Part shown: positions 1 through 64,000 of the stretch, one piece after another
Layout: each line of letters opens with the position of its first letter
How positions within the stretch are numbered: position 1 is the stretch's first letter
IMG/VR virus record: IMGVR_UViG_3300025785_000009
Location: 62,001-126,000 of that record
Origin: a virus
Strand: one strand, 5' to 3'
Length of the DNA: 64,000 bases
Made by a program: the position numbers and the translations under genes
Notes under the pieces: generated by a model
Databases searched by the model: none
Seen by the model: only the letters and a program-made list of their open reading frames with translations
Told to the model about the DNA's origin: nothing

Positions 1-957
1 TTCGCTCTTCTTGTTAATTGGAACGGAACCGTTGTTACCTACTGTTTTACCTTCAGCGTCGTGTGACTTGCTGTACTCTTTACCTGTTGGTTTCTGAGCT
101 GCTTTGCCACCTGGAACGTTTACGTTACCAGACTTGATAGTACCTTCGCCTTTGGTATATTCGTTACTTGCCTTTGTTGGGCTAGTACCGTCTTGATTGC
201 TGTCTGCGCCTTTTGTTCTAACTGGTGTACCACCAAAATCAGCACCTGGACCTACTGGATCTTTGGTATTGATTGAAGTTTTTTTGCCAGCTGCGCCAAC
301 TGCTGTACCTTCGGCTGCGTCGCCTTGACCGCCGTAGATATCGCCAATTTGGTCAACATATTCACGCATTAGTTCAGAAGTTGATTTGATACGGTTAGAT
401 TTAGATTCTTCAGTCTTTTTTGCTTCTTTAGACTCTTCTTCTTTTTCTTCCTCTTCTTCAACTTCTTCTTCGTACATTTCTTCAGCCATTTCTGGTTCTT
501 CACCGTGCTCAGCGCCCATTTCTGGTTCGTTGTGCATAGCTGGCTCTTCGCCGTGACCTTCGTCGCCCATGATTTCGTCAAACTTGGCTAATAGCTCGTC
601 TAACTTGGCATCAATGTTCATTACTTTGTCTTCGATTTCTTCTTCAGCTGGATTGCCTTCGATTTCGTCGTGATCTTCTTCGTCGCCGAATTCTTCTTCG
701 TCGCCGCCTAACTCTAACTCAGCGCCTTCTTCGTCGTCTTCACCCATTGCTTCTTCGGTTCCAACTTCTTTGACCATATCTTCAACCTGATCACCTGCAA
801 CTGCTGGGTGGTCAAAGTTTTCTTCCATAGACTCTTCGTCCATGATAGATTCATATATGTCGCGTGATTTTTCTACTACGATGTCGTGAAATAATTCACG
901 TGCTTTTTGATCTTCATCATTAATGATGTATTCAATTAACTTTTCAAACTTGTTCAT
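1..957 (-). CDS. Acidic prohead-core-like protein, C-terminus beyond window
   Basis: An uninterrupted minus-strand frame runs from an ATG at 957 to base 1, giving at least 319 residues, and its stop lies outside the window. The N-terminus (about 1-40) is a predicted helix containing KARELFHDIVVEK; the middle (about 45-170) is extremely rich in Glu and Asp with long Glu runs; the visible C-terminal part is Gly, Lys, Thr and Asn rich and looks disordered. Its place two genes downstream of the portal matches the T4 order gp20-gp67/68-gp21-gp22, where acidic internal scaffold proteins are encoded. A prohead core role is inferred from position and composition, not from a recognised domain. A late-promoter-like box lies at 990-997. 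Confidence 0.6.
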   Translation of the reverse strand, partial: MNKFEKLIEYIINDEDQKARELFHDIVVEKSRDIYESIMDEESMEENFDHPAVAGDQVEDMVKEVGTEEAMGEDDEEGAELELGGDEEEFGDEEDHDEIEGNPAEEEIEDKVMNIDAKLDELLAKFDEIMGDEGHGEEPAMHNEPEMGAEHGEEPEMAEEMYEEEVEEEEEKEEESKEAKKTEESKSNRIKSTSELMREYVDQIGDIYGGQGDAAEGTAVGAAGKKTSINTKDPVGPGADFGGTPVRTKGADSNQDGTSPTKASNEYTKGEGTIKSGNVNVPGGKAAQKPTGKEYSKSHDAEGKTVGNNGSVPINKKSE

Positions 958-989
958 AAGAAACCCCTTAAAAATATAGCTTTGTTAGT

Positions 990-997
990 TATTTACT
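990..997 (-). promoter_or_regulatory. Late-promoter-like box AGTAAATA
   Basis: On the minus strand AGTAAATA matches six of eight positions of the T4 late promoter TATAAATA. It lies about 33 bases upstream of the start of the acidic protein. A T4-type late sigma factor is encoded in this window, so this class of promoter is expected. Confidence 0.45.
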
Positions 998-1068
998 AAA
1001 GTACGTATATTTCTGGGGTTAAATGGGTATATTTTGAGGTGTTTTACAGATTTATTACAGAAAACTGC

Positions 1069-1299
1069 TTATAATCCAGCAAGAGCACCGGCTTCGGGTG
1101 CAGGTTGATATTGTTTGGCTACTGCTTCCAACTTCTTTTCGTGTTCCAATTTACGAACGTCGTGACTTTTTCTCAGCCGATTTAGGTGTGCCAATGTCAG
1201 TCGGGTTTTACGGCTATCTGACATTTTAAGAGTACTTTGATCGCTCTTTTCGTCGTAATAGCCCTCTGGTGCTGGGTCAAACAATTCCATAATATTCAT
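1069..1299 (-). CDS. Small conserved phage protein next to the portal gene
   Basis: A 76-residue protein beginning MNIMELFDPAPEG. I chose the ATG at 1299 rather than the upstream in-frame start at 1419, because the longer version would run into the 3' end of the portal gene and its extra 40 residues are low-complexity antisense of the portal's Gly/Pro tail. The second half is basic and helical, with many Arg and Lys residues and no cysteines. It lies between gp20 and the acidic core-like protein, where T4-like phages often carry small prohead genes. No specific function is recognised. GTTAAATA lies only five bases before the ATG. Confidence 0.65.
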   Translation of the reverse strand: MNIMELFDPAPEGYYDEKSDQSTLKMSDSRKTRLTLAHLNRLRKSHDVRKLEHEKKLEAVAKQYQPAPEAGALAGL

Positions 1300-1321
1300 A
1301 TGAGTATTTAACCCTTTTTGA

Positions 1322-3034
1322 TTAAATTGGGCTAGCTGAACCGGCTGGACCACCAGGTGCGCCGCCGGCAGCTGGTATTGCTCCGCCTGTAGGACCGGCT
1401 CCAGCTGGTGTTGGGCCACCTGCTGTGTCAGGACCTAGACCTTCTAAATCAGCACTTACACCACCGGGGCTAATGCCTACACTACGCAATCCAGGTGCAT
1501 CTGGCTGTGCCAAATCTGTGTCGCCACGTTCTTCGGCCCAGGCCTGTTCATTTTCACTGATTTCTTGTTCGGTCATACCTAGATAACGTTTCATTAACCA
1601 ACGTTTGCTAAAATAAGGCAATGGTTCCAGCTGTGTAAATGTAGCAATACGAGCTGAGTCAATGTCGGCTTGACGATACTGTGCAAAGTTTTGTGGTTCG
1701 TTGAACGACAAATCAAACAACGATCCATCAATGTTGAAACCTCTCCAACGCATAAACAGTTTGAATTCCGAATCCAACTTGTCGGCAACCATGGCTTGCA
1801 AGCGTTGGCAATATTGGTTAAATCGCCATTCCTGAATGAGTGCTGTACCCACGCGACCATCTGTGTATGCTTGACTACCATCCTCGGCAGTGGTTGGTAA
1901 GTAGCTGCTTGGAATACGCAAACCGCGGAATAATTTATTAGTAAAGAATCGCAAGTCGGTGATTTCGCCCAGGTTGCTACCGCCCGGCAATACGTCCACG
2001 CTGGATCCACGGCTATCGGCTGTTTGTGGGAAAAAATAATCTTCGTTTGTACTCAAGGGATTGTAAGTGGCATCCATCATTGTGGCTCCACCGTTACCAG
2101 TTTGTGTGGGAATACGGCGTTGGTGAATTTCGTTTTTGATACGTTCAACAAATGCCATGGCCATATGACTTGGCATATTACCCACGTCAATTTTGAACAC
2201 ACGACGCTCTGGAGCACGTTGCACACGATAGATAATGATACTGTCTTCTAAGAGTTCTTTCTGCTTAAACACTTTAAAAATGTTTTCCAACACCGAGTTA
2301 CCAAATGGCCAATACACATCCAGGCCTTCAGTCAAGCTGATGTGCATCACGTGTTCAGCATTGATAGCAGCTTCGTTTTTAGCGTGACTAAAACGTGAGC
2401 CACCACCAAATGGGCTTTGTGGTTGTACATAAGCGCCTGATGGGCCACCCACCTGTGGGTGATTCGTATAGGTATCTGTTGTGGCCACTGCGGTAACTGT
2501 TAGGTTTTGAAAGTTAGGGTTGATATCTTTGATCAAGTACTGCTCGGGCTTTTTGCCTTCGCCTTCGTTGACAATAACTTTAGTAACTTTGGACATTTCG
2601 GTCCAGTACAGTTTAAAGTTTTCTGGGTCTCGAATAAACACTTGATCGCCGTACTTGAACACGTTGCGAACAATTTTGAATATGCGTCTGTTGAACTCGT
2701 TAAGTGCTACCCATTGTTGCAGTTGCTCTTTGATGATGTTGACTTCGTTGTCGCTGGGTTGTTCTTTGTATTTGATTGTAAATGCTGTGTTATTTTCTAA
2801 ATTCTTTTGAGTACAGAATTCAGCTAGAATGTCCAAAGCTGCATTGACTTCGGAATCCATATCCATTTGTTCGTACTGATTGTAACGTTCAACACGATTT
2901 GGTTGCCCGGTGTAAACTTCCGGCAATTGACTTTGATAGTTGCGATAGCCAGCATCTGGCAGACGACCACCACCTAAAGGACTGATATTACTGGGTAAGT
3001 TACTGGTTTTAAAGTATTTTTTCCAACCGGCCAT
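1322..3034 (-). CDS. 20: Portal vertex protein (gp20-like)
   Basis: A 570-residue protein, slightly longer than T4 gp20 (524), with the portal pattern: a short N-terminal segment, a helix-rich section with VNAALDILAEF around residues 60-75, a central section with FGNSVLENIFKVFKQ and then RAPERRVFKIDVGNM, the latter typical of T4-type portals, and a conserved NKLFRGLRIPSSYL near 360-375. The last ~65 residues are a low-complexity Gly/Pro/Ala tail. The portal forms the dodecameric ring for DNA packaging and tail attachment. The gene is read after a late-promoter-like box and before two small prohead-type genes, as in T4. Confidence 0.95.
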   Translation of the reverse strand: MAGWKKYFKTSNLPSNISPLGGGRLPDAGYRNYQSQLPEVYTGQPNRVERYNQYEQMDMDSEVNAALDILAEFCTQKNLENNTAFTIKYKEQPSDNEVNIIKEQLQQWVALNEFNRRIFKIVRNVFKYGDQVFIRDPENFKLYWTEMSKVTKVIVNEGEGKKPEQYLIKDINPNFQNLTVTAVATTDTYTNHPQVGGPSGAYVQPQSPFGGGSRFSHAKNEAAINAEHVMHISLTEGLDVYWPFGNSVLENIFKVFKQKELLEDSIIIYRVQRAPERRVFKIDVGNMPSHMAMAFVERIKNEIHQRRIPTQTGNGGATMMDATYNPLSTNEDYFFPQTADSRGSSVDVLPGGSNLGEITDLRFFTNKLFRGLRIPSSYLPTTAEDGSQAYTDGRVGTALIQEWRFNQYCQRLQAMVADKLDSEFKLFMRWRGFNIDGSLFDLSFNEPQNFAQYRQADIDSARIATFTQLEPLPYFSKRWLMKRYLGMTEQEISENEQAWAEERGDTDLAQPDAPGLRSVGISPGGVSADLEGLGPDTAGGPTPAGAGPTGGAIPAAGGAPGGPAGSASPI

Positions 3035-3057
3035 ATGTGTATTCTCTGTTTATGCTA

Positions 3058-3065
3058 TATTTACC
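3058..3065 (-). promoter_or_regulatory. Late-promoter-like box GGTAAATA
   Basis: Minus-strand GGTAAATA agrees with the T4 late promoter TATAAATA at six of eight positions and lies 23 bases upstream of the portal ATG. The spacing allows a short leader. The call rests on motif and position only. Confidence 0.4.
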
Positions 3066-3070
3066 GTACG

Positions 3071-5758
3071 TTATGCTGTTGCGTACAAGATCTTTTCCGA
3101 AGTTGAGTGCTGTGCTTCCGAAACTCGTACCAAACGATTTACAGCGTCAATCAATTCATCCATTCCCGGCAAACGACCATTGATCAACGGAGTAACCAAT
3201 TCATCACGTCCGCCTTCGGCCAATTTCATACTGGTTCCACCCGGGGTGGCTTTGACAAATGCACCGGTAGCAGCACCACCGTGATTACCTTGGTTAGCAT
3301 AGGTATTAGTAATGCTAGACAATTTTGAACCGTAGTCGGGATCTGTAGCATAACCAGTGGCGGCTTGTGCTTTGATAGCATCGTCGATGTTTGTGGCTGC
3401 CAACACTCCTTTGTAACGACCATTTTTTTGCAGGAACTCCACATAGTCTTTGGCTGAATCTTCTACTTTGTCGTATGCACGGAATTTTTGCATAACATTG
3501 ACCATGCCTACACCTTTGACAAACTCCTTGGTCATTACTTCAGCTACAGGACCAGTCCAGCTGGCATCGGCTTTGATACCAAACGCATTGTTGCCGGCCA
3601 TGTGTTTGCCGTAGCCAGTTTCCAAGCTGGTTTGAGACGCTCCCAGTTTGCCTATCACTTCGGGGTTGGCTACACCGGCCTTTTTGGCGGCTTCGGTGAT
3701 AGAAGCTTGCATCTTGGCATAGTACTCGTTGCTCTTGCCAACGAAAGGTGTTTGAGCAGCTTTTGTTTTTTCTTCAGCGGCTGGACCTGTTTCTCTGCCG
3801 TGCTCTTTGAGATATTCTGTTTCTTTTTTGACACGCTCTTCTTTGATGTCTTCAATATCTTGTCCAAAAATTCCCTTCAAGATACTGCCAAATGCACCCA
3901 TGGTCAATTTGTCAAGTATAGTGCCCACCCATTCAACTACTCGTGCAAGTCCCGATTCCATTTTTTCCCAAAAGTCCATTACTTTCCAGTTGGCTTCATC
4001 TTGCTTGTTGGTCACGTCATTGAATTCTTTAACATACTTGCTCATGGTTTTTAAAATCTGAGCAGTAACTTCGCTGAACTTGCTCAATTGAGGCAGCACC
4101 ATTTCTTGTATATCCAACGCCAATTGCTGAGCTGCTTTGGAGGCATCAATGGTGCTTGTAGTCAAGTCGTCAGTGGACGCCTGCTGTTGATTTACTAGGT
4201 CTTTGCCAGTTTCAACAGCGTCTTTGGTATAGGTATTTGATTGATTTAATACGTCAAGTTGAGCTTTGTTTACATTGGCGATTGTGCCGCCTGCGGCCAT
4301 ACCAGCCACAGCAAAATCTTTCTGTGCCAACACACTTTTCTTGATTTGATCGCCGTATTTTGCATTCAAGTCAGCATTGGTTTTTGTTGTTAGATTGTTG
4401 TTGTCCAACAATCGTTTTTGTTCTTCGCCTTTTTCTTTTGCGCCGGCTACTGTGGCTTCGTATATGGCACCTTCTTTGTTGATAACTTCGCCAAACGCCA
4501 CACGATCTCTAAGATTCTTGCGTTCTTGCTCTGTGGCTGTTGCCATTGCGGCATTGATAGCAGCACGTTGCTCAGGAGTTTTCTTGGCCATTTCAATTTG
4601 GAAAGCCAGTACTGCATTTTCCTGTTGTACTTGAGCCACTTTCTTTTTGGCGTCTTCGCCAGTAATGGCAGCAATTATTCTTAAATTTTCTGCGTATTTT
4701 TGAGTTTCTTCTGCGACTGCCTTGTCACCGACTTTGCCACCAGCACTCTGGCGCATCTGTGCAATTACATCTGCTGTCAGGCTGGCCTGTTCTTCAAACC
4801 CGTAACCCAGTTTTAACAGTTGATCTGTGATGCCAGTGTCTTTCATGACCTTGCCAACACGACCCATTTGTTTAGCGCCTTCGGTTACACCCAGTCCACT
4901 GGCTGCCAACTTTTCAGCATTTTGCGACATGACCTCGCTAAACTGTTTGACTGTTAGTCCAGCTTGTCCAGCCGACTGTCGCATACCGGTCATACCATCA
5001 GCAAACAAACCACCAGACGCAGATATTTTGTTGAAAGCCGCAACTGTTTGTTCGGCTTCTTTGACCATGTAGTTTACATAGAATTTGGATACTGCAGCAG
5101 CCGCATCGCCCAACCCGGCAATAGCAGGACCTGCAACGGCAGCCACTTTGGCAACCATACCAACTGGGCCAGGAACTGCAGAAAATGCTGTGCCAACAGC
5201 ACCCACTGTGTTGCCTAGAGCATCAATTCCGCCTTTGGCACCATCAATGGCGCCTTCCATCAAACCACCAGCTAGACTAAATGCACTAGATCCGTCTTGT
5301 AAACCTTTGGCAAAATTGCCAGCTGTTCTGGCAGCCGCACTTACTACAGACTTGGTAAAATTGGTCAAACCTTCAACGGTGGCTGTACGTGCGACATTTT
5401 CGCGCTGTACTGTGGCTGTGGCTTCACGTTGTTGTGTTAGTTGTTCTTTTAATGCGTGTGCCTGATCTTTGGCTGCATCATCTAGATCGTCAAAAGAATC
5501 CTCAATTTCTTCAATCTTTTTATCAAGCGACTCAATTTGGTAGCTTAAATCTTGAAATTTCTTTTGACCGGTAACCAGAGACTTGGTTACGCTGCCCCAG
5601 GTATTGGTATTGTCTTTGAGTTGTTTAAAAAACTTTTGTAAGTCAGCTGGGTTCATTGCAGCGGTTGAAGCAGTTGCACCACCGGTACCACTGCCACCGC
5701 CAGACAAGGCTTTGCTAATAGCTGCTGCTAGCCGGTCGTAATCAATATTATCATTCAT
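3071..5758 (-). CDS. Tape-measure-like tail protein with C-terminal glucosaminidase domain
   Basis: An 895-residue protein. Residues about 50-125 form a charged coiled coil; about 140-240 are Ala/Gly-rich hydrophobic stretches that can form membrane-active helices; the middle is Gln/Ala/Lys-rich helix, as in tail length tape measures. Residues about 680-820 resemble the FlgJ/LytD-type glucosaminidase family, with GASQTSLETGYGKHMAGNN (probable catalytic Glu near 709) and a matching YDKVEDSAKDYVEFL segment. It could set tail length and locally cut peptidoglycan during DNA entry. T4 gp29 (590 residues) lacks such a domain. It lies upstream of gp20 in the same direction, with its own late-promoter-like box at 5806-5813. 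Confidence 0.75.
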   Translation of the reverse strand: MNDNIDYDRLAAAISKALSGGGSGTGGATASTAAMNPADLQKFFKQLKDNTNTWGSVTKSLVTGQKKFQDLSYQIESLDKKIEEIEDSFDDLDDAAKDQAHALKEQLTQQREATATVQRENVARTATVEGLTNFTKSVVSAAARTAGNFAKGLQDGSSAFSLAGGLMEGAIDGAKGGIDALGNTVGAVGTAFSAVPGPVGMVAKVAAVAGPAIAGLGDAAAAVSKFYVNYMVKEAEQTVAAFNKISASGGLFADGMTGMRQSAGQAGLTVKQFSEVMSQNAEKLAASGLGVTEGAKQMGRVGKVMKDTGITDQLLKLGYGFEEQASLTADVIAQMRQSAGGKVGDKAVAEETQKYAENLRIIAAITGEDAKKKVAQVQQENAVLAFQIEMAKKTPEQRAAINAAMATATEQERKNLRDRVAFGEVINKEGAIYEATVAGAKEKGEEQKRLLDNNNLTTKTNADLNAKYGDQIKKSVLAQKDFAVAGMAAGGTIANVNKAQLDVLNQSNTYTKDAVETGKDLVNQQQASTDDLTTSTIDASKAAQQLALDIQEMVLPQLSKFSEVTAQILKTMSKYVKEFNDVTNKQDEANWKVMDFWEKMESGLARVVEWVGTILDKLTMGAFGSILKGIFGQDIEDIKEERVKKETEYLKEHGRETGPAAEEKTKAAQTPFVGKSNEYYAKMQASITEAAKKAGVANPEVIGKLGASQTSLETGYGKHMAGNNAFGIKADASWTGPVAEVMTKEFVKGVGMVNVMQKFRAYDKVEDSAKDYVEFLQKNGRYKGVLAATNIDDAIKAQAATGYATDPDYGSKLSSITNTYANQGNHGGAATGAFVKATPGGTSMKLAEGGRDELVTPLINGRLPGMDELIDAVNRLVRVSEAQHSTSEKILYATA

Positions 5759-5784
5759 CTTTTAAACACCAGGGTATTTTTACC

Positions 5785-5792
5785 TATAAATA
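5785..5792 (+). promoter_or_regulatory. Late promoter TATAAATA for the gp26-like gene
   Basis: An exact match to the T4 late promoter TATAAATA, 32 bases before the ATG of the gp26-like gene. It is the best match of its class in the window. It overlaps the leader of the opposite-strand promoter at 5806-5813. Confidence 0.7.
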
Positions 5793-5805
5793 TAGTTATA
5801 TCAAT

Positions 5806-5813
5806 TATTTATG
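5806..5813 (-). promoter_or_regulatory. Late-promoter-like box CATAAATA for the tape-measure-like gene
   Basis: Minus-strand CATAAATA matches seven of eight positions of the T4 late consensus and lies about 47 bases upstream of the ATG at 5758. Because it points towards the plus-strand box at 5785-5792, the two transcripts would overlap at their 5' ends. Confidence 0.55.
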
Positions 5814-5824
5814 GGAATTAAAAT

Positions 5825-6664
5825 ATGGATACAAAACCTAACAATCCGTTGTCAAAGCACTTTAGAAAACCTGTTATGCACATCAGATTGCCAAGCGACG
5901 GTAAATTCTGGGCAGAAAACAGTTTAGATTTACCAGTTACTGGAGAAATACCAGTGTACCCAATGACTGCCGGCGACGAAATCACCCTTAAGACACCAGA
6001 TGCACTACTAAACGGCGCCGGCGTTGTCAGTGTGATCCAGAGCTGTTGCCCCAGCATTGTTGATGCTTGGAAAATGCCCAGTATTGACGTTGATACTGTG
6101 TTAATAGCTATCCGTATGGCCAGCTACGGCAATGCCATGACCATTTCAACCAAATGCCCCAGTTGCGGCGAAAATCACGAATACAACGTTGATCTGTCAG
6201 GCCTGATCTCAAAAGTCAAAAGCCCCGATTATAGTCAACCGGTTGAATTTGAAGATCTTAAAATTTACACCAAACCACAGATTTACTTCAGTGTTACTGC
6301 CAGTAATTTGGTACAGTACGAAGAACAGCGTATTCTACAAACCATCAACAGTACCAACGAAGACGAAGATGTGCGTAATGCCAAATTGGCAGCCAGTATG
6401 AAAAAACTGCTAGCATTAGCCAATGAGTTATTGGTCAACAGCACCGACTATATCGAACTCAGCGACGGTACACGAGTGAGCGACCGCGAGCATATCAAAG
6501 AATTTTATGCCAATGCCGACGGACGTGTTACCAAATTGTTAGAAACTCGTTTGTCAGAAATGGCCAAAGAAGGTGCATTGCCCTTAACCAAATTGAGTTG
6601 CACCGGCTGTAAAAACGAATACGAAACACCTCTAGAGTTTGACTACTCAACTTTTTTCGCGTAA
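5825..6664 (+). CDS. 26: Baseplate hub protein, gp26-like, with a Cys4 zinc-ribbon pattern
   Basis: A 279-residue protein resembling the T4 gp26-type baseplate family: an N-terminal beta region with MHIRLPSDGKFW and the conserved MTAGDEITLKTPDALLNG. Two CxxC pairs, at residues 111-114 (CPSCGENH) and 259-262 (CTGCKNEY), could form one zinc site bridging the middle and the C-terminus. T4 gp26 (208 residues) is part of the hub assembly pathway. The gene starts with ATG 32 bases after a consensus late promoter, and a small gene follows six bases after its stop. Family assignment is fairly firm; the zinc site is inferred from the cysteines. Confidence 0.75.
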   Translation: MDTKPNNPLSKHFRKPVMHIRLPSDGKFWAENSLDLPVTGEIPVYPMTAGDEITLKTPDALLNGAGVVSVIQSCCPSIVDAWKMPSIDVDTVLIAIRMASYGNAMTISTKCPSCGENHEYNVDLSGLISKVKSPDYSQPVEFEDLKIYTKPQIYFSVTASNLVQYEEQRILQTINSTNEDEDVRNAKLAASMKKLLALANELLVNSTDYIELSDGTRVSDREHIKEFYANADGRVTKLLETRLSEMAKEGALPLTKLSCTGCKNEYETPLEFDYSTFFA

Positions 6665-6669
6665 GGCTC

Positions 6670-6888
6670 TTGACTTTATCGCACCAGGAAGTGGTTGATC
6701 TAATTGATCGTTACGAAAAAGATACAAGAGCCATAAAAGAAGAAGCACTGAGATTGAGTTGGCATATGAGAGGTGGGCTCACATATGAAGATGCCATGGC
6801 GTTGAGTCCTGAAGAACGAGAAATCATTGCTCAAATAGTCAAAGAAAATATGAAAGTTACTAAAGAATCGGGGTTACCATTCTTTTAA
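6670..6888 (+). CDS. Small hub-assembly protein (gp51-like by position)
   Basis: A 72-residue, mostly helical, charged protein beginning at a TTG codon six bases after the preceding stop; no in-frame ATG lies upstream, so translation is probably coupled to the gp26-like gene. It ends with GLPFF and has no cysteines or membrane segments. Small partners of this size beside gp26 in T4-like phages are hub assembly factors such as gp51, or tape-measure chaperones. The functional call is by position only. Tandem terminator-like hairpins follow its stop. Confidence 0.55.
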   Translation: MTLSHQEVVDLIDRYEKDTRAIKEEALRLSWHMRGGLTYEDAMALSPEEREIIAQIVKENMKVTKESGLPFF

Positions 6889-6942
6889 GATTAGCTACGC
6901 TAATCTATTTCTTTCACTTCGTTCAGAAATGTTTTTCTTCTT
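6889..6942 (+). terminator. Tandem terminator-like hairpins after the gp26-like operon
   Basis: The first hairpin has a 7-bp stem GATTAGC/GCTAATC with a three-base loop (6889-6905), followed by TATTTCTTT. The second pairs ATTTCT with AGAAAT (6907-6930) and is followed by GTTTTTCTTC. Together they would end transcription of the two hub genes. Confidence 0.5.
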
Positions 6943-7131
6943 TGATGTTTTTCAGTATTATCCAGATTAATTGGTCACACTTTGCCCGCTCAGGGCAAAG
7001 TATAGATCTGTAGCATTATCCGAGTAGCACAGTCACTTAGCGTTACACCATTACAGAGGCGGTTGTCCGGTACCTCGAGATGCGTCTTTTACAACGGCGG
7101 TCAATATCAAATACGCTAACATTCAATACCA

Positions 7132-7159
7132 ACGTGTGCTATCACTAGCACGTCTTTTT
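7132..7159 (+). terminator. Terminator-like hairpin with T-run
   Basis: GTGCTA and TAGCAC pair around a four-base TCAC loop, with wobble extension on both sides, and GTCTTTTT follows directly. This is a plausible Rho-independent terminator for a plus-strand transcript from the preceding structured region. Confidence 0.5.
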
Positions 7160-7360
7160 AGCCTTATATAATCTTCAAACAATCAAACCGCGGCAATTAG
7201 CGATCTTCGTCCTGTTAAGGATAGTGATTGAGCACTTGCTACAGCGGCAAGATTTCCGTCCCTCTTGTCATCGAGTTGTCGTAGGCACACGTGTTTAGCC
7301 TGTGCGAGCCATTACTGTATAATATTGGGTTTTAATGCATTTAGACTTGTTGTCTGAAGA

Positions 7361-7789
7361 TTATATCTTGTTGATAATGTGTGAGCCGTGTACACGAACC
7401 TGTATGTGTCCGTTATAATAATTTGTTGTTTCTAACACTTTGCGTGAAAATTGTTCCCTTGCTTCGATGTAGCTGCATTCAGCTTTGCTTCGACAATAAT
7501 ACAGTATTTCTCTTGTAAAATTTTCTTCGCCCAGTTCAGCCACATCCTTGTTTAATTCCGTATTCGAGCCATAATATGTTTGCCAGTCTGAATCTATTTT
7601 TCCCTTGATTTTTTTACGTTTCTTTTTGCCATTTTTTAGTTTGACCATTCGGTAAGTGGTCTTGCTAAACTTGGCCAATTTTTTTCCAACATACATCCTG
7701 CCGGTCAGCTTATTTGTAATCAAATAAACAAAACCAACACAGTCTTCGGGTAGAGTTTCTACAAGGGAGTTCTCGAAAAGCCAGGTCAT
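7361..7789 (-). CDS. GIY-YIG endonuclease-like protein (SegE-type)
   Basis: A 142-residue protein with the GIY-YIG signature near the N-terminus: GFVYLITN (19-26) and RMYVGKK (31-37). A Lys-rich stretch follows (about 42-65), then DWQTYYGS and an EENFTREIL segment with the family's helix and downstream Glu. It resembles the single-domain phage GIY-YIG proteins called SegE-like, some of which are free-standing homing endonucleases. No second DNA-binding module is visible. It is the last gene of the gp55-gp47-radical SAM-gp46 operon, 30 bases after the preceding gene. A homing role is not shown; a repair nuclease is also possible. Confidence 0.75.
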   Translation of the reverse strand: MTWLFENSLVETLPEDCVGFVYLITNKLTGRMYVGKKLAKFSKTTYRMVKLKNGKKKRKKIKGKIDSDWQTYYGSNTELNKDVAELGEENFTREILYYCRSKAECSYIEAREQFSRKVLETTNYYNGHIQVRVHGSHIINKI

Positions 7790-7819
7790 TCATGCTTAGT
7801 TATCATCGTAACAAGAATG

Positions 7820-8263
7820 TCATAATTTTTTCCCGTAAATCCAGCCCAACTGCTGTGTTTCGTGTATCCAAGTAAAAATTGGAGTGGTAATATCCAAACG
7901 CCATTCACCATTCCAACTGAGGTAATTGCTGGACATTGTTTCTCTACCTATAAGGAAATAACGTCCACGATAGATGAAATCAGCCAACTCGTACCCTTCA
8001 ATGTTGACAGTTTTGACTACGACTGCTTTGTCGGCCACAATTTGATTGTTCTCAACCCGAGTATCATCATCCAGCTTGTTGGTAAACCCAACTGCAATAG
8101 TGTGGTTACCGTCTTGGAGCGAGACGTCAAAGTTGTAAGTGGCTGTGTCTCGCAACACACCCCGATCCTGAAGGTGGTCATCAATTTTGATATAAAACTC
8201 TGGCCAGCGGTCCGCATAGCCCACAGGATCTACAGTTATGCTAAACTTTAAATTAGTAGCCAT
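7820..8263 (-). CDS. Unrecognised beta-rich protein coupled to a radical SAM gene
   Basis: A 147-residue protein with the alternating pattern of a beta-sandwich, including the segment SLQDGNHTIAVGF (about 48-60) seen in some carbohydrate-binding and fibronectin-like folds, and a Trp-rich C-terminus (LSWNGEW, FTWIHE, GWIY). No cysteines, signal peptide or membrane segment. Its ATG overlaps the end of the upstream radical SAM gene by 11 bases, so the two are probably translated together. A carbohydrate-binding role is a guess from the fold-like pattern; no family is recognised with confidence. Confidence 0.6.
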   Translation of the reverse strand: MATNLKFSITVDPVGYADRWPEFYIKIDDHLQDRGVLRDTATYNFDVSLQDGNHTIAVGFTNKLDDDTRVENNQIVADKAVVVKTVNIEGYELADFIYRGRYFLIGRETMSSNYLSWNGEWRLDITTPIFTWIHETQQLGWIYGKKL

Positions 8264-9557
8264 ATTCTATTAAAAAATCTTTTAGTATGGGAAATTGAGC
8301 AGTCACGTCAGTGCCACGTCGGGTGTCTAATTCGCGCAATCTACGTGCCGCTTCGCGTCTCAGGTCCACATAATCTTCTGTGTGTTGCAAGCTAGCAATA
8401 CTGCTTTCTGTTTCTTTGATACAGTTTTCTAGTGCATAAGCTGGATTACGCCAATTGGTCATGCCAGCTGGCCTGTCCTGTTTTAGTCGATTCAGTTTTG
8501 TCAGCAACTGCTCAAAATCTTTTTGCAACATTTGTTTGATCGATTTGGGCAAGATTTTGATCTGTTGCCAGACTGGATCTGTGGCAAAATAACTGTCAAC
8601 TACTAGCCCTTGTGCCGCACACCATTCAATGACATCCACATATTCTGTGATAGTCAAAAATGTAGGCACAGTACGTATAACAAAATCCACGTTTGTGGGC
8701 GCATCTCTGCGTGCCTGTGCAATGTTGTCGATCAAGGTTTCAAACGTACTGCCATAACGAATGTAGTCGTTGGTTTTACTCATGGTTTCGATACTGAAAC
8801 TGACTTCGGCACGTTTAAATTGCGCCAACTTGGGCCATAACTCTGTTAAATCGTGCATACCATTGGTGGTAAAGCTAAAACTGTAGTTGGTGTGCCCTGC
8901 AGCAACCAAGGTGTCAATCAGTTGATGAAAACGCTTGTTAATGGTGGGTTCACCGCCGATAATGTGCAGATTAACCAAGTCTGTGGCCAACAATGTTGCA
9001 CACATCTGATCCCAAATCGCAGGATCATCGGTCCAATTTAATCTACGAGCATCCTGTATCCAACCCAAGGCTCGGTAGTCTTGTGCCAGTTTAAAACTGC
9101 TGTATGGACTACACATAATGCAGGCTAGGTCACATTCGTTGCCCAAACTCAAATGATAACTGACCGGCCGTGTAGTGGTCTCACCGTCGTTGTGCAGGCT
9201 GTGTTCAAATATGGTTCTGTGCGGACTTTGATCGAAACTCTTGTTGAAGTTGAGATCGTTAAACAGCACACTCTTTAGGTTTTCCTTGATACGCTTGCTG
9301 TGACTGCCAATTGAGTCTTGGTGTTGGCAGATAGCACAGGCTGGATTAGGTGTGTCTGACATTTTTTGCAAGCGTTCATCTCGCAGTCGGCGGCTGTTCC
9401 AGTATTCGTCCACACTATAGTTGCGTATGTTCCAAACCTTGGCTTGATCTGTTTCGGTAATCAATTCAGTCATACAACCACAGAGGTCATAACTGCCGTC
9501 GTGATTGATATGGATCTCATACCAAGGTATGTTACAGAATATATTTTTATTGGGCAT
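8253..9557 (-). CDS. Radical SAM protein with N-terminal twitch-like cysteines
   Basis: A 434-residue protein. An N-terminal auxiliary module comes first: FCNIPW with Cys8, Cys26 and Cys28 after a DGSYDLCGC turn, and CAIC at 74-77. The radical SAM core then starts at Cys142-x3-Cys146-x2-Cys149 (CDLACIMC), with the SAM-contacting GGEP at 201-204 and a later SFTTNG strand. This order matches the twitch-domain radical SAM family found in phages and marine bacteria. The reaction is unknown; such enzymes generate a 5'-deoxyadenosyl radical. The gene overlaps the preceding radical SAM gene by 11 bases and the next gene by 11. It ends with the family-type DTRRGTDVTAQFP tail. Confidence 0.88.
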   Translation of the reverse strand: MPNKNIFCNIPWYEIHINHDGSYDLCGCMTELITETDQAKVWNIRNYSVDEYWNSRRLRDERLQKMSDTPNPACAICQHQDSIGSHSKRIKENLKSVLFNDLNFNKSFDQSPHRTIFEHSLHNDGETTTRPVSYHLSLGNECDLACIMCSPYSSFKLAQDYRALGWIQDARRLNWTDDPAIWDQMCATLLATDLVNLHIIGGEPTINKRFHQLIDTLVAAGHTNYSFSFTTNGMHDLTELWPKLAQFKRAEVSFSIETMSKTNDYIRYGSTFETLIDNIAQARRDAPTNVDFVIRTVPTFLTITEYVDVIEWCAAQGLVVDSYFATDPVWQQIKILPKSIKQMLQKDFEQLLTKLNRLKQDRPAGMTNWRNPAYALENCIKETESSIASLQHTEDYVDLRREAARRLRELDTRRGTDVTAQFPILKDFLIEYGY

Positions 9558-10551
9558 CTCTACACTTGTGTTTGCAAATATCTAATGGTGCTACTTCAAA
9601 TCTGGTATACAGCTCTTCCCACAGCGGGTCCTGTAGTATTTCTTTAAGAGTACGAGTCTTGATGTTGATTTGATCTCTATATTTTTCTACAAAGTCGTTG
9701 TACATATAGCCCGAGTTGAACCAAGGGCAAGGAAATACCAGTCCGTCTACATTGATAAACATTTCTTTGTCACCGTTAATACAGCGAGCCCACGGGTGTG
9801 CAGCCCGAGTAGGATGTCGGCGCAGTAGTGTGCGATTACCGCCACGATCACTAATGGGCAATCTAGAAACACGATACTTACCTGATGCAGCGATATACAT
9901 TGGACTTGGCTTAAGTGGATCAGTGCCATTAATTAAGTACGCACCATCAAATTTAGTACTGTGTACAGCGTCAAACGTATCAAATCCTAGCTCTTGTGCT
10001 AGATTTTGTATATGGCCCATTTCTTTTTCATTAAAGTTAAAGTAGATAGCCGACCAATTCATAATACAATTACTATTGGCACGTAAGGCTTTAGCACCAC
10101 GTATGATACTTTCGAAGTTGCTGTTAACTCTATATTGCTCGTTTGATTCTTGATCCCACCCGTCAACACTGAATGTTACAGTATCATCATTGTTTAACAG
10201 TTCGCCTAGTTCAATCCACCAGCTGGTATCTTTATAACTACCGTTGGTAACAATGACCAAACGAGTATCAAACCGACTAGTTTTAATATATCTAACAATT
10301 TCTAAAAAGTCTTTGGCATAGATGGGATCGCCAATGTCACCACAGAATGTTATTTCATCTATTTCACTCAACAGGTCCGCAGTAAAAGCACGTTGAAACT
10401 CAAGCAGGCTAATTTCTCTGTTGAGTGCTTCGGGCCGTAACTCCGTGCGAGGACAGCGTGGACATTTCAAAGTACATTTGCTACTGACTTCGATATGTAT
10501 ACGATGATGATCAAGCAATGTCAATGTCGGTGTTGTAACTTGTGTATCCAT
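9547..10551 (-). CDS. Radical SAM protein with C-terminal SPASM/twitch-like cysteines
   Basis: A 334-residue protein. The radical SAM cysteines come early, at Cys26, Cys30 and Cys33 (CTLKCPRC). The usual GGEP is replaced by GDIGDP (about 71-76). C-terminal cysteines Cys257, Cys275, Cys326 and Cys330 (RCING, VFPCPW, CKHKC) could bind one auxiliary 4Fe-4S cluster as in SPASM/twitch enzymes. The ATG lies 41 bases inside the end of gp46, and its stop overlaps the following N-twitch radical SAM gene by 11 bases, so the two radical SAM genes look like a functional pair. Substrate unknown; peptides and sugars are both precedented for SPASM/twitch enzymes. Confidence 0.88.
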   Translation of the reverse strand: MDTQVTTPTLTLLDHHRIHIEVSSKCTLKCPRCPRTELRPEALNREISLLEFQRAFTADLLSEIDEITFCGDIGDPIYAKDFLEIVRYIKTSRFDTRLVIVTNGSYKDTSWWIELGELLNNDDTVTFSVDGWDQESNEQYRVNSNFESIIRGAKALRANSNCIMNWSAIYFNFNEKEMGHIQNLAQELGFDTFDAVHSTKFDGAYLINGTDPLKPSPMYIAASGKYRVSRLPISDRGGNRTLLRRHPTRAAHPWARCINGDKEMFINVDGLVFPCPWFNSGYMYNDFVEKYRDQINIKTRTLKEILQDPLWEELYTRFEVAPLDICKHKCRDAQ

Positions 10552-12280
10552 TTTCTTTGACCACGTGTAACGTATTGTTTACACGTCCAGACAATTCGTC
10601 TTTGTGGCTTACTAGCCATATACTCTTGTGTGCTTCGCGACTCATCTTTTTTAAGACGGCCAGCGCATTTTCAACACCCGAACTATCCATACCCGAATCC
10701 ACTAACTCATCAATGAACAGTAGGTTAATAGGTTGATATAGACTTTCCCAAACGTCACGGAACGCCCAACTCAAGCTCAAGATCAAACGATTGCGTTCAC
10801 CGCGACTCAAGTTGTCAAAGTCTAGGTCTCGTCCCAACTCTGTAATACTCACAGTCAAATCGTTGTTGAACTTGACTGTGTGTGGTAAGCCAATACGGTC
10901 CAAGTATTGTCCCAAGCGGGCATTTAAATAACTTAGGTTCTGATCAATAATACGTTTGCGAATAAATGAATCTTTGTTGGTCAACAGTTTAAGCAGGAAC
11001 TCTTGATGATCTCGTAGATTGGTCAACTCGTTGATGGTATCAAAATTGATTTCTTCCACAGCAGTTGCTTGCATTTCTGCAATTTGTTCGGTATACGGAT
11101 CATTTTCAGCTGCCTTGGCAGTCAACTGTTTGATCAAATTGTCCACAGTGGCCTGATGTTGTATAGCTTCGCTTTCGGTGTCGTAAAATGTCACAGGCCG
11201 TGGACCCAGAGTGCCCAGCCCGGTGTGAGCCTGCTGTAGTTCGTCCAAAGTGGCAGCATAGGTTCTCTGATTTTCCTCTGCTGTCGCCAAATCTCTCTGC
11301 TTCGATCCCAACACCTGTTGGTGCTTTTCGTCGTGGAACTCTTGACCACAGGTATGACACGTGTGATTTTCCAGCGAAACAAGTTCTGCAGATACCTTGG
11401 CAATGGTTTTTTCCTCGCGGGCCAGGTCCAGCTTTGTCCGACCAATCGCCGTCGATAGTTCATTGAGATCCTTTCTAGTTTGATCCCACGTCTTAAACGC
11501 TTGGTGTGCCTGAATTTCGGCCTGAATGTCGATCCTCTGTAGTTCTTCGATCGCCGTTTGAATCTTATCGATCTCTTCATCGTGTTTGTTATTCCACAAA
11601 GTCTGTCTGCGCTTCAATGCTTCAATTTGTTCTTCAATACGCTTGTTGGCATCGCCCACGGCTTTGATACGGAATTCCTCTTGTGTGATAGCATCCTTGG
11701 TTGCTTTGTTTGCTTCTTTGAGATTGTCGGCTTTTTCACTCAATAGTGTAATGCCCAATAATTGTTCAATGATGGTGCGCTGGTCATTGGCTTTTAAACT
11801 AAGGAATGGTTCGGTGTAGGTGTTGAGCGCCACAATGTGTTTGAACATTTCGTGACTCATGCCCAACATACGTTCTATTTCGGCCTGTGTTTCTCTACTA
11901 TCACCCTGCGCATCATCGGTAATTTCTTTTTCTTGATCACCTACCCAGAATTTCATAACACCAGGCTTACGTCCGCGCTCGATGCGATATGCTTCGCCGT
12001 CTTTTTCAAAATCAATAGTGACCATCATTCCTTTACTATTGGTTTTGTTGATCAAGTTGTCTTTTTTGATGTTGGTAAGAGCATTGCCGTACAAGGCATA
12101 ACTGAGTGCATTGATAATGGTGGTTTTGCCTGTGCCGTTACGAGCACCCGAATCATCACCGCCCAAATCTAAATTTTCGCCCAAGACCAAAGTGAGATCT
12201 TGTCGATCAAAATCAACTGCTTGTGTGGTATTGCCCACACTCATGAAGTTTCGAACCGTTAGAGTTTTTATTTTAAACAT
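10511..12280 (-). CDS. 46: Recombination endonuclease subunit gp46 (SbcC/Rad50-like ATPase)
   Basis: A 589-residue protein with the Rad50/SbcC layout: Walker A GARNGTGKTT at 45-54, a long coiled coil (about 185-450) interrupted by a zinc-hook CHTC at 308-311, an ABC signature LSRGERNRLILSLSW around 490-505 and Walker B LLFIDELVD soon after. With gp47 it forms the T4-type Mre11/Rad50 complex that resects DNA ends for recombination-dependent replication. In T4 the two genes are close together; here two radical SAM genes and an ANL-like gene separate them. A TTTACA-17-TATAAT promoter-like element ends eight bases before the ATG and no ribosome-binding site is visible. Confidence 0.95.
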   Translation of the reverse strand: MFKIKTLTVRNFMSVGNTTQAVDFDRQDLTLVLGENLDLGGDDSGARNGTGKTTIINALSYALYGNALTNIKKDNLINKTNSKGMMVTIDFEKDGEAYRIERGRKPGVMKFWVGDQEKEITDDAQGDSRETQAEIERMLGMSHEMFKHIVALNTYTEPFLSLKANDQRTIIEQLLGITLLSEKADNLKEANKATKDAITQEEFRIKAVGDANKRIEEQIEALKRRQTLWNNKHDEEIDKIQTAIEELQRIDIQAEIQAHQAFKTWDQTRKDLNELSTAIGRTKLDLAREEKTIAKVSAELVSLENHTCHTCGQEFHDEKHQQVLGSKQRDLATAEENQRTYAATLDELQQAHTGLGTLGPRPVTFYDTESEAIQHQATVDNLIKQLTAKAAENDPYTEQIAEMQATAVEEINFDTINELTNLRDHQEFLLKLLTNKDSFIRKRIIDQNLSYLNARLGQYLDRIGLPHTVKFNNDLTVSITELGRDLDFDNLSRGERNRLILSLSWAFRDVWESLYQPINLLFIDELVDSGMDSSGVENALAVLKKMSREAHKSIWLVSHKDELSGRVNNTLHVVKENGYTSYNTDIDIA

Positions 12281-12288
12281 TAGTCTAC

Positions 12289-12317
12289 ATTATAGATTGA
12301 TAAATGGTGTATGTAAA
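12289..12317 (-). promoter_or_regulatory. Host-type promoter before gp46
   Basis: On the minus strand TTTACA (12312-12317) and TATAAT (12289-12294) are separated by 17 bases, a near-consensus sigma-70 promoter. The -10 box ends eight bases before the gp46 ATG, so the start of transcription would fall at or just before the start codon, and no Shine-Dalgarno sequence is present. Confidence 0.45.
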
Positions 12318-12334
12318 TCAAATTGAACAGATTG

Positions 12335-13468
12335 TTATCCAGCAAAATGATACTCGCTGTTGCTGAAAATAAATTGATTGCCGTCGGTTTGCCAATCCTC
12401 CCCCAAGTCTGGGCACGAGTAGTACAACACGTGATTGTCTAATTTAAATTGAAAAAAGTTATCGCGCGGTGCGCCAAAATTATTCATTTGTAATCGACTA
12501 TCGGGTGTGTCCTTGTCAACAGTTTTTATCAACATACCGGCATTGCGTGGATTGGTACAAAACAGTCGATTAATAGCACGAATATTTTTTTCACGCATCA
12601 GTTTTACCGCTTCTCTATTGATGGCAGCAGTGGTATTGACAGTCAGATCAAAATCAACAGCACTGATATTTTTGAGTAAACCTGTTAACGAACCCGGTAC
12701 CACGTGATCAATAGGAATAAAATTTATTCGATTGTCTGTGATAAATTCGCTCAACATACTCAAGTAATCGTTACCGCCAGGCACGTCAACATCGTTGAAT
12801 ACAAAATGTTCACGACACAGCATAAATCCCGGCAAAAAATTCCAACAGAAATTATAGTCCAGCAAGTGTAAATTTCTAGTGTGCAAAATACTGTCGGTGT
12901 TGCTGTACCCCAGTATTGTGGCCATGCGTTGACTCACGGCTGTGATTTTTTTGTGTGTGGCAGCGGCACCGGTGACCAAGTCTTTTGTCAGCACCAATTC
13001 GTCAGTGCAACGTATGTCATTTTTTACTGAGGCCAATTGTGCAGTATCTTTGACCTGATAGTCTTGCCAATATGCATTGACCACAACATCTTTGCTCAAT
13101 GCTGTATACAGTTGGTGATCCCAGTCCGACTTGGTACCAAAATCCAGTATGTAATCAATTGGCTCTAATCCGGTGGGAATAGGGTTGTTCTCCTTGCTAT
13201 TTCGTATGCGCCAGGTTGCAGGCACTCCATTGATCAAGACCAACCCCAATTCGGCAGCAGCAAACACGCTGGCAAAATAGTCAATGGTCATTACGCTAAA
13301 ATCAATCAATATGGTTTGACCTGGTTGTACACAGTATTGTTCAATGTAAAACATTTTCCAACGATCAATGCGATCACACAGGTCGTCGTAACTGTAGGTT
13401 TTAATGTGTGCCATTTTGTCGTGGTATTGAAATACCATTGCGGAATTGATTGAATGTCTAGTTATCAT
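12335..13468 (-). CDS. Lid-less ANL-superfamily (AMP-binding) domain protein
   Basis: A 377-residue protein with the layout of the N-terminal domain of acyl-CoA synthetases and NRPS adenylation domains: YDDLCDRIDRW (about 26-36), then PGQTILIDFS, then YFASVFAAAELGLVLING (about 64-81). LVTGAAATHKKITAVSQRM lies where the P-loop-like A3 motif is expected but is degenerate. DLGEDWQTDGNQFIF at the end resembles the A7 motif, after which the usual ~100-residue lid domain is missing. It may adenylate or bind an acyl/amino acid substrate, or be an inactive homologue. It overlaps the preceding radical SAM gene by 11 bases. The fold call is moderately sure; activity is open. Confidence 0.55.
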   Translation of the reverse strand: MITRHSINSAMVFQYHDKMAHIKTYSYDDLCDRIDRWKMFYIEQYCVQPGQTILIDFSVMTIDYFASVFAAAELGLVLINGVPATWRIRNSKENNPIPTGLEPIDYILDFGTKSDWDHQLYTALSKDVVVNAYWQDYQVKDTAQLASVKNDIRCTDELVLTKDLVTGAAATHKKITAVSQRMATILGYSNTDSILHTRNLHLLDYNFCWNFLPGFMLCREHFVFNDVDVPGGNDYLSMLSEFITDNRINFIPIDHVVPGSLTGLLKNISAVDFDLTVNTTAAINREAVKLMREKNIRAINRLFCTNPRNAGMLIKTVDKDTPDSRLQMNNFGAPRDNFFQFKLDNHVLYYSCPDLGEDWQTDGNQFIFSNSEYHFAG

Positions 13469-14897
13469 TGTTGAGTCCTGTGTAGCCCATCGCTTGAGCT
13501 ATTTCTGTGTGAGTCTTGGTAAAGTCTTGTGAGCGTATACGGTCATAGTACGCCACAGTTTTTATAAATTTTTGTCCGTTGCTGCCGGCGCTTGATTTGA
13601 TTCTTTGAGCTAGATTACGCAAAGATTCGTTTGAACTAGTTTGATATTTATCAACAACCAAGTCACGTGCCGCAGAAGTCATTGAGTCTATGCTCAGGTA
13701 ATCGGGATCATCCAAGTAGTTTAAAGTGACCATTATGTTGTGTTGGTCGGCCCACTCATACAAACGATCCAGGTAATAAATGTTTTGTATGTTGACAGTG
13801 GGGAATATGCTTACTTTGAACACAGGATCGGCAGTTAACTCTTTGAATCGTAAAATATTTTGTTCAACTGCTGTCCACGTGCCACCGCGCTCTAATTCAA
13901 ATTGAATGCCCACATTGTCAATACTCAAACAAACATCAACTTCGCGAAATTGTCGCAGAGTATCAATCAAGTCCTCGGGATATACGCTACCATTGGTGTT
14001 GAAGTGCAAACGTATATGATCAGCGTGACCATTGGCCACAGCCGAATGTAAAAATGTCTTTAACTCTTTTAACAAAAACGGTTCACCGCCGTAGAAATCT
14101 AAATTTTCTACGTCGGGTATGAGTCGATCTAGCTCGCCCCACATAAACTCATTGTAGCCAGCCCAACGATCGCCCACCACCGGAATACTAATACCACGTT
14201 GTCGTTGACTTTGTCTCACTTCCTCGGCCACCAAACTACTACTAGTTGGGTTACAAACACGGCATTTAAAATTGCATACATTACCGGGCTTCAAGTCCAA
14301 GCTGCGTACTTTTAGGTCATCGTGCCAGGTACTGTAAAAATCACGGCTGTTCTTGCCTATGTGCCATTGGCGATTTGATTGTAAGCCTTCAGCTTCGTGA
14401 CGCCAACATTTTTCACAGCCCTTGGATTGCACACCAGACAATAGTTCTGTACGTATACGATTCATTTGATCACTGTGATATAACTCTGTTAAGGTATTAT
14501 CGTTGCCGTTACCAATAAACTCTTTGCTTACACAGCAAGGATATACATCGCCGTTGTGTCTAACTTCTAAATGACCCCACAGCAATGGACAAAACGTGTC
14601 ACTGTTGACCTGGTATCCTGTTCCTGGTATGCCGGCATCAGAAATATCATTTTGCCAAATACAAAAGAACTCGCCAATGTCCAACAGTTCTCTGGCCCTG
14701 GCCACGTGATTAACCAACTCCGGGTCTGGGTAATTACCATAGAATACAATACGCTCGCGGTCGGCAAACTCATCCTTGCGTACACTTTCTAATAACTTGT
14801 AAGCAGCCGTTGGTGAGTGGCTAACTTCTGCAAAGTCAGCAAATACCAATAACTTATAGTCTTTTTCCAAGTTGGCTCGTAGTTCTTGCGTGTTCAT
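13458..14897 (-). CDS. Radical SAM protein, N-twitch type, with extra N-terminal domain
   Basis: Read from the ATG at 14897 (479 residues). That ATG overlaps the TGA of the upstream radical SAM gene as ATGA, so I prefer it to an in-frame start eight codons earlier. Residues 1-100 form an extension not seen in its paralogues. The twitch-like cysteines follow (Cys103, Cys121, Cys122, Cys161, Cys164), then the radical SAM Cys208-x3-Cys212-x2-Cys215 (CNFKCRVC), GGEP in LDFYGGEPFLL, and TVNIQNIYYLD. The C-terminal THTEIAQAMGY tail matches the products of the genes at 58127 and 59319, so this gene and those are close paralogues. Substrate unknown. Confidence 0.88.
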   Translation of the reverse strand: MNTQELRANLEKDYKLLVFADFAEVSHSPTAAYKLLESVRKDEFADRERIVFYGNYPDPELVNHVARARELLDIGEFFCIWQNDISDAGIPGTGYQVNSDTFCPLLWGHLEVRHNGDVYPCCVSKEFIGNGNDNTLTELYHSDQMNRIRTELLSGVQSKGCEKCWRHEAEGLQSNRQWHIGKNSRDFYSTWHDDLKVRSLDLKPGNVCNFKCRVCNPTSSSLVAEEVRQSQRQRGISIPVVGDRWAGYNEFMWGELDRLIPDVENLDFYGGEPFLLKELKTFLHSAVANGHADHIRLHFNTNGSVYPEDLIDTLRQFREVDVCLSIDNVGIQFELERGGTWTAVEQNILRFKELTADPVFKVSIFPTVNIQNIYYLDRLYEWADQHNIMVTLNYLDDPDYLSIDSMTSAARDLVVDKYQTSSNESLRNLAQRIKSSAGSNGQKFIKTVAYYDRIRSQDFTKTHTEIAQAMGYTGLNNDN

Positions 14898-15883
14898 CGT
14901 CGTCTGCAGGTGCTTACACACACTGGTATTGGTTGACTGCTTGTAAAACTTTTCTCATAGTTCTTTTGAAATACGTCACTGCGAATAATAGTGTCTAAGG
15001 TATGCGTGTGCAAATCAATTTGGCTGTAATCGCCGACTACTTCAATGATTTTCTTTTTGTTTATTAAATTACTCAGACCATAATTGGGAATACGATGCCA
15101 TCCCATTAAATGACAGCAAGGCCACACAGTACCATCAGCATATATACCAATCCATTTGGTATCGATAGCTTCACAGTCAATTGCTGTGGTCTGAATATTC
15201 TGTTTGTATTCGCCTTCTACGTAGGAATTGACTTTGATTGTGGCAGGCTCTAGTCTGTGTGTTACCGTACCTTTATCATAAACATCTTGATAACCTTTGC
15301 CTTCAAAGCGACCTGAGCTACGTAGCCAAAATTTTTGAAATCCTAAGTCGCGACTCAATTGCTTTGCCTGTTCAATTTGATGTTGATTGTGTTGGAACAC
15401 AATATATTGCCATTCAGCCTGTCCACCCGCAGAAATAAATGTTTGGGCATTTCGTATAGCAAGATCAAAGTCAACACCTATGCGATATAAAGGACTAGTA
15501 TCAGCTAAACCATCAATGCCAAATACAACCTTGTTGTGGGGGTCTAATACTCTAGCTAAATCTGCCCAGGTATCGGCGGAACCAAGTCCGCCATTGGTGT
15601 GTACTGTTATTTGGGCCGGACTATGCAGTTTCATATAGCGCACAATATTCACAATGTCTCTGTGTGCCATACAGTCGCCGGTACTGCCTTGAAAATTAAT
15701 ATTGGTTAATTGCGCCCAGAAGCCGACGGGAATTTGATTGCGAATTACATCTAGTGATAGTTCGTCACGTAAGAATTTATTAACTGTACCATCGGGTGGG
15801 GTGCGTAAGCATTGAGGACAACGAGCCTGACACTGATTTGTAGGCTCAATTTCTAGTCTGCGGATATCCTCAAATGCATACAT
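14894..15883 (-). CDS. Radical SAM protein with C-terminal auxiliary-cluster cysteines
   Basis: A 329-residue protein with radical SAM cysteines at 18, 22 and 25 (CQARCPQC). QGSTGD takes the place of GGEP (about 65-70). C-terminal Cys237, Cys256, Cys257 (VWPCCHLMGW), Cys322 and Cys326 could ligate an auxiliary cluster. It is the same architecture as the gene at 9547, and like it is immediately followed by an N-twitch radical SAM gene, here with a 4-base ATGA overlap. It begins three bases after the gp47 stop. Known relatives of this size include peptide- and sugar-modifying SPASM/twitch enzymes; the substrate here is unknown. Confidence 0.88.
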   Translation of the reverse strand: MYAFEDIRRLEIEPTNQCQARCPQCLRTPPDGTVNKFLRDELSLDVIRNQIPVGFWAQLTNINFQGSTGDCMAHRDIVNIVRYMKLHSPAQITVHTNGGLGSADTWADLARVLDPHNKVVFGIDGLADTSPLYRIGVDFDLAIRNAQTFISAGGQAEWQYIVFQHNQHQIEQAKQLSRDLGFQKFWLRSSGRFEGKGYQDVYDKGTVTHRLEPATIKVNSYVEGEYKQNIQTTAIDCEAIDTKWIGIYADGTVWPCCHLMGWHRIPNYGLSNLINKKKIIEVVGDYSQIDLHTHTLDTIIRSDVFQKNYEKSFTSSQPIPVCVSTCRRR

Positions 15884-15886
15884 TAC

Positions 15887-16906
15887 TCAGAGATTTCTGT
15901 AAATGTCCAACAGTAAATTTTTGTTGTACTGCTCGCTTTCAATGGAATTCAGTTGTCCGAACACAATCTGATCCACCGATTCAAATGCTATGTTGCCTTG
16001 TATTTCGTATTCGCTTAGATCTGTGGTTTTGGCCGGTATCAAGGTAATTTCACGCAGGTTGTAAGTGTCAATAAAAGTTTCTTTGATAAATGTGGCTTCT
16101 TCGTAGCTGATATCGATATCTAAATTTACCCTTACGTGCATATTGGGCCTAAGCATAACTTCGGTGTGCTTGAGCACATCACTCAACTGGAACACACGAT
16201 ACATAGGTTGATCAGGCCAGGCGTGATAAACTGGTGGCTTGTCCCATTCTAGAATCATTAGGCCGCGGTCATCATCACCGGCATCGGCATAGTTGTGTGG
16301 AAAACAGTTGCCCAGATAGGTAATATTGCCTTTGGTTTGACGCTTGTGGAAATGACCTGAATAAACGTGTTCAAAACCTTTGAGGTCGTTTTTGGGATCT
16401 ACATCACCGTGATCGGGCATGGCAACCATGGCATTCATCAAATAACCTGGTAATTCAAAGTGCCCAAACATATATTTACCAGTTAATTTTTTTAAACGCT
16501 TGTGGTCATCACCAATGAGCCACGGAGCAATAGTAACATCACCTTGAGTAAACCAATCATTCACAATCTTGATGTTGGGTAGGTGTTTGGCCCACTCCAC
16601 GCTTTGCACATCTCGCTTGTCTCTATAGTATAAATCGTGGTTGCCGGGAATAAAATACACAGAGTCAAAATTGTCATTCAAATGTTCCAAAGCTCTGAGA
16701 CTGTAGCCCAGAGTTAAAATATTGATTGACGCACGATTGTTGTGCCAGTCACCGGTAAAGATGCAGGTTTCACATCCTTCCTCTTTGGCTTTGGCTGTGG
16801 CCCATTTGACAAAGGCCAAACAGTCTTCGTTGTGCAAGGTACTATTGGATTTTAAGCCGAAATGTATGTCTGTGAAGACTGCGGCCTTCTTAAAAAGGTT
16901 TGTCAT
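15887..16906 (-). CDS. 47: Recombination endonuclease subunit gp47 (SbcD/Mre11-like nuclease)
   Basis: A 339-residue metallophosphoesterase with all key motifs: FTDIHFG (Asp13, His15), FTGDWHNN (Asp53), PGNHD (89-91), a GHF and a later YSGHFHKR. It would cut DNA in complex with gp46. Length equals T4 gp47 (339). It is read after gp55 with a 48-base gap, and its 3' end is followed by a radical SAM gene after three bases. TATACT ends eight bases before the ATG, the same spacing seen at gp46, and there is no Shine-Dalgarno sequence. Confidence 0.95.
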   Translation of the reverse strand: MTNLFKKAAVFTDIHFGLKSNSTLHNEDCLAFVKWATAKAKEEGCETCIFTGDWHNNRASINILTLGYSLRALEHLNDNFDSVYFIPGNHDLYYRDKRDVQSVEWAKHLPNIKIVNDWFTQGDVTIAPWLIGDDHKRLKKLTGKYMFGHFELPGYLMNAMVAMPDHGDVDPKNDLKGFEHVYSGHFHKRQTKGNITYLGNCFPHNYADAGDDDRGLMILEWDKPPVYHAWPDQPMYRVFQLSDVLKHTEVMLRPNMHVRVNLDIDISYEEATFIKETFIDTYNLREITLIPAKTTDLSEYEIQGNIAFESVDQIVFGQLNSIESEQYNKNLLLDIYRNL

Positions 16907-16914
16907 AGTTACAC

Positions 16915-16943
16915 AGTATAACTGATTGTTTTGGTAAATGCAA
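16915..16943 (-). promoter_or_regulatory. Weak host-type promoter before gp47
   Basis: Minus-strand TTGCAT (16938-16943) and TATACT (16915-16920) with a 17-base spacer. The -10 box is good and the -35 box poor. The arrangement relative to the ATG is the same as for gp46 (eight bases between -10 and ATG). Confidence 0.35.
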
Positions 16944-16954
16944 TACTAATTTGT

Positions 16955-17839
16955 TCAATCGTCGTAGCCACCATCACTGCTGCCGGTACTGATTTTCATA
17001 CCTTGACGTGTGTAGCTTGGTGTTAAGTTGTTCATTTCTAAAATGTCATCACGTAAGTTTTGATTACGTTTTTCAATATTTAGAACACGTGTAAAACTGT
17101 TGGTAATGGCCGCTGTGTAATAGGCAAATGGATTTTGACTTTTAGATTCATCAAACTGTAGTCCAATTTGTGATAACTGTAACAATGCTTGACTACGCAT
17201 TTCGTCGTTGTAGGTGTAACCACGCCAGTTGCTACGAGTGGCATAGCGTTCGCACAGCTTGATAAACATATGAGCCAATTTTGGAGTCATTTTGCCGTGA
17301 TCTTTGCTGAAGTTGCCCTTGACAAAATCACCTTGCCAGTGACTACGTCCCACCAATACAGGTTCGCCCTCTTCGGTAACTGTGTAGTGTTCAAACGGCG
17401 GAAAATTAACTTTGACATATTTGGTATTGCCGGCAATGTCCAAGGTGTCATCGTCGTACTCGGAATGAGTAACAGCACCCTCTTCTTCTTCGTAGGCTTT
17501 GATAGCGGCTTTGCGGCTTTTGACATCGTCCACTGGAATATGATCCCATGTCATGACACGGAATACCACATCGGTGTCAGGCACGTCCTTGAGCTTGATT
17601 TCAAATTCGTCCATCTTGCGCTTGGTGCCGTCGGCTGTAGCTGCTTCGTGCGCCAGCTTTTGCAAACGCACAGCACGATCTTTACGTGCTTGCAAGATGT
17701 TCTTTTTGTTTATTTTTGATACTGCTGGCAAAATCATATCGTAGTCTGCGTAGGCAGGAGCAGTATAGTAGCAATAGGTATTTTTGCTTTTGTGAATTTC
17801 TTTTAGAATGTCTTTGTTGTTAAGATAGTTATGGCGCAC
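16955..17839 (-). CDS. 55: Late-transcription sigma factor gp55-like
   Basis: A protein of about 294 residues resembling T4 gp55, the small sigma factor that directs host RNA polymerase to TATAAATA late promoters. The C-terminal half carries the conserved section YATRSNWRGYTYNDEMRSQA and NPFAYYTAAITNSFTRVL, equivalent to sigma region 2. T4 gp55 is shorter (185); the extra residues lie in the N-terminal half. I chose the GTG at 17839, preceded by AAAGGAACTAGAG, over the GTG at 17863, because the latter falls in the putative -10 region and has no Shine-Dalgarno sequence. It heads the minus-strand operon. Its presence supports the late boxes annotated here. Confidence 0.88.
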   Translation of the reverse strand: MRHNYLNNKDILKEIHKSKNTYCYYTAPAYADYDMILPAVSKINKKNILQARKDRAVRLQKLAHEAATADGTKRKMDEFEIKLKDVPDTDVVFRVMTWDHIPVDDVKSRKAAIKAYEEEEGAVTHSEYDDDTLDIAGNTKYVKVNFPPFEHYTVTEEGEPVLVGRSHWQGDFVKGNFSKDHGKMTPKLAHMFIKLCERYATRSNWRGYTYNDEMRSQALLQLSQIGLQFDESKSQNPFAYYTAAITNSFTRVLNIEKRNQNLRDDILEMNNLTPSYTRQGMKISTGSSDGGYDD

Positions 17840-17863
17840 CTCTAGTTCCTTTAAAGTTAGCAC

Positions 17864-17893
17864 ATACTAACATAATTATCTTCGCAAGGTCAA
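17864..17893 (-). promoter_or_regulatory. Early host-type promoter of the gp55 operon
   Basis: Minus-strand TTGACC (17888-17893) and TAGTAT (17864-17869) with an 18-base spacer. The -35 region reads GGTTGACCTT, identical to that of the promoter at 46402. Transcription would start about 18 bases before the preferred gp55 GTG, leaving room for its Shine-Dalgarno sequence. Confidence 0.5.
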
Positions 17894-17934
17894 CCTTTTT
17901 TAAAAAAATCTTTATATGCCCACATATTGATATC

Positions 17935-17942
17935 AATAAATA
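17935..17942 (+). promoter_or_regulatory. Late promoter box AATAAATA at the head of the baseplate operon
   Basis: AATAAATA matches seven of eight positions of the T4 late consensus, and CTGTATAACACAGGA follows before the ATG at 17964. It overlaps a 12-base palindrome ATTGATATCAAT (17926-17937). Confidence 0.6.
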
Positions 17943-17963
17943 CTGTATAACACAGGAACACTT

Positions 17964-18962
17964 ATGCCAGTTTTACCTAACGCACCACTACCCGGTAACA
18001 GCTTAGACGGCTCATTTGGGCAACAGATCGGGCAGGCCATAAGCTCAAGCCTGTTGGGTTCTGTTGGATTGAGTTCAAGATCCAATGCAGTAAACGTGGC
18101 TGATATGTTCAAGTACAGCACCAAAACAACTGCACCTGCACCTAGATTTACCTATCCTAATGCCAATCAGGACTGGCGAGTGCGTATCAGTTTACCGGCT
18201 GGCGCAAACTATTTTTACAACGATCCCAACAACAGTTTACTGAGTCCGTTGCGTACTGAAGTCAATGGATCGGGTGGCGGTGGCGATTTTGCCTTGACCG
18301 GCATAGCCAATGCGCTATTTGGCGGATCGCAACGAGTTGGTGTAGTTTTTCCGTATACTCCACAAGTGCAGATAACTCATACTGCAAACTATTCTTCGCA
18401 AAAATTAACTCACAACAATTACGCACAATACTATTACGAAAGCAGTGAAGTGTCGGCCATTTCAATCTCGGGCGATTTTACTGTGCAAAACATCAACGAA
18501 GGTCAATACCTGTTGGCCTGTATCTATTTCTTCCGCAGCGTTACTAAAATGTTTTTTGGATCTGATCCAGCAGACCTAGTAGGTAACCCACCGCCCATAG
18601 TTTATTTGAACGGATATGGTCAATACTATTTGCCCAATGTGCCGTGTGTGGTCACCAGTTTCAGTCACACTATGCCGGCTGAAGTTGACTATATGGACAT
18701 TCCTGAACCAGGCTTGCCCAATTTCAACCCACAGTTGACCGGTGCAAGATTAAACAGCACACGCTTGCCAACTACCAGTTCTATTTCAGTGTCTCTGCAA
18801 CCTGTTTACAGTCGTACCGCACAGAGTCAAAACTTCAGTCTCGAAGATTTCTCCAATGGTTCATTGATCAATCCGCCTGGTGCTGGCAACCCAGCCAGTG
18901 CGTTTGGTGCAAGTCACGGTTCTCAGTATGCCAGCAACAATAAAAATGGTGGATTTATTTAA
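17964..18962 (+). CDS. Tail-tube cap/initiator-like baseplate protein (gp48/gp54 type)
   Basis: A 332-residue protein. The central region has WRVRISLPAG, a VVFPYTPQVQITHTANYSS segment and SEVSAISISGDFTVQN followed by YFFRSVTKMFFG and GYGQYYLPNVPCVVTSF. This pattern is typical of T4-like proteins at the junction of baseplate hub and tail tube, which share the tube-protein fold (gp48, gp54). The N-terminal 55 residues are Gly/Ser/Ala-rich. An AGGA ribosome-binding sequence lies before the ATG, and its stop overlaps the next ATG (TAATG). Which of gp48 or gp54 it corresponds to is not resolved. Confidence 0.7.
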   Translation: MPVLPNAPLPGNSLDGSFGQQIGQAISSSLLGSVGLSSRSNAVNVADMFKYSTKTTAPAPRFTYPNANQDWRVRISLPAGANYFYNDPNNSLLSPLRTEVNGSGGGGDFALTGIANALFGGSQRVGVVFPYTPQVQITHTANYSSQKLTHNNYAQYYYESSEVSAISISGDFTVQNINEGQYLLACIYFFRSVTKMFFGSDPADLVGNPPPIVYLNGYGQYYLPNVPCVVTSFSHTMPAEVDYMDIPEPGLPNFNPQLTGARLNSTRLPTTSSISVSLQPVYSRTAQSQNFSLEDFSNGSLINPPGAGNPASAFGASHGSQYASNNKNGGFI

Positions 18963-19261
18963 TGGCCAAATATTCAAACACTAGCCCTTACAATGGTACC
19001 GGCACGTGGGGGCCATTTTTAGACATATGGGTTGGAAAAACAATTCCTGCTGCCAGCACCGATGCCAGATACGAAATTGACCCACCTTTTAACCTACGTC
19101 CCGATCTGCTGGCACACAAATTGTATGGCGACAGCAACTTGTGGTGGGTGTTTGCGGTGCGTAATCCAGATGTACTTAAAGATCCTGTTTTTAATTTTCT
19201 TGCACCCAACATCATTTACGTGCCCACTGCTACCACAATCAAAAAAGCATTGGGTTTATAA
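18962..19261 (+). CDS. 53: Baseplate wedge protein gp53-like
   Basis: A 99-residue protein with the gp53 signature: a RYEIDPPFNLRPDLLAHKLY segment, the nearby NLWWVFAVRNPD and a final IIYVPTATTIKKALGL. T4 gp53 (196 residues) joins the wedges to the hub; this version is about half as long and corresponds to the conserved LysM-like core. It starts at an ATG overlapping the previous stop (TAATG), and four bases after its stop the next gene begins. Confidence 0.8.
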   Translation: MAKYSNTSPYNGTGTWGPFLDIWVGKTIPAASTDARYEIDPPFNLRPDLLAHKLYGDSNLWWVFAVRNPDVLKDPVFNFLAPNIIYVPTATTIKKALGL

Positions 19262-19264
19262 ACC

Positions 19265-21715
19265 ATGGCCGTTCAAGCTCCAATTCCCACTAGTGTAGTA
19301 CCCAATCCCCTGCACAATTACGCCAGCTATACCTACACTTGGAGCCTATGGTGGTTGGATGTTGCAGACTACAATGCATTGACTGCCAGTCAAGTTGAAA
19401 GTGCTGTCACTTATCAGTTGGGGCCAAACAGCTACGTGGTCGCCGAAGATTCCGGTCTATATCCAGATCGCCGACTGCCCAGCACAGCCGGCCTAAATTA
19501 TTATATTCAAGATGTTGAATTTACAACAGTAATTGGACTTAATAAAAAAAGCAAAAGTACCAACATGATTGAAGGTACGTTTACCATCATTGAACCCTAC
19601 GGAGTTACCTTGATTGACAGCCTGCTGATGGCCAGTCAAACATCGTCGGGATTTCAAAATTACCTGCAACAGCCCTATATGTTAGAATTAAATTTTACCG
19701 GCTACGATGACAACGGCAATCCAATCGGTCGACAGTATGCCAACATATTTAGAAAACGTTTTCCAATAAAAATCATTGAGTGCAAAATCAGTGTTGGTAC
19801 CAAGGGCACCGAATACAAACTGGGATTTGTTCCTACCGGATCCGGTGATGCACACAGCGACGAACTGCGCACTACTCCACGCAATATGTCTATTACAGCT
19901 CGAACAGTTGATGAGTTTTTCAACGGAGACCCCAATGCCAAACCGCCTACCAAAGGAGTGGCTGGCGAATTGGCAGATTTTTATCAGGCCGAAGTCACTG
20001 ATGGCAAACGCACAGTAGCTGATGTTTTTAAATGGGAATTTGATCCAGAAATAGCCAAAAGCAGTATAGTGTCAGACCAGCTGACCCCATTGAGCCAAGG
20101 CAACCCCGATGGCTTTAAAAAAACTGGCGCAGTTGCTCCTGGCATTGATCTCAGCAAAAACACTTTTAACATACCAAAAGGTACTACCTACGTTGACATT
20201 ATTAACAAAGTGTTGGCACAAAGCGATTGGCTAATCAACAAACAACTGGGATTGGAAAAGCCTGAAAAAAAAGAAAGCACAGAAACTTCTGTGTTTAACG
20301 CATTCAAGGTAGTGACTAAATCCACATTCCTGGCCTACGATAAAACACGCAATACCTATGGCAAACAGCTGACTTATAAAATACTACAGTATCCAACTTG
20401 GAAAACAGATCATCCTGACTTGCCACAGTTGTCGGACAGCACACCATACACAGCCAAGATTTACAACTACATATACACAGGAAAAAATACCGATATCATT
20501 GATTTTAAATTGCAGTTTGATACTACTTTTTACACGGCTGTTAACAAATATACCAAAACAAATGCAGCCACACAGGTTACAAAAAACACCAACAGCGAAG
20601 AAGTAACCAGCAAATTGCCAAGTTTTATGCCGAGCTTGAGTTTTCTTTCTCAATTTATTCCACAGCTGGCACAGATACCGTCAGCAACACCAGTTAGATA
20701 TCACAGCGTGGTGGGCGACCAAAGCAACACAGTTGGTTTAAACATTATCAACAGACCAGCGGCACAACAAAGTGCCGACATATTGAAATCAGTATACAGT
20801 AATGCAGCCGGCGACATGGTCAACGTGCATTTGACTATCGTGGGCGATCCTACCTTGATCAAACAAGACGATTGGTTATATACCCCAACGCCCTCAAGCA
20901 AAACCGGATCTGGTGCTGTTTCTGCTGATTCGGTACAAGTGTCAACAGATAACAGTTTGTTGGGGCAGTTGGAAAACAGTTTGGCAACAGCAGCCACAAA
21001 CATTGTGACTGGTGCAGTAAACAGTTTGATCAATGGTACTGTGAATCGATTGCTGGGCGGATTGGGAATAAAAGGTGCCGGCAACTATCTTTCATTGGGA
21101 CAAGATCGATTCGCTGCACAGTATGGTCATATCAAAATGGACAGTGGAGAAGTGGTTTGCTCGCTTACTGTAAACACTCCGGTAGACATTGATATAGATA
21201 TCACCAACCAAGGTCTGGTATATCCAAAGCCTGGTATGCGTACCAGTTTTTTTAGTGGACAGTACAAAATTTTAACAATAAAAAACAAATTCAGTCATGG
21301 GGTGTTCACACAGGAGTTGGACTTGGTTCGTTACAACAACAGCGATGCAGCCAAAGCATTTGGTGCAGGCAGTACTGGATCGGGCGCAGGCTCAGCATTT
21401 GGTCGAGTGGGCAGTACCATTGGCGGTGCAGTTGTTGGCGCAGTTGGCGGTGCAGTCGGCACATTACAAGACAATCTCAAAAGTTTACTGCCTACCAACG
21501 GGTCCAGTGCAGCCGGTGATGCAGCCACGTATCAACAAAAGATTGCCGAAAACGGATATGATACTGAATTGGATACTTATACTACCGACAGCCTGGGCAA
21601 TACATACAAAGACGGATCGTTGTACAGAGCTGCCGAAGTTGAAGATTTCCCCGACGATGGCACAGCCGCAAGATCTGAAAAAATACCAAACGATGGATGG
21701 GGTGAGGGCACATAA
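19265..21715 (+). CDS. Large baseplate hub-like protein (gp27 position)
   Basis: An 816-residue protein. N-terminal residues about 90-190 contain IQDVEFTTVIGL, GTFTIIEPYGVTLIDSLLMA and LELNFTGYDDNGNP, a beta-barrel pattern as in hub proteins. The C-terminal part (about 615-700) has YGHIKMDSGEVVCSLTVNTP, PGMRTSFFSGQYKILTIKNK and GVFTQELDLVRY, like the end of hub proteins that dock gp5. It lies between gp53 and gp5, where a gp27-type hub is expected. T4 gp27 is 391 residues, so this version has large insertions. The hub role is inferred from position and pattern. It is a single intact frame. Confidence 0.6.
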   Translation: MAVQAPIPTSVVPNPLHNYASYTYTWSLWWLDVADYNALTASQVESAVTYQLGPNSYVVAEDSGLYPDRRLPSTAGLNYYIQDVEFTTVIGLNKKSKSTNMIEGTFTIIEPYGVTLIDSLLMASQTSSGFQNYLQQPYMLELNFTGYDDNGNPIGRQYANIFRKRFPIKIIECKISVGTKGTEYKLGFVPTGSGDAHSDELRTTPRNMSITARTVDEFFNGDPNAKPPTKGVAGELADFYQAEVTDGKRTVADVFKWEFDPEIAKSSIVSDQLTPLSQGNPDGFKKTGAVAPGIDLSKNTFNIPKGTTYVDIINKVLAQSDWLINKQLGLEKPEKKESTETSVFNAFKVVTKSTFLAYDKTRNTYGKQLTYKILQYPTWKTDHPDLPQLSDSTPYTAKIYNYIYTGKNTDIIDFKLQFDTTFYTAVNKYTKTNAATQVTKNTNSEEVTSKLPSFMPSLSFLSQFIPQLAQIPSATPVRYHSVVGDQSNTVGLNIINRPAAQQSADILKSVYSNAAGDMVNVHLTIVGDPTLIKQDDWLYTPTPSSKTGSGAVSADSVQVSTDNSLLGQLENSLATAATNIVTGAVNSLINGTVNRLLGGLGIKGAGNYLSLGQDRFAAQYGHIKMDSGEVVCSLTVNTPVDIDIDITNQGLVYPKPGMRTSFFSGQYKILTIKNKFSHGVFTQELDLVRYNNSDAAKAFGAGSTGSGAGSAFGRVGSTIGGAVVGAVGGAVGTLQDNLKSLLPTNGSSAAGDAATYQQKIAENGYDTELDTYTTDSLGNTYKDGSLYRAAEVEDFPDDGTAARSEKIPNDGWGEGT

Positions 21716-23103
21716 TGGGATCAAATCTAATACGCCGAACCGGTGCAGATCAAAGTACCAAAGCCGATGGCAAAAATTCTGGAATGACAGTGGACCCGGG
21801 TCCATACGAAGCCATAGTGGTCAGACACGTGGAAGGATCGCGTATGGGACAACTGGAAGTGTACATACCCGAGCGTGACGGCACATTCGACCCCAACGGC
21901 AAATACACTCCTGTCAGCTATGCCAGTCCATTTTACGGAACCACTTACGGAACTGATAGACAAAATTTACCCAATACTGCAGCCACAGCCGGTCAAAGTT
22001 ACGGTATGTGGATGGTACCACCCGACATTGGTTGCAAAGTATTGGTCACTTTTGTGGCCGGCGACTTAGGACGCGGTTACTGGTTTGCTTGTGTGTACGA
22101 TACACCAAGTCACCATATGGTTCCTGGGATGGGTCGAGCTGTTGGTAACAAAACTGCTCCTAGCACAGATGCCTTGGCTAGTAAAATATCCAGCAATACT
22201 GTGGTCCCGGTGATAGAATACAGCACCAGCGATCCCAAGGCCTTTACCAAAGATGCACTGACCAGTACTCCACGTTACCCACACGATGTACAGACTTCTA
22301 TACTGCTCAATCAAGGACTTGATCGAGATAAAATACGCGGCGCTATTAGTTCTAGTAGTTTACGTGAATCGCCCAGCAATGTATACGGAATCAGCACTCC
22401 GGGTCGCAAGGCCACTGCAACCAATCAAGTGCCTGGTAAAACCCAAGAAGTTATATATCGCAAAGGCGGGCACAGCTTTGTAATGGATGACGGAGCCGCC
22501 GGAGATCCAGTCAACCCCGAAGGCACAGATCAACTGATTAGATTGCGTAGTTCAGGTGGACACCAAATTTTGATGAACGATACTGAACAAGTGCTTTACA
22601 TTGCCAGCGCATCTGGGCATCAGTGGGTGGAGTTCAGTCCCAACGGACAAATCAACATTTACGCAGATCGTGGATTTAATGTACGCAGCAAAGGCACACT
22701 GAATCTACACAGTGACAAAGCAGTAAACATACAGGGAGACACAGTACATATCAGTGCCAGTGGCAAAGGTATTACTTTAGACACCGACGGCAAGATAAAT
22801 CTAAATGCAATGGACAGCGCATCATTTAAATCCATTGGGCCAATGACCTTGCATTCAATGAGCACAGGATCGTTTGCGGCAGCCAATGGATTCAGCGCCA
22901 GCTCTGATGGAGAAATATCACTGAATGGCAGCAAGGTAAACTTAAACAATGGTGGCGGTGGTTCTCCATCACCGGCTACACCGCCTACAACAACCCCGCA
23001 CCCAGATGTGGCATTGACCAACGGCGTATGGACCGAAGGTGACACGTTTGATTCTATCTGTACAGTGGCACCGTCACACGAACCTTGGAAGAGATCAAAA
23101 TAA
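21715..23103 (+). CDS. 5: Baseplate spike protein gp5-like, without inserted lysozyme
   Basis: A 462-residue protein with an OB-fold N-terminal region (GPYEAIVVRHVEGSRMGQLE at about 29-48, then WMVPPDIGCKVLVTFVAGD) and a C-terminal repeat region (about 280-420: HQILMNDTEQVLYIAS, INIYADRGFNV, LNLHSDKAVNIQGD) typical of the gp5/VgrG beta-helix needle. The lysozyme domain that T4 gp5 carries between these parts is absent; a separate lysozyme-like gene follows two bases after the stop. It starts with an ATG overlapping the previous stop. It would form the trimeric membrane-piercing spike. Confidence 0.85.
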   Translation: MGSNLIRRTGADQSTKADGKNSGMTVDPGPYEAIVVRHVEGSRMGQLEVYIPERDGTFDPNGKYTPVSYASPFYGTTYGTDRQNLPNTAATAGQSYGMWMVPPDIGCKVLVTFVAGDLGRGYWFACVYDTPSHHMVPGMGRAVGNKTAPSTDALASKISSNTVVPVIEYSTSDPKAFTKDALTSTPRYPHDVQTSILLNQGLDRDKIRGAISSSSLRESPSNVYGISTPGRKATATNQVPGKTQEVIYRKGGHSFVMDDGAAGDPVNPEGTDQLIRLRSSGGHQILMNDTEQVLYIASASGHQWVEFSPNGQINIYADRGFNVRSKGTLNLHSDKAVNIQGDTVHISASGKGITLDTDGKINLNAMDSASFKSIGPMTLHSMSTGSFAAANGFSASSDGEISLNGSKVNLNNGGGGSPSPATPPTTTPHPDVALTNGVWTEGDTFDSICTVAPSHEPWKRSK

Positions 23104-23104
23104 C

Positions 23105-23770
23105 ATGGATGCTGGAATCTTAGCTGCCAGTCGCGTAGCAGTAGCCAACCCATTACCAAATTCGTGGTTGGGTCGTGCCGACGCACCTATTGCCCCACCG
23201 GCTTGGGCCACCGGCAATAATGCATTGACATCTGCACAAATACGCAATTTGTTGGCACAGATTGCGTACGATCAAAGTGCTTGGAATTACGCCTTGATTG
23301 GTGACGACAACGAGTTGGGCCGATATCAATTTGAAACAACCATACTGGAACAGTACGGATTGTTGGCACCAGGATCCAACACAGCATACGGGTCAGGTTG
23401 TGTAAACTACCGCAACTGCTGGCGTCAGACTGCTGTTAAAAATGCCACCAATTCCTATGCAACATATCTGTACAACATTACCAATTTGAACGGATTTTTA
23501 ACTAGCCCAGCTGCACAAGAGCACTTGGCTTATCAACGTTTGCTGGATTTGAACTATCAATTGGGCTTGATCAACGCCATAACTGATCAAGATACTGCTG
23601 ATGTTGTAGCCGGAATGATATATGTGGCCTGGGGGTTAGGGGCAGGATCCAGCGCACACTCAACTTTGCCGATCGGAACCGGTGCCTATGCCTGGAGATA
23701 TCACAACATAGGAGCCGGGCAAATCTATTACAATGCTGGCCGCTATGCTGTTACTGTTTTAGGTCAATAA
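23105..23770 (+). CDS. Lysozyme/transglycosylase-like protein next to the spike gene
   Basis: A 221-residue protein read from the ATG at 23105, just after the gp5 stop; a longer in-frame version would begin inside gp5. The segment LIGDDNELGRYQFETTILEQ (about 60-80) resembles the catalytic region of lysozyme-like transglycosylases, with Glu in DNELGRYQF as the candidate acid. A C-terminal GIYVAWGLG-like helix and an AYAWRYHNIGAG turn follow. No signal peptide is present, as expected for a virion enzyme. It probably supplies the peptidoglycan-cutting activity that T4 carries inside gp5. The assignment rests on motif and position. Confidence 0.6.
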   Translation: MDAGILAASRVAVANPLPNSWLGRADAPIAPPAWATGNNALTSAQIRNLLAQIAYDQSAWNYALIGDDNELGRYQFETTILEQYGLLAPGSNTAYGSGCVNYRNCWRQTAVKNATNSYATYLYNITNLNGFLTSPAAQEHLAYQRLLDLNYQLGLINAITDQDTADVVAGMIYVAWGLGAGSSAHSTLPIGTGAYAWRYHNIGAGQIYYNAGRYAVTVLGQ

Positions 23771-23773
23771 ATA
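23766..23773 (+). promoter_or_regulatory. Late-promoter-like box directly before gp25
   Basis: AATAAATA lies five bases before the gp25 ATG and overlaps the preceding stop. If used, the transcript would start at or very near the start codon. No Shine-Dalgarno sequence is present before gp25. Confidence 0.3.
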
Positions 23774-23778
23774 CTATT

Positions 23779-24153
23779 ATGATTACATATCGCGGATTCA
23801 GCACAAGAAATAGCCCCAAAAAATACACGTTGACCGACTACGAGTTGGCCAAACAAGACCTCTTGAACTATTTCAACATACGCAAGGGCGAAAAACTAAT
23901 GCAACCAAATTTTGGCACTATTATTTGGGATATGCTGTTTGAACCCTTGACTGAAGATACACAACAGATGATCACCGACGATATCAAACGTATTGTAACG
24001 TACGATCCTAGATTGACCATTGGGCAAGTGGCTGTGACACAGCAAGAAAATGGATTTTTGGTACAATTGACCTTGGCCTATATACCCACAGATCAAACCG
24101 ACGTAATTAACCTGAATTTTAACCGCGCTTCAAACACCCTGACCACTAATTAA
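23779..24153 (+). CDS. 25: Baseplate wedge protein gp25-like
   Basis: A 124-residue protein of the gp25/GpW family conserved in all contractile injection systems: KLMQPNFGTIIWDMLFEPL (about 40-58) and a following DDIKRIVTYDPR, with a final ILTLAYIPT-like beta strand. Length is close to T4 gp25 (132). It forms the core bundle of each baseplate wedge with gp6 and gp53. The ATG follows the lysozyme-like gene by eight bases. Confidence 0.92.
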   Translation: MITYRGFSTRNSPKKYTLTDYELAKQDLLNYFNIRKGEKLMQPNFGTIIWDMLFEPLTEDTQQMITDDIKRIVTYDPRLTIGQVAVTQQENGFLVQLTLAYIPTDQTDVINLNFNRASNTLTTN

Positions 24154-24165
24154 CTGACCATATTA

Positions 24166-24197
24166 TTTGCCCTGATAAATATTGAATACAGGGCAAA
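24166..24197 (+). promoter_or_regulatory. Hairpin enclosing a late promoter, upstream of gp6
   Basis: TTTGCCCT (24166-24173) and AGGGCAAA (24190-24197) form a perfect 8-bp stem, and the 16-base loop contains GATAAATA (24174-24181), a seven-of-eight late promoter match. Transcripts starting at this promoter (about 24187) would lack the 5' arm, so the AGGG before gp6 would be free; read-through transcripts could fold and hide it. T4 uses this arrangement for gene e (lysozyme). Confidence 0.5.
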
Positions 24198-24205
24198 GAT
24201 ACAAT

Positions 24206-27200
24206 ATGGCACAAACAACACGTCAAACAAATCTATTAGTTCAGCAAGACTGGACCAAGATTTATCAGACTTTTACCAACGCAGACTTTACCAGCTACGA
24301 TTTTGAAACCTTACGTAGCTCAATGATAAACTACCTCAAAGTTTATTATCCCGAGTCATTCAACGATTTCCTAGAAAGTTCAGAATATCTAGCATTGATA
24401 GATATGATTGCGTTTTTGGGTCAAAGTTTAGCTTTCCGTACTGACCTAAATGCCCGTGAAAATTTTATAGACACAGCACAGCGTCGAGACAGCATCATGA
24501 AGTTGGCTCGTATGCTCAGTTACAATCCCAAACGTGCCAACAGCTCAAATGGCCTGTTAAAAATTGAAAGCGTCAGCACAACAGAATCTATTACCGACAG
24601 CTCAGGACAAGACTTGTCCAATGCCACCATATTATGGAACGACACCACAAACGACAACTGGTTGGAACAATTTACCACAGTACTGAATTCTGCATTGATT
24701 TCCAATCAAGTGATTGGCAAACCTGGCAACACACAAACAATCAACGGTATTGAAACACAAGAATATTCCATTGGCATCAACACAAATACTTTGCCAGTGG
24801 CACAGTTCAGTACCACAGTTCGTGGCAACACTTTGAGCTTTGAAGCTGTCAGTGCAACCACAGTGGGCAAAACTTATGTGTACGAAGCGGACCCTACCAC
24901 AGTAGGCAAGTTCAATATCCTGTATCGTAACGACAACAACGGCAACGGCAGCGTCAACACTGGATTTTTCTTGTATTTCAAACAGGGCACACTGAATGCC
25001 ACAACATTTGATATCAAGAACAGCATACCCAACAACTATGTGAGTATTCCTGGCACCAACGTCAACAACACCGATGCTTGGCTATATAGCCTAAATACCG
25101 ATCAATCGCCTAACCAATTGTGGGATCAAGTTCCAGCTTTGGGCGGAGTAAACGTGATTTACAATCAACAAGTTGACAAGAATCTTTATCAAATCAACAC
25201 GCTCAACAACGATCAGGTCAACTTGGTATTTGGTGACGGCAGTTTCTCAAATATTCCGCAGGGCCTATTTAAATTTTTCTATCGCGTGTGCAACGGTTCC
25301 ACCTACAGTATAACTCCGGACGATATGGCTCTAGTGACAGTGGCATTTCCTTACATCAGTGCCAAGAACTCAATTGAAACTATCACATTCACAGCCAGCT
25401 TGAAATACACAGTGACCAATGCCACAGCGGCACAAAGTCTGGCCAGCATCAAAGCCTTGGCACCTCAACAGTATTACACACAAAATCGTATGATCACTGG
25501 CGAGGATTACAACATATTTCCGTTGACCACTTTTACTGGCATACAAAAAGTCAAAGCAGTTAACCGTACCAGTTCGGGTGTGAGCCTGTACTTGGATGCC
25601 ATTGATCCAACTGGCAGTTATTCAACCACAAATATTTTTGGTGATGACGGTATCATTTCTTCAAACACCAAAACACAATCAAACACCTTTGATTTCCTGA
25701 CCAGCAACGACATTTACACAACCATTTACAATGATGTGATTCCCATGATCAACAGTACGGAAATGCGTAATTACTATTACAAAAATTTCCCACGTATTGA
25801 CGCTGTAGACAGCCAGCAGTGGACAGCCAATACTGTGTTTACCAGCAATACTGTGGTGTCATACAACGGACAAAATTATCAAGTTACAGCCAACGTGTTT
25901 GCCGATACCTGGGCCAATGTATCCAACGTGGCAATCACATCGGTGTCGGGATTGACATTCCATCAAACATCAAACAGTACTGCAATCAGCTCAGGTACAT
26001 TGACATTGGCAAATACCGTGCAGGCTGTGGGCGGATCAGCCACAGGCAATTTGCAATATGTGAATTCTGGTGCGCTGTTGCGATTTGTCGCTCCATCCAA
26101 TTACCACTTCGACGCAGCTCAAACACTACAACCCGGAAATGTGGCATTGCCCACTGATTCAACACACTTGTATGCTGCTGTCTCCTCAGTAGTAGCCAGT
26201 ACAGATTTAAACACCCCCAATTTGATCAAGTTGGCCACAGTGGTACCAACCGGTGCAGTCTTGGACAAAGGTGGAATAATTCCAGCTTACAAAAACGATT
26301 TTACTAACAGTTTAGTATCCACATTGGTTACACAGGTTCAGGCACACGTGAACTTTGGTTTACGTTTTAATCAATTGACACAGGCCTGGGAAAATATTTT
26401 ACCAGCCGACATTGGCAACAGTTCAGATTGGCTGTTAAAGTTTGAATATCAAAACGGCTTGTACAACGTGAGTTATAAAACACTGACTTACTCGTTCTCC
26501 AGCGCCGGTCATACCAAGTTTTATTACGATCCCTTGTCAAAAGTTTACAGTAGTGCCACTGGTACCAACATCAACGACACTATTAAAATATTGAAAATTA
26601 ATACTAAACCCAACTCTGATCGTATGCTAGAACGAGATCACATCTGGCAGATTTATGATTCTGTGGTTGAAGTTGACGGATACGTCAACGACTCTGTGGT
26701 CAATGTAAAAATTCCTGAAACACAAATGGAAAACGTTCCCAGCAATCCTGAGCTGTTCCAAACAGTGGCAAACACAGCCACTACTAGAGACAGCCTGTAT
26801 TTCCAATACACGCACAACGCACCAAGTCGCAGTAGAATTGATCCAACCCCAATCAACATCATTGATCTTTATATCTTGACAGCAGACTATTCCAAGAGTT
26901 ACATCAATTGGTTGCGAGATTTGACCGGTGTGGTTTCTGAACCAGAATTGCCAACAAGTACCAGTTTAGAATTGGCTTACAACAACCTAGATTCATTCAA
27001 AGCAATGAGCGACAGCATTGTTTACAATCCTGCCAAATTCAAACCCTTGTTTGGTGCCAAAGCAGATCCTAGCTTGCAAGCCAGATTTCAAATTGTAAAA
27101 AATCCATCGGTCAACGTGACCGACAACGAAATCAAGAGTCAAGTGGTTGCGGCCATCAACACATACTTTGACATTGCAAACTGGGACTTTGGTGACACAT

Positions 27201-27433
27201 TTTATTTCTCAGAATTGGCTGCATACCTGCATTCAACCTTGGCGCCCAATATCAGTAGCGTATTGATTGTGCCAGCCGACAACAATTTGGTATTTGGTAA
27301 CTATTTCCAAATCAACGCAGAGCCTTGGGAAATTATTACCAGCGCAGCCACAGTGGATACAATTGATATTATCACGGCTGTTACAGCAGCAAGTTTAAAT
27401 CTTTCTAACTCGATAGTAGGCGGTGGTGCATAA
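24206..27433 (+). CDS. 6: Baseplate wedge protein gp6-like, enlarged
   Basis: Read from the ATG at 24206 (1075 residues); the TTG at 24182 lies in the upstream hairpin loop and is unlikely. The N-terminal gp6/GpJ-type region is clear: LRSSMINYLKVYYPESFNDF (about 35-55), ALIDMIAFLGQSLAFRTDLN and RMLSYNPKR. The C-terminal third is also conserved (RSRIDPTPINIIDLYILTAD, then KPLFGAKADPSLQARF). T4 gp6 has 660 residues; the excess includes a module near 538-575 (WTANTVFTSNTVVSYNGQN) resembling chitinase-type carbohydrate-binding repeats. gp6 forms the inner ring of the baseplate. Its stop overlaps the next ATG. Confidence 0.92.
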   Translation: MAQTTRQTNLLVQQDWTKIYQTFTNADFTSYDFETLRSSMINYLKVYYPESFNDFLESSEYLALIDMIAFLGQSLAFRTDLNARENFIDTAQRRDSIMKLARMLSYNPKRANSSNGLLKIESVSTTESITDSSGQDLSNATILWNDTTNDNWLEQFTTVLNSALISNQVIGKPGNTQTINGIETQEYSIGINTNTLPVAQFSTTVRGNTLSFEAVSATTVGKTYVYEADPTTVGKFNILYRNDNNGNGSVNTGFFLYFKQGTLNATTFDIKNSIPNNYVSIPGTNVNNTDAWLYSLNTDQSPNQLWDQVPALGGVNVIYNQQVDKNLYQINTLNNDQVNLVFGDGSFSNIPQGLFKFFYRVCNGSTYSITPDDMALVTVAFPYISAKNSIETITFTASLKYTVTNATAAQSLASIKALAPQQYYTQNRMITGEDYNIFPLTTFTGIQKVKAVNRTSSGVSLYLDAIDPTGSYSTTNIFGDDGIISSNTKTQSNTFDFLTSNDIYTTIYNDVIPMINSTEMRNYYYKNFPRIDAVDSQQWTANTVFTSNTVVSYNGQNYQVTANVFADTWANVSNVAITSVSGLTFHQTSNSTAISSGTLTLANTVQAVGGSATGNLQYVNSGALLRFVAPSNYHFDAAQTLQPGNVALPTDSTHLYAAVSSVVASTDLNTPNLIKLATVVPTGAVLDKGGIIPAYKNDFTNSLVSTLVTQVQAHVNFGLRFNQLTQAWENILPADIGNSSDWLLKFEYQNGLYNVSYKTLTYSFSSAGHTKFYYDPLSKVYSSATGTNINDTIKILKINTKPNSDRMLERDHIWQIYDSVVEVDGYVNDSVVNVKIPETQMENVPSNPELFQTVANTATTRDSLYFQYTHNAPSRSRIDPTPINIIDLYILTADYSKSYINWLRDLTGVVSEPELPTSTSLELAYNNLDSFKAMSDSIVYNPAKFKPLFGAKADPSLQARFQIVKNPSVNVTDNEIKSQVVAAINTYFDIANWDFGDTFYFSELAAYLHSTLAPNISSVLIVPADNNLVFGNYFQINAEPWEIITSAATVDTIDIITAVTAASLNLSNSIVGGGA

Positions 27434-30400
27434 TGGCATTGATCAATACCCAAAACTTTTTACCTCAGGTATTTAGAACTACAACCAACCAACGTTTTAC
27501 CGGTGCAACACTGGACCAGTTGGTACAAGACAGCGTTATTGGACCACTCAACGGATACATTGGTAGAACCTTTGCACCCACTTACAAGCTGGGTGACAAC
27601 TATGTTCCTGAAACAAGTGCATTACGCAAGCAGTATCAACTGGAATCAACAGTTGTAGTAGATGACAACAACAAAAATATTTTATTTACTGCCGACTACA
27701 TAGACTTATTAAACACAGTAAGTACCAACAACGGTTTTGCAAACAACCATCAGCGTTTGTTCTCAGAAGAAATTTACAACTATGACGGAAAATTTGATTA
27801 CGATAAATTTGTAAATTACGGAAATTATTATTGGTTGCCTGATGGCCCTGCGGCTGTGGACATTTATTCCAATCAAGTTCCGCTAGCCGGCAACTTTGCT
27901 GTGACTAGAAATACCGGTGTAGGCGGTTACACATTTAGCGGTGCTGGCACTTATCAAAATCCGCAGTTGATTTTGGCACGCGGTGGTTCATACGAATTTC
28001 AATTGAATCAACCTGGCATTAAATTTTGGATACAAAGCGAACCCGGATTAACCGGTGTCGACCGAGCAGTACCAACTATCAGCACTAGAGAAGTGTTTGG
28101 TGTAGTCAACAACGGTAGCGATACCGGCACAGTCAAATTCAACGTGCCACGAAAAACAGCACAGGATTTTTTCCTGCAGATGAGAACAGCTTCTCAAGTT
28201 GATGCAGCTGCGGTATTTGATTACACTGAAATACAAAATCGTCGCTTGAGCGAATTCTTAAGAACATACCCCGAAGGCATTGACGGAGTCAAAATTGAAG
28301 CCGGCAAAACACTGGTGTTTATTAACAACAAGATCGACGATCAAAACTGGACTGCACCCTTATTGCCGCCAGACTATACTGCACAAGCCACTGGATATTC
28401 TGTACCAGGAGCCATAGTAGATCCTGCTCTGCGTACTGGTGTTTGGCAAATTAGCCTGACCCCCATTGACAACGGTGCCGATTCAGTAATACAGATTTCT
28501 TCTTTGACCACTGTAGATAAACAACAAAAAGTTTTTATTGTGTCAGGAAAAACCTACGCATCATTTTATTACTGGGTTGACAACAACTACTTGTACAATC
28601 GAGTACCATTGATTACAGCCGACTTGGATTATCTATACTATCAAGACAGTAGCAATCCCGACTTTATTGGCGAAATCAAATTGGTTGATACTGCCGGAAC
28701 TCCTATAGATATTGCAAATGATATCTTGGGACGAGTTGGATATACCAGTCCCAATGGCGTTGCATTTACCAACGGATTAAAAATACGTTTTGATTCAATG
28801 GTAGTGCCGGTTGATTATGCCAACCGTGAATATTATGTAGAAGGAGTTGGAACTGGTATTGTGTTGGTGCCAGTGTCGCAATGCATAGTGCCCGAAGCAT
28901 TTGGCGCAGATATAGCAACTACACCCGATTACTTTACAATCAATCGTGCCAGCCAGGATGCCAATCCCTGGAGCCGCAGTAACCGTTGGTTCCACAAAGA
29001 TGTACTGGCCACATCGGCCAGTTACAATCAAACAGATATCAACTACGGCCCAAATATTTTTGGCCGCCGTCCTATTATTGAATTTGAACCTAACCTACAG
29101 TTGTTCAACTACGGACGCCAACACAAACAAACAGTAGACGTAATCATTGGTGTAAATCCAAACGAAGCACAGAGTGATGCTTTCAATCAAGTTGAAGGCC
29201 AGATCACTGCACAAGTGGACGGAATCACAGTATACCCTGGTATGCGTATTATTTTTGCCAACGACTATGATAACACAGTCAAAGGCCAAATTTGGGAAGT
29301 GTTATTTGAAACCATCAATCACACCAACTTTATCAGACTGATACCAACCAACGACGACCCGGTGTTGGCATACGAAAACGTGTTGATCACGCAAGGAACA
29401 CACACCGGCAATACCTATAGATTTGATGGCGCACAATGGCATTTGTGTCAGGCCAAGACCAATTTTAATCAGCCACCAATGTTTGAACTGGTAGATGCTG
29501 ATGGCTACAGCTTTGCAGATACCACCGTTTATCCTGCGTCAACCTTTGCTGGTACACAGTTGTTTGGCTACGAACACGGCACAGGAACACCCGATGCAGT
29601 ATTGGGTTTTGCCTTGCAATATCAAAACTTCAACAACATTGGCGATATTGTTTTTTCAAACTATTACGACACAGACACTTTTACCACAACAGTAAATTCT
29701 ACCGTGACCACACACAACTGCAACAGCGGCTATATGGTCAAAAATTCTGGACTGGACACACAAACAAAATTAAACAACTGGGTGAAAGGTGTTGAACCAA
29801 CACAACAATATCAACTGTTTACCAAATTCTTTGAAGGATACGTGATAACAGATGATCAAGGTATAGAAAGAGCATTTGTACAAATTGATGTGACGCCCGA
29901 CAACGAAGCCACAGTACCATACATCAAAGTTTTTTTAAACAACACATTGCTACGCAGAGATGTTGACTATGTGGTAACTACCTATGGTGTATACAATGTT
30001 GTTAATCTTTTATCGATGCCAGCCATTGGAGATAAAATTGACGTTGCTGTGTTTAGCAACGAACCAAGCAGTATAGGCTACTACGAAGTTCCTCAGAACT
30101 TGGACCTAAACCCACTGAATGAAAATTTCACAACAATCACGCTTGGCCAATTACGAGCACACTATAACAAACTGATTGAAAATACTGTTACTGGGGCAAC
30201 TGAATCAACACCTTCGCAAGACAGATATTTAAAAGCGCAAGGTGGCACACTGGTACAACATAGTGCGCCATTGACTTATGCAATGAGTTTTTTAAACGAT
30301 CCGTCGGCCAATTTTGTTGACAGCATTACGGCAGCAAGAAAAGAATACACACGCTTTAAAAATAAATTTTTGGGCCTGTGCACCACGTTGAATGGTATTG

Positions 30401-33400
30401 ATTATAAAAATCCCGTGACCGGTGTTGATGCCATATTACAAAGTATCAATTTGGTCAAAAACAACACATTCCCTTGGTACTTCAGTGATATGGTACCACA
30501 AGGTGGCAATTACAACACCACGGTGTACTCTATTTTAAATGCACGTCAAACCAGTTACGAAATCAGCAGTTTCTTTGACACAACCAAATTGAGCAATCGT
30601 GCAGTATTGGTCTATTTAAACAATAAACAATTGGTAATGGGACGCGACTACCAATTCAGCACAGTGAGTCCAGCAGTTGAAATCATGGTTTCATTGACAT
30701 TTGGTGACACACTGACCATCAGAGACTATTTTAATACCGATGGTTGTTATGTGCCGGAAACACCAACCAAATTGGGACTGCACCCAAAGTTTGAACCAGA
30801 GATTTATCTTGACAGCACATATCAAACTCCTGTGCGTGTTATTAGAGGACACGACGGAAGTTTAACTCCGGCGTTTGGTGATTTCCGCGACGACTTTTTG
30901 CTAGAACTTGAGCGAAGAATTTTTAACAATATCAAAGCCAGTTACGCAACCAATGAAATTAACCTTTACGATACAATTCCCGGATATTTCAGAAATACTG
31001 ACTACAGCAAAGAAGAATTCAATCAAATTCTAAACCAAAACTTTTTACAGTGGGTCGGCAATTACAAAATTGACTACACATCAAACACTTGGTATGACGC
31101 CAACAACAGCTGGACCTGGAACTATGGCGGTCTGGCTGACAGCCTGACAGGACTTCCTTTACAAGGAACTTGGCGAGCAATTTACAACTACTGGTTTGAC
31201 ACAGATAGTCCGCACCTGCATCCGTGGGAAATGTTGGGCTTCAGTCGCCAACCAAATTGGTGGACAGATCGTTATGGTCCAGCACCGTACACCGGAAACA
31301 ACTTGACTCTGTGGCAAGATCTTGAAGCTGGCTACATTTGGAACGCAGGCAATCCCTACTACGATACAAGATTTGCTAGACCTGGCTTGACATCAATTAT
31401 TCCAGTGAACGAAATTGGCGATCTAAAATCACCATCAGAGATTCCGTTGATGGCAGGGCTCAATCAAAGAACTATATCTGGCAGTTTCAGCGTGGGTCAG
31501 CAAGGCCCAGTAGAAACAGCTTGGCGCAGAAGCAGTGACTATGCTTATGCATTGCAATTGGCTATGGCATTGACTAGACCAGCAAAATATTTCAGCACAC
31601 AAATTGACACCAGTCGTTTCTATAGAAATTCAGTAACTGGACAATTCAGCAACAGCGACAATCAAAAATTGACTCCAACATTGTTGGCTGTCAATGGCGA
31701 CAGCACATCGGGTACTGTGTTACGTACCAGCGGCTATATCAATTGGATTTTTGACAGCGTTAAAAATCTTGGCATTGATCCAGTAGCAAAGTTCAATCAG
31801 TATTTTATGCATTTGAATATGCAACTGTCTTACAAAGTTGGTGGGTTCACTGATAAAAAGATTTTGACGGTGAGTGCGGAACAAACAAGTCCGGGTTCAA
31901 CAAATGCCAGCGTAATTATTCCAGATGCAAACTACAATTTGTATCTAAACAAATCGGTTCCGGTTAAATCCATTTCATACAGCGCAGTGATCGTGGAAAA
32001 TGTTCAGGCAGGCTATAGCGTAACCGGATACGATACAACCAATCCGTATTTTACCATTATTCCAAGTGCGGTAAGCAGATCAGTTGACGTGGTAACTGTC
32101 AATGGACTAACAGTGAACCTGTACCAAGACAGCGCCAACGAAACAATGACCATACCATATGGTACAGTATTTGTAAACGAACAACAGTTGGCAGACTTTT
32201 TATTCAGCTATCAAAGATACTTGACCAGTCAAGGTTTTGTGTTTACTGACTTTGATTACGATCTCAGTGAGGTGCGTGATTGGAAATTGAGTGTCAAAGA
32301 ATTTTTATACTGGGCACAACAGGGTTGGGACATTGGCACAATTATCTTACTAAATCCAGCAGCCACATCGGTGACTATCAATTCTACTCAAATGGTTGTA
32401 GACGAAATTACCAATTTGCCAAACAGCAGTAAATTGTTAGATCAAAATTATAAAACCATCAAGAGCAATGATTTCAATGTGTTGAGAAAAGAAAACTTTG
32501 TCAATGGCAATCAAACAGTTGTGAGTACAGTCAACGGTACGCCAATGTGTTATGGCAAATTCAATTTGATACAGTACGAGCACGTGTTGATCTTGGACAA
32601 TGTCAGTGACTTTGGCGACATTATCTATGTACCAAGTTTGGGCAGTCGTCAATATCGTTTACGATTGACCGGATCTAAAACTGGCGCTTGGACTGGCGCA
32701 CTTGATGCTCCAGGATTTGTCTACAGTGACTTTACAGTAGTTACGTGGGAACCAGGAACAGACTACAAGTCTGGCGACATAGTTACCTACAGCAATCAAA
32801 TTTATGTTACCAAAACTGATTTAGATGCCAGCGAAACATTTAATCCACAGCAGTGGACCAGTATCAGCAAATCTGATATTCAAACTGGATTACTGCCCAG
32901 CTTTGGTCAAAATGCTCAAGAGTTTGAAAGAATATACGATATCGATCGTCCGCCTGTCAGCGAAGATTTTCAGGCATTCAGTGCTGGCCTAATAGGATTT
33001 AGACAGCGTCCTTACTTGACTGATCTAGGTATATCTGTGCAAAATCAAACAAAATTATACCAGGGTTATATCAAACAAAAAGGCACAATCAATTCTGTCA
33101 GCGCATTGACCAAAGCCAACTTTAACAACGTGGGCGGCAGTATCACCACCTACGAAGAATGGGCGTTCCGCGTTGGACAGTACGGTGACCTAGCTAGAAA
33201 TCAATACACAGAATTTATTCTAGATCAAAGTGTGTTCAAAACAAATCCTGTGGCATTTACATTAACAACTGATTCTTATTCCACTGGCAATATCATTGTG
33301 GACTTGAAGTTGGATGCCAATTTAAAATTGTCTAACGTTTACAATGCCAGCAATTTGTCCAGCGTAAGCACATCACTGTACAACAATAGAACAGGTACAG

Positions 33401-36400
33401 CATATCCTCAAGATTTACCAACTGCTGGATATGTCAATGTCAACGATGTTGACGCAACTATTTTTGATATAACCAACACCGTTACACCAGCAGTAACAGT
33501 GGGCAATTATGTATGGGTAGCCAAAGATAACAATCAACAATGGAATGTGTTTAGAATCAACAACACCGGATTGACAGCAACCACACTCACTTACAATTTA
33601 GACAACTACGCACAGCTGACATTCAATTCTACACATTCATTTGTGGTTGGTGATTACATACTGTTAAACAATTTCAATATTGACTTGAATCCCTCGTCGC
33701 CCACCTACAACACATCAGTGTTTGATGGAATGTACAAAGTAATTCAAATCAACAACAACAATTCTGTTGTTATAGCCATTACCAACGTGGCCAACTTAGT
33801 TGCACTGATTCCGGCTCCGGTACAGGGCAATGGTGCAGTATATAAATTTGCATCGGTTAGAGTGGCAACACCTTCTGGTATTGCATCAGTTACACCACCC
33901 GGCGGATGGATCACTGGCGATAAAGTTTGGGTTGATAATTACAACACAGGTGAGTGGGGAGTATACCAATATGACGCTGTAGATAATTCTTGGACAGTGA
34001 TCAGAAATCAAGAACCCCAAGTTGATATCAACAGCATCAACCGAACATTTTTGTACAACAAAGTCAACAACAATATTTTAGCTGCAATAGACTATGTTGA
34101 TCCCAACAAAGGAAAAGTGTTAAATTTTGTTGCCAGAGACATTGATTATCAACGCACACAAGATCCAGCACTTTACAATGCCGGTAATGTTACATTAAAT
34201 CCTGGTCTGACCATACACAACGATTACCACTGGGGGCCTGCTCAGGTAGGTAAAATTTGGTGGAATTTGGATACTGTACGTTACGTAGACTACGAACAAG
34301 ATGAATTGATCTATAGATTAAACCAATGGGGCAATCGATTCCCTGGCAGCTCAATTGATGTTTACGAATGGGTAGAAAGCACCGTACCGCCAAGTCAGTA
34401 TTCTGACGTGGGTACACCTTTATACAGCAATGACAGCGCCTACAGCACATATGGATACATTGATCAATCAGGATCAGTACAGTTGAAGTATTATTTCTGG
34501 GTGTCGGGCAGAGATGTGGCCAACACAGCGGCCGGCAAATACAACAGCGTTTCCAGTATTGTTTCTGCCATTGAAAATCCTTTGAGTCAAGGAATTCCAT
34601 ATGCGGCATTTTTACGCAATGACACCGTGGCCTTGTACAATGTAAATCAATACTTGGTAGCAAAAAATACTGTATTGCATTTGGGCAGTTTTAGTCCTGA
34701 TGCAGATTTAATACACAACGAGTATGCGTTGGTACAAGAAGGCAATGCCGACAGCGTTATTCCTGCAGCAATATTGGCCAAGTTTATTGACAGTCTTGCT
34801 GGGGTTGACAAATTTGGCAATGTTGTTCCTGATCCTGCGTTAACTCCGGCACAGGCCTACGGTATCAATATTCGTCCAAGACAAACAATGTTTGTGGATC
34901 AGCCGTTGGCCCTGATTAACTATGTTACTTTGGTCAACACACAATTATTAACCTATCCAGTAACACAACGTAAAGTACTAACAACCTTGCTCAGCCAGGA
35001 ACCAGTACCTACTGCCAATTCAGGTGCATATGATTTAACAGTTGATACTGTTGATGAATTAAATTACATTGATACAACGGCATTAACTGTGGGTCAAAGT
35101 CGTGTATTGGTAAAATCAGACAGCACCAATTTGGGCAAATGGGCAGTATACACTCTGTCGGGCTGTAATGGCACGGTGGGCATATTTACGGTATCAACAG
35201 TACAAACTTACAAAACCGATTTGTATTGGACCTATGCTGATTGGTATGATTCTGCTTACAATCCAACTACCACTCCCAACTATACTGTTAAAAATGACAT
35301 TGAGCTGGGCAAATTGTCACTGACAGCTGGTCAGTTTGTCAAAGTGTTGGATGGTGGTAACGGACAATTTTTAGTTTATCAGATCAACAGCGACCTTACC
35401 AAAACATTGGTGGGAATACAAAACGGCACCTTACAAATCACCACTGGCGCTATTCCAAGCAAAGAATTGAGACAAATTATTTCTGCAATGCAAAAAGAAA
35501 TTTTCATTGAAGACTTGGCGTTGACTTACAATCAAATTTTCTTCTCAATGGTCAAGTATGTGCTTAGTGAACAGAAAAATCTAGATTGGGTATTTAAAAC
35601 CAGCTTTGTATCGGCCACACAAGATATTAGAAAATTAGAAACTTTCCCGGCCTACATCAAAGACAACCAAGATTATTATCTAGAGTACATCAACGAAGTT
35701 AAACCATACAGAACCATACTGCGCGAATTTGTTATCAATTACAAACGCAATGATCCGTATGCCGGAGACATAACAGACTTTGACCTGCCGGCATACTGGG
35801 ACGCCAATTTAAAAACTTACAGAGCACCAGACGGAACACAAAGTACTGACGTTGCCTTGCTATCTAGTAGTACCTACCAAAATTGGTCCAACAACTACAC
35901 CTACAAAATTGTTGATGTAAGCATAGAGAACCCTGGATCGGGTTACACCTTGCCTCCGCAACTTATTGTTACCGGTGGTGGTGGTACCGGAGCCAATTTG
36001 TCTGCATCCATTAACTCATACGGCCAGATCAATCAAATTCGTGTGATCAGCCCTGGATCTGGTTATACATCGACTCCGACCATAGTTGTCAACGGCACAG
36101 GCGCGGGTGCAATAGTTAACCCAATACTGAGAAACGAATATACCGGAAACAATTCGGGACACAACGTGGTCAGAAGCATCAAAACCAATATCAAATTTGA
36201 CCGTACCACATATACCAACCCAAACACTTTTGTGTTTTGGAGCAATATATCAAGCAATGTTAGTGCAAGTTTGGGACAAACTATTGCAGCCAACTCAGTC
36301 ATAGTGTTGGATACACATCTATTTAGATTGAGCAACAACTACGTGATCACTGGAAATACTGTAACAAACACAGTCAACTTTCCTTCCCAAATTGTCAAAA

Positions 36401-38025
36401 TTTCTGCCGCAGACTTTGACAATGCCAATGATCGCATTGTGGCCTACAACGGCAATGTTGATTTGAGTTTGATCAGCGACGGAATAAATTATCCTGGGGT
36501 GATCATTGAAGGCAACACATACCTGGGTACCACAGTAGATACTATTATACAAAGTCAATATTCCGACAACCTGGGCATTGATATGGCCAATGTGTATGTG
36601 GATGGTGGCAGCTATGTAAACAGCTATGTCAGTCACGCACCCGAAGAATTAATACCGGGTCGTATGTTTGACAGTTTTAATTTGAGTGTTTATCAAACTG
36701 ACAATATTGCTTGGAGATATTTTGATAATATGCAAAGCGAGAGATCTTATTATCGAATTGCCGCGGCATCAACCACAGCATTAGCCCAAGATTTAGCAAT
36801 GACCGACACAACTATCAGTGTAGTTGATGCTACACGTTTGCCGGCCCCCAATCAGATATCCAGCACACCGGGCATTGTTTTCATCAACGGAGAAAAAATT
36901 GCTTACTGGAGAAACTATGCATTGGAAACTCCTATTCCTTGGCAACCAAACATTACAGTACCTGCTGGAAGTTTGATCAGTTACGTTGGCAATGTTTATG
37001 TGGCCACTGGTAACGTTTATGCCATAGATTTTGCAAATGTAGCACCAACACAAATTGAACAAGTCAGTATCAATACCTTGGCACAAATTAGACGCGGAGT
37101 TGACGGAACCGCAACAGCTAACATACATCCAGCCGGCAGTCGAGTGGTAGATTCTAGTGCAACACAACAGATTCCCAATACCGCAGTTACCTCAACAACA
37201 TTGAGTCAGGCAACAACTTACCAAGCAACTGATGTGGTTGCATATGGAATTACAACTACAGCAAACATAAGCGTCAATGTTGGTGATATCATCACCAGTT
37301 TGACCACTGTGGATTTATGGCAACCTGGTACCACAATAAAACCTGGAGTTCTAACCTACTACAACGGAAACAGTTATACTGTTACCGGAAATGTCTATGG
37401 CCCTGGCACTAAAACTTGGACAGCCAACACAGCGTTTCCTTTGCACACATATATTTTTGACAGCGGTGGCAACACTTATATTACCACAGGTAATGTGTAT
37501 TCTGCCACATTCCCAACATCAAATATCACACCAATATCGTCGGCAAACATAGCTACATCCAAGTTTGCAAATGTACTGGCAGCTGGCAACGTAACCTATG
37601 CATTTGAAGGTAATACTGCGGTGAGTGTTACACTAAGAGCACTTGAAACAGTATCAAATCAGCGTTCTTTTGGTGCCATTATTACTAGCGGATCAATTAT
37701 TGGCACTCAAGGACGTCCTGAGTTTTTTGACACTGCAGACGGATTTGACGAAGATTCATTTAGCAATTCAACCAGCAAACTGCAAATCAACAGAGTTGAA
37801 GCTGACAGCTACATTGTGAGTTCTTATATCTTGGGCAATGTAACCGTAGATGGAAAAATCACAGTACCAGCCGGTTCAACAGTTTCAAAATCACAAATTT
37901 GGTACAGCCCAGGCCCATACGGCACAGCAACAGATGGCACAGGCTTGTACAACAGTACAACAGCGCAGGTTGCTTTCTTGAAAAACAGTCCAAGTGTTAC
38001 TGCAGCCGGGGGTAAAACACCGTGA
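27433..38025 (+). CDS. Giant tail/baseplate protein (3530 residues)
   Basis: A single intact frame of 3530 residues starting at an ATG overlapping the gp6 stop. It begins NFLPQVFRTTTNQRF...GPLNGYIGR, a start shared by very large wedge-associated proteins of T4-like aquatic phages, so it probably occupies the gp7/gp10 niche. It is Asn/Thr/Tyr-rich and beta-rich. Recognisable modules include WEPGTDYKSGDIVTYSNQIY (near 1770), two GSGYT-containing repeats (about 2830-2890), and W-P-x-G...Y-NG-x-x-Y modules near 3170 and 3295-3360, which resemble chitin/sugar-binding repeats. It has no signal peptide. The role as a peripheral baseplate or fibre protein is inferred. Confidence 0.7.
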   Translation: MALINTQNFLPQVFRTTTNQRFTGATLDQLVQDSVIGPLNGYIGRTFAPTYKLGDNYVPETSALRKQYQLESTVVVDDNNKNILFTADYIDLLNTVSTNNGFANNHQRLFSEEIYNYDGKFDYDKFVNYGNYYWLPDGPAAVDIYSNQVPLAGNFAVTRNTGVGGYTFSGAGTYQNPQLILARGGSYEFQLNQPGIKFWIQSEPGLTGVDRAVPTISTREVFGVVNNGSDTGTVKFNVPRKTAQDFFLQMRTASQVDAAAVFDYTEIQNRRLSEFLRTYPEGIDGVKIEAGKTLVFINNKIDDQNWTAPLLPPDYTAQATGYSVPGAIVDPALRTGVWQISLTPIDNGADSVIQISSLTTVDKQQKVFIVSGKTYASFYYWVDNNYLYNRVPLITADLDYLYYQDSSNPDFIGEIKLVDTAGTPIDIANDILGRVGYTSPNGVAFTNGLKIRFDSMVVPVDYANREYYVEGVGTGIVLVPVSQCIVPEAFGADIATTPDYFTINRASQDANPWSRSNRWFHKDVLATSASYNQTDINYGPNIFGRRPIIEFEPNLQLFNYGRQHKQTVDVIIGVNPNEAQSDAFNQVEGQITAQVDGITVYPGMRIIFANDYDNTVKGQIWEVLFETINHTNFIRLIPTNDDPVLAYENVLITQGTHTGNTYRFDGAQWHLCQAKTNFNQPPMFELVDADGYSFADTTVYPASTFAGTQLFGYEHGTGTPDAVLGFALQYQNFNNIGDIVFSNYYDTDTFTTTVNSTVTTHNCNSGYMVKNSGLDTQTKLNNWVKGVEPTQQYQLFTKFFEGYVITDDQGIERAFVQIDVTPDNEATVPYIKVFLNNTLLRRDVDYVVTTYGVYNVVNLLSMPAIGDKIDVAVFSNEPSSIGYYEVPQNLDLNPLNENFTTITLGQLRAHYNKLIENTVTGATESTPSQDRYLKAQGGTLVQHSAPLTYAMSFLNDPSANFVDSITAARKEYTRFKNKFLGLCTTLNGIDYKNPVTGVDAILQSINLVKNNTFPWYFSDMVPQGGNYNTTVYSILNARQTSYEISSFFDTTKLSNRAVLVYLNNKQLVMGRDYQFSTVSPAVEIMVSLTFGDTLTIRDYFNTDGCYVPETPTKLGLHPKFEPEIYLDSTYQTPVRVIRGHDGSLTPAFGDFRDDFLLELERRIFNNIKASYATNEINLYDTIPGYFRNTDYSKEEFNQILNQNFLQWVGNYKIDYTSNTWYDANNSWTWNYGGLADSLTGLPLQGTWRAIYNYWFDTDSPHLHPWEMLGFSRQPNWWTDRYGPAPYTGNNLTLWQDLEAGYIWNAGNPYYDTRFARPGLTSIIPVNEIGDLKSPSEIPLMAGLNQRTISGSFSVGQQGPVETAWRRSSDYAYALQLAMALTRPAKYFSTQIDTSRFYRNSVTGQFSNSDNQKLTPTLLAVNGDSTSGTVLRTSGYINWIFDSVKNLGIDPVAKFNQYFMHLNMQLSYKVGGFTDKKILTVSAEQTSPGSTNASVIIPDANYNLYLNKSVPVKSISYSAVIVENVQAGYSVTGYDTTNPYFTIIPSAVSRSVDVVTVNGLTVNLYQDSANETMTIPYGTVFVNEQQLADFLFSYQRYLTSQGFVFTDFDYDLSEVRDWKLSVKEFLYWAQQGWDIGTIILLNPAATSVTINSTQMVVDEITNLPNSSKLLDQNYKTIKSNDFNVLRKENFVNGNQTVVSTVNGTPMCYGKFNLIQYEHVLILDNVSDFGDIIYVPSLGSRQYRLRLTGSKTGAWTGALDAPGFVYSDFTVVTWEPGTDYKSGDIVTYSNQIYVTKTDLDASETFNPQQWTSISKSDIQTGLLPSFGQNAQEFERIYDIDRPPVSEDFQAFSAGLIGFRQRPYLTDLGISVQNQTKLYQGYIKQKGTINSVSALTKANFNNVGGSITTYEEWAFRVGQYGDLARNQYTEFILDQSVFKTNPVAFTLTTDSYSTGNIIVDLKLDANLKLSNVYNASNLSSVSTSLYNNRTGTAYPQDLPTAGYVNVNDVDATIFDITNTVTPAVTVGNYVWVAKDNNQQWNVFRINNTGLTATTLTYNLDNYAQLTFNSTHSFVVGDYILLNNFNIDLNPSSPTYNTSVFDGMYKVIQINNNNSVVIAITNVANLVALIPAPVQGNGAVYKFASVRVATPSGIASVTPPGGWITGDKVWVDNYNTGEWGVYQYDAVDNSWTVIRNQEPQVDINSINRTFLYNKVNNNILAAIDYVDPNKGKVLNFVARDIDYQRTQDPALYNAGNVTLNPGLTIHNDYHWGPAQVGKIWWNLDTVRYVDYEQDELIYRLNQWGNRFPGSSIDVYEWVESTVPPSQYSDVGTPLYSNDSAYSTYGYIDQSGSVQLKYYFWVSGRDVANTAAGKYNSVSSIVSAIENPLSQGIPYAAFLRNDTVALYNVNQYLVAKNTVLHLGSFSPDADLIHNEYALVQEGNADSVIPAAILAKFIDSLAGVDKFGNVVPDPALTPAQAYGINIRPRQTMFVDQPLALINYVTLVNTQLLTYPVTQRKVLTTLLSQEPVPTANSGAYDLTVDTVDELNYIDTTALTVGQSRVLVKSDSTNLGKWAVYTLSGCNGTVGIFTVSTVQTYKTDLYWTYADWYDSAYNPTTTPNYTVKNDIELGKLSLTAGQFVKVLDGGNGQFLVYQINSDLTKTLVGIQNGTLQITTGAIPSKELRQIISAMQKEIFIEDLALTYNQIFFSMVKYVLSEQKNLDWVFKTSFVSATQDIRKLETFPAYIKDNQDYYLEYINEVKPYRTILREFVINYKRNDPYAGDITDFDLPAYWDANLKTYRAPDGTQSTDVALLSSSTYQNWSNNYTYKIVDVSIENPGSGYTLPPQLIVTGGGGTGANLSASINSYGQINQIRVISPGSGYTSTPTIVVNGTGAGAIVNPILRNEYTGNNSGHNVVRSIKTNIKFDRTTYTNPNTFVFWSNISSNVSASLGQTIAANSVIVLDTHLFRLSNNYVITGNTVTNTVNFPSQIVKISAADFDNANDRIVAYNGNVDLSLISDGINYPGVIIEGNTYLGTTVDTIIQSQYSDNLGIDMANVYVDGGSYVNSYVSHAPEELIPGRMFDSFNLSVYQTDNIAWRYFDNMQSERSYYRIAAASTTALAQDLAMTDTTISVVDATRLPAPNQISSTPGIVFINGEKIAYWRNYALETPIPWQPNITVPAGSLISYVGNVYVATGNVYAIDFANVAPTQIEQVSINTLAQIRRGVDGTATANIHPAGSRVVDSSATQQIPNTAVTSTTLSQATTYQATDVVAYGITTTANISVNVGDIITSLTTVDLWQPGTTIKPGVLTYYNGNSYTVTGNVYGPGTKTWTANTAFPLHTYIFDSGGNTYITTGNVYSATFPTSNITPISSANIATSKFANVLAAGNVTYAFEGNTAVSVTLRALETVSNQRSFGAIITSGSIIGTQGRPEFFDTADGFDEDSFSNSTSKLQINRVEADSYIVSSYILGNVTVDGKITVPAGSTVSKSQIWYSPGPYGTATDGTGLYNSTTAQVAFLKNSPSVTAAGGKTP

Positions 38026-38031
38026 TAAATA
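38024..38031 (+). promoter_or_regulatory. Late promoter box GATAAATA
   Basis: GATAAATACTG matches seven of eight late consensus positions, overlaps the stop of the giant gene, and lies 32 bases upstream of the chosen GTG, with AGAGGA (38051-38056) between them. Confidence 0.55.
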
Positions 38032-38063
38032 CTGATAACAAACAAAATTTAGAGGAAAAACAA

Positions 38064-38708
38064 GTGGAAAATACACAAAAACGCCCAGATGAACAGTCTG
38101 GTATTTATGTACGTGGTCATATCAAAATTTTTGACCCCGAGTCAGGGCAGGTCTACATTGATAAACCCAATGCAATCCACTATGAAAATTTTAGTCGAGC
38201 ATTGGCCAGTTCTGTTGCCAACAAAGGCGAGAACTTTATTTACGAAATGAATTTTGGCAATGGTGGTACCAGCGTAGACACCACTGGCATTATTACCTAT
38301 TTGCCAACCAACACCACAGGACAAAACAGCAATTTATACAATCCAACTTATACCAAAGTGATTGACGATACTGCGGTGGCCAACAAAGATCCCAGCAACA
38401 ACAAAATGACAGTGAGCCATATTCCTGGCACAATTTATACTGATATTCTGGTCAGCTGTTTGTTAGACTACGGTGAGCCCAACGGGCAAGATTACTTTGA
38501 CGTTAGCCAAAGTCTAAACAACGAATTTGTATTTGACGAATTAGGTCTGCGCGGTCGCAGCATTAATGGCACTAGCGGACTAACTTCCACTGGATTGTTA
38601 TTGACTCACGTGGTATTCCACCCAGTGCAAAAAGCTCTTAATAGATTAATTCAAATTGATTATACTGTGCGAATTCAAACCCTGACCAATTTAAGCTCGA
38701 TCGGATAA
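38064..38708 (+). CDS. Virion structural protein, tail-fibre associated
   Basis: Read from the GTG at 38064 (214 residues), which has AGAGGA eight bases upstream; an in-frame GTG at 38022 would precede the late promoter and overlap the giant gene, so I reject it. The protein contains GHIKIFDPESGQVYIDKPNA, IHYENFSRALASS, EMNFGNGGTSVDTTGIITYL and a C-terminal IQIDYTVRIQTL, a conserved beta-rich structural protein of T4-like aquatic phages. It may be a small baseplate or fibre-connector protein; the exact T4 counterpart is not clear. It is followed by the first tail fibre after four bases. Confidence 0.65.
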   Translation: MENTQKRPDEQSGIYVRGHIKIFDPESGQVYIDKPNAIHYENFSRALASSVANKGENFIYEMNFGNGGTSVDTTGIITYLPTNTTGQNSNLYNPTYTKVIDDTAVANKDPSNNKMTVSHIPGTIYTDILVSCLLDYGEPNGQDYFDVSQSLNNEFVFDELGLRGRSINGTSGLTSTGLLLTHVVFHPVQKALNRLIQIDYTVRIQTLTNLSSIG

Positions 38709-38712
38709 TACT

Positions 38713-40287
38713 ATGAGTTACCCTATTACCACAACCGACAGTACTAAATTATTTGACCTATTGGACGGTACAACCAACAGCGATCTAGGCGTGACCTTGA
38801 TTGGTCGTAATTATACCAACTACGGTGAATTTCAAAACGAAAACTTTGTTAGACTGTTGGAAAATTTTGCCAGCGAACAAGATCCCAACAAAAATGGCGC
38901 ATACACTCCTTTAAAAGGAACACTATGGTATGATACTGCCAATCTTAGAATACGTGTGTACAATGGTACCAATTGGATACCAGTAAGTGAACGTACTGTT
39001 AGTCAAACTGCTCCTACTCAAAACAAATTGGGCGACCAATGGTATTCTATCAACGACAAACAATTATTTTCTTGGGACGGTGCTGAGTGGGTAGTTGTAG
39101 GGCCTCCTTATTCGGCCACACAAGGTCTAAGCGGCGACATAGTTGAAACCATACTTGATAGTGCCGGCAACGGGCACACAGTGGTAAGCACATATACCAA
39201 TGGCAATAGAATTTCCATTGCCAGCTTTGACCCTGAATTTACTCCTCAAACTGCCATTGCACATTTTGGCGACATACAGCCTGGTATCAATCTAAGCAAT
39301 CTCGTAACTGTAAACGGTACAACTTTAAACGCCCTAGCTTTAGGCGGAGCAATAGCAGCCAACTATGCCAGAACAGACATTGCCAGCACATTTGCACAAG
39401 ATATCAGCGTCAACGGAAACTTACGACTTGGTGATGCCAGTTTATCGTTTGGTAACAAATCATTAACTATACAAAATCGCAATTTTTCTGGCAACATTGA
39501 AGTATATGTCAATACCATCAACGGAACCACACACTCGTTGTCAATTTCTGGCATCGACGGCGTTCCTCAAATGCCTATACCGTTGACCAGTGCCAGTAAC
39601 CCAAATTCGGTAACAAATAAAAGTTACGTTGATCAAAACGTTGTGGTTCTCAACGCCAATATTGGATTGTTGGCACAAACAACCACTACCAATTTGAATT
39701 CTGCAGTGGCCGCATTGACAGCAAACATCAACACTTTGCGGTCAGATACAGCAACCAATTTAAACACAGCTACAAACAATATCAACGCCAACGTCAACGC
39801 AGTATCCACAGCATTAAATTCCAATGTAGCTACTTTTTCCGGTCAAATTGCCACTTTACAAGGCAATGTGGTCAGCATCAACAACACTATTCCAACATTG
39901 GCGCCATTGAATAGTGCAGCATTGACAGGAACACCTACTGTTCCAACAGCGACTTTGAATTCCAACAACACAGTTATAGCCAGTACAGCTTATGTTGATA
40001 CAACCAGTTCTGCATTAAATGCTGCATTGTCTACACAAATTTCAGCGTTTGAAGCATCATTGATCAACACACTCAATGCTGACTTGGCACTCAAGGCCAA
40101 CATTGGTAGTCCAGCATTTACTGGAACACCCACAGCACCTACTGCTCCTGCTGGCACCAACAGCACACAGTTGGCTACTACAGCATTTGTAACTGGCGCT
40201 ATTGCAGCACAAAAATTTAATTATACAGTATCACCTAATCCACCCAGTGGCGGAAACAACGGCGACTTCTGGTTTCAGGTAGGTTAA
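38713..40287 (+). CDS. Tail fibre protein A (N-terminal domain shared by three fibres)
   Basis: A 524-residue protein. Residues 1-90 form the module shared with the genes at 41688 and 43686: ITTTDSTKL, TLIGRNYTNYGEFQNENFVR, LLENFA, GTLWYD and VYNGTNWIPV. A second LGDQWYS...LFSWDGAEWVVVG copy follows. The rod section (about 310-400) is Asn/Thr/Ala heptad-like. Two classical tail-fibre repeats come near the end: LTGTPTVPTA...AYVD and FTGTPTAPTAPAG...AFV. It ends GGNNGDFWFQVG, and the next gene, a glycine-rich adhesin, starts three bases after the stop. Confidence 0.75.
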   Translation: MSYPITTTDSTKLFDLLDGTTNSDLGVTLIGRNYTNYGEFQNENFVRLLENFASEQDPNKNGAYTPLKGTLWYDTANLRIRVYNGTNWIPVSERTVSQTAPTQNKLGDQWYSINDKQLFSWDGAEWVVVGPPYSATQGLSGDIVETILDSAGNGHTVVSTYTNGNRISIASFDPEFTPQTAIAHFGDIQPGINLSNLVTVNGTTLNALALGGAIAANYARTDIASTFAQDISVNGNLRLGDASLSFGNKSLTIQNRNFSGNIEVYVNTINGTTHSLSISGIDGVPQMPIPLTSASNPNSVTNKSYVDQNVVVLNANIGLLAQTTTTNLNSAVAALTANINTLRSDTATNLNTATNNINANVNAVSTALNSNVATFSGQIATLQGNVVSINNTIPTLAPLNSAALTGTPTVPTATLNSNNTVIASTAYVDTTSSALNAALSTQISAFEASLINTLNADLALKANIGSPAFTGTPTAPTAPAGTNSTQLATTAFVTGAIAAQKFNYTVSPNPPSGGNNGDFWFQVG

Positions 40288-40290
40288 TCA

Positions 40291-41649
40291 ATGGCCGGCC
40301 GCGGAATATTTGTCAACAACAATGGCGTGTGGCAATCAGTTGCTGCGCCTTATGTGAATACGTCGGCTGGACACGCATCGAGCATACGTGCTGGTTGGAA
40401 TAAAAAGAATGGACAGTGGCAACAATTTTGGCCACCCAATGTGTTTGCCAATGTAATTGTAGTTGCCGGTGGCGGTGGCGGAGGTGTTGGCTACGGTTGG
40501 GAAGGCGGAGGCGGTGGCGGAGCCGGCGGCGTAGTGATGCAAAACAATGTTGAGCTTTCTGTCAGTCAACCGCACTATGTCACAGTGGGTGCAGGCGGTG
40601 GCGCAAACGCCAGTGGACAAAATAGTTATTTTGGAATAACACCACAACCAAGTGTAATTGGCGGAGTCGATCGACCAGTTTACGCTGGCACATACCCAGT
40701 ATACAACGGATTTCTAAACACATATGGAGTTTGGACCAGTCAAGATTTTGTAAGCCCAGTGGGCTCGTGGGTCACAGTGGACTACATCGTAAATGTTGCT
40801 ACCAGCGGCTACTATACTATCACAGCATCGGCTGACAATCATATCAGAGTGTACGTGGATGGTAACTATGTGGTTGGCAACGACGATTGGGGCAGTACCA
40901 ATGGATCAGGTTCGTTTTTTGTCAATGCTGGGGTGCAAACAATTACTGTACAGGCACTCAATGATGGCGGACCAGCACTATTTGCTGCAGCCCTTTACGA
41001 TCGCTACGGAAATGTGGTATGGCATACCAGAATGACAGCTCCAGTAATTACTGGAAACCCGTTGTTGGCCATTGGTGGCGGCAACGGTGGCTGGGGAACT
41101 CCAAACCAAACAGTGGGCGATGGCGGCTCAGGCGGCGGTGGTTGCGGATATGTAAATACGCACGGTGGCGGCTCGGGTGTAAGCGGACAAGGAAATAGCG
41201 GCGGAACTGGTATTTGGCAAGGCTATGGACAAGCTGGTGGTGGCGGCGGCGGTGGCTACAACAGCCCGGGAAATCAAAGCAACGGCGATACCGGCGGTGA
41301 TGGCGGTACTGGTTTAACCATAACCCAGGGCGGTCTGACTTTTCAATTGGCCGGAGGCGGTGGTGGTGGCTACGGAAATCAAGGACCCGGTGGTACAGGA
41401 CCTGGCGGAAATGCCAACTGCGGAGGCGGTGTGGGAAATGGCGGAAATGGACAGGATGGCACTGGTGGCGGCGGGGGTGGTAGTATGCACAGCTCTTATA
41501 CCAATGGTGGTACCGGGGGATCAGGCACAGTGATAGTGCAATATCAAGCACTATCGGCATTTTTTACCGGCGGCGACAGCATCACAGTCAATGATGGATG
41601 GGTAACGCACCGGTGGAGTACCCCGGGCAACTGGACATTAACAGCGTAA
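40291..41649 (+). CDS. Glycine-rich tail adhesin with inserted beta-sandwich domain
   Basis: A 452-residue protein. The N-terminal part (MAGRGIFVNNNGVWQ...W) carries W-rich short repeats. Glycine-rich stretches at about 60-115 and 250-410 are typical of polyglycine-II adhesins such as T-even gp38 tips. Between them (about 125-245) lies a non-glycine domain, SWVTVDYIVNVATSGYYTIT followed by NHIRVYVDGNYVVG, resembling a PA14/jelly-roll ligand-binding domain. A last RWSTPGNWTLTA cap ends the protein. The antisense of the Gly-rich part gives long spurious His/Arg frames. It probably forms the receptor-binding tip of a tail fibre. Confidence 0.65.
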   Translation: MAGRGIFVNNNGVWQSVAAPYVNTSAGHASSIRAGWNKKNGQWQQFWPPNVFANVIVVAGGGGGGVGYGWEGGGGGGAGGVVMQNNVELSVSQPHYVTVGAGGGANASGQNSYFGITPQPSVIGGVDRPVYAGTYPVYNGFLNTYGVWTSQDFVSPVGSWVTVDYIVNVATSGYYTITASADNHIRVYVDGNYVVGNDDWGSTNGSGSFFVNAGVQTITVQALNDGGPALFAAALYDRYGNVVWHTRMTAPVITGNPLLAIGGGNGGWGTPNQTVGDGGSGGGGCGYVNTHGGGSGVSGQGNSGGTGIWQGYGQAGGGGGGGYNSPGNQSNGDTGGDGGTGLTITQGGLTFQLAGGGGGGYGNQGPGGTGPGGNANCGGGVGNGGNGQDGTGGGGGGSMHSSYTNGGTGGSGTVIVQYQALSAFFTGGDSITVNDGWVTHRWSTPGNWTLTA

Positions 41650-41655
41650 AAATAC

Positions 41656-41663
41656 GATAAATA
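41656..41663 (+). promoter_or_regulatory. Late promoter box GATAAATA before tail fibre B
   Basis: GATAAATA, a seven-of-eight match to the late consensus, lies 24 bases before the ATG at 41688. Confidence 0.5.
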
Positions 41664-41687
41664 AGTAATAACAAAGATAAAATATAT

Positions 41688-43637
41688 ATGCCATACACAG
41701 TTACTAAAGCAGACGGTACTAATTTAATTACCATACAAGATGGTACAGTAGATACCACCACTGCGTTGACATTGCCTGGTCCTAATTTTGTAGGATATGG
41801 ATCTCTTCTTAACGAAAATCTAGTACACTTACTGGAAAATTTTGCTGGCCCAACATCTCCAAGTGGTATTTCTTTGCAAGGTCAGCTGTATTTTGATAAA
41901 ACCAATCAAATTTTAAAAGTTTATACAACACAGGGTTACGTTCCAGTATCAGGTGTTACCAATTCGGGTATTCAACCCGCTATATCAAAAGATGGCGACA
42001 TTTGGTTCAATACTACAACCAACCAAATGAGTATTTGGGACCAGGGGCAGTTTAAACCTGTTGGTCCGATCTACACAAAAGCACAAGGTGTAAGTGGTGC
42101 TATTCCGGTCAGTGTAGATGATGCAGGTACATCAGGGCTATCGCACAACATATTAAAATTGCAATACGGTAACGTTGTTATTGCAACATTTAGCACCGAC
42201 ACATCTTTTACTCCTTCGGGATTCGCCACAGGATTTCCGCGAATCAATCCGGGAATTACCATTAACAATACCATTGCTGGCGCAACAATAAACACCAACG
42301 TGGTTGGTAATTTAACAGGCAATGTAGCAGGAACCACAGTTCAAGCTGCTACAGTTATAGGAAATGTGATAGCATCAACCATTAGCGGAACATTGACAGG
42401 AAATGTCATTGGCAATGTCACCGGCAACAGTTTTGGCACACATACTGGCAACGTGGTATCGACCAATGTCCAAGCTACCACAGTCAGCACAGTCAACGCA
42501 CAAATTACAGGTGGCGCCGTATCCGGACTAGCAACGTTATCTGCTACCACAGCACAGGTTGCCAATTTTGCATCTGGCAATGTTGCAATCACTGGTGGCA
42601 CAGCCAATCTAACCAATTTAACAGTTGCCACAGCTTTGGTTACAAATCTAAACTCAAGTAATGTTACTGTAACTGGTGGCTCTGCAACAGGACTAACTGC
42701 ATTATCAGCCACACAGTCCACACTGACAAATTTAAATTCTAACACAGCACAAATTGCCAATTTTGCATCTGGCAATGTTGCAATCACTGGTGGTAGTGTA
42801 AATATCACAAACAGCACAGTGGTAAATGAAACAGCCACAAATTTCTCAACTGCCAATGCACAAATCACCGGCGGTAGTGCTACCAATTTGGCAACAGTAA
42901 CAGCAACCAACGGAACAGTTGGCCAATTGACCACTGCTAACATACAGGCCACTGGTGGTAATGTGTCTGGTGTAGCTGGTACAAACAATGTGTTTACCAA
43001 CACCAATTTAGTAAATTCGTTAGCAACCACCGTAAACGTAGCAACAAAAAATGATTCAATTGCCAGCACACAGTTTGTACACAGTTTGTTGCCAACTGGT
43101 GCTATCATTATGTACAGTGGCAACACTATTCCGTTTGGCTGGCATATTTGTAATGGCCAAGGTGGTACAGTAAATTTAGTTGATCGGTTTGTTGTTGCAG
43201 CTGGCGGCGCTTATACCCCCGGCTCAACTGGTGGAAACACATCAGTGACACTGACAGCTACACAAATGCCAACTCACTCGCACAGTATCAATGCTATCAC
43301 AGCTACTACTAGTGGAGCGGGAGCTCATAATCATACTGCCACATCCACATCAGTGGTATCAGATGCTGGACACGCACACACCTACGCTACACCGCAAACA
43401 CTACACGCAGGTGGCGGCAACACAGGTGCCGGCGGATTAAACGCAGATTCTGGAAATAGCCAGACTCAAACAGCAACAACAGGAATCACAGTGGCCACAA
43501 CCACTACATTAACACCGGTTGATGTACATACACACAGCATAACTTTGTCGGGCAGTACAGCAAACGCTGGCGGCGCAACAGCCGTAGATATTACACCAAG
43601 TTATTACGCTCTGTATTACATACAGAAAGTAATTTAA
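41688..43637 (+). CDS. Tail fibre protein B with tail-collar domain and HxH repeats
   Basis: A 649-residue protein. Its first ~90 residues share the N-terminal module of the other two fibres. Residues about 180-455 are an alternating Ala/Thr/Asn/Val rod with GNV/GGS spacing and an exact 40-bp direct DNA repeat. The C-terminal collar region starts at LLPTGAIIMYSG and contains PFGWHICNGQGGTVNLVDRF. Four HxH motifs follow (HSH, HNH, HAH, HTH), as in the metal-binding knitted tip of T4 short tail fibre gp12, and ITPSYYALYYIQKVI ends the protein. It is therefore a gp12-type receptor-binding fibre candidate. Confidence 0.78.
   Translation: MPYTVTKADGTNLITIQDGTVDTTTALTLPGPNFVGYGSLLNENLVHLLENFAGPTSPSGISLQGQLYFDKTNQILKVYTTQGYVPVSGVTNSGIQPAISKDGDIWFNTTTNQMSIWDQGQFKPVGPIYTKAQGVSGAIPVSVDDAGTSGLSHNILKLQYGNVVIATFSTDTSFTPSGFATGFPRINPGITINNTIAGATINTNVVGNLTGNVAGTTVQAATVIGNVIASTISGTLTGNVIGNVTGNSFGTHTGNVVSTNVQATTVSTVNAQITGGAVSGLATLSATTAQVANFASGNVAITGGTANLTNLTVATALVTNLNSSNVTVTGGSATGLTALSATQSTLTNLNSNTAQIANFASGNVAITGGSVNITNSTVVNETATNFSTANAQITGGSATNLATVTATNGTVGQLTTANIQATGGNVSGVAGTNNVFTNTNLVNSLATTVNVATKNDSIASTQFVHSLLPTGAIIMYSGNTIPFGWHICNGQGGTVNLVDRFVVAAGGAYTPGSTGGNTSVTLTATQMPTHSHSINAITATTSGAGAHNHTATSTSVVSDAGHAHTYATPQTLHAGGGNTGAGGLNADSGNSQTQTATTGITVATTTTLTPVDVHTHSITLSGSTANAGGATAVDITPSYYALYYIQKVI
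42559..42793 (+). repeat. Exact 40-bp direct repeat inside tail fibre B
   Basis: Bases 42559-42598 recur at 42754-42793 with no mismatch. The copies are 195 bases apart (65 codons), so recombination between them would delete or add codons in frame and shorten or lengthen the fibre rod. Confidence 0.85.
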
Positions 43638-43650
43638 GACGCAAAAATGA

Positions 43651-43672
43651 ATAATATTAGCATAAATATTAT
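43651..43672 (+). promoter_or_regulatory. AT-only hairpin with late promoter, before tail fibre C
   Basis: ATAATATT (43651-43658) pairs with AATATTAT (43665-43672) around a six-base loop. CATAAATA (43661-43668), a seven-of-eight late promoter match, spans loop and 3' arm. The Shine-Dalgarno AAAGGA follows at about 43674, before the ATG at 43686. Confidence 0.45.
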
Positions 43673-43685
43673 CAAAGGATAGAAG

Positions 43686-45419
43686 ATGTCATATACAATT
43701 AACAAATCAGACGGCGAATCAATTATTGTCAGCGACGGTACAGTAGATAATACCAGTACCAGCTTAGTTTTAATTGGCAAAAATTACGCTGGCTACGGTG
43801 CGTTTTTGAATGACAATTTTGTAAGATTGTTGGAAAATTTCTCCAACAATACCAGCCCAGCCAACCCACTCAAGGGACAATTATGGTGGGACACAACAAA
43901 CAACATTCTTAAAGTATATTCCGGTACTAGTTGGAAGATTTCAACTGGTGCTACTGCCAGCCCATTCAGCAGTCCTCCGGGCGATCTAAGTGCCCTGGGC
44001 GGCGACTTATGGTTTGATACCACACACAGTCAGCTAAAAGTATATTCCGGTACCAGCTGGATCACAGTTGGTCCACAAACCCTAGTGGGTGTAGCAGATA
44101 CAGGTGCTTTCCCGGCCACAATGACTGACACATCGTCGGGCACACACGTGGTTGTACAGTTCAAAATCAACGGTACAATTTACGCTATTTTATCACACGA
44201 TGTTCCTTTTCAAACAGCAGTAACCGGGTTTGGTAATGTTAAACCTGGTTTAAATTTCAGCACAACAAATGTACCAGCACTGGGATTAAACACTCAAGAC
44301 ACCGCCGCCACAGCAAGTACATTGGTACAAAGAACAACCACAGGCGGTTTGGTTGCTGCAGATATCACTGGTACCACATTATCAGCTGGCACAGTAACAG
44401 CAACAGCAGTCAACAGTCCAAATCTCAACGGCACACTGACAGGTAACGTGGTTGCTACCAGTGTAACAGCCACTGGAGTAACAGCCAGCTCGGTCAGTGC
44501 AAGTCAAGGATTTACCGGTACACTTTTAACGGCTAGCCAGCCAAATATTACCAATTTGGGTAATGTTGTCAATCTAAACGCCAGCGGCACTATAAATTTA
44601 ACTGGTTATGCCACATACAACGGTTCAGAAATTGCCACAACATCGGGTGGCAGTTTAACAGTCAGTGGCGGCGGTATTCAAAATACCCCAATTGGTTTGA
44701 TAACGCCAAACGTGGCCAAATTTACCACAGTGACCATTACCAACAGTTTGACCCCAGCATCCAATTTAGTTATCAATTTGGGTGCTACCAACGCTTATTG
44801 GGGAACCATATATGGCAACGTGGCTCAGGTCAATTCTGCAATCATCGGCGGCGGTTTATCTGTTGGCGGTGCGTTGACAGCAACAGGCACAGCGGCATTT
44901 ACCAATGCTACGTTGAACGGAACAACCGCAGTTACAGGCAATATTGTGCCAACCAGCACACTACTTTACAATTTGGGTACTCAAAACAACCAATTTAATA
45001 TTGTGTATGGTAGATCAGTTCAAGCACAGTACGCTGACATAGCCGAACGATTTGAAGCCGACGCAGAATATGAGCCAGGTACTGTGGTAGAGATGGGTGG
45101 CCCGGCAGAAATTACTAAAGTGGTAGCTGATTTAAGCGATAAAGTGTTTGGCGTCATAAGTACTAATGCAGCTTACTTAATGAATTCAACTGCTGGCACA
45201 GATGCTACTCATCCACCGATTGCAATGAGCGGACGTGTTCCTGTAAGAGCCGTTGGTTTAATTGCCAAGGGCAGTCGTTTAGTCAGTGCCGGAAATGGGT
45301 TAGCCCGTGCCGGACAAGCACATGAATTAACACCTTGGAATGTTATTGGACGCAGTTTGGTTGACAAAACATACGAGGGTGAAGGTATAATTGAAGCAAT
45401 AGTTAAAATAAATTCGTAA
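43686..45419 (+). CDS. Tail fibre protein C with chaperone/protease-like C-terminus
   Basis: A 577-residue protein. Residues 1-125 carry the shared fibre N-terminal module, with two copies of KVYSGTSW. The middle (about 190-430) is a Thr/Ala/Asn-rich rod ending in NLVINLGATNAYWGTIYGN. The C-terminus (about 450-577) has YADIAERFEADAEYEPGTVV and KVFGVISTNAAYLMN, the pattern of the C-terminal domain found on many phage fibres that resembles intramolecular chaperone or G2-type autoproteolytic domains. Self-cleavage is not shown. The gene is preceded by a late promoter in a hairpin and a clear AAAGGA. Confidence 0.75.
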   Translation: MSYTINKSDGESIIVSDGTVDNTSTSLVLIGKNYAGYGAFLNDNFVRLLENFSNNTSPANPLKGQLWWDTTNNILKVYSGTSWKISTGATASPFSSPPGDLSALGGDLWFDTTHSQLKVYSGTSWITVGPQTLVGVADTGAFPATMTDTSSGTHVVVQFKINGTIYAILSHDVPFQTAVTGFGNVKPGLNFSTTNVPALGLNTQDTAATASTLVQRTTTGGLVAADITGTTLSAGTVTATAVNSPNLNGTLTGNVVATSVTATGVTASSVSASQGFTGTLLTASQPNITNLGNVVNLNASGTINLTGYATYNGSEIATTSGGSLTVSGGGIQNTPIGLITPNVAKFTTVTITNSLTPASNLVINLGATNAYWGTIYGNVAQVNSAIIGGGLSVGGALTATGTAAFTNATLNGTTAVTGNIVPTSTLLYNLGTQNNQFNIVYGRSVQAQYADIAERFEADAEYEPGTVVEMGGPAEITKVVADLSDKVFGVISTNAAYLMNSTAGTDATHPPIAMSGRVPVRAVGLIAKGSRLVSAGNGLARAGQAHELTPWNVIGRSLVDKTYEGEGIIEAIVKINS

Positions 45420-45436
45420 GTACAAAGGGAAATAAA

Positions 45437-46390
45437 ATGGCATATCAGCAAGGCGGACTAATTACACAAGGCGACTTTAATAACACGTTAGTCGGCGCTA
45501 ATCCATCAACCACCCGCGGTCAATTGAACGCAGTTTGGGGAATTGGATATGGCGATGCTGGATACGGACAATCTTTTACACAGTCAGCTAGCACTGGTAC
45601 CAACGTAACAGCTACACAGTGGGGAACATTGATGACCACAGTCAACAATATGTCCAAACACCAAAGTGGTACTAGCAGTCCAAATCCTGCACTAATTACT
45701 CCAGTAGTGCAAGGTAACACAATTTCCTATATGTCAGCTTTGCAAACTGCATTGGGCACCTTGTACGACAATCGTTTAAATTACGCCAGCCAGGGTAGCA
45801 CATCACAAAGTTCTGGGTACACATTCAACCCAAATTCTGGTTCAACTTCGGCTGCTTTAGATTATTATGCTGTTCGCACAGTGACATTCAGCGGCGGCGC
45901 TGATGCTGCACGTTATTTCTTCAATGCCGGCGGCAAATTAAACTTTGTAACTACCAGCGTTACCAACAATGGCGGCCATGGCCGTGCCGGCGACTTGACC
46001 ACATTGATCAATTGCATTGGCAGTATCAACAACTACGGTGCTCACAGCAACGGCGGTAGAACCGGTTCAGGTTATAGCCAAACTGTCAACAACACCAGTA
46101 TTGGATACTACAACACTGGCACCACTGAGCAATCAATTGTGTACATAACCAGCAGCAACTATCCATACAGCGGCGACTGGGCAGCAGTCAATGTGTATTC
46201 AAACGGTACACAAGGCAGTCACGGCGACGCCGGAAGTGTAATTTATTTCAAAATGTATGTGCATATGGGTGCATTAGTATCCGACTTTGGTAACAAAGAC
46301 TTTAACGTCAGTTGGAATCATCGCATCGACGTGGTATACCCAGAATCCAATTTCTTAGGCGCTAGCTGGGGATCAGTCAGCGTTTCTTAA
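45437..46390 (+). CDS. Probable virion structural protein (last of the tail block)
   Basis: A 317-residue Gly/Ser/Asn/Thr-rich protein starting MAYQQGGLITQGDFN, with AAAGGGA upstream of the ATG. It contains DAARYFFNAGGKLNF, a NGGHGRAGDLTTLIN segment and a C-terminal DFGNKDFNVSWNHRIDVVYP. Proteins of this pattern are tail-associated structural proteins in T4-like aquatic phages; I cannot name the part. It follows tail fibre C by 17 bases and is followed by a terminator hairpin that overlaps the next promoter. Confidence 0.6.
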   Translation: MAYQQGGLITQGDFNNTLVGANPSTTRGQLNAVWGIGYGDAGYGQSFTQSASTGTNVTATQWGTLMTTVNNMSKHQSGTSSPNPALITPVVQGNTISYMSALQTALGTLYDNRLNYASQGSTSQSSGYTFNPNSGSTSAALDYYAVRTVTFSGGADAARYFFNAGGKLNFVTTSVTNNGGHGRAGDLTTLINCIGSINNYGAHSNGGRTGSGYSQTVNNTSIGYYNTGTTEQSIVYITSSNYPYSGDWAAVNVYSNGTQGSHGDAGSVIYFKMYVHMGALVSDFGNKDFNVSWNHRIDVVYPESNFLGASWGSVSVS

Positions 46391-46401
46391 ACCCAACCAG
46401 G

Positions 46402-46430
46402 TTGACCTTAAGGGTGTAGCATAGTATAAT
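46402..46430 (+). promoter_or_regulatory. Consensus sigma-70 promoter of the accessory operon
   Basis: TTGACC (46402-46407), a 17-base spacer and TATAAT (46425-46430). The predicted start of transcription is near 46437, about 19 bases before the ATG of the first gene. It is the best host-type promoter in the window and stands at the head of the long operon of radical SAM, glycosyltransferase-like and SGNH genes. Its -10 box lies in a terminator hairpin. Confidence 0.7.
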
Positions 46431-46450
46431 AACTATCTACACCTTTTATT
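46410..46450 (+). terminator. Terminator ending the structural operon
   Basis: GGTGTAG (46413-46419) pairs with CTACACC (46437-46443) and, inside it, ATAGT (46421-46425) pairs with ACTAT (46432-46436), with one bulged C at 46420. TTTTATT follows. This 12-bp stem with T-run is a good Rho-independent terminator for the tail operon. It contains the -10 box of the next promoter. Confidence 0.65.
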
Positions 46451-46455
46451 CTATC

Positions 46456-46776
46456 ATGAACGAAATCGAAAAACTTACAACCGAAGTACGTCGTGCTACC
46501 AACTACCAGGCCAATAAAAAAATCTTACGGGAAAAAATACAGGCCGATTTACATATGGCCTGCAACGGCGGACTGTTTAAAATTACACCCGAATTGTATG
46601 CTTTTGTATCAACCTGGCGCGGAGATCCGGACAGTTTATTTTTGGAAGATACCTACGGTAATCCAATAAAAATCAATCAGCAGGCATTTCTTGAAATGGC
46701 CACCGAACACTATCAGCAGGTAATGAATACCTGGCATCAACAATATGCAGAACTCCGACGTATCCGACGTGTCTAG
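46456..46776 (+). CDS. Small conserved phage protein, first gene of the accessory operon
   Basis: A 106-residue protein, mostly helical and charged at both ends, with the central section FKITPELYAFVSTWRGD and LFLEDTYGNPIKINQQAF, then a helix with AMEHYQQVMNTWHQQY-like spacing. No cysteines, membrane segment or signal peptide. Similar short proteins occur near tail genes of T4-like aquatic phages, but no function is known to me. It could be a regulator or a partner of the downstream enzymes, but nothing in the sequence proves either. Its stop overlaps the next gene's preferred GTG start by eight bases. Confidence 0.6.
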   Translation: MNEIEKLTTEVRRATNYQANKKILREKIQADLHMACNGGLFKITPELYAFVSTWRGDPDSLFLEDTYGNPIKINQQAFLEMATEHYQQVMNTWHQQYAELRRIRRV

Positions 46777-47590
46777 AGGCGTACTGGTATTTGCCTTTAA
46801 TACCGAAAAAGTAGATTATGTTGCCATAGCCGATCAGTCCAGTCGATTAATACAACACAATCTAGGATTACCTGTGACCATTGTGACAGATTTGGACAGC
46901 AATCCTACCTTTGCATACGATCACATCATTCGACTGACTCCCGATGCTGGACAGGTAAATTATCGTGGTGCTATCAACAATCAAACCATAGCCTGGCGCA
47001 ATTTTGGTCGATACTTGGCTTATGAATTAAGCCCGTACGATGAAACTGTATTGTTGGATACCGATTATCTTGTGTTGGACCGCAGTATCAATACCTTGTT
47101 TGAAACAGAATTTGATTATCAATTGATGCATCATAATCAATCAACATCCGGCAATGATAACGATGTCATGGGCAATACCAGTTTACCTTTTGTATGGGCC
47201 ACAGTGGTGTTGTTTAGAAAACGTGAACGCAGTCGTATGCTGTTTGATCTAGTGGGACGCATACAAAGAAATTACAGATATTATCGAGCTCTGTATAATA
47301 TAACCACCGATCGATTTAGAAATGATTATGCGTTTGCCATAGCAAACAATATATTAAACGGCTACTGCCTAAACGAATCAGAAAGTATTCCTTGGACAAT
47401 GCTCAGTATCTATCACGAAATTGAATCTATAGAACCTGTCGGTAGTCTGTTAAAAATTAACCATACCTTGTCGTCAGATGGAACTTATCCAACAACATCA
47501 ATTCTGCCACGTCAAGGCCTGCATATATTAGATAAAGATTACCTGCTGACTGACTCGTTTAAACAATTTGTGGAGACCATGTGTGAGTAG
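46769..47590 (+). CDS. Glycosyltransferase-like protein (GT-A fold, DTD motif)
   Basis: Read from the GTG at 46769 (273 residues). An ATG at 46745 is possible, but the GTG gives the same start sequence (MSR...NT..VDY) and the same eight-base GTGnnTAG overlap as its downstream paralogue. The motif TVLLDTDYLVLD (Asp97, Asp99) is a DxD nucleotide-sugar/metal site of GT-A enzymes, preceded by LPVTIVTDL and WRNFGRYLAYELSPYDE. The protein resembles GT8-like transferases in outline but is short and lacks clear acceptor motifs. The substrate is unknown. It is paralogous to the next gene. Confidence 0.6.
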   Translation: MSRGVLVFAFNTEKVDYVAIADQSSRLIQHNLGLPVTIVTDLDSNPTFAYDHIIRLTPDAGQVNYRGAINNQTIAWRNFGRYLAYELSPYDETVLLDTDYLVLDRSINTLFETEFDYQLMHHNQSTSGNDNDVMGNTSLPFVWATVVLFRKRERSRMLFDLVGRIQRNYRYYRALYNITTDRFRNDYAFAIANNILNGYCLNESESIPWTMLSIYHEIESIEPVGSLLKINHTLSSDGTYPTTSILPRQGLHILDKDYLLTDSFKQFVETMCE

Positions 47591-48428
47591 AGAACCTCAA
47601 GGATTTGTTACGTTTGCACAGAACACAGCATCAGTAGATTATTTGGAGCTGGCTTACCTGCAAGCTCTTAACATCAAGGCAACGCAGAAAAATAACCGGT
47701 ATGCGGTAATTGTTGATGCGGCCACACGGGAGAAAGTAAATGACCTTCATCGTAATACTTTTGATTATATTATTGATTTGCCCACCGATAATAATGACCC
47801 TTCCAGCAATTGGAAACTGGCTAATGAATATCAAGCACTACGTCTATCGCCATTTAAAGAAACTGTCAAACTAGAAAGTGATTTGTTGTTTACTGGCAGT
47901 ATAGATCACTGGTGGCCAGCTTTTAGACTACGCAATATAGTGCTCAGCACAGGATGTAAAAACTACCAGGGAAAACCCAGTGATGTAAGAAAATATCGAC
48001 AATTTTTTGACGATAACGAATTGCCGGATGTGTACAATGGTTTGATGTATTTTAGATACAGTCAAGAAGCGTTTAACTTTTTTGCCTTGGCAGAAACAGT
48101 ATACCGTAACTGGGCAGAAGTTCGAGACTTATTTAAAAATTGTCGAGAGGAAACTCCCAGCACCGATGTGCTTTATGCAGTAACAGCGTTGTTGATTGGC
48201 GAAGAGCTATGTACTATTCCTTCAATGGATTTTATCAATTTTGTACATATGAAGTCAGGCATACAAAATTGGAGTGATGCACGTAGCTGGTTAGAAACAG
48301 TGGTAGCCGAACGTGATGGTGATATGATACGTATTAACAATCAAAATCAATACCATCCAGTTCACTACTATGACAAAAAATACGCAACCAAAGAATTGAT
48401 AGAATACTATGAGTCCAGAAGAAATTAA
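47583..48428 (+). CDS. Glycosyltransferase-like protein, paralogue of the previous gene
   Basis: Read from the GTG at 47583 (281 residues), with GGAG seven bases upstream and an eight-base overlap with the previous stop; the longer version starts with an unsupported TTG. The sequence parallels its neighbour: FAQNTASVDYLELA, ALRLSPFKETVKLESDLLF (Glu98, Asp100 in place of DxD) and a terminal MIRINNQNQYHPVHYYDKKY. Replacing the first Asp of DxD by Glu may change metal binding or mean loss of activity. Substrate unknown. Confidence 0.55.
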   Translation: MSREPQGFVTFAQNTASVDYLELAYLQALNIKATQKNNRYAVIVDAATREKVNDLHRNTFDYIIDLPTDNNDPSSNWKLANEYQALRLSPFKETVKLESDLLFTGSIDHWWPAFRLRNIVLSTGCKNYQGKPSDVRKYRQFFDDNELPDVYNGLMYFRYSQEAFNFFALAETVYRNWAEVRDLFKNCREETPSTDVLYAVTALLIGEELCTIPSMDFINFVHMKSGIQNWSDARSWLETVVAERDGDMIRINNQNQYHPVHYYDKKYATKELIEYYESRRN

Positions 48429-48774
48429 ATTTTGGGAAGAAGTTAACGCAGTAATGGCCGCACAGGAAATACCAGTGCCGGTGATTGAACATAGATTTTA
48501 TTATGACGAGCTTGGAGACATTGTCGGTTGCTCGATGCAAAACCACCCCGAGTCTGGCAATTACATAGTGGTTGATAAATCTATCTACAATACATATTTT
48601 TTATATACTGTAGTTGATGGCAAACTGGTAAAAAAAGACCCCGACAACAAGTACCGAGTGCTATTGAAACGTGGCACAAAAGGCCATTGTGTGGTAAAAA
48701 ATCACGCAGGACTAATATTGGAAGAAAACGAAACGGCACAAGAAACTGAATATTATGAGTACAAAAATAATTGA
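48409..48774 (+). CDS. Unrecognised 121-residue protein of the accessory operon
   Basis: The gene overlaps the previous one by 20 bases and the next one by 20. The protein has a helical N-terminus (SPEEIKFWEEVNAVMA), then beta-rich sequence with HRFYYDELGDIVGCSM, GNYIVVDKSIYNTYFLY and YRVLLKRGTKGHCVVKNH, and an acidic end. Two cysteines and no membrane segment are present. I do not recognise its family. The overlaps suggest translation together with the flanking glycosyltransferase-like genes. Confidence 0.55.
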   Translation: MSPEEIKFWEEVNAVMAAQEIPVPVIEHRFYYDELGDIVGCSMQNHPESGNYIVVDKSIYNTYFLYTVVDGKLVKKDPDNKYRVLLKRGTKGHCVVKNHAGLILEENETAQETEYYEYKNN

Positions 48775-49651
48775 CATTGCAGATTTAGACTGCATATTTT
48801 TAACCTATGACGAACCAAGAAAAGAAGAATTCTGGATACAAATCTCAAACATGGTTCCGTGGGCCAAAAGAGTGGACGGAGTTAAAGGCAGTGACGCCGC
48901 TCACAAAGCGGCTGCAGACGCTAGCGACACAGACCGTTTTGTTCTTATCGATGGGGATAACATTCCTGATCCTGAATTCTTCAATCTCCAATTGGCCCTC
49001 AATGATACTAATGACTCTTGCGTTTTTCGTTGGCGGGCTCGCAACGCTGTTAATGGATTGATGTACGGCAACGGTGGTATGAGTTGCTGGACCAAAGAAT
49101 TTGTTTATGCAATGCGTACTCACGAAAACTCAGATGGCACAGCAGAAAACGATGTGGAGTTTTGTTTTTATCCCAACTACTGGGCCATGGCCGACTGCTA
49201 TTCAACCACCTATCCCAACGGCACTCCTTTTCAAGCCTGGCGTGCCGGATTTAGAGAAGGTGTTAAAATGTGTTTAGATCGTGGAGCCAAGCCAAGCCTA
49301 CTGGAGTTTGAAAGCAAGGTTAACAATCGCAACTACGATCATTTGTGTGTGTGGCAAACAGTGGGTGCAGATGCCAACAATGGCTTTTGGGCCATATATG
49401 GTGCACGTCTTGGCACATATATGACAATGCTGGGAGACTGGGATTATCGCCAAGTACAAAATTTTGATGCCTTGGCAGAGCTATGGCTGCAATACAAAGA
49501 CCACGGCGCCGACGAGTGCCGAGACATCGGAGACAAATTGCGTATGCGTTTGAGTCTGCCTATTGTGGATATGGATGCAGAGGAAAGTCGTTTTTTTAAA
49601 TATCACTATCGTAGTAATTTTAAAAATAAAGGACCAATGGCAAGGGAATGA
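48755..49651 (+). CDS. Glycosyltransferase-like protein with DGD motif
   Basis: A 298-residue protein with IFLTYDEPRKEEFW (about 14-27), PWAKRVDGVKGSDAAH and DRFVLIDGDNI (Asp66, Asp68), the arrangement of the N-terminal nucleotide-binding half of GT-A glycosyltransferases. The rest contains several Trp/Cys-containing segments (GGMSCWTKEF, VEFCFYPNYWAM) and WQTVGADANNGFWAIYGARL. This family is widespread in T4-like aquatic phages next to other glycosyltransferase-like genes. The sugar and acceptor are unknown. Its last bases overlap the next gene as ATGA. Confidence 0.6.
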   Translation: MSTKIIDIADLDCIFLTYDEPRKEEFWIQISNMVPWAKRVDGVKGSDAAHKAAADASDTDRFVLIDGDNIPDPEFFNLQLALNDTNDSCVFRWRARNAVNGLMYGNGGMSCWTKEFVYAMRTHENSDGTAENDVEFCFYPNYWAMADCYSTTYPNGTPFQAWRAGFREGVKMCLDRGAKPSLLEFESKVNNRNYDHLCVWQTVGADANNGFWAIYGARLGTYMTMLGDWDYRQVQNFDALAELWLQYKDHGADECRDIGDKLRMRLSLPIVDMDAEESRFFKYHYRSNFKNKGPMARE

Positions 49652-50601
49652 CGCTATTTTTAAACATCAACGATAACCATATATTCAATCGGCTGGAGCT
49701 GATTGCCTTTTTGGCTCGCAATCAAGATCAAAATATTATTCTAAATACCAACTACGAAGGTGGGTGTTTGGAATCCCTGGGCATATACGAACTGCTGGAT
49801 TGTTTTAGATTCAAATCGGTAACTATTGTGACTGGTAACGTGGTTGAGTATCACCCGGTTTATCAAATACGTGTACACGATTCGGCTTTTAGATTCTTTT
49901 ATACCACTGGCAACACAGACTATACACCGTATCAGGTTTGGAATCGTCGAAAAATATTTGGTGCATTGTATAATCGAGCCACGTGGAATCGTATGGGCAT
50001 TGCTGGGCATTTGCAAATTAACCACGCAGACAAATCTGTAATTAATTTTCGTTCTAATCCACACGACGATGTTGACCGCCGGTTATTTGAAATGCAACGA
50101 TTGTTTGAAATTGATTTGCCATCGGCCCGGAACTTTTTATTGGCCGCCGATCATTTCCCTGTACAAATTGAAAATCAAGATGGTTACACCATTGGGGTGT
50201 CAACTCAACAGCACACAGAACAATTGGCCAATTTTTATCAAGACTTTCTAATAGACATAGTGGCTGAAACTTTTGTGAATGGACGTAATTTTTTTCCCAC
50301 AGAAAAAACCATTCGCCCAATGCTGTTAAAAAAACCGTTTATAACAATGGGACCAAAATGCCACCTGATACATCTAAGACAAATGGGCTTTAGAACATTT
50401 GGCAGCTTCTGGAATGAAGACTATGATGGCTACGGAATTAAACATAAATATACTAAGATTCTCGATCTTATTGATACGCTATCGTCTCGATCAACAGATC
50501 AGCTGGCACAAATGTACGCTGATATGCAACCAATACTAGATCACAATTACAATTTACTAATCGAAAAAAAGTTTTCAAAAACCATAAATTATGTTGAATG
50601 A
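49648..50601 (+). CDS. Glycosyltransferase-like protein with TEKTxRPM motif (paralogue 1)
   Basis: A 317-residue protein. The C-terminal half contains DIVAETFVNGRNFFPTEKT (about 202-220), RPMLLKKPFITMGPKCHL, then MGFRTFGSFWNEDYDGYG. This TEKT...RPM...KKPF...LGF..F...W.E.YD pattern recalls the nucleotide-sugar-binding end of GT-B fucosyltransferase/exostosin-like enzymes. The N-terminal half is diverged. The next gene (50591) and the gene at 60526 share the pattern, so this phage has three copies. The enzyme class is inferred; no substrate is known. It overlaps the next gene by 11 bases. Confidence 0.55.
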   Translation: MTLFLNINDNHIFNRLELIAFLARNQDQNIILNTNYEGGCLESLGIYELLDCFRFKSVTIVTGNVVEYHPVYQIRVHDSAFRFFYTTGNTDYTPYQVWNRRKIFGALYNRATWNRMGIAGHLQINHADKSVINFRSNPHDDVDRRLFEMQRLFEIDLPSARNFLLAADHFPVQIENQDGYTIGVSTQQHTEQLANFYQDFLIDIVAETFVNGRNFFPTEKTIRPMLLKKPFITMGPKCHLIHLRQMGFRTFGSFWNEDYDGYGIKHKYTKILDLIDTLSSRSTDQLAQMYADMQPILDHNYNLLIEKKFSKTINYVE

Positions 50602-51658
50602 AACAACTGGATCATATCGTGTGGCCGCCGGCAGCGACTACAAGACTTGGTTAAAAGATGCCCTGGTACACTATATGTACGATTGTTTAAAAAACGATCA
50701 AAACATTGTGATTGACATCACTCCCGAAGCAGCATCATTTAGAGCCAATGGTCTATACAATGTACTAGATAGATTTTGCGATCATACCGGTTATGCCAAA
50801 CAGCGTGTTACCATACGCACTGGCAATATGCTGGAGAATCATGAATCGTATCAGATACAACGTGTGGCCACAGCCTGGTATGAACTGACTCGCATACGTG
50901 GATGGATAAGACAAAATCCTGTCACACCAGAATTTGCTCCAACATATCATTTTGGTCATTTTGTTGGCAAAAGTAACTGGAACCGATTATGGACAGCTGC
51001 ATTGTTACACAGTCGTTACGCAGACAAAACTTTGCAAACTTATAATTGCGGAATAGGCACACATTATCTGAGAAAATCCGAGGACCTTGTTGATTACGTG
51101 GGACTAGAAGATTTGGTTGAGTTTGGTTGTGACATATTGCCTGAGGTGGTTGCGTTTTTACAAGACTGCCCTAGAACCATTGCCGAGGACGTGGAGTTTA
51201 TCTCTGGCAAAGGCAACTACATCAACCAAAGTCAAGATTGTTATCCTATACAGATGCCTAACAATTTAAACATACTGAATTATTACAATTCAATTTTTGT
51301 TGATGTGGCACACGAAACTTATATGGCCGATGGTGTTTTCTTTTGTACTGAAAAGACCTGGCGACCAATGATTGCACGTAGACCTTTTGTTTCAGTTACT
51401 CCTCGCAATCATTTGGCCAATCTTCGTCGTTTAGGATTTTGTACTTTTAACAAGTATTGGGATGAAGGATACGACGAGTACGGATTAGCCAATCGTATTC
51501 ACGAAGTTAGTAAATTATTAGAAACAATAAGTCGTTGGACTCCGGCTGAAATGGCCCGAGCACTTGCAGATATGCAAGAAATATTTGAGCACAACTATCA
51601 AACACTTTTGTCGTTGACTACTACCACTGTAGAAAAGATCTTTGTAAATGACAACTAA
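50591..51658 (+). CDS. Glycosyltransferase-like protein with TEKTWRPM motif (paralogue 2)
   Basis: A 355-residue protein, the closest relative of the gene before it: FVDVAHETYMADGVFFCTEK (about 235-254), RPMIARRPFVSVTPRNHL, LRRLGFCTFNKYWDEGYDEY. The N-terminal part contains IRTGNMLENHESYQIQR, parallel to IVTGNVVEYHPVYQIR in the neighbour, which shows that the whole length is homologous. The pair probably arose by tandem duplication. It overlaps the preceding gene by 11 bases and the following radical SAM gene by 11. Confidence 0.55.
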   Translation: MLNETTGSYRVAAGSDYKTWLKDALVHYMYDCLKNDQNIVIDITPEAASFRANGLYNVLDRFCDHTGYAKQRVTIRTGNMLENHESYQIQRVATAWYELTRIRGWIRQNPVTPEFAPTYHFGHFVGKSNWNRLWTAALLHSRYADKTLQTYNCGIGTHYLRKSEDLVDYVGLEDLVEFGCDILPEVVAFLQDCPRTIAEDVEFISGKGNYINQSQDCYPIQMPNNLNILNYYNSIFVDVAHETYMADGVFFCTEKTWRPMIARRPFVSVTPRNHLANLRRLGFCTFNKYWDEGYDEYGLANRIHEVSKLLETISRWTPAEMARALADMQEIFEHNYQTLLSLTTTTVEKIFVNDN

Positions 51659-52487
51659 ACACCACTTGCCGTTTGTAGAAATGATGGTTACACAATTCTG
51701 TAATCTAAGTTGTCTTGGGTGCAGCAATTACGCTGACCTAAAGCACACAGGTTATGTCAAATGGGAGGACGGTCGCAGAGAAATTGAATCTTGGTTGCCA
51801 CGTATGGATATCGAAGACTTTGGCATCATGGGCGGCGAACCCTTGATCAATCCCGAGCTCAAGCAATGGATACGTGGACTAAGAGAACTGTTGCCTACAA
51901 GTCCCATACGCTTTAGTACCAACGGTGAACTGCTGGACCGACACTTGGATGTATTAGAAACAGCACACGAAGTGGGTAACTTTGTTTTTAAGATTACTGC
52001 ACATCAACACAGTGAGCGTGTAGAAGCAGTGATACGCAAAATATTTTCAATGTACAAATGGGAACCTGTGTACGAGTTTGGCATCTATCGTTACAAGACC
52101 ACAAACGGCCTGCGATTTCAAGTCAATCGCCCACTGACATTTATCAAGTACTATAAGAACGACTATCCAAATATGATGCCGTTTAATAGTAATCCAGCAG
52201 AATCGTTTGAAATTTGTATGCAACAAAAATGTCCGCTGATGTTTCAGGGCAAGTTGTACAAGTGTAGTACGTTGGGCGGGTTAGAACAAACACTAGATCG
52301 TTTTGGCATAACAGATCCGGCGTGGAAACCATATCGCGGGCAGTACATTACACCCGATAGCCCAGATGAGGCAATTGCAGCATTCCTCAACAATTATGGT
52401 CGACCACATCGTGTATGTACTATGTGCCCCACAGCCAAGGATGACGAAAGCATAGTTTTACATTACAATAACGTAATTACAAAATGA
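51648..52487 (+). CDS. Radical SAM protein with C-terminal auxiliary-cluster cysteines
   Basis: A 279-residue protein with radical SAM cysteines at 18, 22 and 25 (CNLSCLGC), GGEP at 62-65 (DFGIMGGEPLIN) and RFSTNG. C-terminal Cys190, Cys195, Cys206, Cys257 and Cys260 (ICMQQKC, LYKCSTLG, VCTMC) could bind one auxiliary 4Fe-4S cluster. It is the only C-terminal-cluster radical SAM gene in the plus-strand operon; the other six have N-terminal modules. Of known groups, BtrN-type twitch dehydrogenases and PqqE/SPASM enzymes share this order, but I cannot assign a substrate. It overlaps its neighbours by 11 and 4 bases. Confidence 0.88.
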   Translation: MTTKHHLPFVEMMVTQFCNLSCLGCSNYADLKHTGYVKWEDGRREIESWLPRMDIEDFGIMGGEPLINPELKQWIRGLRELLPTSPIRFSTNGELLDRHLDVLETAHEVGNFVFKITAHQHSERVEAVIRKIFSMYKWEPVYEFGIYRYKTTNGLRFQVNRPLTFIKYYKNDYPNMMPFNSNPAESFEICMQQKCPLMFQGKLYKCSTLGGLEQTLDRFGITDPAWKPYRGQYITPDSPDEAIAAFLNNYGRPHRVCTMCPTAKDDESIVLHYNNVITK

Positions 52488-53380
52488 AACAAGATCAAAG
52501 ATTCTTTGCATTTGGCTGTAGCTTTACTAACAGCATATACTATCCAACCTGGGCCGACATAGTGGGACGTCAGTACAAATCGTATTCCAATTGGGGACAA
52601 GATGGTGCAGGCAATAGTTTTATTTTTTATAGCCTAATGGAATGCCACAAACGTAACCGTATCACCCGGGATGATGTTGTGATGATTATGTGGAGCAGCA
52701 TAGGCCGCGAGGACCGTTGGGTTGCAAGTGAACAATGGATTACTCCGGGTAGTATCTATAATCAAACAACCTACAGCGAAGATTTTGTTGCAAAATTTGC
52801 CGACCCCACCGGCTACCTAATTCGAGATATGGCACACTTGTCTGCGGCTAAAGCTGTACTGGATTCAATTGGCTGTGAGTACAAGTTTTTTAGTATAGTG
52901 CCGTTTAATGTACCTGATGATAATATTTTTAAAATTTTTAGTATAGACAACGAAATAACCACACTATACGCCAACGAACTAGCTGCAGTTAAACCCAGCG
53001 TATACGAAGCAATATTCAATTTTGATTGGTACAGTCGCAAGGGGTATGTAGACATAAAAGGACTTGAACAAGAATACACAGTTTTACGTGGCGCCAATTG
53101 GCCAACGTGGGAACAATTTGTTCAGCAGGACTTTAGTGGAGTCGACAATCGTGTCAAGGTAGAGATCAACGAAAAACATCAATTCAGCAAGCGTTTGTTA
53201 TTTAGAACCAACACACATCCAATGCCAGCCGAATACTTGTTGTACTTGAATACGGTAGCACCTGAAATAGAAATTAACAGCAATACAGTAGAGTGGACCA
53301 ATACAGTGAATGAAATGATAATGACCAAACAACCACTTGGCCGTGTATGGGCCGGCCCACAATTACCCAGGAGATTTTAA
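52484..53380 (+). CDS. SGNH-hydrolase-like protein
   Basis: A 298-residue protein with FAFGCSFT (candidate nucleophile Ser13), WGQDGAGNSF (about 38-47, blocks II-III) and HPMPAEYL near 244 as a weak block V without the Asp two residues before. SGNH proteins are esterases, lipases or acyltransferases acting on glycans or acyl groups; the absence of a clear Asp makes catalysis uncertain. The segment RDDVVMIMWSSIGREDRW follows the usual G-x-N region. It overlaps the preceding radical SAM gene by four bases and is joined end to end to a second SGNH-like gene. Confidence 0.6.
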   Translation: MKQDQRFFAFGCSFTNSIYYPTWADIVGRQYKSYSNWGQDGAGNSFIFYSLMECHKRNRITRDDVVMIMWSSIGREDRWVASEQWITPGSIYNQTTYSEDFVAKFADPTGYLIRDMAHLSAAKAVLDSIGCEYKFFSIVPFNVPDDNIFKIFSIDNEITTLYANELAAVKPSVYEAIFNFDWYSRKGYVDIKGLEQEYTVLRGANWPTWEQFVQQDFSGVDNRVKVEINEKHQFSKRLLFRTNTHPMPAEYLLYLNTVAPEIEINSNTVEWTNTVNEMIMTKQPLGRVWAGPQLPRRF

Positions 53381-54094
53381 ATGAAAATTTTAGTCAATGG
53401 ACCCAGTGTTGCTAGAGGTGCTGGATCGTGGCCTTATATACTACAAGAGCAACTGGAACAAAATATCGAGTGCGATATTATCAATCTTGCACAGGCCGGA
53501 GCAGGTAACGAATATATCTATGCCACTACCATATCCGAGTTAGCACAAAGAAAATACGATCTAGTAATGGTCATGTGGTGCGACTTTAGACGGTTTGATA
53601 TCAAAGTCAGAGACATCACCAAATTTGCTGATACTACTTACACCAGCCTATATCAAAGCCGACAGAATGATTGGCCCAGCAAAGTTATTTGGCCTGAAAA
53701 CGATCAAGACTATGTGGAAAAGGATTGGGTATTTGGTTGCGGTTACATCAATAACGAAGGTGAAAGCGTCAAACAACTGTTTGACGAATTTTACAATCAT
53801 ACCGATTATGAAAGCCATTATCATAGAAGTCTTACCAAAATTATAGGACTGCAAGGTGTATTAAAATCAATGAATCAGCCATACCTGTTTTGTTCTGTGA
53901 GAGAGTTAAAAGATCTGCGAGTCAATTCACACTTGTATGATATGATCGACAAACAAAACCTAGTGTTACAAACTCCGCACAAGATTGCTGGCGAAATTGA
54001 CAGCTGGGCCGATCCAACCCATCCCGGTCCTGAAGCGCATACAGAATTTGTCAAATACCTTATTGCTAACCTTAAAGAGAGAAACTTGGTTTGA
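53381..54094 (+). CDS. SGNH-hydrolase-like protein
   Basis: A 237-residue protein starting at the base after the previous stop (TAAATG). Block I reads LVNGPSVARG (Ser9), the block II/III region AQAGAGNEYIY (about 37-47) and block V DPTHPGPEAHTEF (Asp211, His214), the usual catalytic Asp/His pair. It is therefore the better candidate of the two neighbouring SGNH-like proteins for an active esterase/acyltransferase. It overlaps the next radical SAM gene by four bases. Neighbouring glycosyltransferase-like genes suggest a glycan substrate; that is inference. Confidence 0.65.
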   Translation: MKILVNGPSVARGAGSWPYILQEQLEQNIECDIINLAQAGAGNEYIYATTISELAQRKYDLVMVMWCDFRRFDIKVRDITKFADTTYTSLYQSRQNDWPSKVIWPENDQDYVEKDWVFGCGYINNEGESVKQLFDEFYNHTDYESHYHRSLTKIIGLQGVLKSMNQPYLFCSVRELKDLRVNSHLYDMIDKQNLVLQTPHKIAGEIDSWADPTHPGPEAHTEFVKYLIANLKERNLV

Positions 54095-55476
54095 GTAAAA
54101 GCGACTTTATGTCTGCCGCTGAGCAGATGAAAGAAAAATTAGGACCAGCACTCTGTTTGGCCAAATGGAAACAGGTGAGTCTACACTTGCCTACAGGACT
54201 CAACAACAGTTGCTATCATCCGCCCTTGCATCAAATTGATCCCGCAGTATTAAAAGACAATCCGGGTGCATTACACAATACCGAGCATAAGAAAAAGCAA
54301 CGTGTTATTATGCTCAAAGACGAACGTCCACAAGAATGTAGCTATTGCTGGACACAAGAAGACTTGGGTAACCTAAGCGATAGACATTATAGATCAGGAG
54401 AGCCTTGGGCAGCAGAAGATTATGAACCTATTAGATCCAGTGCCGGAAATGAAGACGACGTTGTTCCGTCGTACGTCGAAGTTAACTTTAATCATGCGTG
54501 TAATCTCAAATGCAGTTATTGTAGTCCCCAGTTTAGTAGTAGCTGGCAGCAAGAAGTTGATAGGTTTGGCGGATACCCAACCAGTACTGTTCATAACGAT
54601 GCTAGCCATTTTGTTGGTCGCAACAGGCCTATTCCTCATTCCCAAGATAATCCTTATGTTGATGCATTTTGGGCCTGGTGGCCTACACTTTATCCGCAAC
54701 TGAAACATTTCCGTATGACCGGTGGCGAACCCCTGATGGATCGTAACACATTCAAGGTATTTGACTATGTGTTGGCCTTGCCTAATCCTGAATTGCACCT
54801 GAATGTGACATCAAACTTCAGCGTAGAACCAGCATTGTTTGAACGCTATCTAGATTATGTAAAACGCTTGTGTTCAACTCAAATTGAACACTTTATGCAG
54901 TACGTGAGTTTAGACTCAGGTATACCAGCTCACGCAGAATACATACGCAACGGTTTGAATATGAATCGTCTGGTCAGCTATGTTGAACGTTACCTGACAG
55001 AAGTTCCTTATCGCAACAGTCTTACATTTATTATCACAATGAATAACCTAAGCGTATTGGGTTTACAACGACAGCTAGATTATATTTTGAGTCTACGCAG
55101 AACGCACAGTACCACATATCAACGTGTTTGGTTTGATACTCCGTTACTACGTCAACCGCGTTGGCAAAGTTTACAAATCTTGCCTGAAGTTTACGTGGGG
55201 GTATTGGAACGTGTGGCTGACTGGATGGAACTGAATTTGGAAACTGCCGAAGATCCATTTCACGGATTCAAGGACTACGAAGTACAACGTATGCGCCGCG
55301 ATATTGATTGGATGAAGGAAGGTCGCAATTTGGATCCAGGATATGTTAAACTACAACGTGCAGATTTTTATAGATTTTTCCACGAACACGATCAACGACG
55401 CAACACCGACTTTTTAGAAACTTTCCCAGAGATGCGGGAATTTTGGAACGAATGCCGATACTATGCCCAGAATTAA
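54091..55476 (+). CDS. Radical SAM protein, N-twitch type (CYHP/CHHP subgroup)
   Basis: A 461-residue protein starting with TTG in a TTGA overlap; an ATG six codons later is the alternative. N-terminal cysteines: Cys22, Cys41 (SCYHPP) and a CxxC pair Cys83-Cys86 followed by WTQED. The radical SAM motif is Cys137-x3-Cys141-x2-Cys144 (CNLKCSYC), then FSSSWQQE, GGEP in RMTGGEPLMD and a VTSNFS strand. The end reads HDQRRNTDFLETFPEMREFW. It is paralogous to the next gene, and together they form a subgroup in which the usual adjacent CC is replaced by CYHP or CHHP. Function unknown. Confidence 0.88.
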   Translation: MSKSDFMSAAEQMKEKLGPALCLAKWKQVSLHLPTGLNNSCYHPPLHQIDPAVLKDNPGALHNTEHKKKQRVIMLKDERPQECSYCWTQEDLGNLSDRHYRSGEPWAAEDYEPIRSSAGNEDDVVPSYVEVNFNHACNLKCSYCSPQFSSSWQQEVDRFGGYPTSTVHNDASHFVGRNRPIPHSQDNPYVDAFWAWWPTLYPQLKHFRMTGGEPLMDRNTFKVFDYVLALPNPELHLNVTSNFSVEPALFERYLDYVKRLCSTQIEHFMQYVSLDSGIPAHAEYIRNGLNMNRLVSYVERYLTEVPYRNSLTFIITMNNLSVLGLQRQLDYILSLRRTHSTTYQRVWFDTPLLRQPRWQSLQILPEVYVGVLERVADWMELNLETAEDPFHGFKDYEVQRMRRDIDWMKEGRNLDPGYVKLQRADFYRFFHEHDQRRNTDFLETFPEMREFWNECRYYAQN

Positions 55477-56812
55477 CAATGAAACCGATTTAGAATACAA
55501 ACGCCGGGTGATCGACATCAAGTCGGAAAGCTTCTGCGGAGCCAAATGGTACAATGCTACTATATGGTTAGGGTCAGGGCAAACTACTAGTTGCCATCAC
55601 CCGTTGCCACATCAGGTTAGTGTTGACGAAGTACGTGCCAATCCCAAGGCATTACATAATACCGCTAAAAAGAAATCAGAACGTGCTCAAATGCAACGGG
55701 GCGAACGTCCTGTCGGTTGCGAATACTGTTGGAAGATTGAAGACATTGGTCGCGACAACATCAGTGACCGTGTGTACAAAACTGTTATATATGATGATAA
55801 GGATTTGGATCTTGCTTACAACACTCCTGCAGAAGAAGATGTGGATTTACAAACACTTGAAATCGCGTTTGACCGTACCTGTCAATTTGCTTGTAGCTAC
55901 TGCAACCCTGCTTTTAGTAGTAGCTGGGTACGTGACCTTAAGCAACACGGGCCATACACCCAATTGGTTAGCGACGGCCGCAACCACTTTACTCACCCTC
56001 ACGATAGCAGTCAACTTTATCGCTTCGGCGAAGTTAACCCGTATGTAGAAGCATTTCACAAATGGTGGGAAACAGATCTACACAGAACATTAAAAGAATT
56101 ACGTATCACTGGCGGTGAGCCACTTATGTCGCCAGAGACCTGGAAACTAATTGAATGGTTTAAAACTAACAAAGGCAAGAGTTCTACACGTCTTGCTATT
56201 AACAGTAACCTAGGTACTGATGTAGACGTAAATCGTTTGCTAGCAGCCATTGATGGAGTCACTGTTGACTTATATACCAGTAATGAAAGCATCGGTCTAC
56301 AAGCCGAATACATACGCGATGGACTTGTCTGGGACGACTGGGCCAACAACTGTGAAAAGATTATGGACTCAGGTAAACTACGTGGCTTCCACGTGATGTG
56401 TACTATCAATGCCTTGTGTTTAGACACACTAGACAGTTTCTTAGAGTGCTGTATGAATTGGAAACGTGAGTACGGAAAGAACTTCCCTAGTTTCTCGCTA
56501 AATATTTTAAGATTTCCAAGTTTTCAAAGTCCACTGGTTCTTCCAGATGTATTACGAACACACTACAAAATTCGCTTGCAAGATTGGTTAGACACAAACA
56601 GCAATGACGAATTCTTGCACGAGTATGAACGCAATCAACTGCAACGCTTGATTGACTATTTGGATGTGGTCAAAACACCACACGCAGATGCTGCAGAACA
56701 ATCAGTACTACAACAAGACTTTAAGAAGTTTTATACACAGTATGACCAGCGTCGCGGTAAAAACTTCACAGCAACATTTCCTGCCTTGGCAGGCTGGTAC
56801 AACACGTTATGA
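55463..56812 (+). CDS. Radical SAM protein, N-twitch type (CYHP/CHHP subgroup), paralogue
   Basis: A 449-residue protein overlapping the preceding gene by 14 bases. N-terminal cysteines at 25, 44 (TSCHHPLPHQ), 86 and 89 (CEYCWKIEDIG). The radical SAM motif is Cys140-x3-Cys144-x2-Cys147 (CQFACSYC), with FSSSWVRDL, GGEP in RITGGEPLMS and a INSNLG strand. YDQRRGKNFTATFPALAGWY ends it. Lengths, N-terminal cysteine pattern and the tail match its upstream neighbour, which indicates tandem duplication followed by divergence. Confidence 0.88.
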   Translation: MPRINNETDLEYKRRVIDIKSESFCGAKWYNATIWLGSGQTTSCHHPLPHQVSVDEVRANPKALHNTAKKKSERAQMQRGERPVGCEYCWKIEDIGRDNISDRVYKTVIYDDKDLDLAYNTPAEEDVDLQTLEIAFDRTCQFACSYCNPAFSSSWVRDLKQHGPYTQLVSDGRNHFTHPHDSSQLYRFGEVNPYVEAFHKWWETDLHRTLKELRITGGEPLMSPETWKLIEWFKTNKGKSSTRLAINSNLGTDVDVNRLLAAIDGVTVDLYTSNESIGLQAEYIRDGLVWDDWANNCEKIMDSGKLRGFHVMCTINALCLDTLDSFLECCMNWKREYGKNFPSFSLNILRFPSFQSPLVLPDVLRTHYKIRLQDWLDTNSNDEFLHEYERNQLQRLIDYLDVVKTPHADAAEQSVLQQDFKKFYTQYDQRRGKNFTATFPALAGWYNTL

Positions 56813-58134
56813 GCAAACAAGATTTTTACAACAAGGGTTACGACTACAATGCTCGTGCGCCTTATTTCATTGAACGCACAGAATTGACAGAACAAGAGTG
56901 GCATCGCTTGACTCAGAGCGAAACATTCTGTATGTTGCCTTGGACTCATATGCACGCCTTCCCAGACGGTCGTGTGTATCCTTGCTGTTTGGCTGACTAT
57001 TGGCATCCAGTGGGCGACTTACGTCAACACACAATGCGAGAAGTGTGGAACCAAGACCGGTACCGGCAGTTGCGTGTCAATATGCTTGCAGATCAACCCA
57101 GTAAAGAATGTACCAAGTGCTACGAGCAAGAGCGGCACGGTGCGTTTAGTATGCGTAACGATAGTAATCGTAACTACGGACATTTAATTAAGGAAACAAA
57201 TGCGACACAAGATGATGGCACACATCCTGAATTCAAGATTAGGTATTGGGATGTGCGTTTTAGTAATCTCTGCAATTTCCGCTGTCGTTCCTGCGGTCCT
57301 ATTTTCAGTAGCAACTGGTACAACGATCACGTTAAGTTATATAACCGCGTTCCAGATGTGCTTGGTCGTGATATGTCACGAGTGGAGTACGCTGCAGGAG
57401 ACGAGGATGCAATGCAAGAGCAAATGCTTGAGCACGTTCCGTATCTAGAACAGGTTTACTTTGCTGGCGGCGAGCCGTTAATTATGAAAGAGCATTATGC
57501 TTTATTAGAAAAGCTAATTGATGCCGGCAAAACTGATGTACGTATTCAATACAATACAAACTTCAGTGAAATGCGTTACAAAGACAAGCACGTGTTTGAA
57601 TATTGGAAACACTTTAAGAATGTTTCAGTAGGTGCTAGTCTAGATGGTATGGGTCCTCAAGCAGAACTTATACGCAAAGGTGCAGACTGGCGTCAAACAG
57701 TAGAAAACCGCGAACGTATGATGGCAGAAGTGCCACACGTGGATTTTTATGTAAGCTCAACTGTTAGCTCAATGAATGTACTACACGTGCTGGACTTCCA
57801 TCAGGAATGGACTCGGTTGGGATTGATTCAAGCCAAGGATTGGAATATCAACATTTGCCAAAGTCCCGAATGGTATAGAATTGATATCTTCCCGGAGGAG
57901 TTTAAACAGCGTGTCATCTATCCGGCATATGAACGTCATATTGAGTGGTTAGATCCACAAGACAGTTTGCGTCGTGCTACCACAGGATATCAAAGTTTAC
58001 TGAGTCTAATGCGCGGCACTGATGGTACCAAACATTGGCCACGGTTTGTAGAAGAAACTGCCAAACTAGACGCAGTACGAAATGAATGTTTCTGGGATTT
58101 ATTTCCTGAATTTAAGGAATTAAACGGTGGCTGA
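56809..58134 (+). CDS. Radical SAM protein, N-twitch type
   Basis: A 441-residue protein overlapping the previous gene by four bases. The N-terminal module has FCMLPWTHMHAFPDGRVYPC (Cys41, Cys59, Cys60) and CTKC at 101-104. The radical SAM motif is Cys155-x3-Cys159-x2-Cys162 (CNFRCRSC), with FSSNWYND, GGEP at 220-223 and IQYNTNFSE. The ASLDGMGPQAELIRKGADW segment is typical of the family. It ends RNECFWDLFPEFKELNGG. The F/LCMLPW and PCC pattern is shared with the genes at 58127, 59319 and 61484. Substrate unknown. Confidence 0.9.
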   Translation: MSKQDFYNKGYDYNARAPYFIERTELTEQEWHRLTQSETFCMLPWTHMHAFPDGRVYPCCLADYWHPVGDLRQHTMREVWNQDRYRQLRVNMLADQPSKECTKCYEQERHGAFSMRNDSNRNYGHLIKETNATQDDGTHPEFKIRYWDVRFSNLCNFRCRSCGPIFSSNWYNDHVKLYNRVPDVLGRDMSRVEYAAGDEDAMQEQMLEHVPYLEQVYFAGGEPLIMKEHYALLEKLIDAGKTDVRIQYNTNFSEMRYKDKHVFEYWKHFKNVSVGASLDGMGPQAELIRKGADWRQTVENRERMMAEVPHVDFYVSSTVSSMNVLHVLDFHQEWTRLGLIQAKDWNINICQSPEWYRIDIFPEEFKQRVIYPAYERHIEWLDPQDSLRRATTGYQSLLSLMRGTDGTKHWPRFVEETAKLDAVRNECFWDLFPEFKELNGG

Positions 58135-59332
58135 TCACAAGTGTATGTTGCCTTGGACCAGTCTGGCTGCCAACACAGTAGGCACAGTACGCCCTTGTTG
58201 CATTAGCGAGGACGTAATCAAACGTGATGATGGCACTCCATACAATCTTGCTACCGACAGTATAATGGAAATCTTTCACAGCAATTATATGAAAGATTTG
58301 CGACAAGAATTCATTGATGGTGGCAAACCTCGAGCGTGTCGTCGTTGCTGGAATGAGGAAGCTGTGGGCAAAATCAGCAAACGTGTTAATCATTTGCAGA
58401 AAATGAATATGCTGTTGCCTTTGGTAAATTTTAATACTGTCGTGCCTAAACATTTTTTATACTTGGATTTGAAATTGGGCAATATCTGCAATCTCAAATG
58501 TCGTATATGTGGTCCTATGATCAGCAGCAAGTGGGCACAGGAGAGTCTAATGCAGGTTCCATACAAAGAAAGACGAACTCATCAAAGCAAGACCTGGCTA
58601 GTAGAAGGCGAATGGCCACGTACCAGTACAACATTTTGGGAAGAAGTACGAACTTTGATACCCAAGATTAAATTTTTAGATTTCACTGGCGGTGAGCCTT
58701 TTATGATTCAAGAACACTTTGACCTGTTGCAGTACAGCGTAGACACAGGTTCCAGTCGTTATCAACATTTATTTTACAATACCAATGGAACTGTATTCCC
58801 CGAAGGTGCTGAAGAATTATGGAAAAACTTCAAACGTGTTGAAATAGCATTTAGCATTGACGGATTGGGCAAACGTTTTGAACTAGAACGTTCAGGAGCC
58901 AAGTGGTCGGAAGTCAATGCAAACATACAAAGATTTCGTGCAATGAAAGCTCGTCTTCCACATATAGAGCTACAGGTTAATCCTACTGTGAGTATACAAA
59001 ATGTTTATTATCTTGAGGAATTGTGTGCGTGGATAGCCGAACAAGACTTTGATCACGAAAACTTTGGATTAGTTCACGAAGCGGCCTATTTGAGTATTGG
59101 TACAATGCCGCCGGAAGCAAAACAATTGGTAATTGAAAAATTAAACTCAGGCAAATTTATTGACCGCCACCGTCGCGAAATTGATCAAATAATTGATTTT
59201 ATCAACAATGCTGAAAGCAAAGACGGAGTCAGATTCCGTGAGGAAATGAAACAGTTGGATCGTATCCGTGGAGAAAATTTTGCAGACACACATCCAGAAA
59301 TAGCAAAAGCAATGCGGTATGACGTTACCTAA
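58127..59332 (+). CDS. Radical SAM protein, N-twitch type (THPEIA-tail subgroup)
   Basis: A 401-residue protein starting at a GTG that overlaps the preceding stop by eight bases. N-terminal cysteines at 6, 24, 25 (VRPCCIS), 71 and 74 (CRRCWNEEAVGKISKR). The radical SAM motif is Cys121-x3-Cys125-x2-Cys128 (CNLKCRIC), with LDFTGGEPFMIQEHF, FSIDGLG and TVSIQNVYYLEEL. The ENFADTHPEIAKAMRYD tail is shared with the following gene and with the minus-strand gene at 13458. A 23-bp stretch over the cluster-binding region is identical to the next gene, indicating recent duplication or gene conversion. Confidence 0.9.
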   Translation: MADHKCMLPWTSLAANTVGTVRPCCISEDVIKRDDGTPYNLATDSIMEIFHSNYMKDLRQEFIDGGKPRACRRCWNEEAVGKISKRVNHLQKMNMLLPLVNFNTVVPKHFLYLDLKLGNICNLKCRICGPMISSKWAQESLMQVPYKERRTHQSKTWLVEGEWPRTSTTFWEEVRTLIPKIKFLDFTGGEPFMIQEHFDLLQYSVDTGSSRYQHLFYNTNGTVFPEGAEELWKNFKRVEIAFSIDGLGKRFELERSGAKWSEVNANIQRFRAMKARLPHIELQVNPTVSIQNVYYLEELCAWIAEQDFDHENFGLVHEAAYLSIGTMPPEAKQLVIEKLNSGKFIDRHRREIDQIIDFINNAESKDGVRFREEMKQLDRIRGENFADTHPEIAKAMRYDVT

Positions 59333-60536
59333 AACAATTTGTATGTTACCTTGGATCTCCATTGAGACCAGCCCGATGGGCACTACACGTCCTTGCTGTA
59401 TGGCACACGAGGAAATAGTTGATGCCACAGGTAAAAAATACGATCTAAATGAAACCAACTTGGAAACTGCATATCACAGCGAGTATATGCAAAATCTACG
59501 TAGACAGTTTCGTGCCGGGGAAAAGCCAGCAACCTGTAGTCGTTGTTGGGATGAAGAAGCTGCCGGCCGCGACAGCAAACGCATCCATAGTCAAGTTAGA
59601 CTCAAGCACTTGTACGACAAGGTTGACTGGGCGAACGATAATCCTGACCAGCTATGGTTTGTGGATTTGAAGTTGGGTAACATCTGCAATCTCAAATGTC
59701 GTATTTGTGGATCGTGGTCAAGCAGCAAGTGGGCCGAAGAAGAATTAGCATATATGCCCAAAGACTTTGATAAGAAGAGTCACATTGCCTACACCTGGCT
59801 AAAGGCCGGTGCCTGGCCACGCAAAACAACAATCTTCTGGGACAACCTACGTGAACTATTGCCCAACATCAAGTATTTTGAATTTACCGGTGGTGAACCC
59901 TGGATGATACAAGAGCATTTTGATCTACTGAGATATGCGGCTGCCTTGGGTTACAGCAAGAACATTGACATACACTACAACACCAATGCCACGCAGGAAC
60001 TGAGTGAAAACACACAGATTTGGAATCAATTTGGTCGTGTAGATATTGCGTTCAGTATTGACAACGTAGGCGATCGTTTTGAATATGAACGCTACGGGGC
60101 CAAGTGGGATTTGGCAAATAAAATTATCGACGATGTACACTTTGCCAAACGTGTTGACACACCCAATATCACCACACAGTTGTGTTTTACTGTCAATATT
60201 CAAAATGTCTATTACTTGGATGAATTACTAGACTGGGCCGACACCAAAGGGTTTGGAGACATTTATTTCAATATGATGCACAGTCCTGATCATATGAGCA
60301 TACAACGTATGACTCCGGCTGCCAATGAACTGGTGTTAAACAAATTAAAAACTACATTTTGGAAAAACAGTCATTATCAACGAGAAATCAACAACATAAT
60401 CAATTTCATTGAATTAGGTTCAGGCAGCGACGGATCGGAATTTTTGTTTAAGATGCAACGTACCGATGCACACCGCAAACAAAACTTCTTGGACACGCAC
60501 CCTGAAATAGCCAGAGCAATGGGATATGAAGATTAA
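59319..60536 (+). CDS. Radical SAM protein, N-twitch type (THPEIA-tail subgroup)
   Basis: A 405-residue protein overlapping the preceding gene by 14 bases. Cysteines at 8, 26, 27 (TRPCCMAHEE), 73 and 76 (CSRCWDEEAAGRDSKR). The radical SAM motif is Cys123-x3-Cys127-x2-Cys130 (CNLKCRIC), with EFTGGEPWMIQEHFDLLRY, FSIDNVG and TVNIQNVYYLDEL. It ends NFLDTHPEIARAMGYED. It is the nearest paralogue of the preceding gene. Its ATGAAGATTAA end overlaps the next gene by 11 bases. Confidence 0.9.
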   Translation: MTLPKTICMLPWISIETSPMGTTRPCCMAHEEIVDATGKKYDLNETNLETAYHSEYMQNLRRQFRAGEKPATCSRCWDEEAAGRDSKRIHSQVRLKHLYDKVDWANDNPDQLWFVDLKLGNICNLKCRICGSWSSSKWAEEELAYMPKDFDKKSHIAYTWLKAGAWPRKTTIFWDNLRELLPNIKYFEFTGGEPWMIQEHFDLLRYAAALGYSKNIDIHYNTNATQELSENTQIWNQFGRVDIAFSIDNVGDRFEYERYGAKWDLANKIIDDVHFAKRVDTPNITTQLCFTVNIQNVYYLDELLDWADTKGFGDIYFNMMHSPDHMSIQRMTPAANELVLNKLKTTFWKNSHYQREINNIINFIELGSGSDGSEFLFKMQRTDAHRKQNFLDTHPEIARAMGYED

Positions 60537-61491
60537 ACTGGTTGGTTTTTGGGATCACAACAACTATACACAGATAACCTTATTAGAGTATCGTAGTATA
60601 ATTGGTCAGGCTTTTGATTTTGAATTCTATGATCCGCACCGTGCATACGACAAACAATCAACCTTGTTTGTGTGCAATCATTATCAATATCACAAAAATA
60701 AAACAACTGTTGATCAATTGGTCGGGGATGGTTATCGATTGGTGTTTGAGTCGCTGTTGGAAAAACAAAGCAGTTCGTCGCATACTGAAACAACGGTGTT
60801 GCACGTGGTTGGATCAGAGAGCACAAATACTCCACCAAATACCTTGGAAGTTCCGTTGTATTTTTGGTATCACGAAAATCGATTGAGCAACTACACAGTA
60901 GAACGTACCTACACACCAGACAAAAAGTTTTTGCTGATGATGAATTTTGCTAGACCTTTTAGAGACGATATATACAACAAGTTTACTCCAATCTTGGAGC
61001 AAGGACTATACAGTTATGTTGATCGTGGAGTGCGTATCGATGGCGATATTGAACACGACAGCCCCGGACACAAAGAGTATTGGGATAGATGGGATCGTTA
61101 CATAAATCCTGCGTGGTACAATCGTACAGAAATCAACATAGTGGTAGAAACACAAATGAACACAGACGAAATATTTGTCACAGAAAAAACAATGAAACCT
61201 CTAGCATTACAACAACCGTTTGTGATGCTGGGCGGAGTTGGTACATTGGATTTTTTACAACGCTCGGGGTTTGAAACATACAGTAATTTATTCGACGAGT
61301 CATACGATTTCAAACTCAACCGATTGGATCTAGTGTACGAACAGATAAAAAATTATCAGCTGCAAGGATACAGTCAAGAAACTCGAGACAAAATGGCGCA
61401 CAATTCCAGTTTGTTTCACAATAGATCTGCTGTTGATGTATCGTTCTACCAGTCAATAGTCGAACCCTTAATGGAATTTATAAATGGATAA
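60526..61491 (+). CDS. Glycosyltransferase-like protein with TEKTMKP motif (paralogue 3)
   Basis: A 321-residue protein. The C-terminal region has INIVVETQMNTDEIFVTEKT (about 202-221), MKPLALQQPFVMLGG and RSGFETYSNLFDESYDF, the pattern of the genes at 49648 and 50591. In the N-terminal half, KKFLLMMNFARPFRDDIYN resembles sections of fucosyltransferase-like proteins. It lies between two N-twitch radical SAM genes, overlapping them by 11 and 8 bases, which suggests it acts in the same pathway. Sugar donor and acceptor are unknown. Confidence 0.55.
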   Translation: MKIKLVGFWDHNNYTQITLLEYRSIIGQAFDFEFYDPHRAYDKQSTLFVCNHYQYHKNKTTVDQLVGDGYRLVFESLLEKQSSSSHTETTVLHVVGSESTNTPPNTLEVPLYFWYHENRLSNYTVERTYTPDKKFLLMMNFARPFRDDIYNKFTPILEQGLYSYVDRGVRIDGDIEHDSPGHKEYWDRWDRYINPAWYNRTEINIVVETQMNTDEIFVTEKTMKPLALQQPFVMLGGVGTLDFLQRSGFETYSNLFDESYDFKLNRLDLVYEQIKNYQLQGYSQETRDKMAHNSSLFHNRSAVDVSFYQSIVEPLMEFING

Positions 61492-62794
61492 ACCAGCAAC
61501 ACTTTGTATGGCACCTTGGACTCATACCTATCTCAGCCCGCAAACTGAGCGTAGAATGTGTTGTGCGTCAAGAGAGCCTGCGCAGAATTTTCAACAGTAC
61601 ATTGATACTACATCGGGTACCGGCAAGTACATACCTATTTCATTGGATGAGCATTGGAACAGTGAACATATGAAAAGTGTGCGCCGTCGTATGATGGCCG
61701 GAGAAACCTTGCCCGAATGTGATGTGTGCAACAGCAAGTTGCTGAATACCGACGTTTACCGCTCGTATTTTAACAGTTTATTTGGTCATAAGTATTTACA
61801 GGCCCTGGAACATACTGATGATACGGGCTACACGACAATGAAGCCAGTCTCGTGGGATTATAGGTTTAGTAACCTGTGTAATTTTAAATGCCGTATGTGC
61901 GGCGATATGCTGTCGAGTGCTTGGGAGAGTGAGCAACGACAACATAATATGATTGATTGGGACAATCCTAATACACATTGGATGCGCCCTGAGGTCAAAG
62001 AACAAATAGTAAAGTTTCAAGACACCCAGGTAGAGCAAGAGTTTGCTACTGCTGTTGAGGAACACCGAGTGGAAGAGGTGTATTGGGTGGGAGGTGAACC
62101 GTTGATGTACGAGCAACACTGGAAGTATATGCAACGGATCATAGAACTTGGAGATGGAAAAAATGTTTACGCTAGGTATAACACAAATCTTAGTCGCATC
62201 AATTATCGCGGTATCAATTTGTTTAGGGATATACTATCTGGGTTACGTGACTGGCAAATCTGTGCAAGCATCGATGGCACGGGCCGAATTGGCGAGTATA
62301 TTAGATCAGGTCTTGATTTTGATCAGTGGCTTGAGAACATCCGCGAAGGACTTGCGTACCACAGTCACCGCCGCCAGATCCGTTTGGACTTCACTCTTAC
62401 TACACCAGGACTCTTTGAAGTACAAGCGATACAATCGCTCGCAGAAACACTAGGTGTAGACGTACTAGCCAAAGTAGTTTTTAGTTTTAGCCCGGACATT
62501 GTTATGTCGCCGTTGGCCCTGCCCAGATCCATTTTGGAACCCTGGGTAGACGAAATCCTGAATGGCACTCCTGAGGGTAAACCTCTAACCGGCCCGTTAC
62601 GGGATATACTTGTCCAGCTAAAAACTAGACCCACATTTGCTGAACAGTGGCCCGCAGAATACGAAGCCGGTCTCAGAAAGGGCAAAGCTCGTATATTAGA
62701 ACTTGAAAAAATCCGAAAAGACCAGTATACTTTTAGAGACATCATGTCCTTAAGACCTCAAGCACTCGAATGGTGGGATTCAATTGACAATTAA
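61484..62794 (+). CDS. Radical SAM protein, N-twitch type
   Basis: A 436-residue protein whose ATGGATAA start overlaps the preceding stop. LCMAPWTHTYLSP carries Cys8; Cys26 and Cys27 follow in RRMCCASRE; Cys79 and Cys82 form CDVC. The radical SAM motif is Cys132-x3-Cys136-x2-Cys139 (CNFKCRMC), with YWVGGEPLMYEQHW and ICASIDGTGRIGEYIRSG. The usual W after the second CxxC is missing (CNSKL). The C-terminus reads DQYTFRDIMSLRPQALEWW, a variant of the family tail. It is the last radical SAM gene in the window and overlaps the next gene by 11 bases. Confidence 0.9.
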   Translation: MDKPATLCMAPWTHTYLSPQTERRMCCASREPAQNFQQYIDTTSGTGKYIPISLDEHWNSEHMKSVRRRMMAGETLPECDVCNSKLLNTDVYRSYFNSLFGHKYLQALEHTDDTGYTTMKPVSWDYRFSNLCNFKCRMCGDMLSSAWESEQRQHNMIDWDNPNTHWMRPEVKEQIVKFQDTQVEQEFATAVEEHRVEEVYWVGGEPLMYEQHWKYMQRIIELGDGKNVYARYNTNLSRINYRGINLFRDILSGLRDWQICASIDGTGRIGEYIRSGLDFDQWLENIREGLAYHSHRRQIRLDFTLTTPGLFEVQAIQSLAETLGVDVLAKVVFSFSPDIVMSPLALPRSILEPWVDEILNGTPEGKPLTGPLRDILVQLKTRPTFAEQWPAEYEAGLRKGKARILELEKIRKDQYTFRDIMSLRPQALEWWDSIDN

Positions 62795-63863
62795 AGTAGT
62801 ATTGCGTAACCCTTTAGACCGGAACGATCAAGTAGACTATACTATCGTTCCCAACGACACCTCGCTGGCCCAAGATTGGCAAGTGGCTCTGCGAGATCTA
62901 CTGGAGTCTGGTAACCTACTAGAAAAAAACTTTTGTTTTATGGGTTTTCCCAAGACTGCTCGCACACTGGAATATCTGTGTAACGAACTCAATCAACACA
63001 CACGAACCATTAATCTTTTCTTTAACAGTGAATACTTTATCTGGGAATTGTTTACCCCCAAAAATGTAGTTGGATTTGATTATGCCGAAAACGGCATCAA
63101 TCACGATATGATGAACCGGTTACACAATCATTTTGAACGCTTGCAAGGTACGGTATGGGGACTAAGTGAGTGGTACAAACGTGCTGACTATGATACCAAG
63201 TATGCTATTCGTCAACTGAACAACATCTGTCACGAAATGGAAAACTTGATCTTGAGTCAACGCAAATTGGCCACAGATCCTTATTGGGTACGTCCCAGTC
63301 AAATTACCACATTTATAAATGCACGTCGATATGATTTAAAACCCGAGCACCGTGAGGGCTTTCGCATCAACGGATATGATCGTGTGTTGGGCGGTGTATA
63401 TATGCACTGGACACAGATAGGTAAGACTTTGTACGAAGTATTCCGTGATGAACACGCACCTGAACTCACTGACACAGTATGCGAAGCTATTACAGAACTG
63501 AGATATTACTCGGGCGAGTTTGATGTTGAGTGGGGCAATGATGTTGTTCGCAATGGCGGGCACCCTTGGCACGACAAAGAACAAACAGAATTTGAATCTT
63601 GGTTGATCAAAAACAATAGAGATCCCAGCGATACCACGTTGAGTCTGGGTTACCTGCCGCTGGGTCAAATTGATCTACAGGCCAGTTTTGGTACCACAGA
63701 CTACAAGACCATATGGGACATCTTGGGCAGCCACTTGGACATACAGCGTATAGAAATTGACGGAGTTGTACAACAGTACGACTACTGCTGGAGCGATTCC
63801 ACTTACAAACAAATGCAAATAGATATGATGAAGCCTGGATATGATTATAGTAGCCGGAGGTGA
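62784..63863 (+). CDS. Unrecognised 359-residue protein of the accessory operon
   Basis: Read from a TTG at 62784 that overlaps the preceding stop by 11 bases and has GGTGGGA upstream; the next in-frame ATG is about 50 codons later and would remove a conserved-looking start (TIKVVLRNPLDRNDQ). The protein is soluble, mixed alpha/beta, with NLFFNSEYFIWELF, SGEFDVEWGNDVVRNGG and HPWHDKEQTEFESWLIKNNR. LSLGYLPLGQIDLQASFG precedes the C-terminal third. I do not recognise its family; no cluster-binding cysteine pattern or DxD site is obvious. Its position suggests a role in the same pathway. It overlaps the next gene by 23 bases. Confidence 0.55.
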   Translation: MTIKVVLRNPLDRNDQVDYTIVPNDTSLAQDWQVALRDLLESGNLLEKNFCFMGFPKTARTLEYLCNELNQHTRTINLFFNSEYFIWELFTPKNVVGFDYAENGINHDMMNRLHNHFERLQGTVWGLSEWYKRADYDTKYAIRQLNNICHEMENLILSQRKLATDPYWVRPSQITTFINARRYDLKPEHREGFRINGYDRVLGGVYMHWTQIGKTLYEVFRDEHAPELTDTVCEAITELRYYSGEFDVEWGNDVVRNGGHPWHDKEQTEFESWLIKNNRDPSDTTLSLGYLPLGQIDLQASFGTTDYKTIWDILGSHLDIQRIEIDGVVQQYDYCWSDSTYKQMQIDMMKPGYDYSSRR

Positions 63864-64000
63864 CAGTTTCGTATACGGCAGCGAGTTGGCAGACTGTAAC
63901 GGCAGACACAGTCAAAGCACCTTTGCGGCTTTGTTGTCTCAAGAACACCAGTATCAATGCGTGGCCTGGCCCGGTTTAGGCAATGATGGCATAGCACATC
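63841..64000 (+). CDS. SGNH-hydrolase-like protein, N-terminal part (window edge)
   Basis: An ATG at 63841 lies 23 bases inside the end of the previous gene, in another frame, and the frame stays open to the end of the window (53 codons). IIVAGGDSFVYGSEL carries the GDS block I with Ser9, and AWPGLGNDGIAH is a typical block II/III (G-x-x-N-D). It is thus a third SGNH-type gene in this operon. The rest of the gene, including the catalytic His, lies outside. Confidence 0.7.
   Translation, partial: MIIVAGGDSFVYGSELADCNGRHSQSTFAALLSQEHQYQCVAWPGLGNDGIAH

Follow-up and report, generated by a model that had tools for sequence, protein, structure and literature searches.

A collinear array of five radical SAM genes in T4-related environmental phages, a candidate multi-enzyme tailoring locus

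Phages rich in radical SAM (rSAM) enzymes have been noted since 2010 and loosely explained as metabolic helpers. SPASM/twitch rSAMs often act on peptides, and BtrN, an aminocyclitol dehydrogenase, belongs with StrB1 and TobZ to an aminoglycoside-type tool box. According to the portions of the two papers that were available, the Campylobacter phages CP220 and CPt10 encode 11 and 12 rSAMs (PMC2853527) and a T4-like Tara genome encodes 12 (PMC5332604). An earlier note on the DNA studied here held that a phage normally has no more than a few such enzymes, which overlooks these genomes. Richness of T4-like phages in rSAMs is thus already reported; we found no fixed five-rSAM phage array in the open-access literature searched.

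The window, meaning the whole stretch of DNA that was analysed, comprises 64,000 nucleotides, positions 62001-126000 of a whole viral record of 140,816 bp (G000; IMGVR_UViG_3300025785_000009). Its assignment to a T4-like phage was borne out by PHROGs matches of the portal, UvsX, SbcCD, late sigma and baseplate wedge genes. The best matches of the portal among isolates are PA5oct-like jumbo phages (about 50% identity), and window positions 1-25000 have no DNA near-match in INPHARED. The array is carried by T4-related phages, a large group that environmental DNA alone has revealed. All eleven rSAM reading frames announced earlier are present where they had been placed, with one CxxxCxxC in each; nine of the eleven translations carry GGEP, those at 9547 and 14894 being without it, and eight sequences show four cysteines ahead of the rSAM motif, as had been claimed for N-terminal twitch-like sets. 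The record as a whole encodes 14 rSAMs, the three beyond the window all lying on the minus strand (1710-2819, 15915-17069 and 17596-18480, record coordinates). An open reading frame at record 23290-23817 has CxxxCxxC without a subsequent rSAM match and was excluded from this count. On the minus strand, the window encodes:

8253..9557, minus strand, diverged N-terminal twitch rSAM outside the core array (NF033640, 244.6 bits)
9547..10551, minus strand, rSAM with C-terminal SPASM (PF04055 40.0 bits, SPASM 30.1 bits)
13458..14921, minus strand, N-terminal twitch rSAM outside the core array (NF033640, 295.5 bits)
14894..15883, minus strand, rSAM with borderline C-terminal SPASM (PF04055 23.1 bits, SPASM 21.2 bits, both under cut-off)

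The gene at 12335, which by eye resembled an adenylate-forming ligase, had no significant match in Pfam, PDB or NCBIfam. Separately, PF00501 is matched by a cassette in a relative (L036).

Profile searches, the check suggested earlier, placed eight of the eleven proteins (8253 and 13458 on the minus strand, and 54091, 55463, 56809, 58127, 59319 and 61484) above the whole-protein cut-off of 170 bits of NCBIfam NF033640 (N-terminal twitch rSAM, N_Twi_rSAM), with 244.6-398.5 bits. Because this curated profile matches eight proteins over its cut-off, the rSAM set stands well above chance. The general model PF04055 (cut-off 29.5) was missed by 54091 (20.7), 55463 (28.7), 59319 (24.3) and 14894. Of the three C-terminal auxiliary cysteine sets proposed earlier, that of 9547 was recovered (SPASM cut-off 21.5 bits) and that of 14894 is likely, and 51648 has C-terminal cysteines with no Pfam SPASM match. 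At E≤0.1, Pfam SPASM matches six of the eight NF033640 proteins, one of which (61484) is below the cut-off, and has no match in 54091 and 55463. The array and its surroundings, which adjoin the tail-fibre genes on their downstream side, read as follows:

46745..47590, plus strand, u, possible GT-A-type transferase (in 41/47 loci)
47568..48428, plus strand, v, possible GT-A-type transferase (in 47/47 loci)
48755..49651, plus strand, GTx, DGDN-containing, weakly GT-A/nucleotidyltransferase-like in fold (5' of A in 45/47 loci)
49648..50601, plus strand, cassette gene of the 49648 family, FxTEKTxRP motif, possibly GT-B-like by eye only (no Pfam or PDB-profile match)
50591..51658, plus strand, cassette gene, 49648 family (alignment A5)
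51648..52487, plus strand, cassette rSAM without SPASM match (PF04055 53.5 bits)
52484..53380, plus strand, cassette SGNH-like protein by eye (no Pfam match; recurs in slots)
53381..54094, plus strand, cassette SGNH-like protein by eye (DUF6071 E 0.051, under cut-off)
54091..55476, plus strand, rSAM A, N-terminal twitch (NF033640 290.5 bits; single clade, SH-aLRT 100; 7 Cys in 114/114 distinct orthologues)
55463..56812, plus strand, rSAM B, N-terminal twitch (295.6 bits; clade SH-aLRT 99; 7 Cys in 113/113)
56809..58134, plus strand, rSAM C, N-terminal twitch (398.5 bits; clade 100; 7 Cys in 56/56; AF2 pLDDT 93.1)
58127..59332, plus strand, rSAM D', extra D-type copy (350.8 bits; within the D clade, SH-aLRT 94)
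59319..60536, plus strand, rSAM D, N-terminal twitch (335 bits; clade 99; 7 Cys in 94/94; fused to C in 12 distinct contigs)
60526..61491, plus strand, cassette gene of the 49648 family in the D-E slot (alignment A5, loci comparison)
61484..62794, plus strand, rSAM E, N-terminal twitch (293 bits; clade 100; 7 Cys in 110/110)
62784..63863, plus strand, F, conserved, without known relative, 3' of E (in 77/88 loci with room)

Across 487 of 487 distinct A-E orthologues (≥55% identity and >90% length) all seven Fe-S cysteines are kept. Median dN/dS is 0.048 for A, 0.064 for B, 0.044 for C, 0.052 for D and 0.107 for E (at most 25 pairs per gene, dS 0.2-1.5), and A-E are under strong purifying selection. 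When 217 of 231 matches were kept by dropping those of ≤100 bits, and near-identical rows were thinned to 130, A-E formed five clades with SH-aLRT 99-100 in quick trees with long branches, where the relations among the five clades are unsure; bacterial C joins with support 94 in a tree to which bacterial matches were admitted if >200 bits. Deep divergence separates the five paralogues. That intact cysteine sets mean active enzymes, as the earlier note argued, is backed by the selection, the divergence and the fixed order, and because of all four we argue that A-E are probably active enzymes with a division of labour. The genes could instead be a single enzyme copied in tandem, all copies doing the same job and serving dosage or relaxed specificity, with no division of labour. 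All members do fall in one NCBIfam subfamily, and D' is an additional D-type copy; however, C shares 18-28% identity with the rows of A, B, D, E and further N_Twi proteins, as against 66-84% with its own orthologues (alignment A1), five best-hit groups at about 57-87% run across the 40 loci fetched by C, and the order is fixed with each member retained. We consider a single shared function very improbable, and the suspicion raised earlier, that a known family is simply present in many copies, holds for the family (eight of eleven in one subfamily) but not for the copies, which are deeply diverged.

Gene order was counted in loci with enough flank, taken from the best 40 (C) or 80 (E, GTx) loci, which are closest relatives and not a random sample, with contigs partly in common. 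Loci fetched by C have A-E single and in order in 28 of 29 cases, D being doubled in the other (18 of the 40 C-fetched contigs were taken in one step). Those fetched by E have a single ABCDE in 47 of 62, C or D doubled in 3 more and at least one member missing in 12, and the non-rSAM gene GTx fetched all five in 33 of 52, ABCD in 11 and fewer in 8. A C-D fusion is present in the 12 distinct contigs listed above and an A-B fusion in one. We dropped the idea that the five always occur together: among stretches fetched, E stands alone in G080 and G090, with one N_Twi neighbour at <30% in G079, with two at ≤30% in G148 and with B in G114. In the Bacteriovoracales stretches L347, L348 and L349, E lacks clear A-D orthologues, which means that single members can act by themselves.

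Relatives abound in IMG/VR, with at least 599 matching stretches for E and at least 599 for GTx. Against 50,697 INPHARED records, tblastn of B, GTx and F gave nothing, and A, C, D and E gave distant matches only (≤27% identity). This viral chemistry is therefore widespread, yet without a close cultured model; Vibrio phages K566/K567, in which the N_Twi cluster is smaller, come nearest to one. The idea that the A-E set is confined to phages was also dropped, as the Bacteriovoracaceae genome UBA6144 (G019) has all five orthologues in one chromosomal cluster, which by eye adjoins rsfS- and obg-like genes. Within Bacteriovoracales, E-like matches at E≤1e-30 occur in 16 of 129 genomes, with 38-49% identity in 6 of these. 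Nor are many copies special to phages: 21 chosen bacterial assemblies, 2 of which (L248, L272) are bins containing phage contigs, gave 1-53 matches per record at E≤0.001, a threshold at which all 14 control genomes match, none above cut-off, and over-cut-off matches were counted too.

Putative sugar-handling genes flank the array. A joint profile of u and v has glycogenin as sole, weak match in PDB (E 0.068), and in PHROGs v has phrog_1903 only (1.3e-4); u, GTx, F, 49648, 50591, 52484 and 60526 have no PHROGs match. The AF2 model of GTx (pLDDT 78.6) has a best VIA Z of 8.3 and a weak Foldseek E of 0.02, and the best PDB profile match of GTx (E 0.0072, chain TRI-05 over 26 residues) was taken as chance. 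The assignment of u, v and GTx as glycosyltransferases is thus weak. PDB profiles returned nothing for the 49648 family, and F has no Pfam or PDB-profile match. Slots before A, between A and B and between D and E take cassettes, among them further rSAMs and rarely a class-III aminotransferase (PF00202) or a StrB1-like amidinotransferase, the last two in 5 loci each, 3 distinct. The amidinotransferase cassette (relative L033) is unrecognised by Pfam and NCBIfam, and among solved structures it comes closest to inosamine-phosphate amidinotransferase (1bwd, E 1.7e-22); no amidinotransferase was identified within the window. The record also encodes a protein that combines an RfaE-like nucleotidyltransferase with a part resembling mannose isomerase. 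Downstream of the array, 64 of 64 loci have an O-carbamoyltransferase of the NodU/TobZ type, here just beyond the window edge, which matches Pfam Carbam_trans N and C (131.6 and 157.3 bits) and resembles decarbamoylnovobiocin carbamoyltransferase, GdmN and TobZ.

A carbamoyltransferase could also mean that the locus hypermodifies phage DNA, with 5-carbamoyloxymethylcytosine as its product and the rSAMs acting on bases. A phage-type 5hmC carbamoyltransferase is known (MetaGPA; PMC8670742, in the part available), and thymidylate-synthase-family genes occur in 8 of 9 records searched, with none in G000. However, Asn (PFNI) replaces the dCMP-type Asp in all 3 thymidylate synthases read, of the 8 found; carbamoyltransferases of unmodified contigs adjoin genes such as glycosyltransferases (same part of PMC8670742); and the array enzyme resembles decarbamoylnovobiocin carbamoyltransferase and TobZ. 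Carbamoylation of DNA 5hmC is disfavoured, and we hold DNA modification by this locus to be scarcely credible. Auxiliary genes boosting host metabolism, or Fe-S-linked metabolism, have been put forward for CP220/CPt10 and Tara genomes in the portions available of PMC2853527 and PMC5332604; against this, the site lies behind tail-fibre genes, its cassettes vary, and no other rSAM family is above its NCBIfam cut-off among the matches listed. A metabolic role is improbable.

Fold and profile comparisons bear on the substrate. The twitch part of the rSAM profile matches BtrN in PDB (E 5e-4), with SkfB as second-best profile match, and the AF2 model of C, the one protein modelled among the eleven, resembles BlsE (Z 12.4) and DesII (Z 11.9). 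In the same comparison the peptide-acting anSME, SuiB and SkfB tie with the sugar-acting enzymes, and the Foldseek best is the lipid-acting GDGT-MAS (E 5e-6, TM 0.32). Peptide substrates are a serious rival: A-E could modify a ribosomal protein or peptide in RiPP-like fashion, most simply the tail-fibre/adhesin proteins encoded upstream, by epimerisation or cross-linking. The commonly peptide-acting nature of SPASM/twitch rSAMs, the SkfB match, the fold ties and the tail-fibre genes immediately upstream all favour it, as do a PqqD-like protein beside bacterial B in L350 (21.1 bits, cut-off 23.4) and an N_Twi gene with a PqqD match some 300 bp away (G028 contig C108). Yet no PqqD match was found at E≤0.001 in 14 phage records, whose fragmentary state makes this absence not final, and carbamoyltransferase and amidinotransferase cassettes suit small molecules better. 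On balance we judge peptide modification unlikely, if worth taking seriously.

The reading that we tentatively prefer, at a little under an even chance, is a locus of several enzymes for radical tailoring, whose most likely target is a glycan carried by the tail fibres or by the surface of the host. Its core unit runs u, v and GTx, then rSAMs A-E, then F and the O-carbamoyltransferase. Each A-E enzyme would abstract hydrogen via a 5'-deoxyadenosyl radical, with the twitch 4Fe-4S cluster relaying an electron or holding the substrate, and a single scaffold would receive several C-H changes from them (oxidation, epimerisation, deoxygenation) and be capped by the carbamoyltransferase. The scaffold would most likely be a sugar or aminocyclitol-type glycan unit built by the GT-like proteins; attached at either of these sites, fibre or host, it could alter adsorption or superinfection, and the slot cassettes may vary the product between phages. 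Counted for the glycan reading were gene order, the five clades, the seven cysteines, dN/dS, fusions, the carbamoyltransferase, GTx and v, and likewise the rare amidino- and aminotransferase cassettes, the BtrN, BlsE and DesII matches and the RfaE-like nucleotidyltransferase; an FkbM-methyltransferase fusion that exists in a bacterium was counted in the same way. Counted against it were the ties with peptide enzymes, GDGT-MAS as best match, the weak glycosyltransferase calls and F without relatives, and likewise the few loci with amidino- or aminotransferase, the solitary occurrence of E and the borderline PqqD-like neighbour.

A more specific version is rather doubtful: a radical line of the virus's own, in which five different N-terminal-twitch rSAMs, some of them fused as bifunctional proteins, would take successive C-H steps on one carbohydrate scaffold, followed by carbamoylation and attachment to a tail fibre or the surface of the host as an aminoglycoside-like decoration, diversified by cassettes swapped into fixed slots. 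If true, it would be the first case, as far as we know, of a virus with a dedicated radical-SAM pathway of several steps. The collinear core, its fusions and fixed neighbours offer a testable unit of one locus, five enzymes and one carbamoyltransferase.

Compared with known systems, the NF033640 subfamily takes in eight window proteins above its curated cut-off, but the model name gives no chemistry, and what is added here is the organisation into a syntenic array of five sub-lineages, each fixed. CP220 and CPt10 share T4 relationship and numerous rSAMs (11-12) and have interchangeable five-rSAM clusters that include an amidinotransferase (PMC2853527, portion available), and in CP220 two genes noted as nucleotide-diphospho-sugar transferases adjoin the rSAM module; it differs in that its 11 PF04055 matches include 0 proteins above the NF033640 cut-off, and CP220 is absent from the tblastn matches of A-E. 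The host-recognition cluster of pelagimyophages resembles this locus in being a hypervariable region of tail-fibre genes that also holds glycosyltransferases and cassettes of rSAMs; by the description in the part available of PMC7029224, those cassettes are variable, in contrast to the fixed core of five here. TARA_ERS488813_N000010, a T4-like genome with 12 rSAM genes, is rSAM-rich like the present record and may belong to the same phage group (PMC5332604, available part). The aminoglycoside tool box is echoed in the BtrN twitch match, the amidinotransferase cassette closest to 1bwd and the TobZ-like carbamoyltransferase, the difference being that the twitch is N-terminal in A-E rather than C-terminal.

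All eleven open reading frames (ORFs) that the earlier note had described as radical SAM (rSAM) genes are present in the window with their motifs. When checked against NCBIfam, eight of them score above the 170-bit cut-off of NF033640, the N-terminal twitch rSAM subfamily (N_Twi), and the remaining three are other rSAMs. The whole viral record, at 140,816 bp longer than the window, holds 14 rSAM genes. Its description as a T4-related phage is borne out by the PHROGs that its portal, SbcC-like, SbcD-like, late sigma, baseplate wedge and UvsX-like proteins match, with the best portal matches among isolates being PA5oct-like Pseudomonas jumbo phages (about 50% identical). Because related contigs reach 374 kb, the largest listed in the scan of viral_contigs with gene E, a jumbo genome of which the record covers only a part is probable. 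Its other genes include a 3,530-aa ORF (window 27433-38025) placed between baseplate wedge and tail-fibre genes, and a homing-endonuclease-like gene (window 7361-7789) whose best PHROG carries the label NAD synthetase, which is probably wrong. A small protein (window 7820-8263) overlapping the rSAM gene at 8253 weakly matches a carbohydrate-binding module (CBM60, below cut-off), and one phage protein (record 11754-12509) joins an RfaE-like nucleotidyltransferase to a mannose-6-phosphate-isomerase-like cupin.

We conclude with high confidence that five of the rSAM genes, A to E, make up a conserved multi-enzyme radical locus. In the window these, along with an extra D-type copy, are:

54091, rSAM gene A
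55463, rSAM gene B
56809, rSAM gene C
58127, D', an extra D-type copy
59319, rSAM gene D
61484, rSAM gene E

Three scans of viral_contigs, with C, with E and with GTx (a gene upstream of A that is not an rSAM), gave 40, 80 and 80 loci, those for E and GTx being the best 80 of at least 599 matching stretches each, that is, the closest relatives. Gene order was counted with fusions resolved and only in loci with room. Among the 29 of 40 such loci found by C, 28 have a single ABCDE and one (L011) has D doubled, the latter coming from the same virus as the window, which has D', or nearly so. Of the best 80 found by E, 62 had room: 47 with a single ABCDE, 3 with C or D doubled and 12 without one or more genes. 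Of the best 80 found by GTx, 52 had room, 33 of them carrying all five genes, 11 ABCD and 8 a smaller set. Six GTx loci lack A-E: five end within 3.3 kb, and the sixth, L239, has room and only diverged rSAMs. In the 18 records counted among the 40 found with C, there are 6-14 NF033640 matches per record at E<=0.001, 5-13 of them above cut-off by our own count. In a tree of 130 rows, A-E form five clades (SH-aLRT 99-100) on long stems, the joining of the clades being unsure.

The complete cysteine sets that the earlier note saw in the window copies are also retained in relatives of A-E: every one of the 487 distinct orthologues (114 of A, 113 of B, 56 of C, 94 of D and 110 of E) has all seven cysteines of the rSAM and twitch sets, and median dN/dS of the five genes is 0.044-0.107. 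C and D occur as a single polypeptide of 841-857 aa at 15 loci on 12 distinct contigs, with two-domain matches displayed for 11 of the 15, and this fusion may be one single event. A and B are joined on a single contig, though an error in sequencing their short overlap may account for this. Since these neighbours occur fused, C and D, and likewise A and B, are suggested to work together. Our confidence is good in a division of labour among A-E and moderate in their serving a common product.

Among the closest relatives, a carbamoyltransferase follows E within 6.5 kb in all 64 distinct loci with room, gene F does so in 77 of 88 loci with room, and an SGNH-like protein (identified by eye) in 41 of 64. 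Upstream of A we found gene v (47/47), GTx (45/47), gene u (41/47) and a tail-fibre homologue (39/47); judging from position, the product may be placed on the tail fibre or the host surface. Insertions between core genes fall mostly in slots A-B and D-E, where 28 of 66 and 20 of 86 inserted ORFs of at least 120 aa, respectively, carry an rSAM motif. The cassette types, including those in the slot before A, include the family of the gene at window 49648..50601, SGNH-like proteins, a class-III aminotransferase (PF00202), an AMP-binding enzyme (PF00501), an amidinotransferase and a B12-binding-like rSAM. One kind of cassette, about 590 aa long, sits mostly in the C-D slot, and the two examples scanned (L104, L115) match radical SAM and, below cut-off, a B12-binding domain:

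L104 5456-7219, B12-binding-like rSAM cassette
L115 7028-8797, B12-binding-like rSAM cassette
L241 17489-19258, cassette of similar length

The amidinotransferase cassette had no match in Pfam or NCBIfam; among solved structures, its best relative is inosamine-phosphate amidinotransferase. The nearest relatives of the carbamoyltransferase are decarbamoylnovobiocin carbamoyltransferase, GdmN and TobZ, which, like BtrN and StrB1, have sugars, aminocyclitols or antibiotics as substrates. Carbamoylation of 5hmC in DNA by the locus is disfavoured because of these relatives and because all three thymidylate synthases read have Asn. We put the chance that the product is a glycan at about even, the main rival being that A-E modify a peptide. 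The modelled fold leaves sugar and peptide substrates undiscriminated. For the AF2 model of C (pLDDT 93.1), Foldseek placed GDGT-MAS first (E 5e-6, TM 0.32), with MoaA, sactisynthase, viperin and BlsE coming next, and VIA gave tied Z scores for BlsE (12.4), anSME, DesII, SuiB and SkfB (11.9) and MoaA (11.8). The match of the family profile to BtrN lies in its N-terminal part and covers residues 183-258 of BtrN (E 5e-4), the twitch domain of that enzyme. The GTx model is poorer (pLDDT 78.6), with weak likeness to GT-A and nucleotidyltransferase folds. For bacteria, peptide substrates are hinted at by a PqqD-like protein directly before a B orthologue (L350 5424-5726), borderline at 21.1 bits against a cut-off of 23.4.

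Genome scans of bacteria turned up one or more N_Twi genes in members of Bdellovibrionota, Elusimicrobiota, Bacteroidota and others. In Bacteriovoracaceae UBA6144, orthologues of A-E (51, 54, 40, 35 and 44% identical, respectively) and extra copies sit in one chromosomal cluster (L352 8150-19909). In other genomes of its order, E either has no clear orthologues of A-D close by or has only B beside it; the five thus form a unit in these phages, but they can live apart. Bacterial N_Twi rSAMs are also fused to TPR or FkbM-methyltransferase. An Elusimicrobia MAG (L280) has at least 53 NF033640 matches, many in long ORFs (53 of 114 candidates scored), and in related MAG proteins (L262, L258) TPR repeats are joined to the rSAM. 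Six contigs binned as Flavobacterium, Verrucomicrobia, Pelagibacter, Betaproteobacteria, Rickettsiales and Rhodobacteraceae (L246-L250, L272) look like misbinned phage contigs: L247-L250 have rSAMs of the A-E types together with phage tail-fibre genes, L272 has tail-fibre genes, GTx and more diverged rSAMs, and L246 has B, C and E types with no tail genes seen. Two of these, L248 and L249, binned as marine bacteria, hold a more distant version in the order A-B-C-E-D.

For B, GTx and F, tblastn found no match in the 50,697 INPHARED phage records, and A, C, D and E gave only matches of 20.9-27.2% identity, in Vibrio phages K566/K567, phi-pp2 and the uncultured single-cell virus AG-345-D19. K566 has two NF033640 members above cut-off; three more score 133-155 bits, and one of the three contains an internal stop. 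Phages rich in rSAM proteins have been described before: the published text gives 11 for CP220 and 12 for CPt10 (PMC2853527), the CP220 count being borne out by 11 PF04055 matches, none of these proteins lying above the NF033640 cut-off, and a T4-like genome from Tara is described with 12 (PMC5332604).
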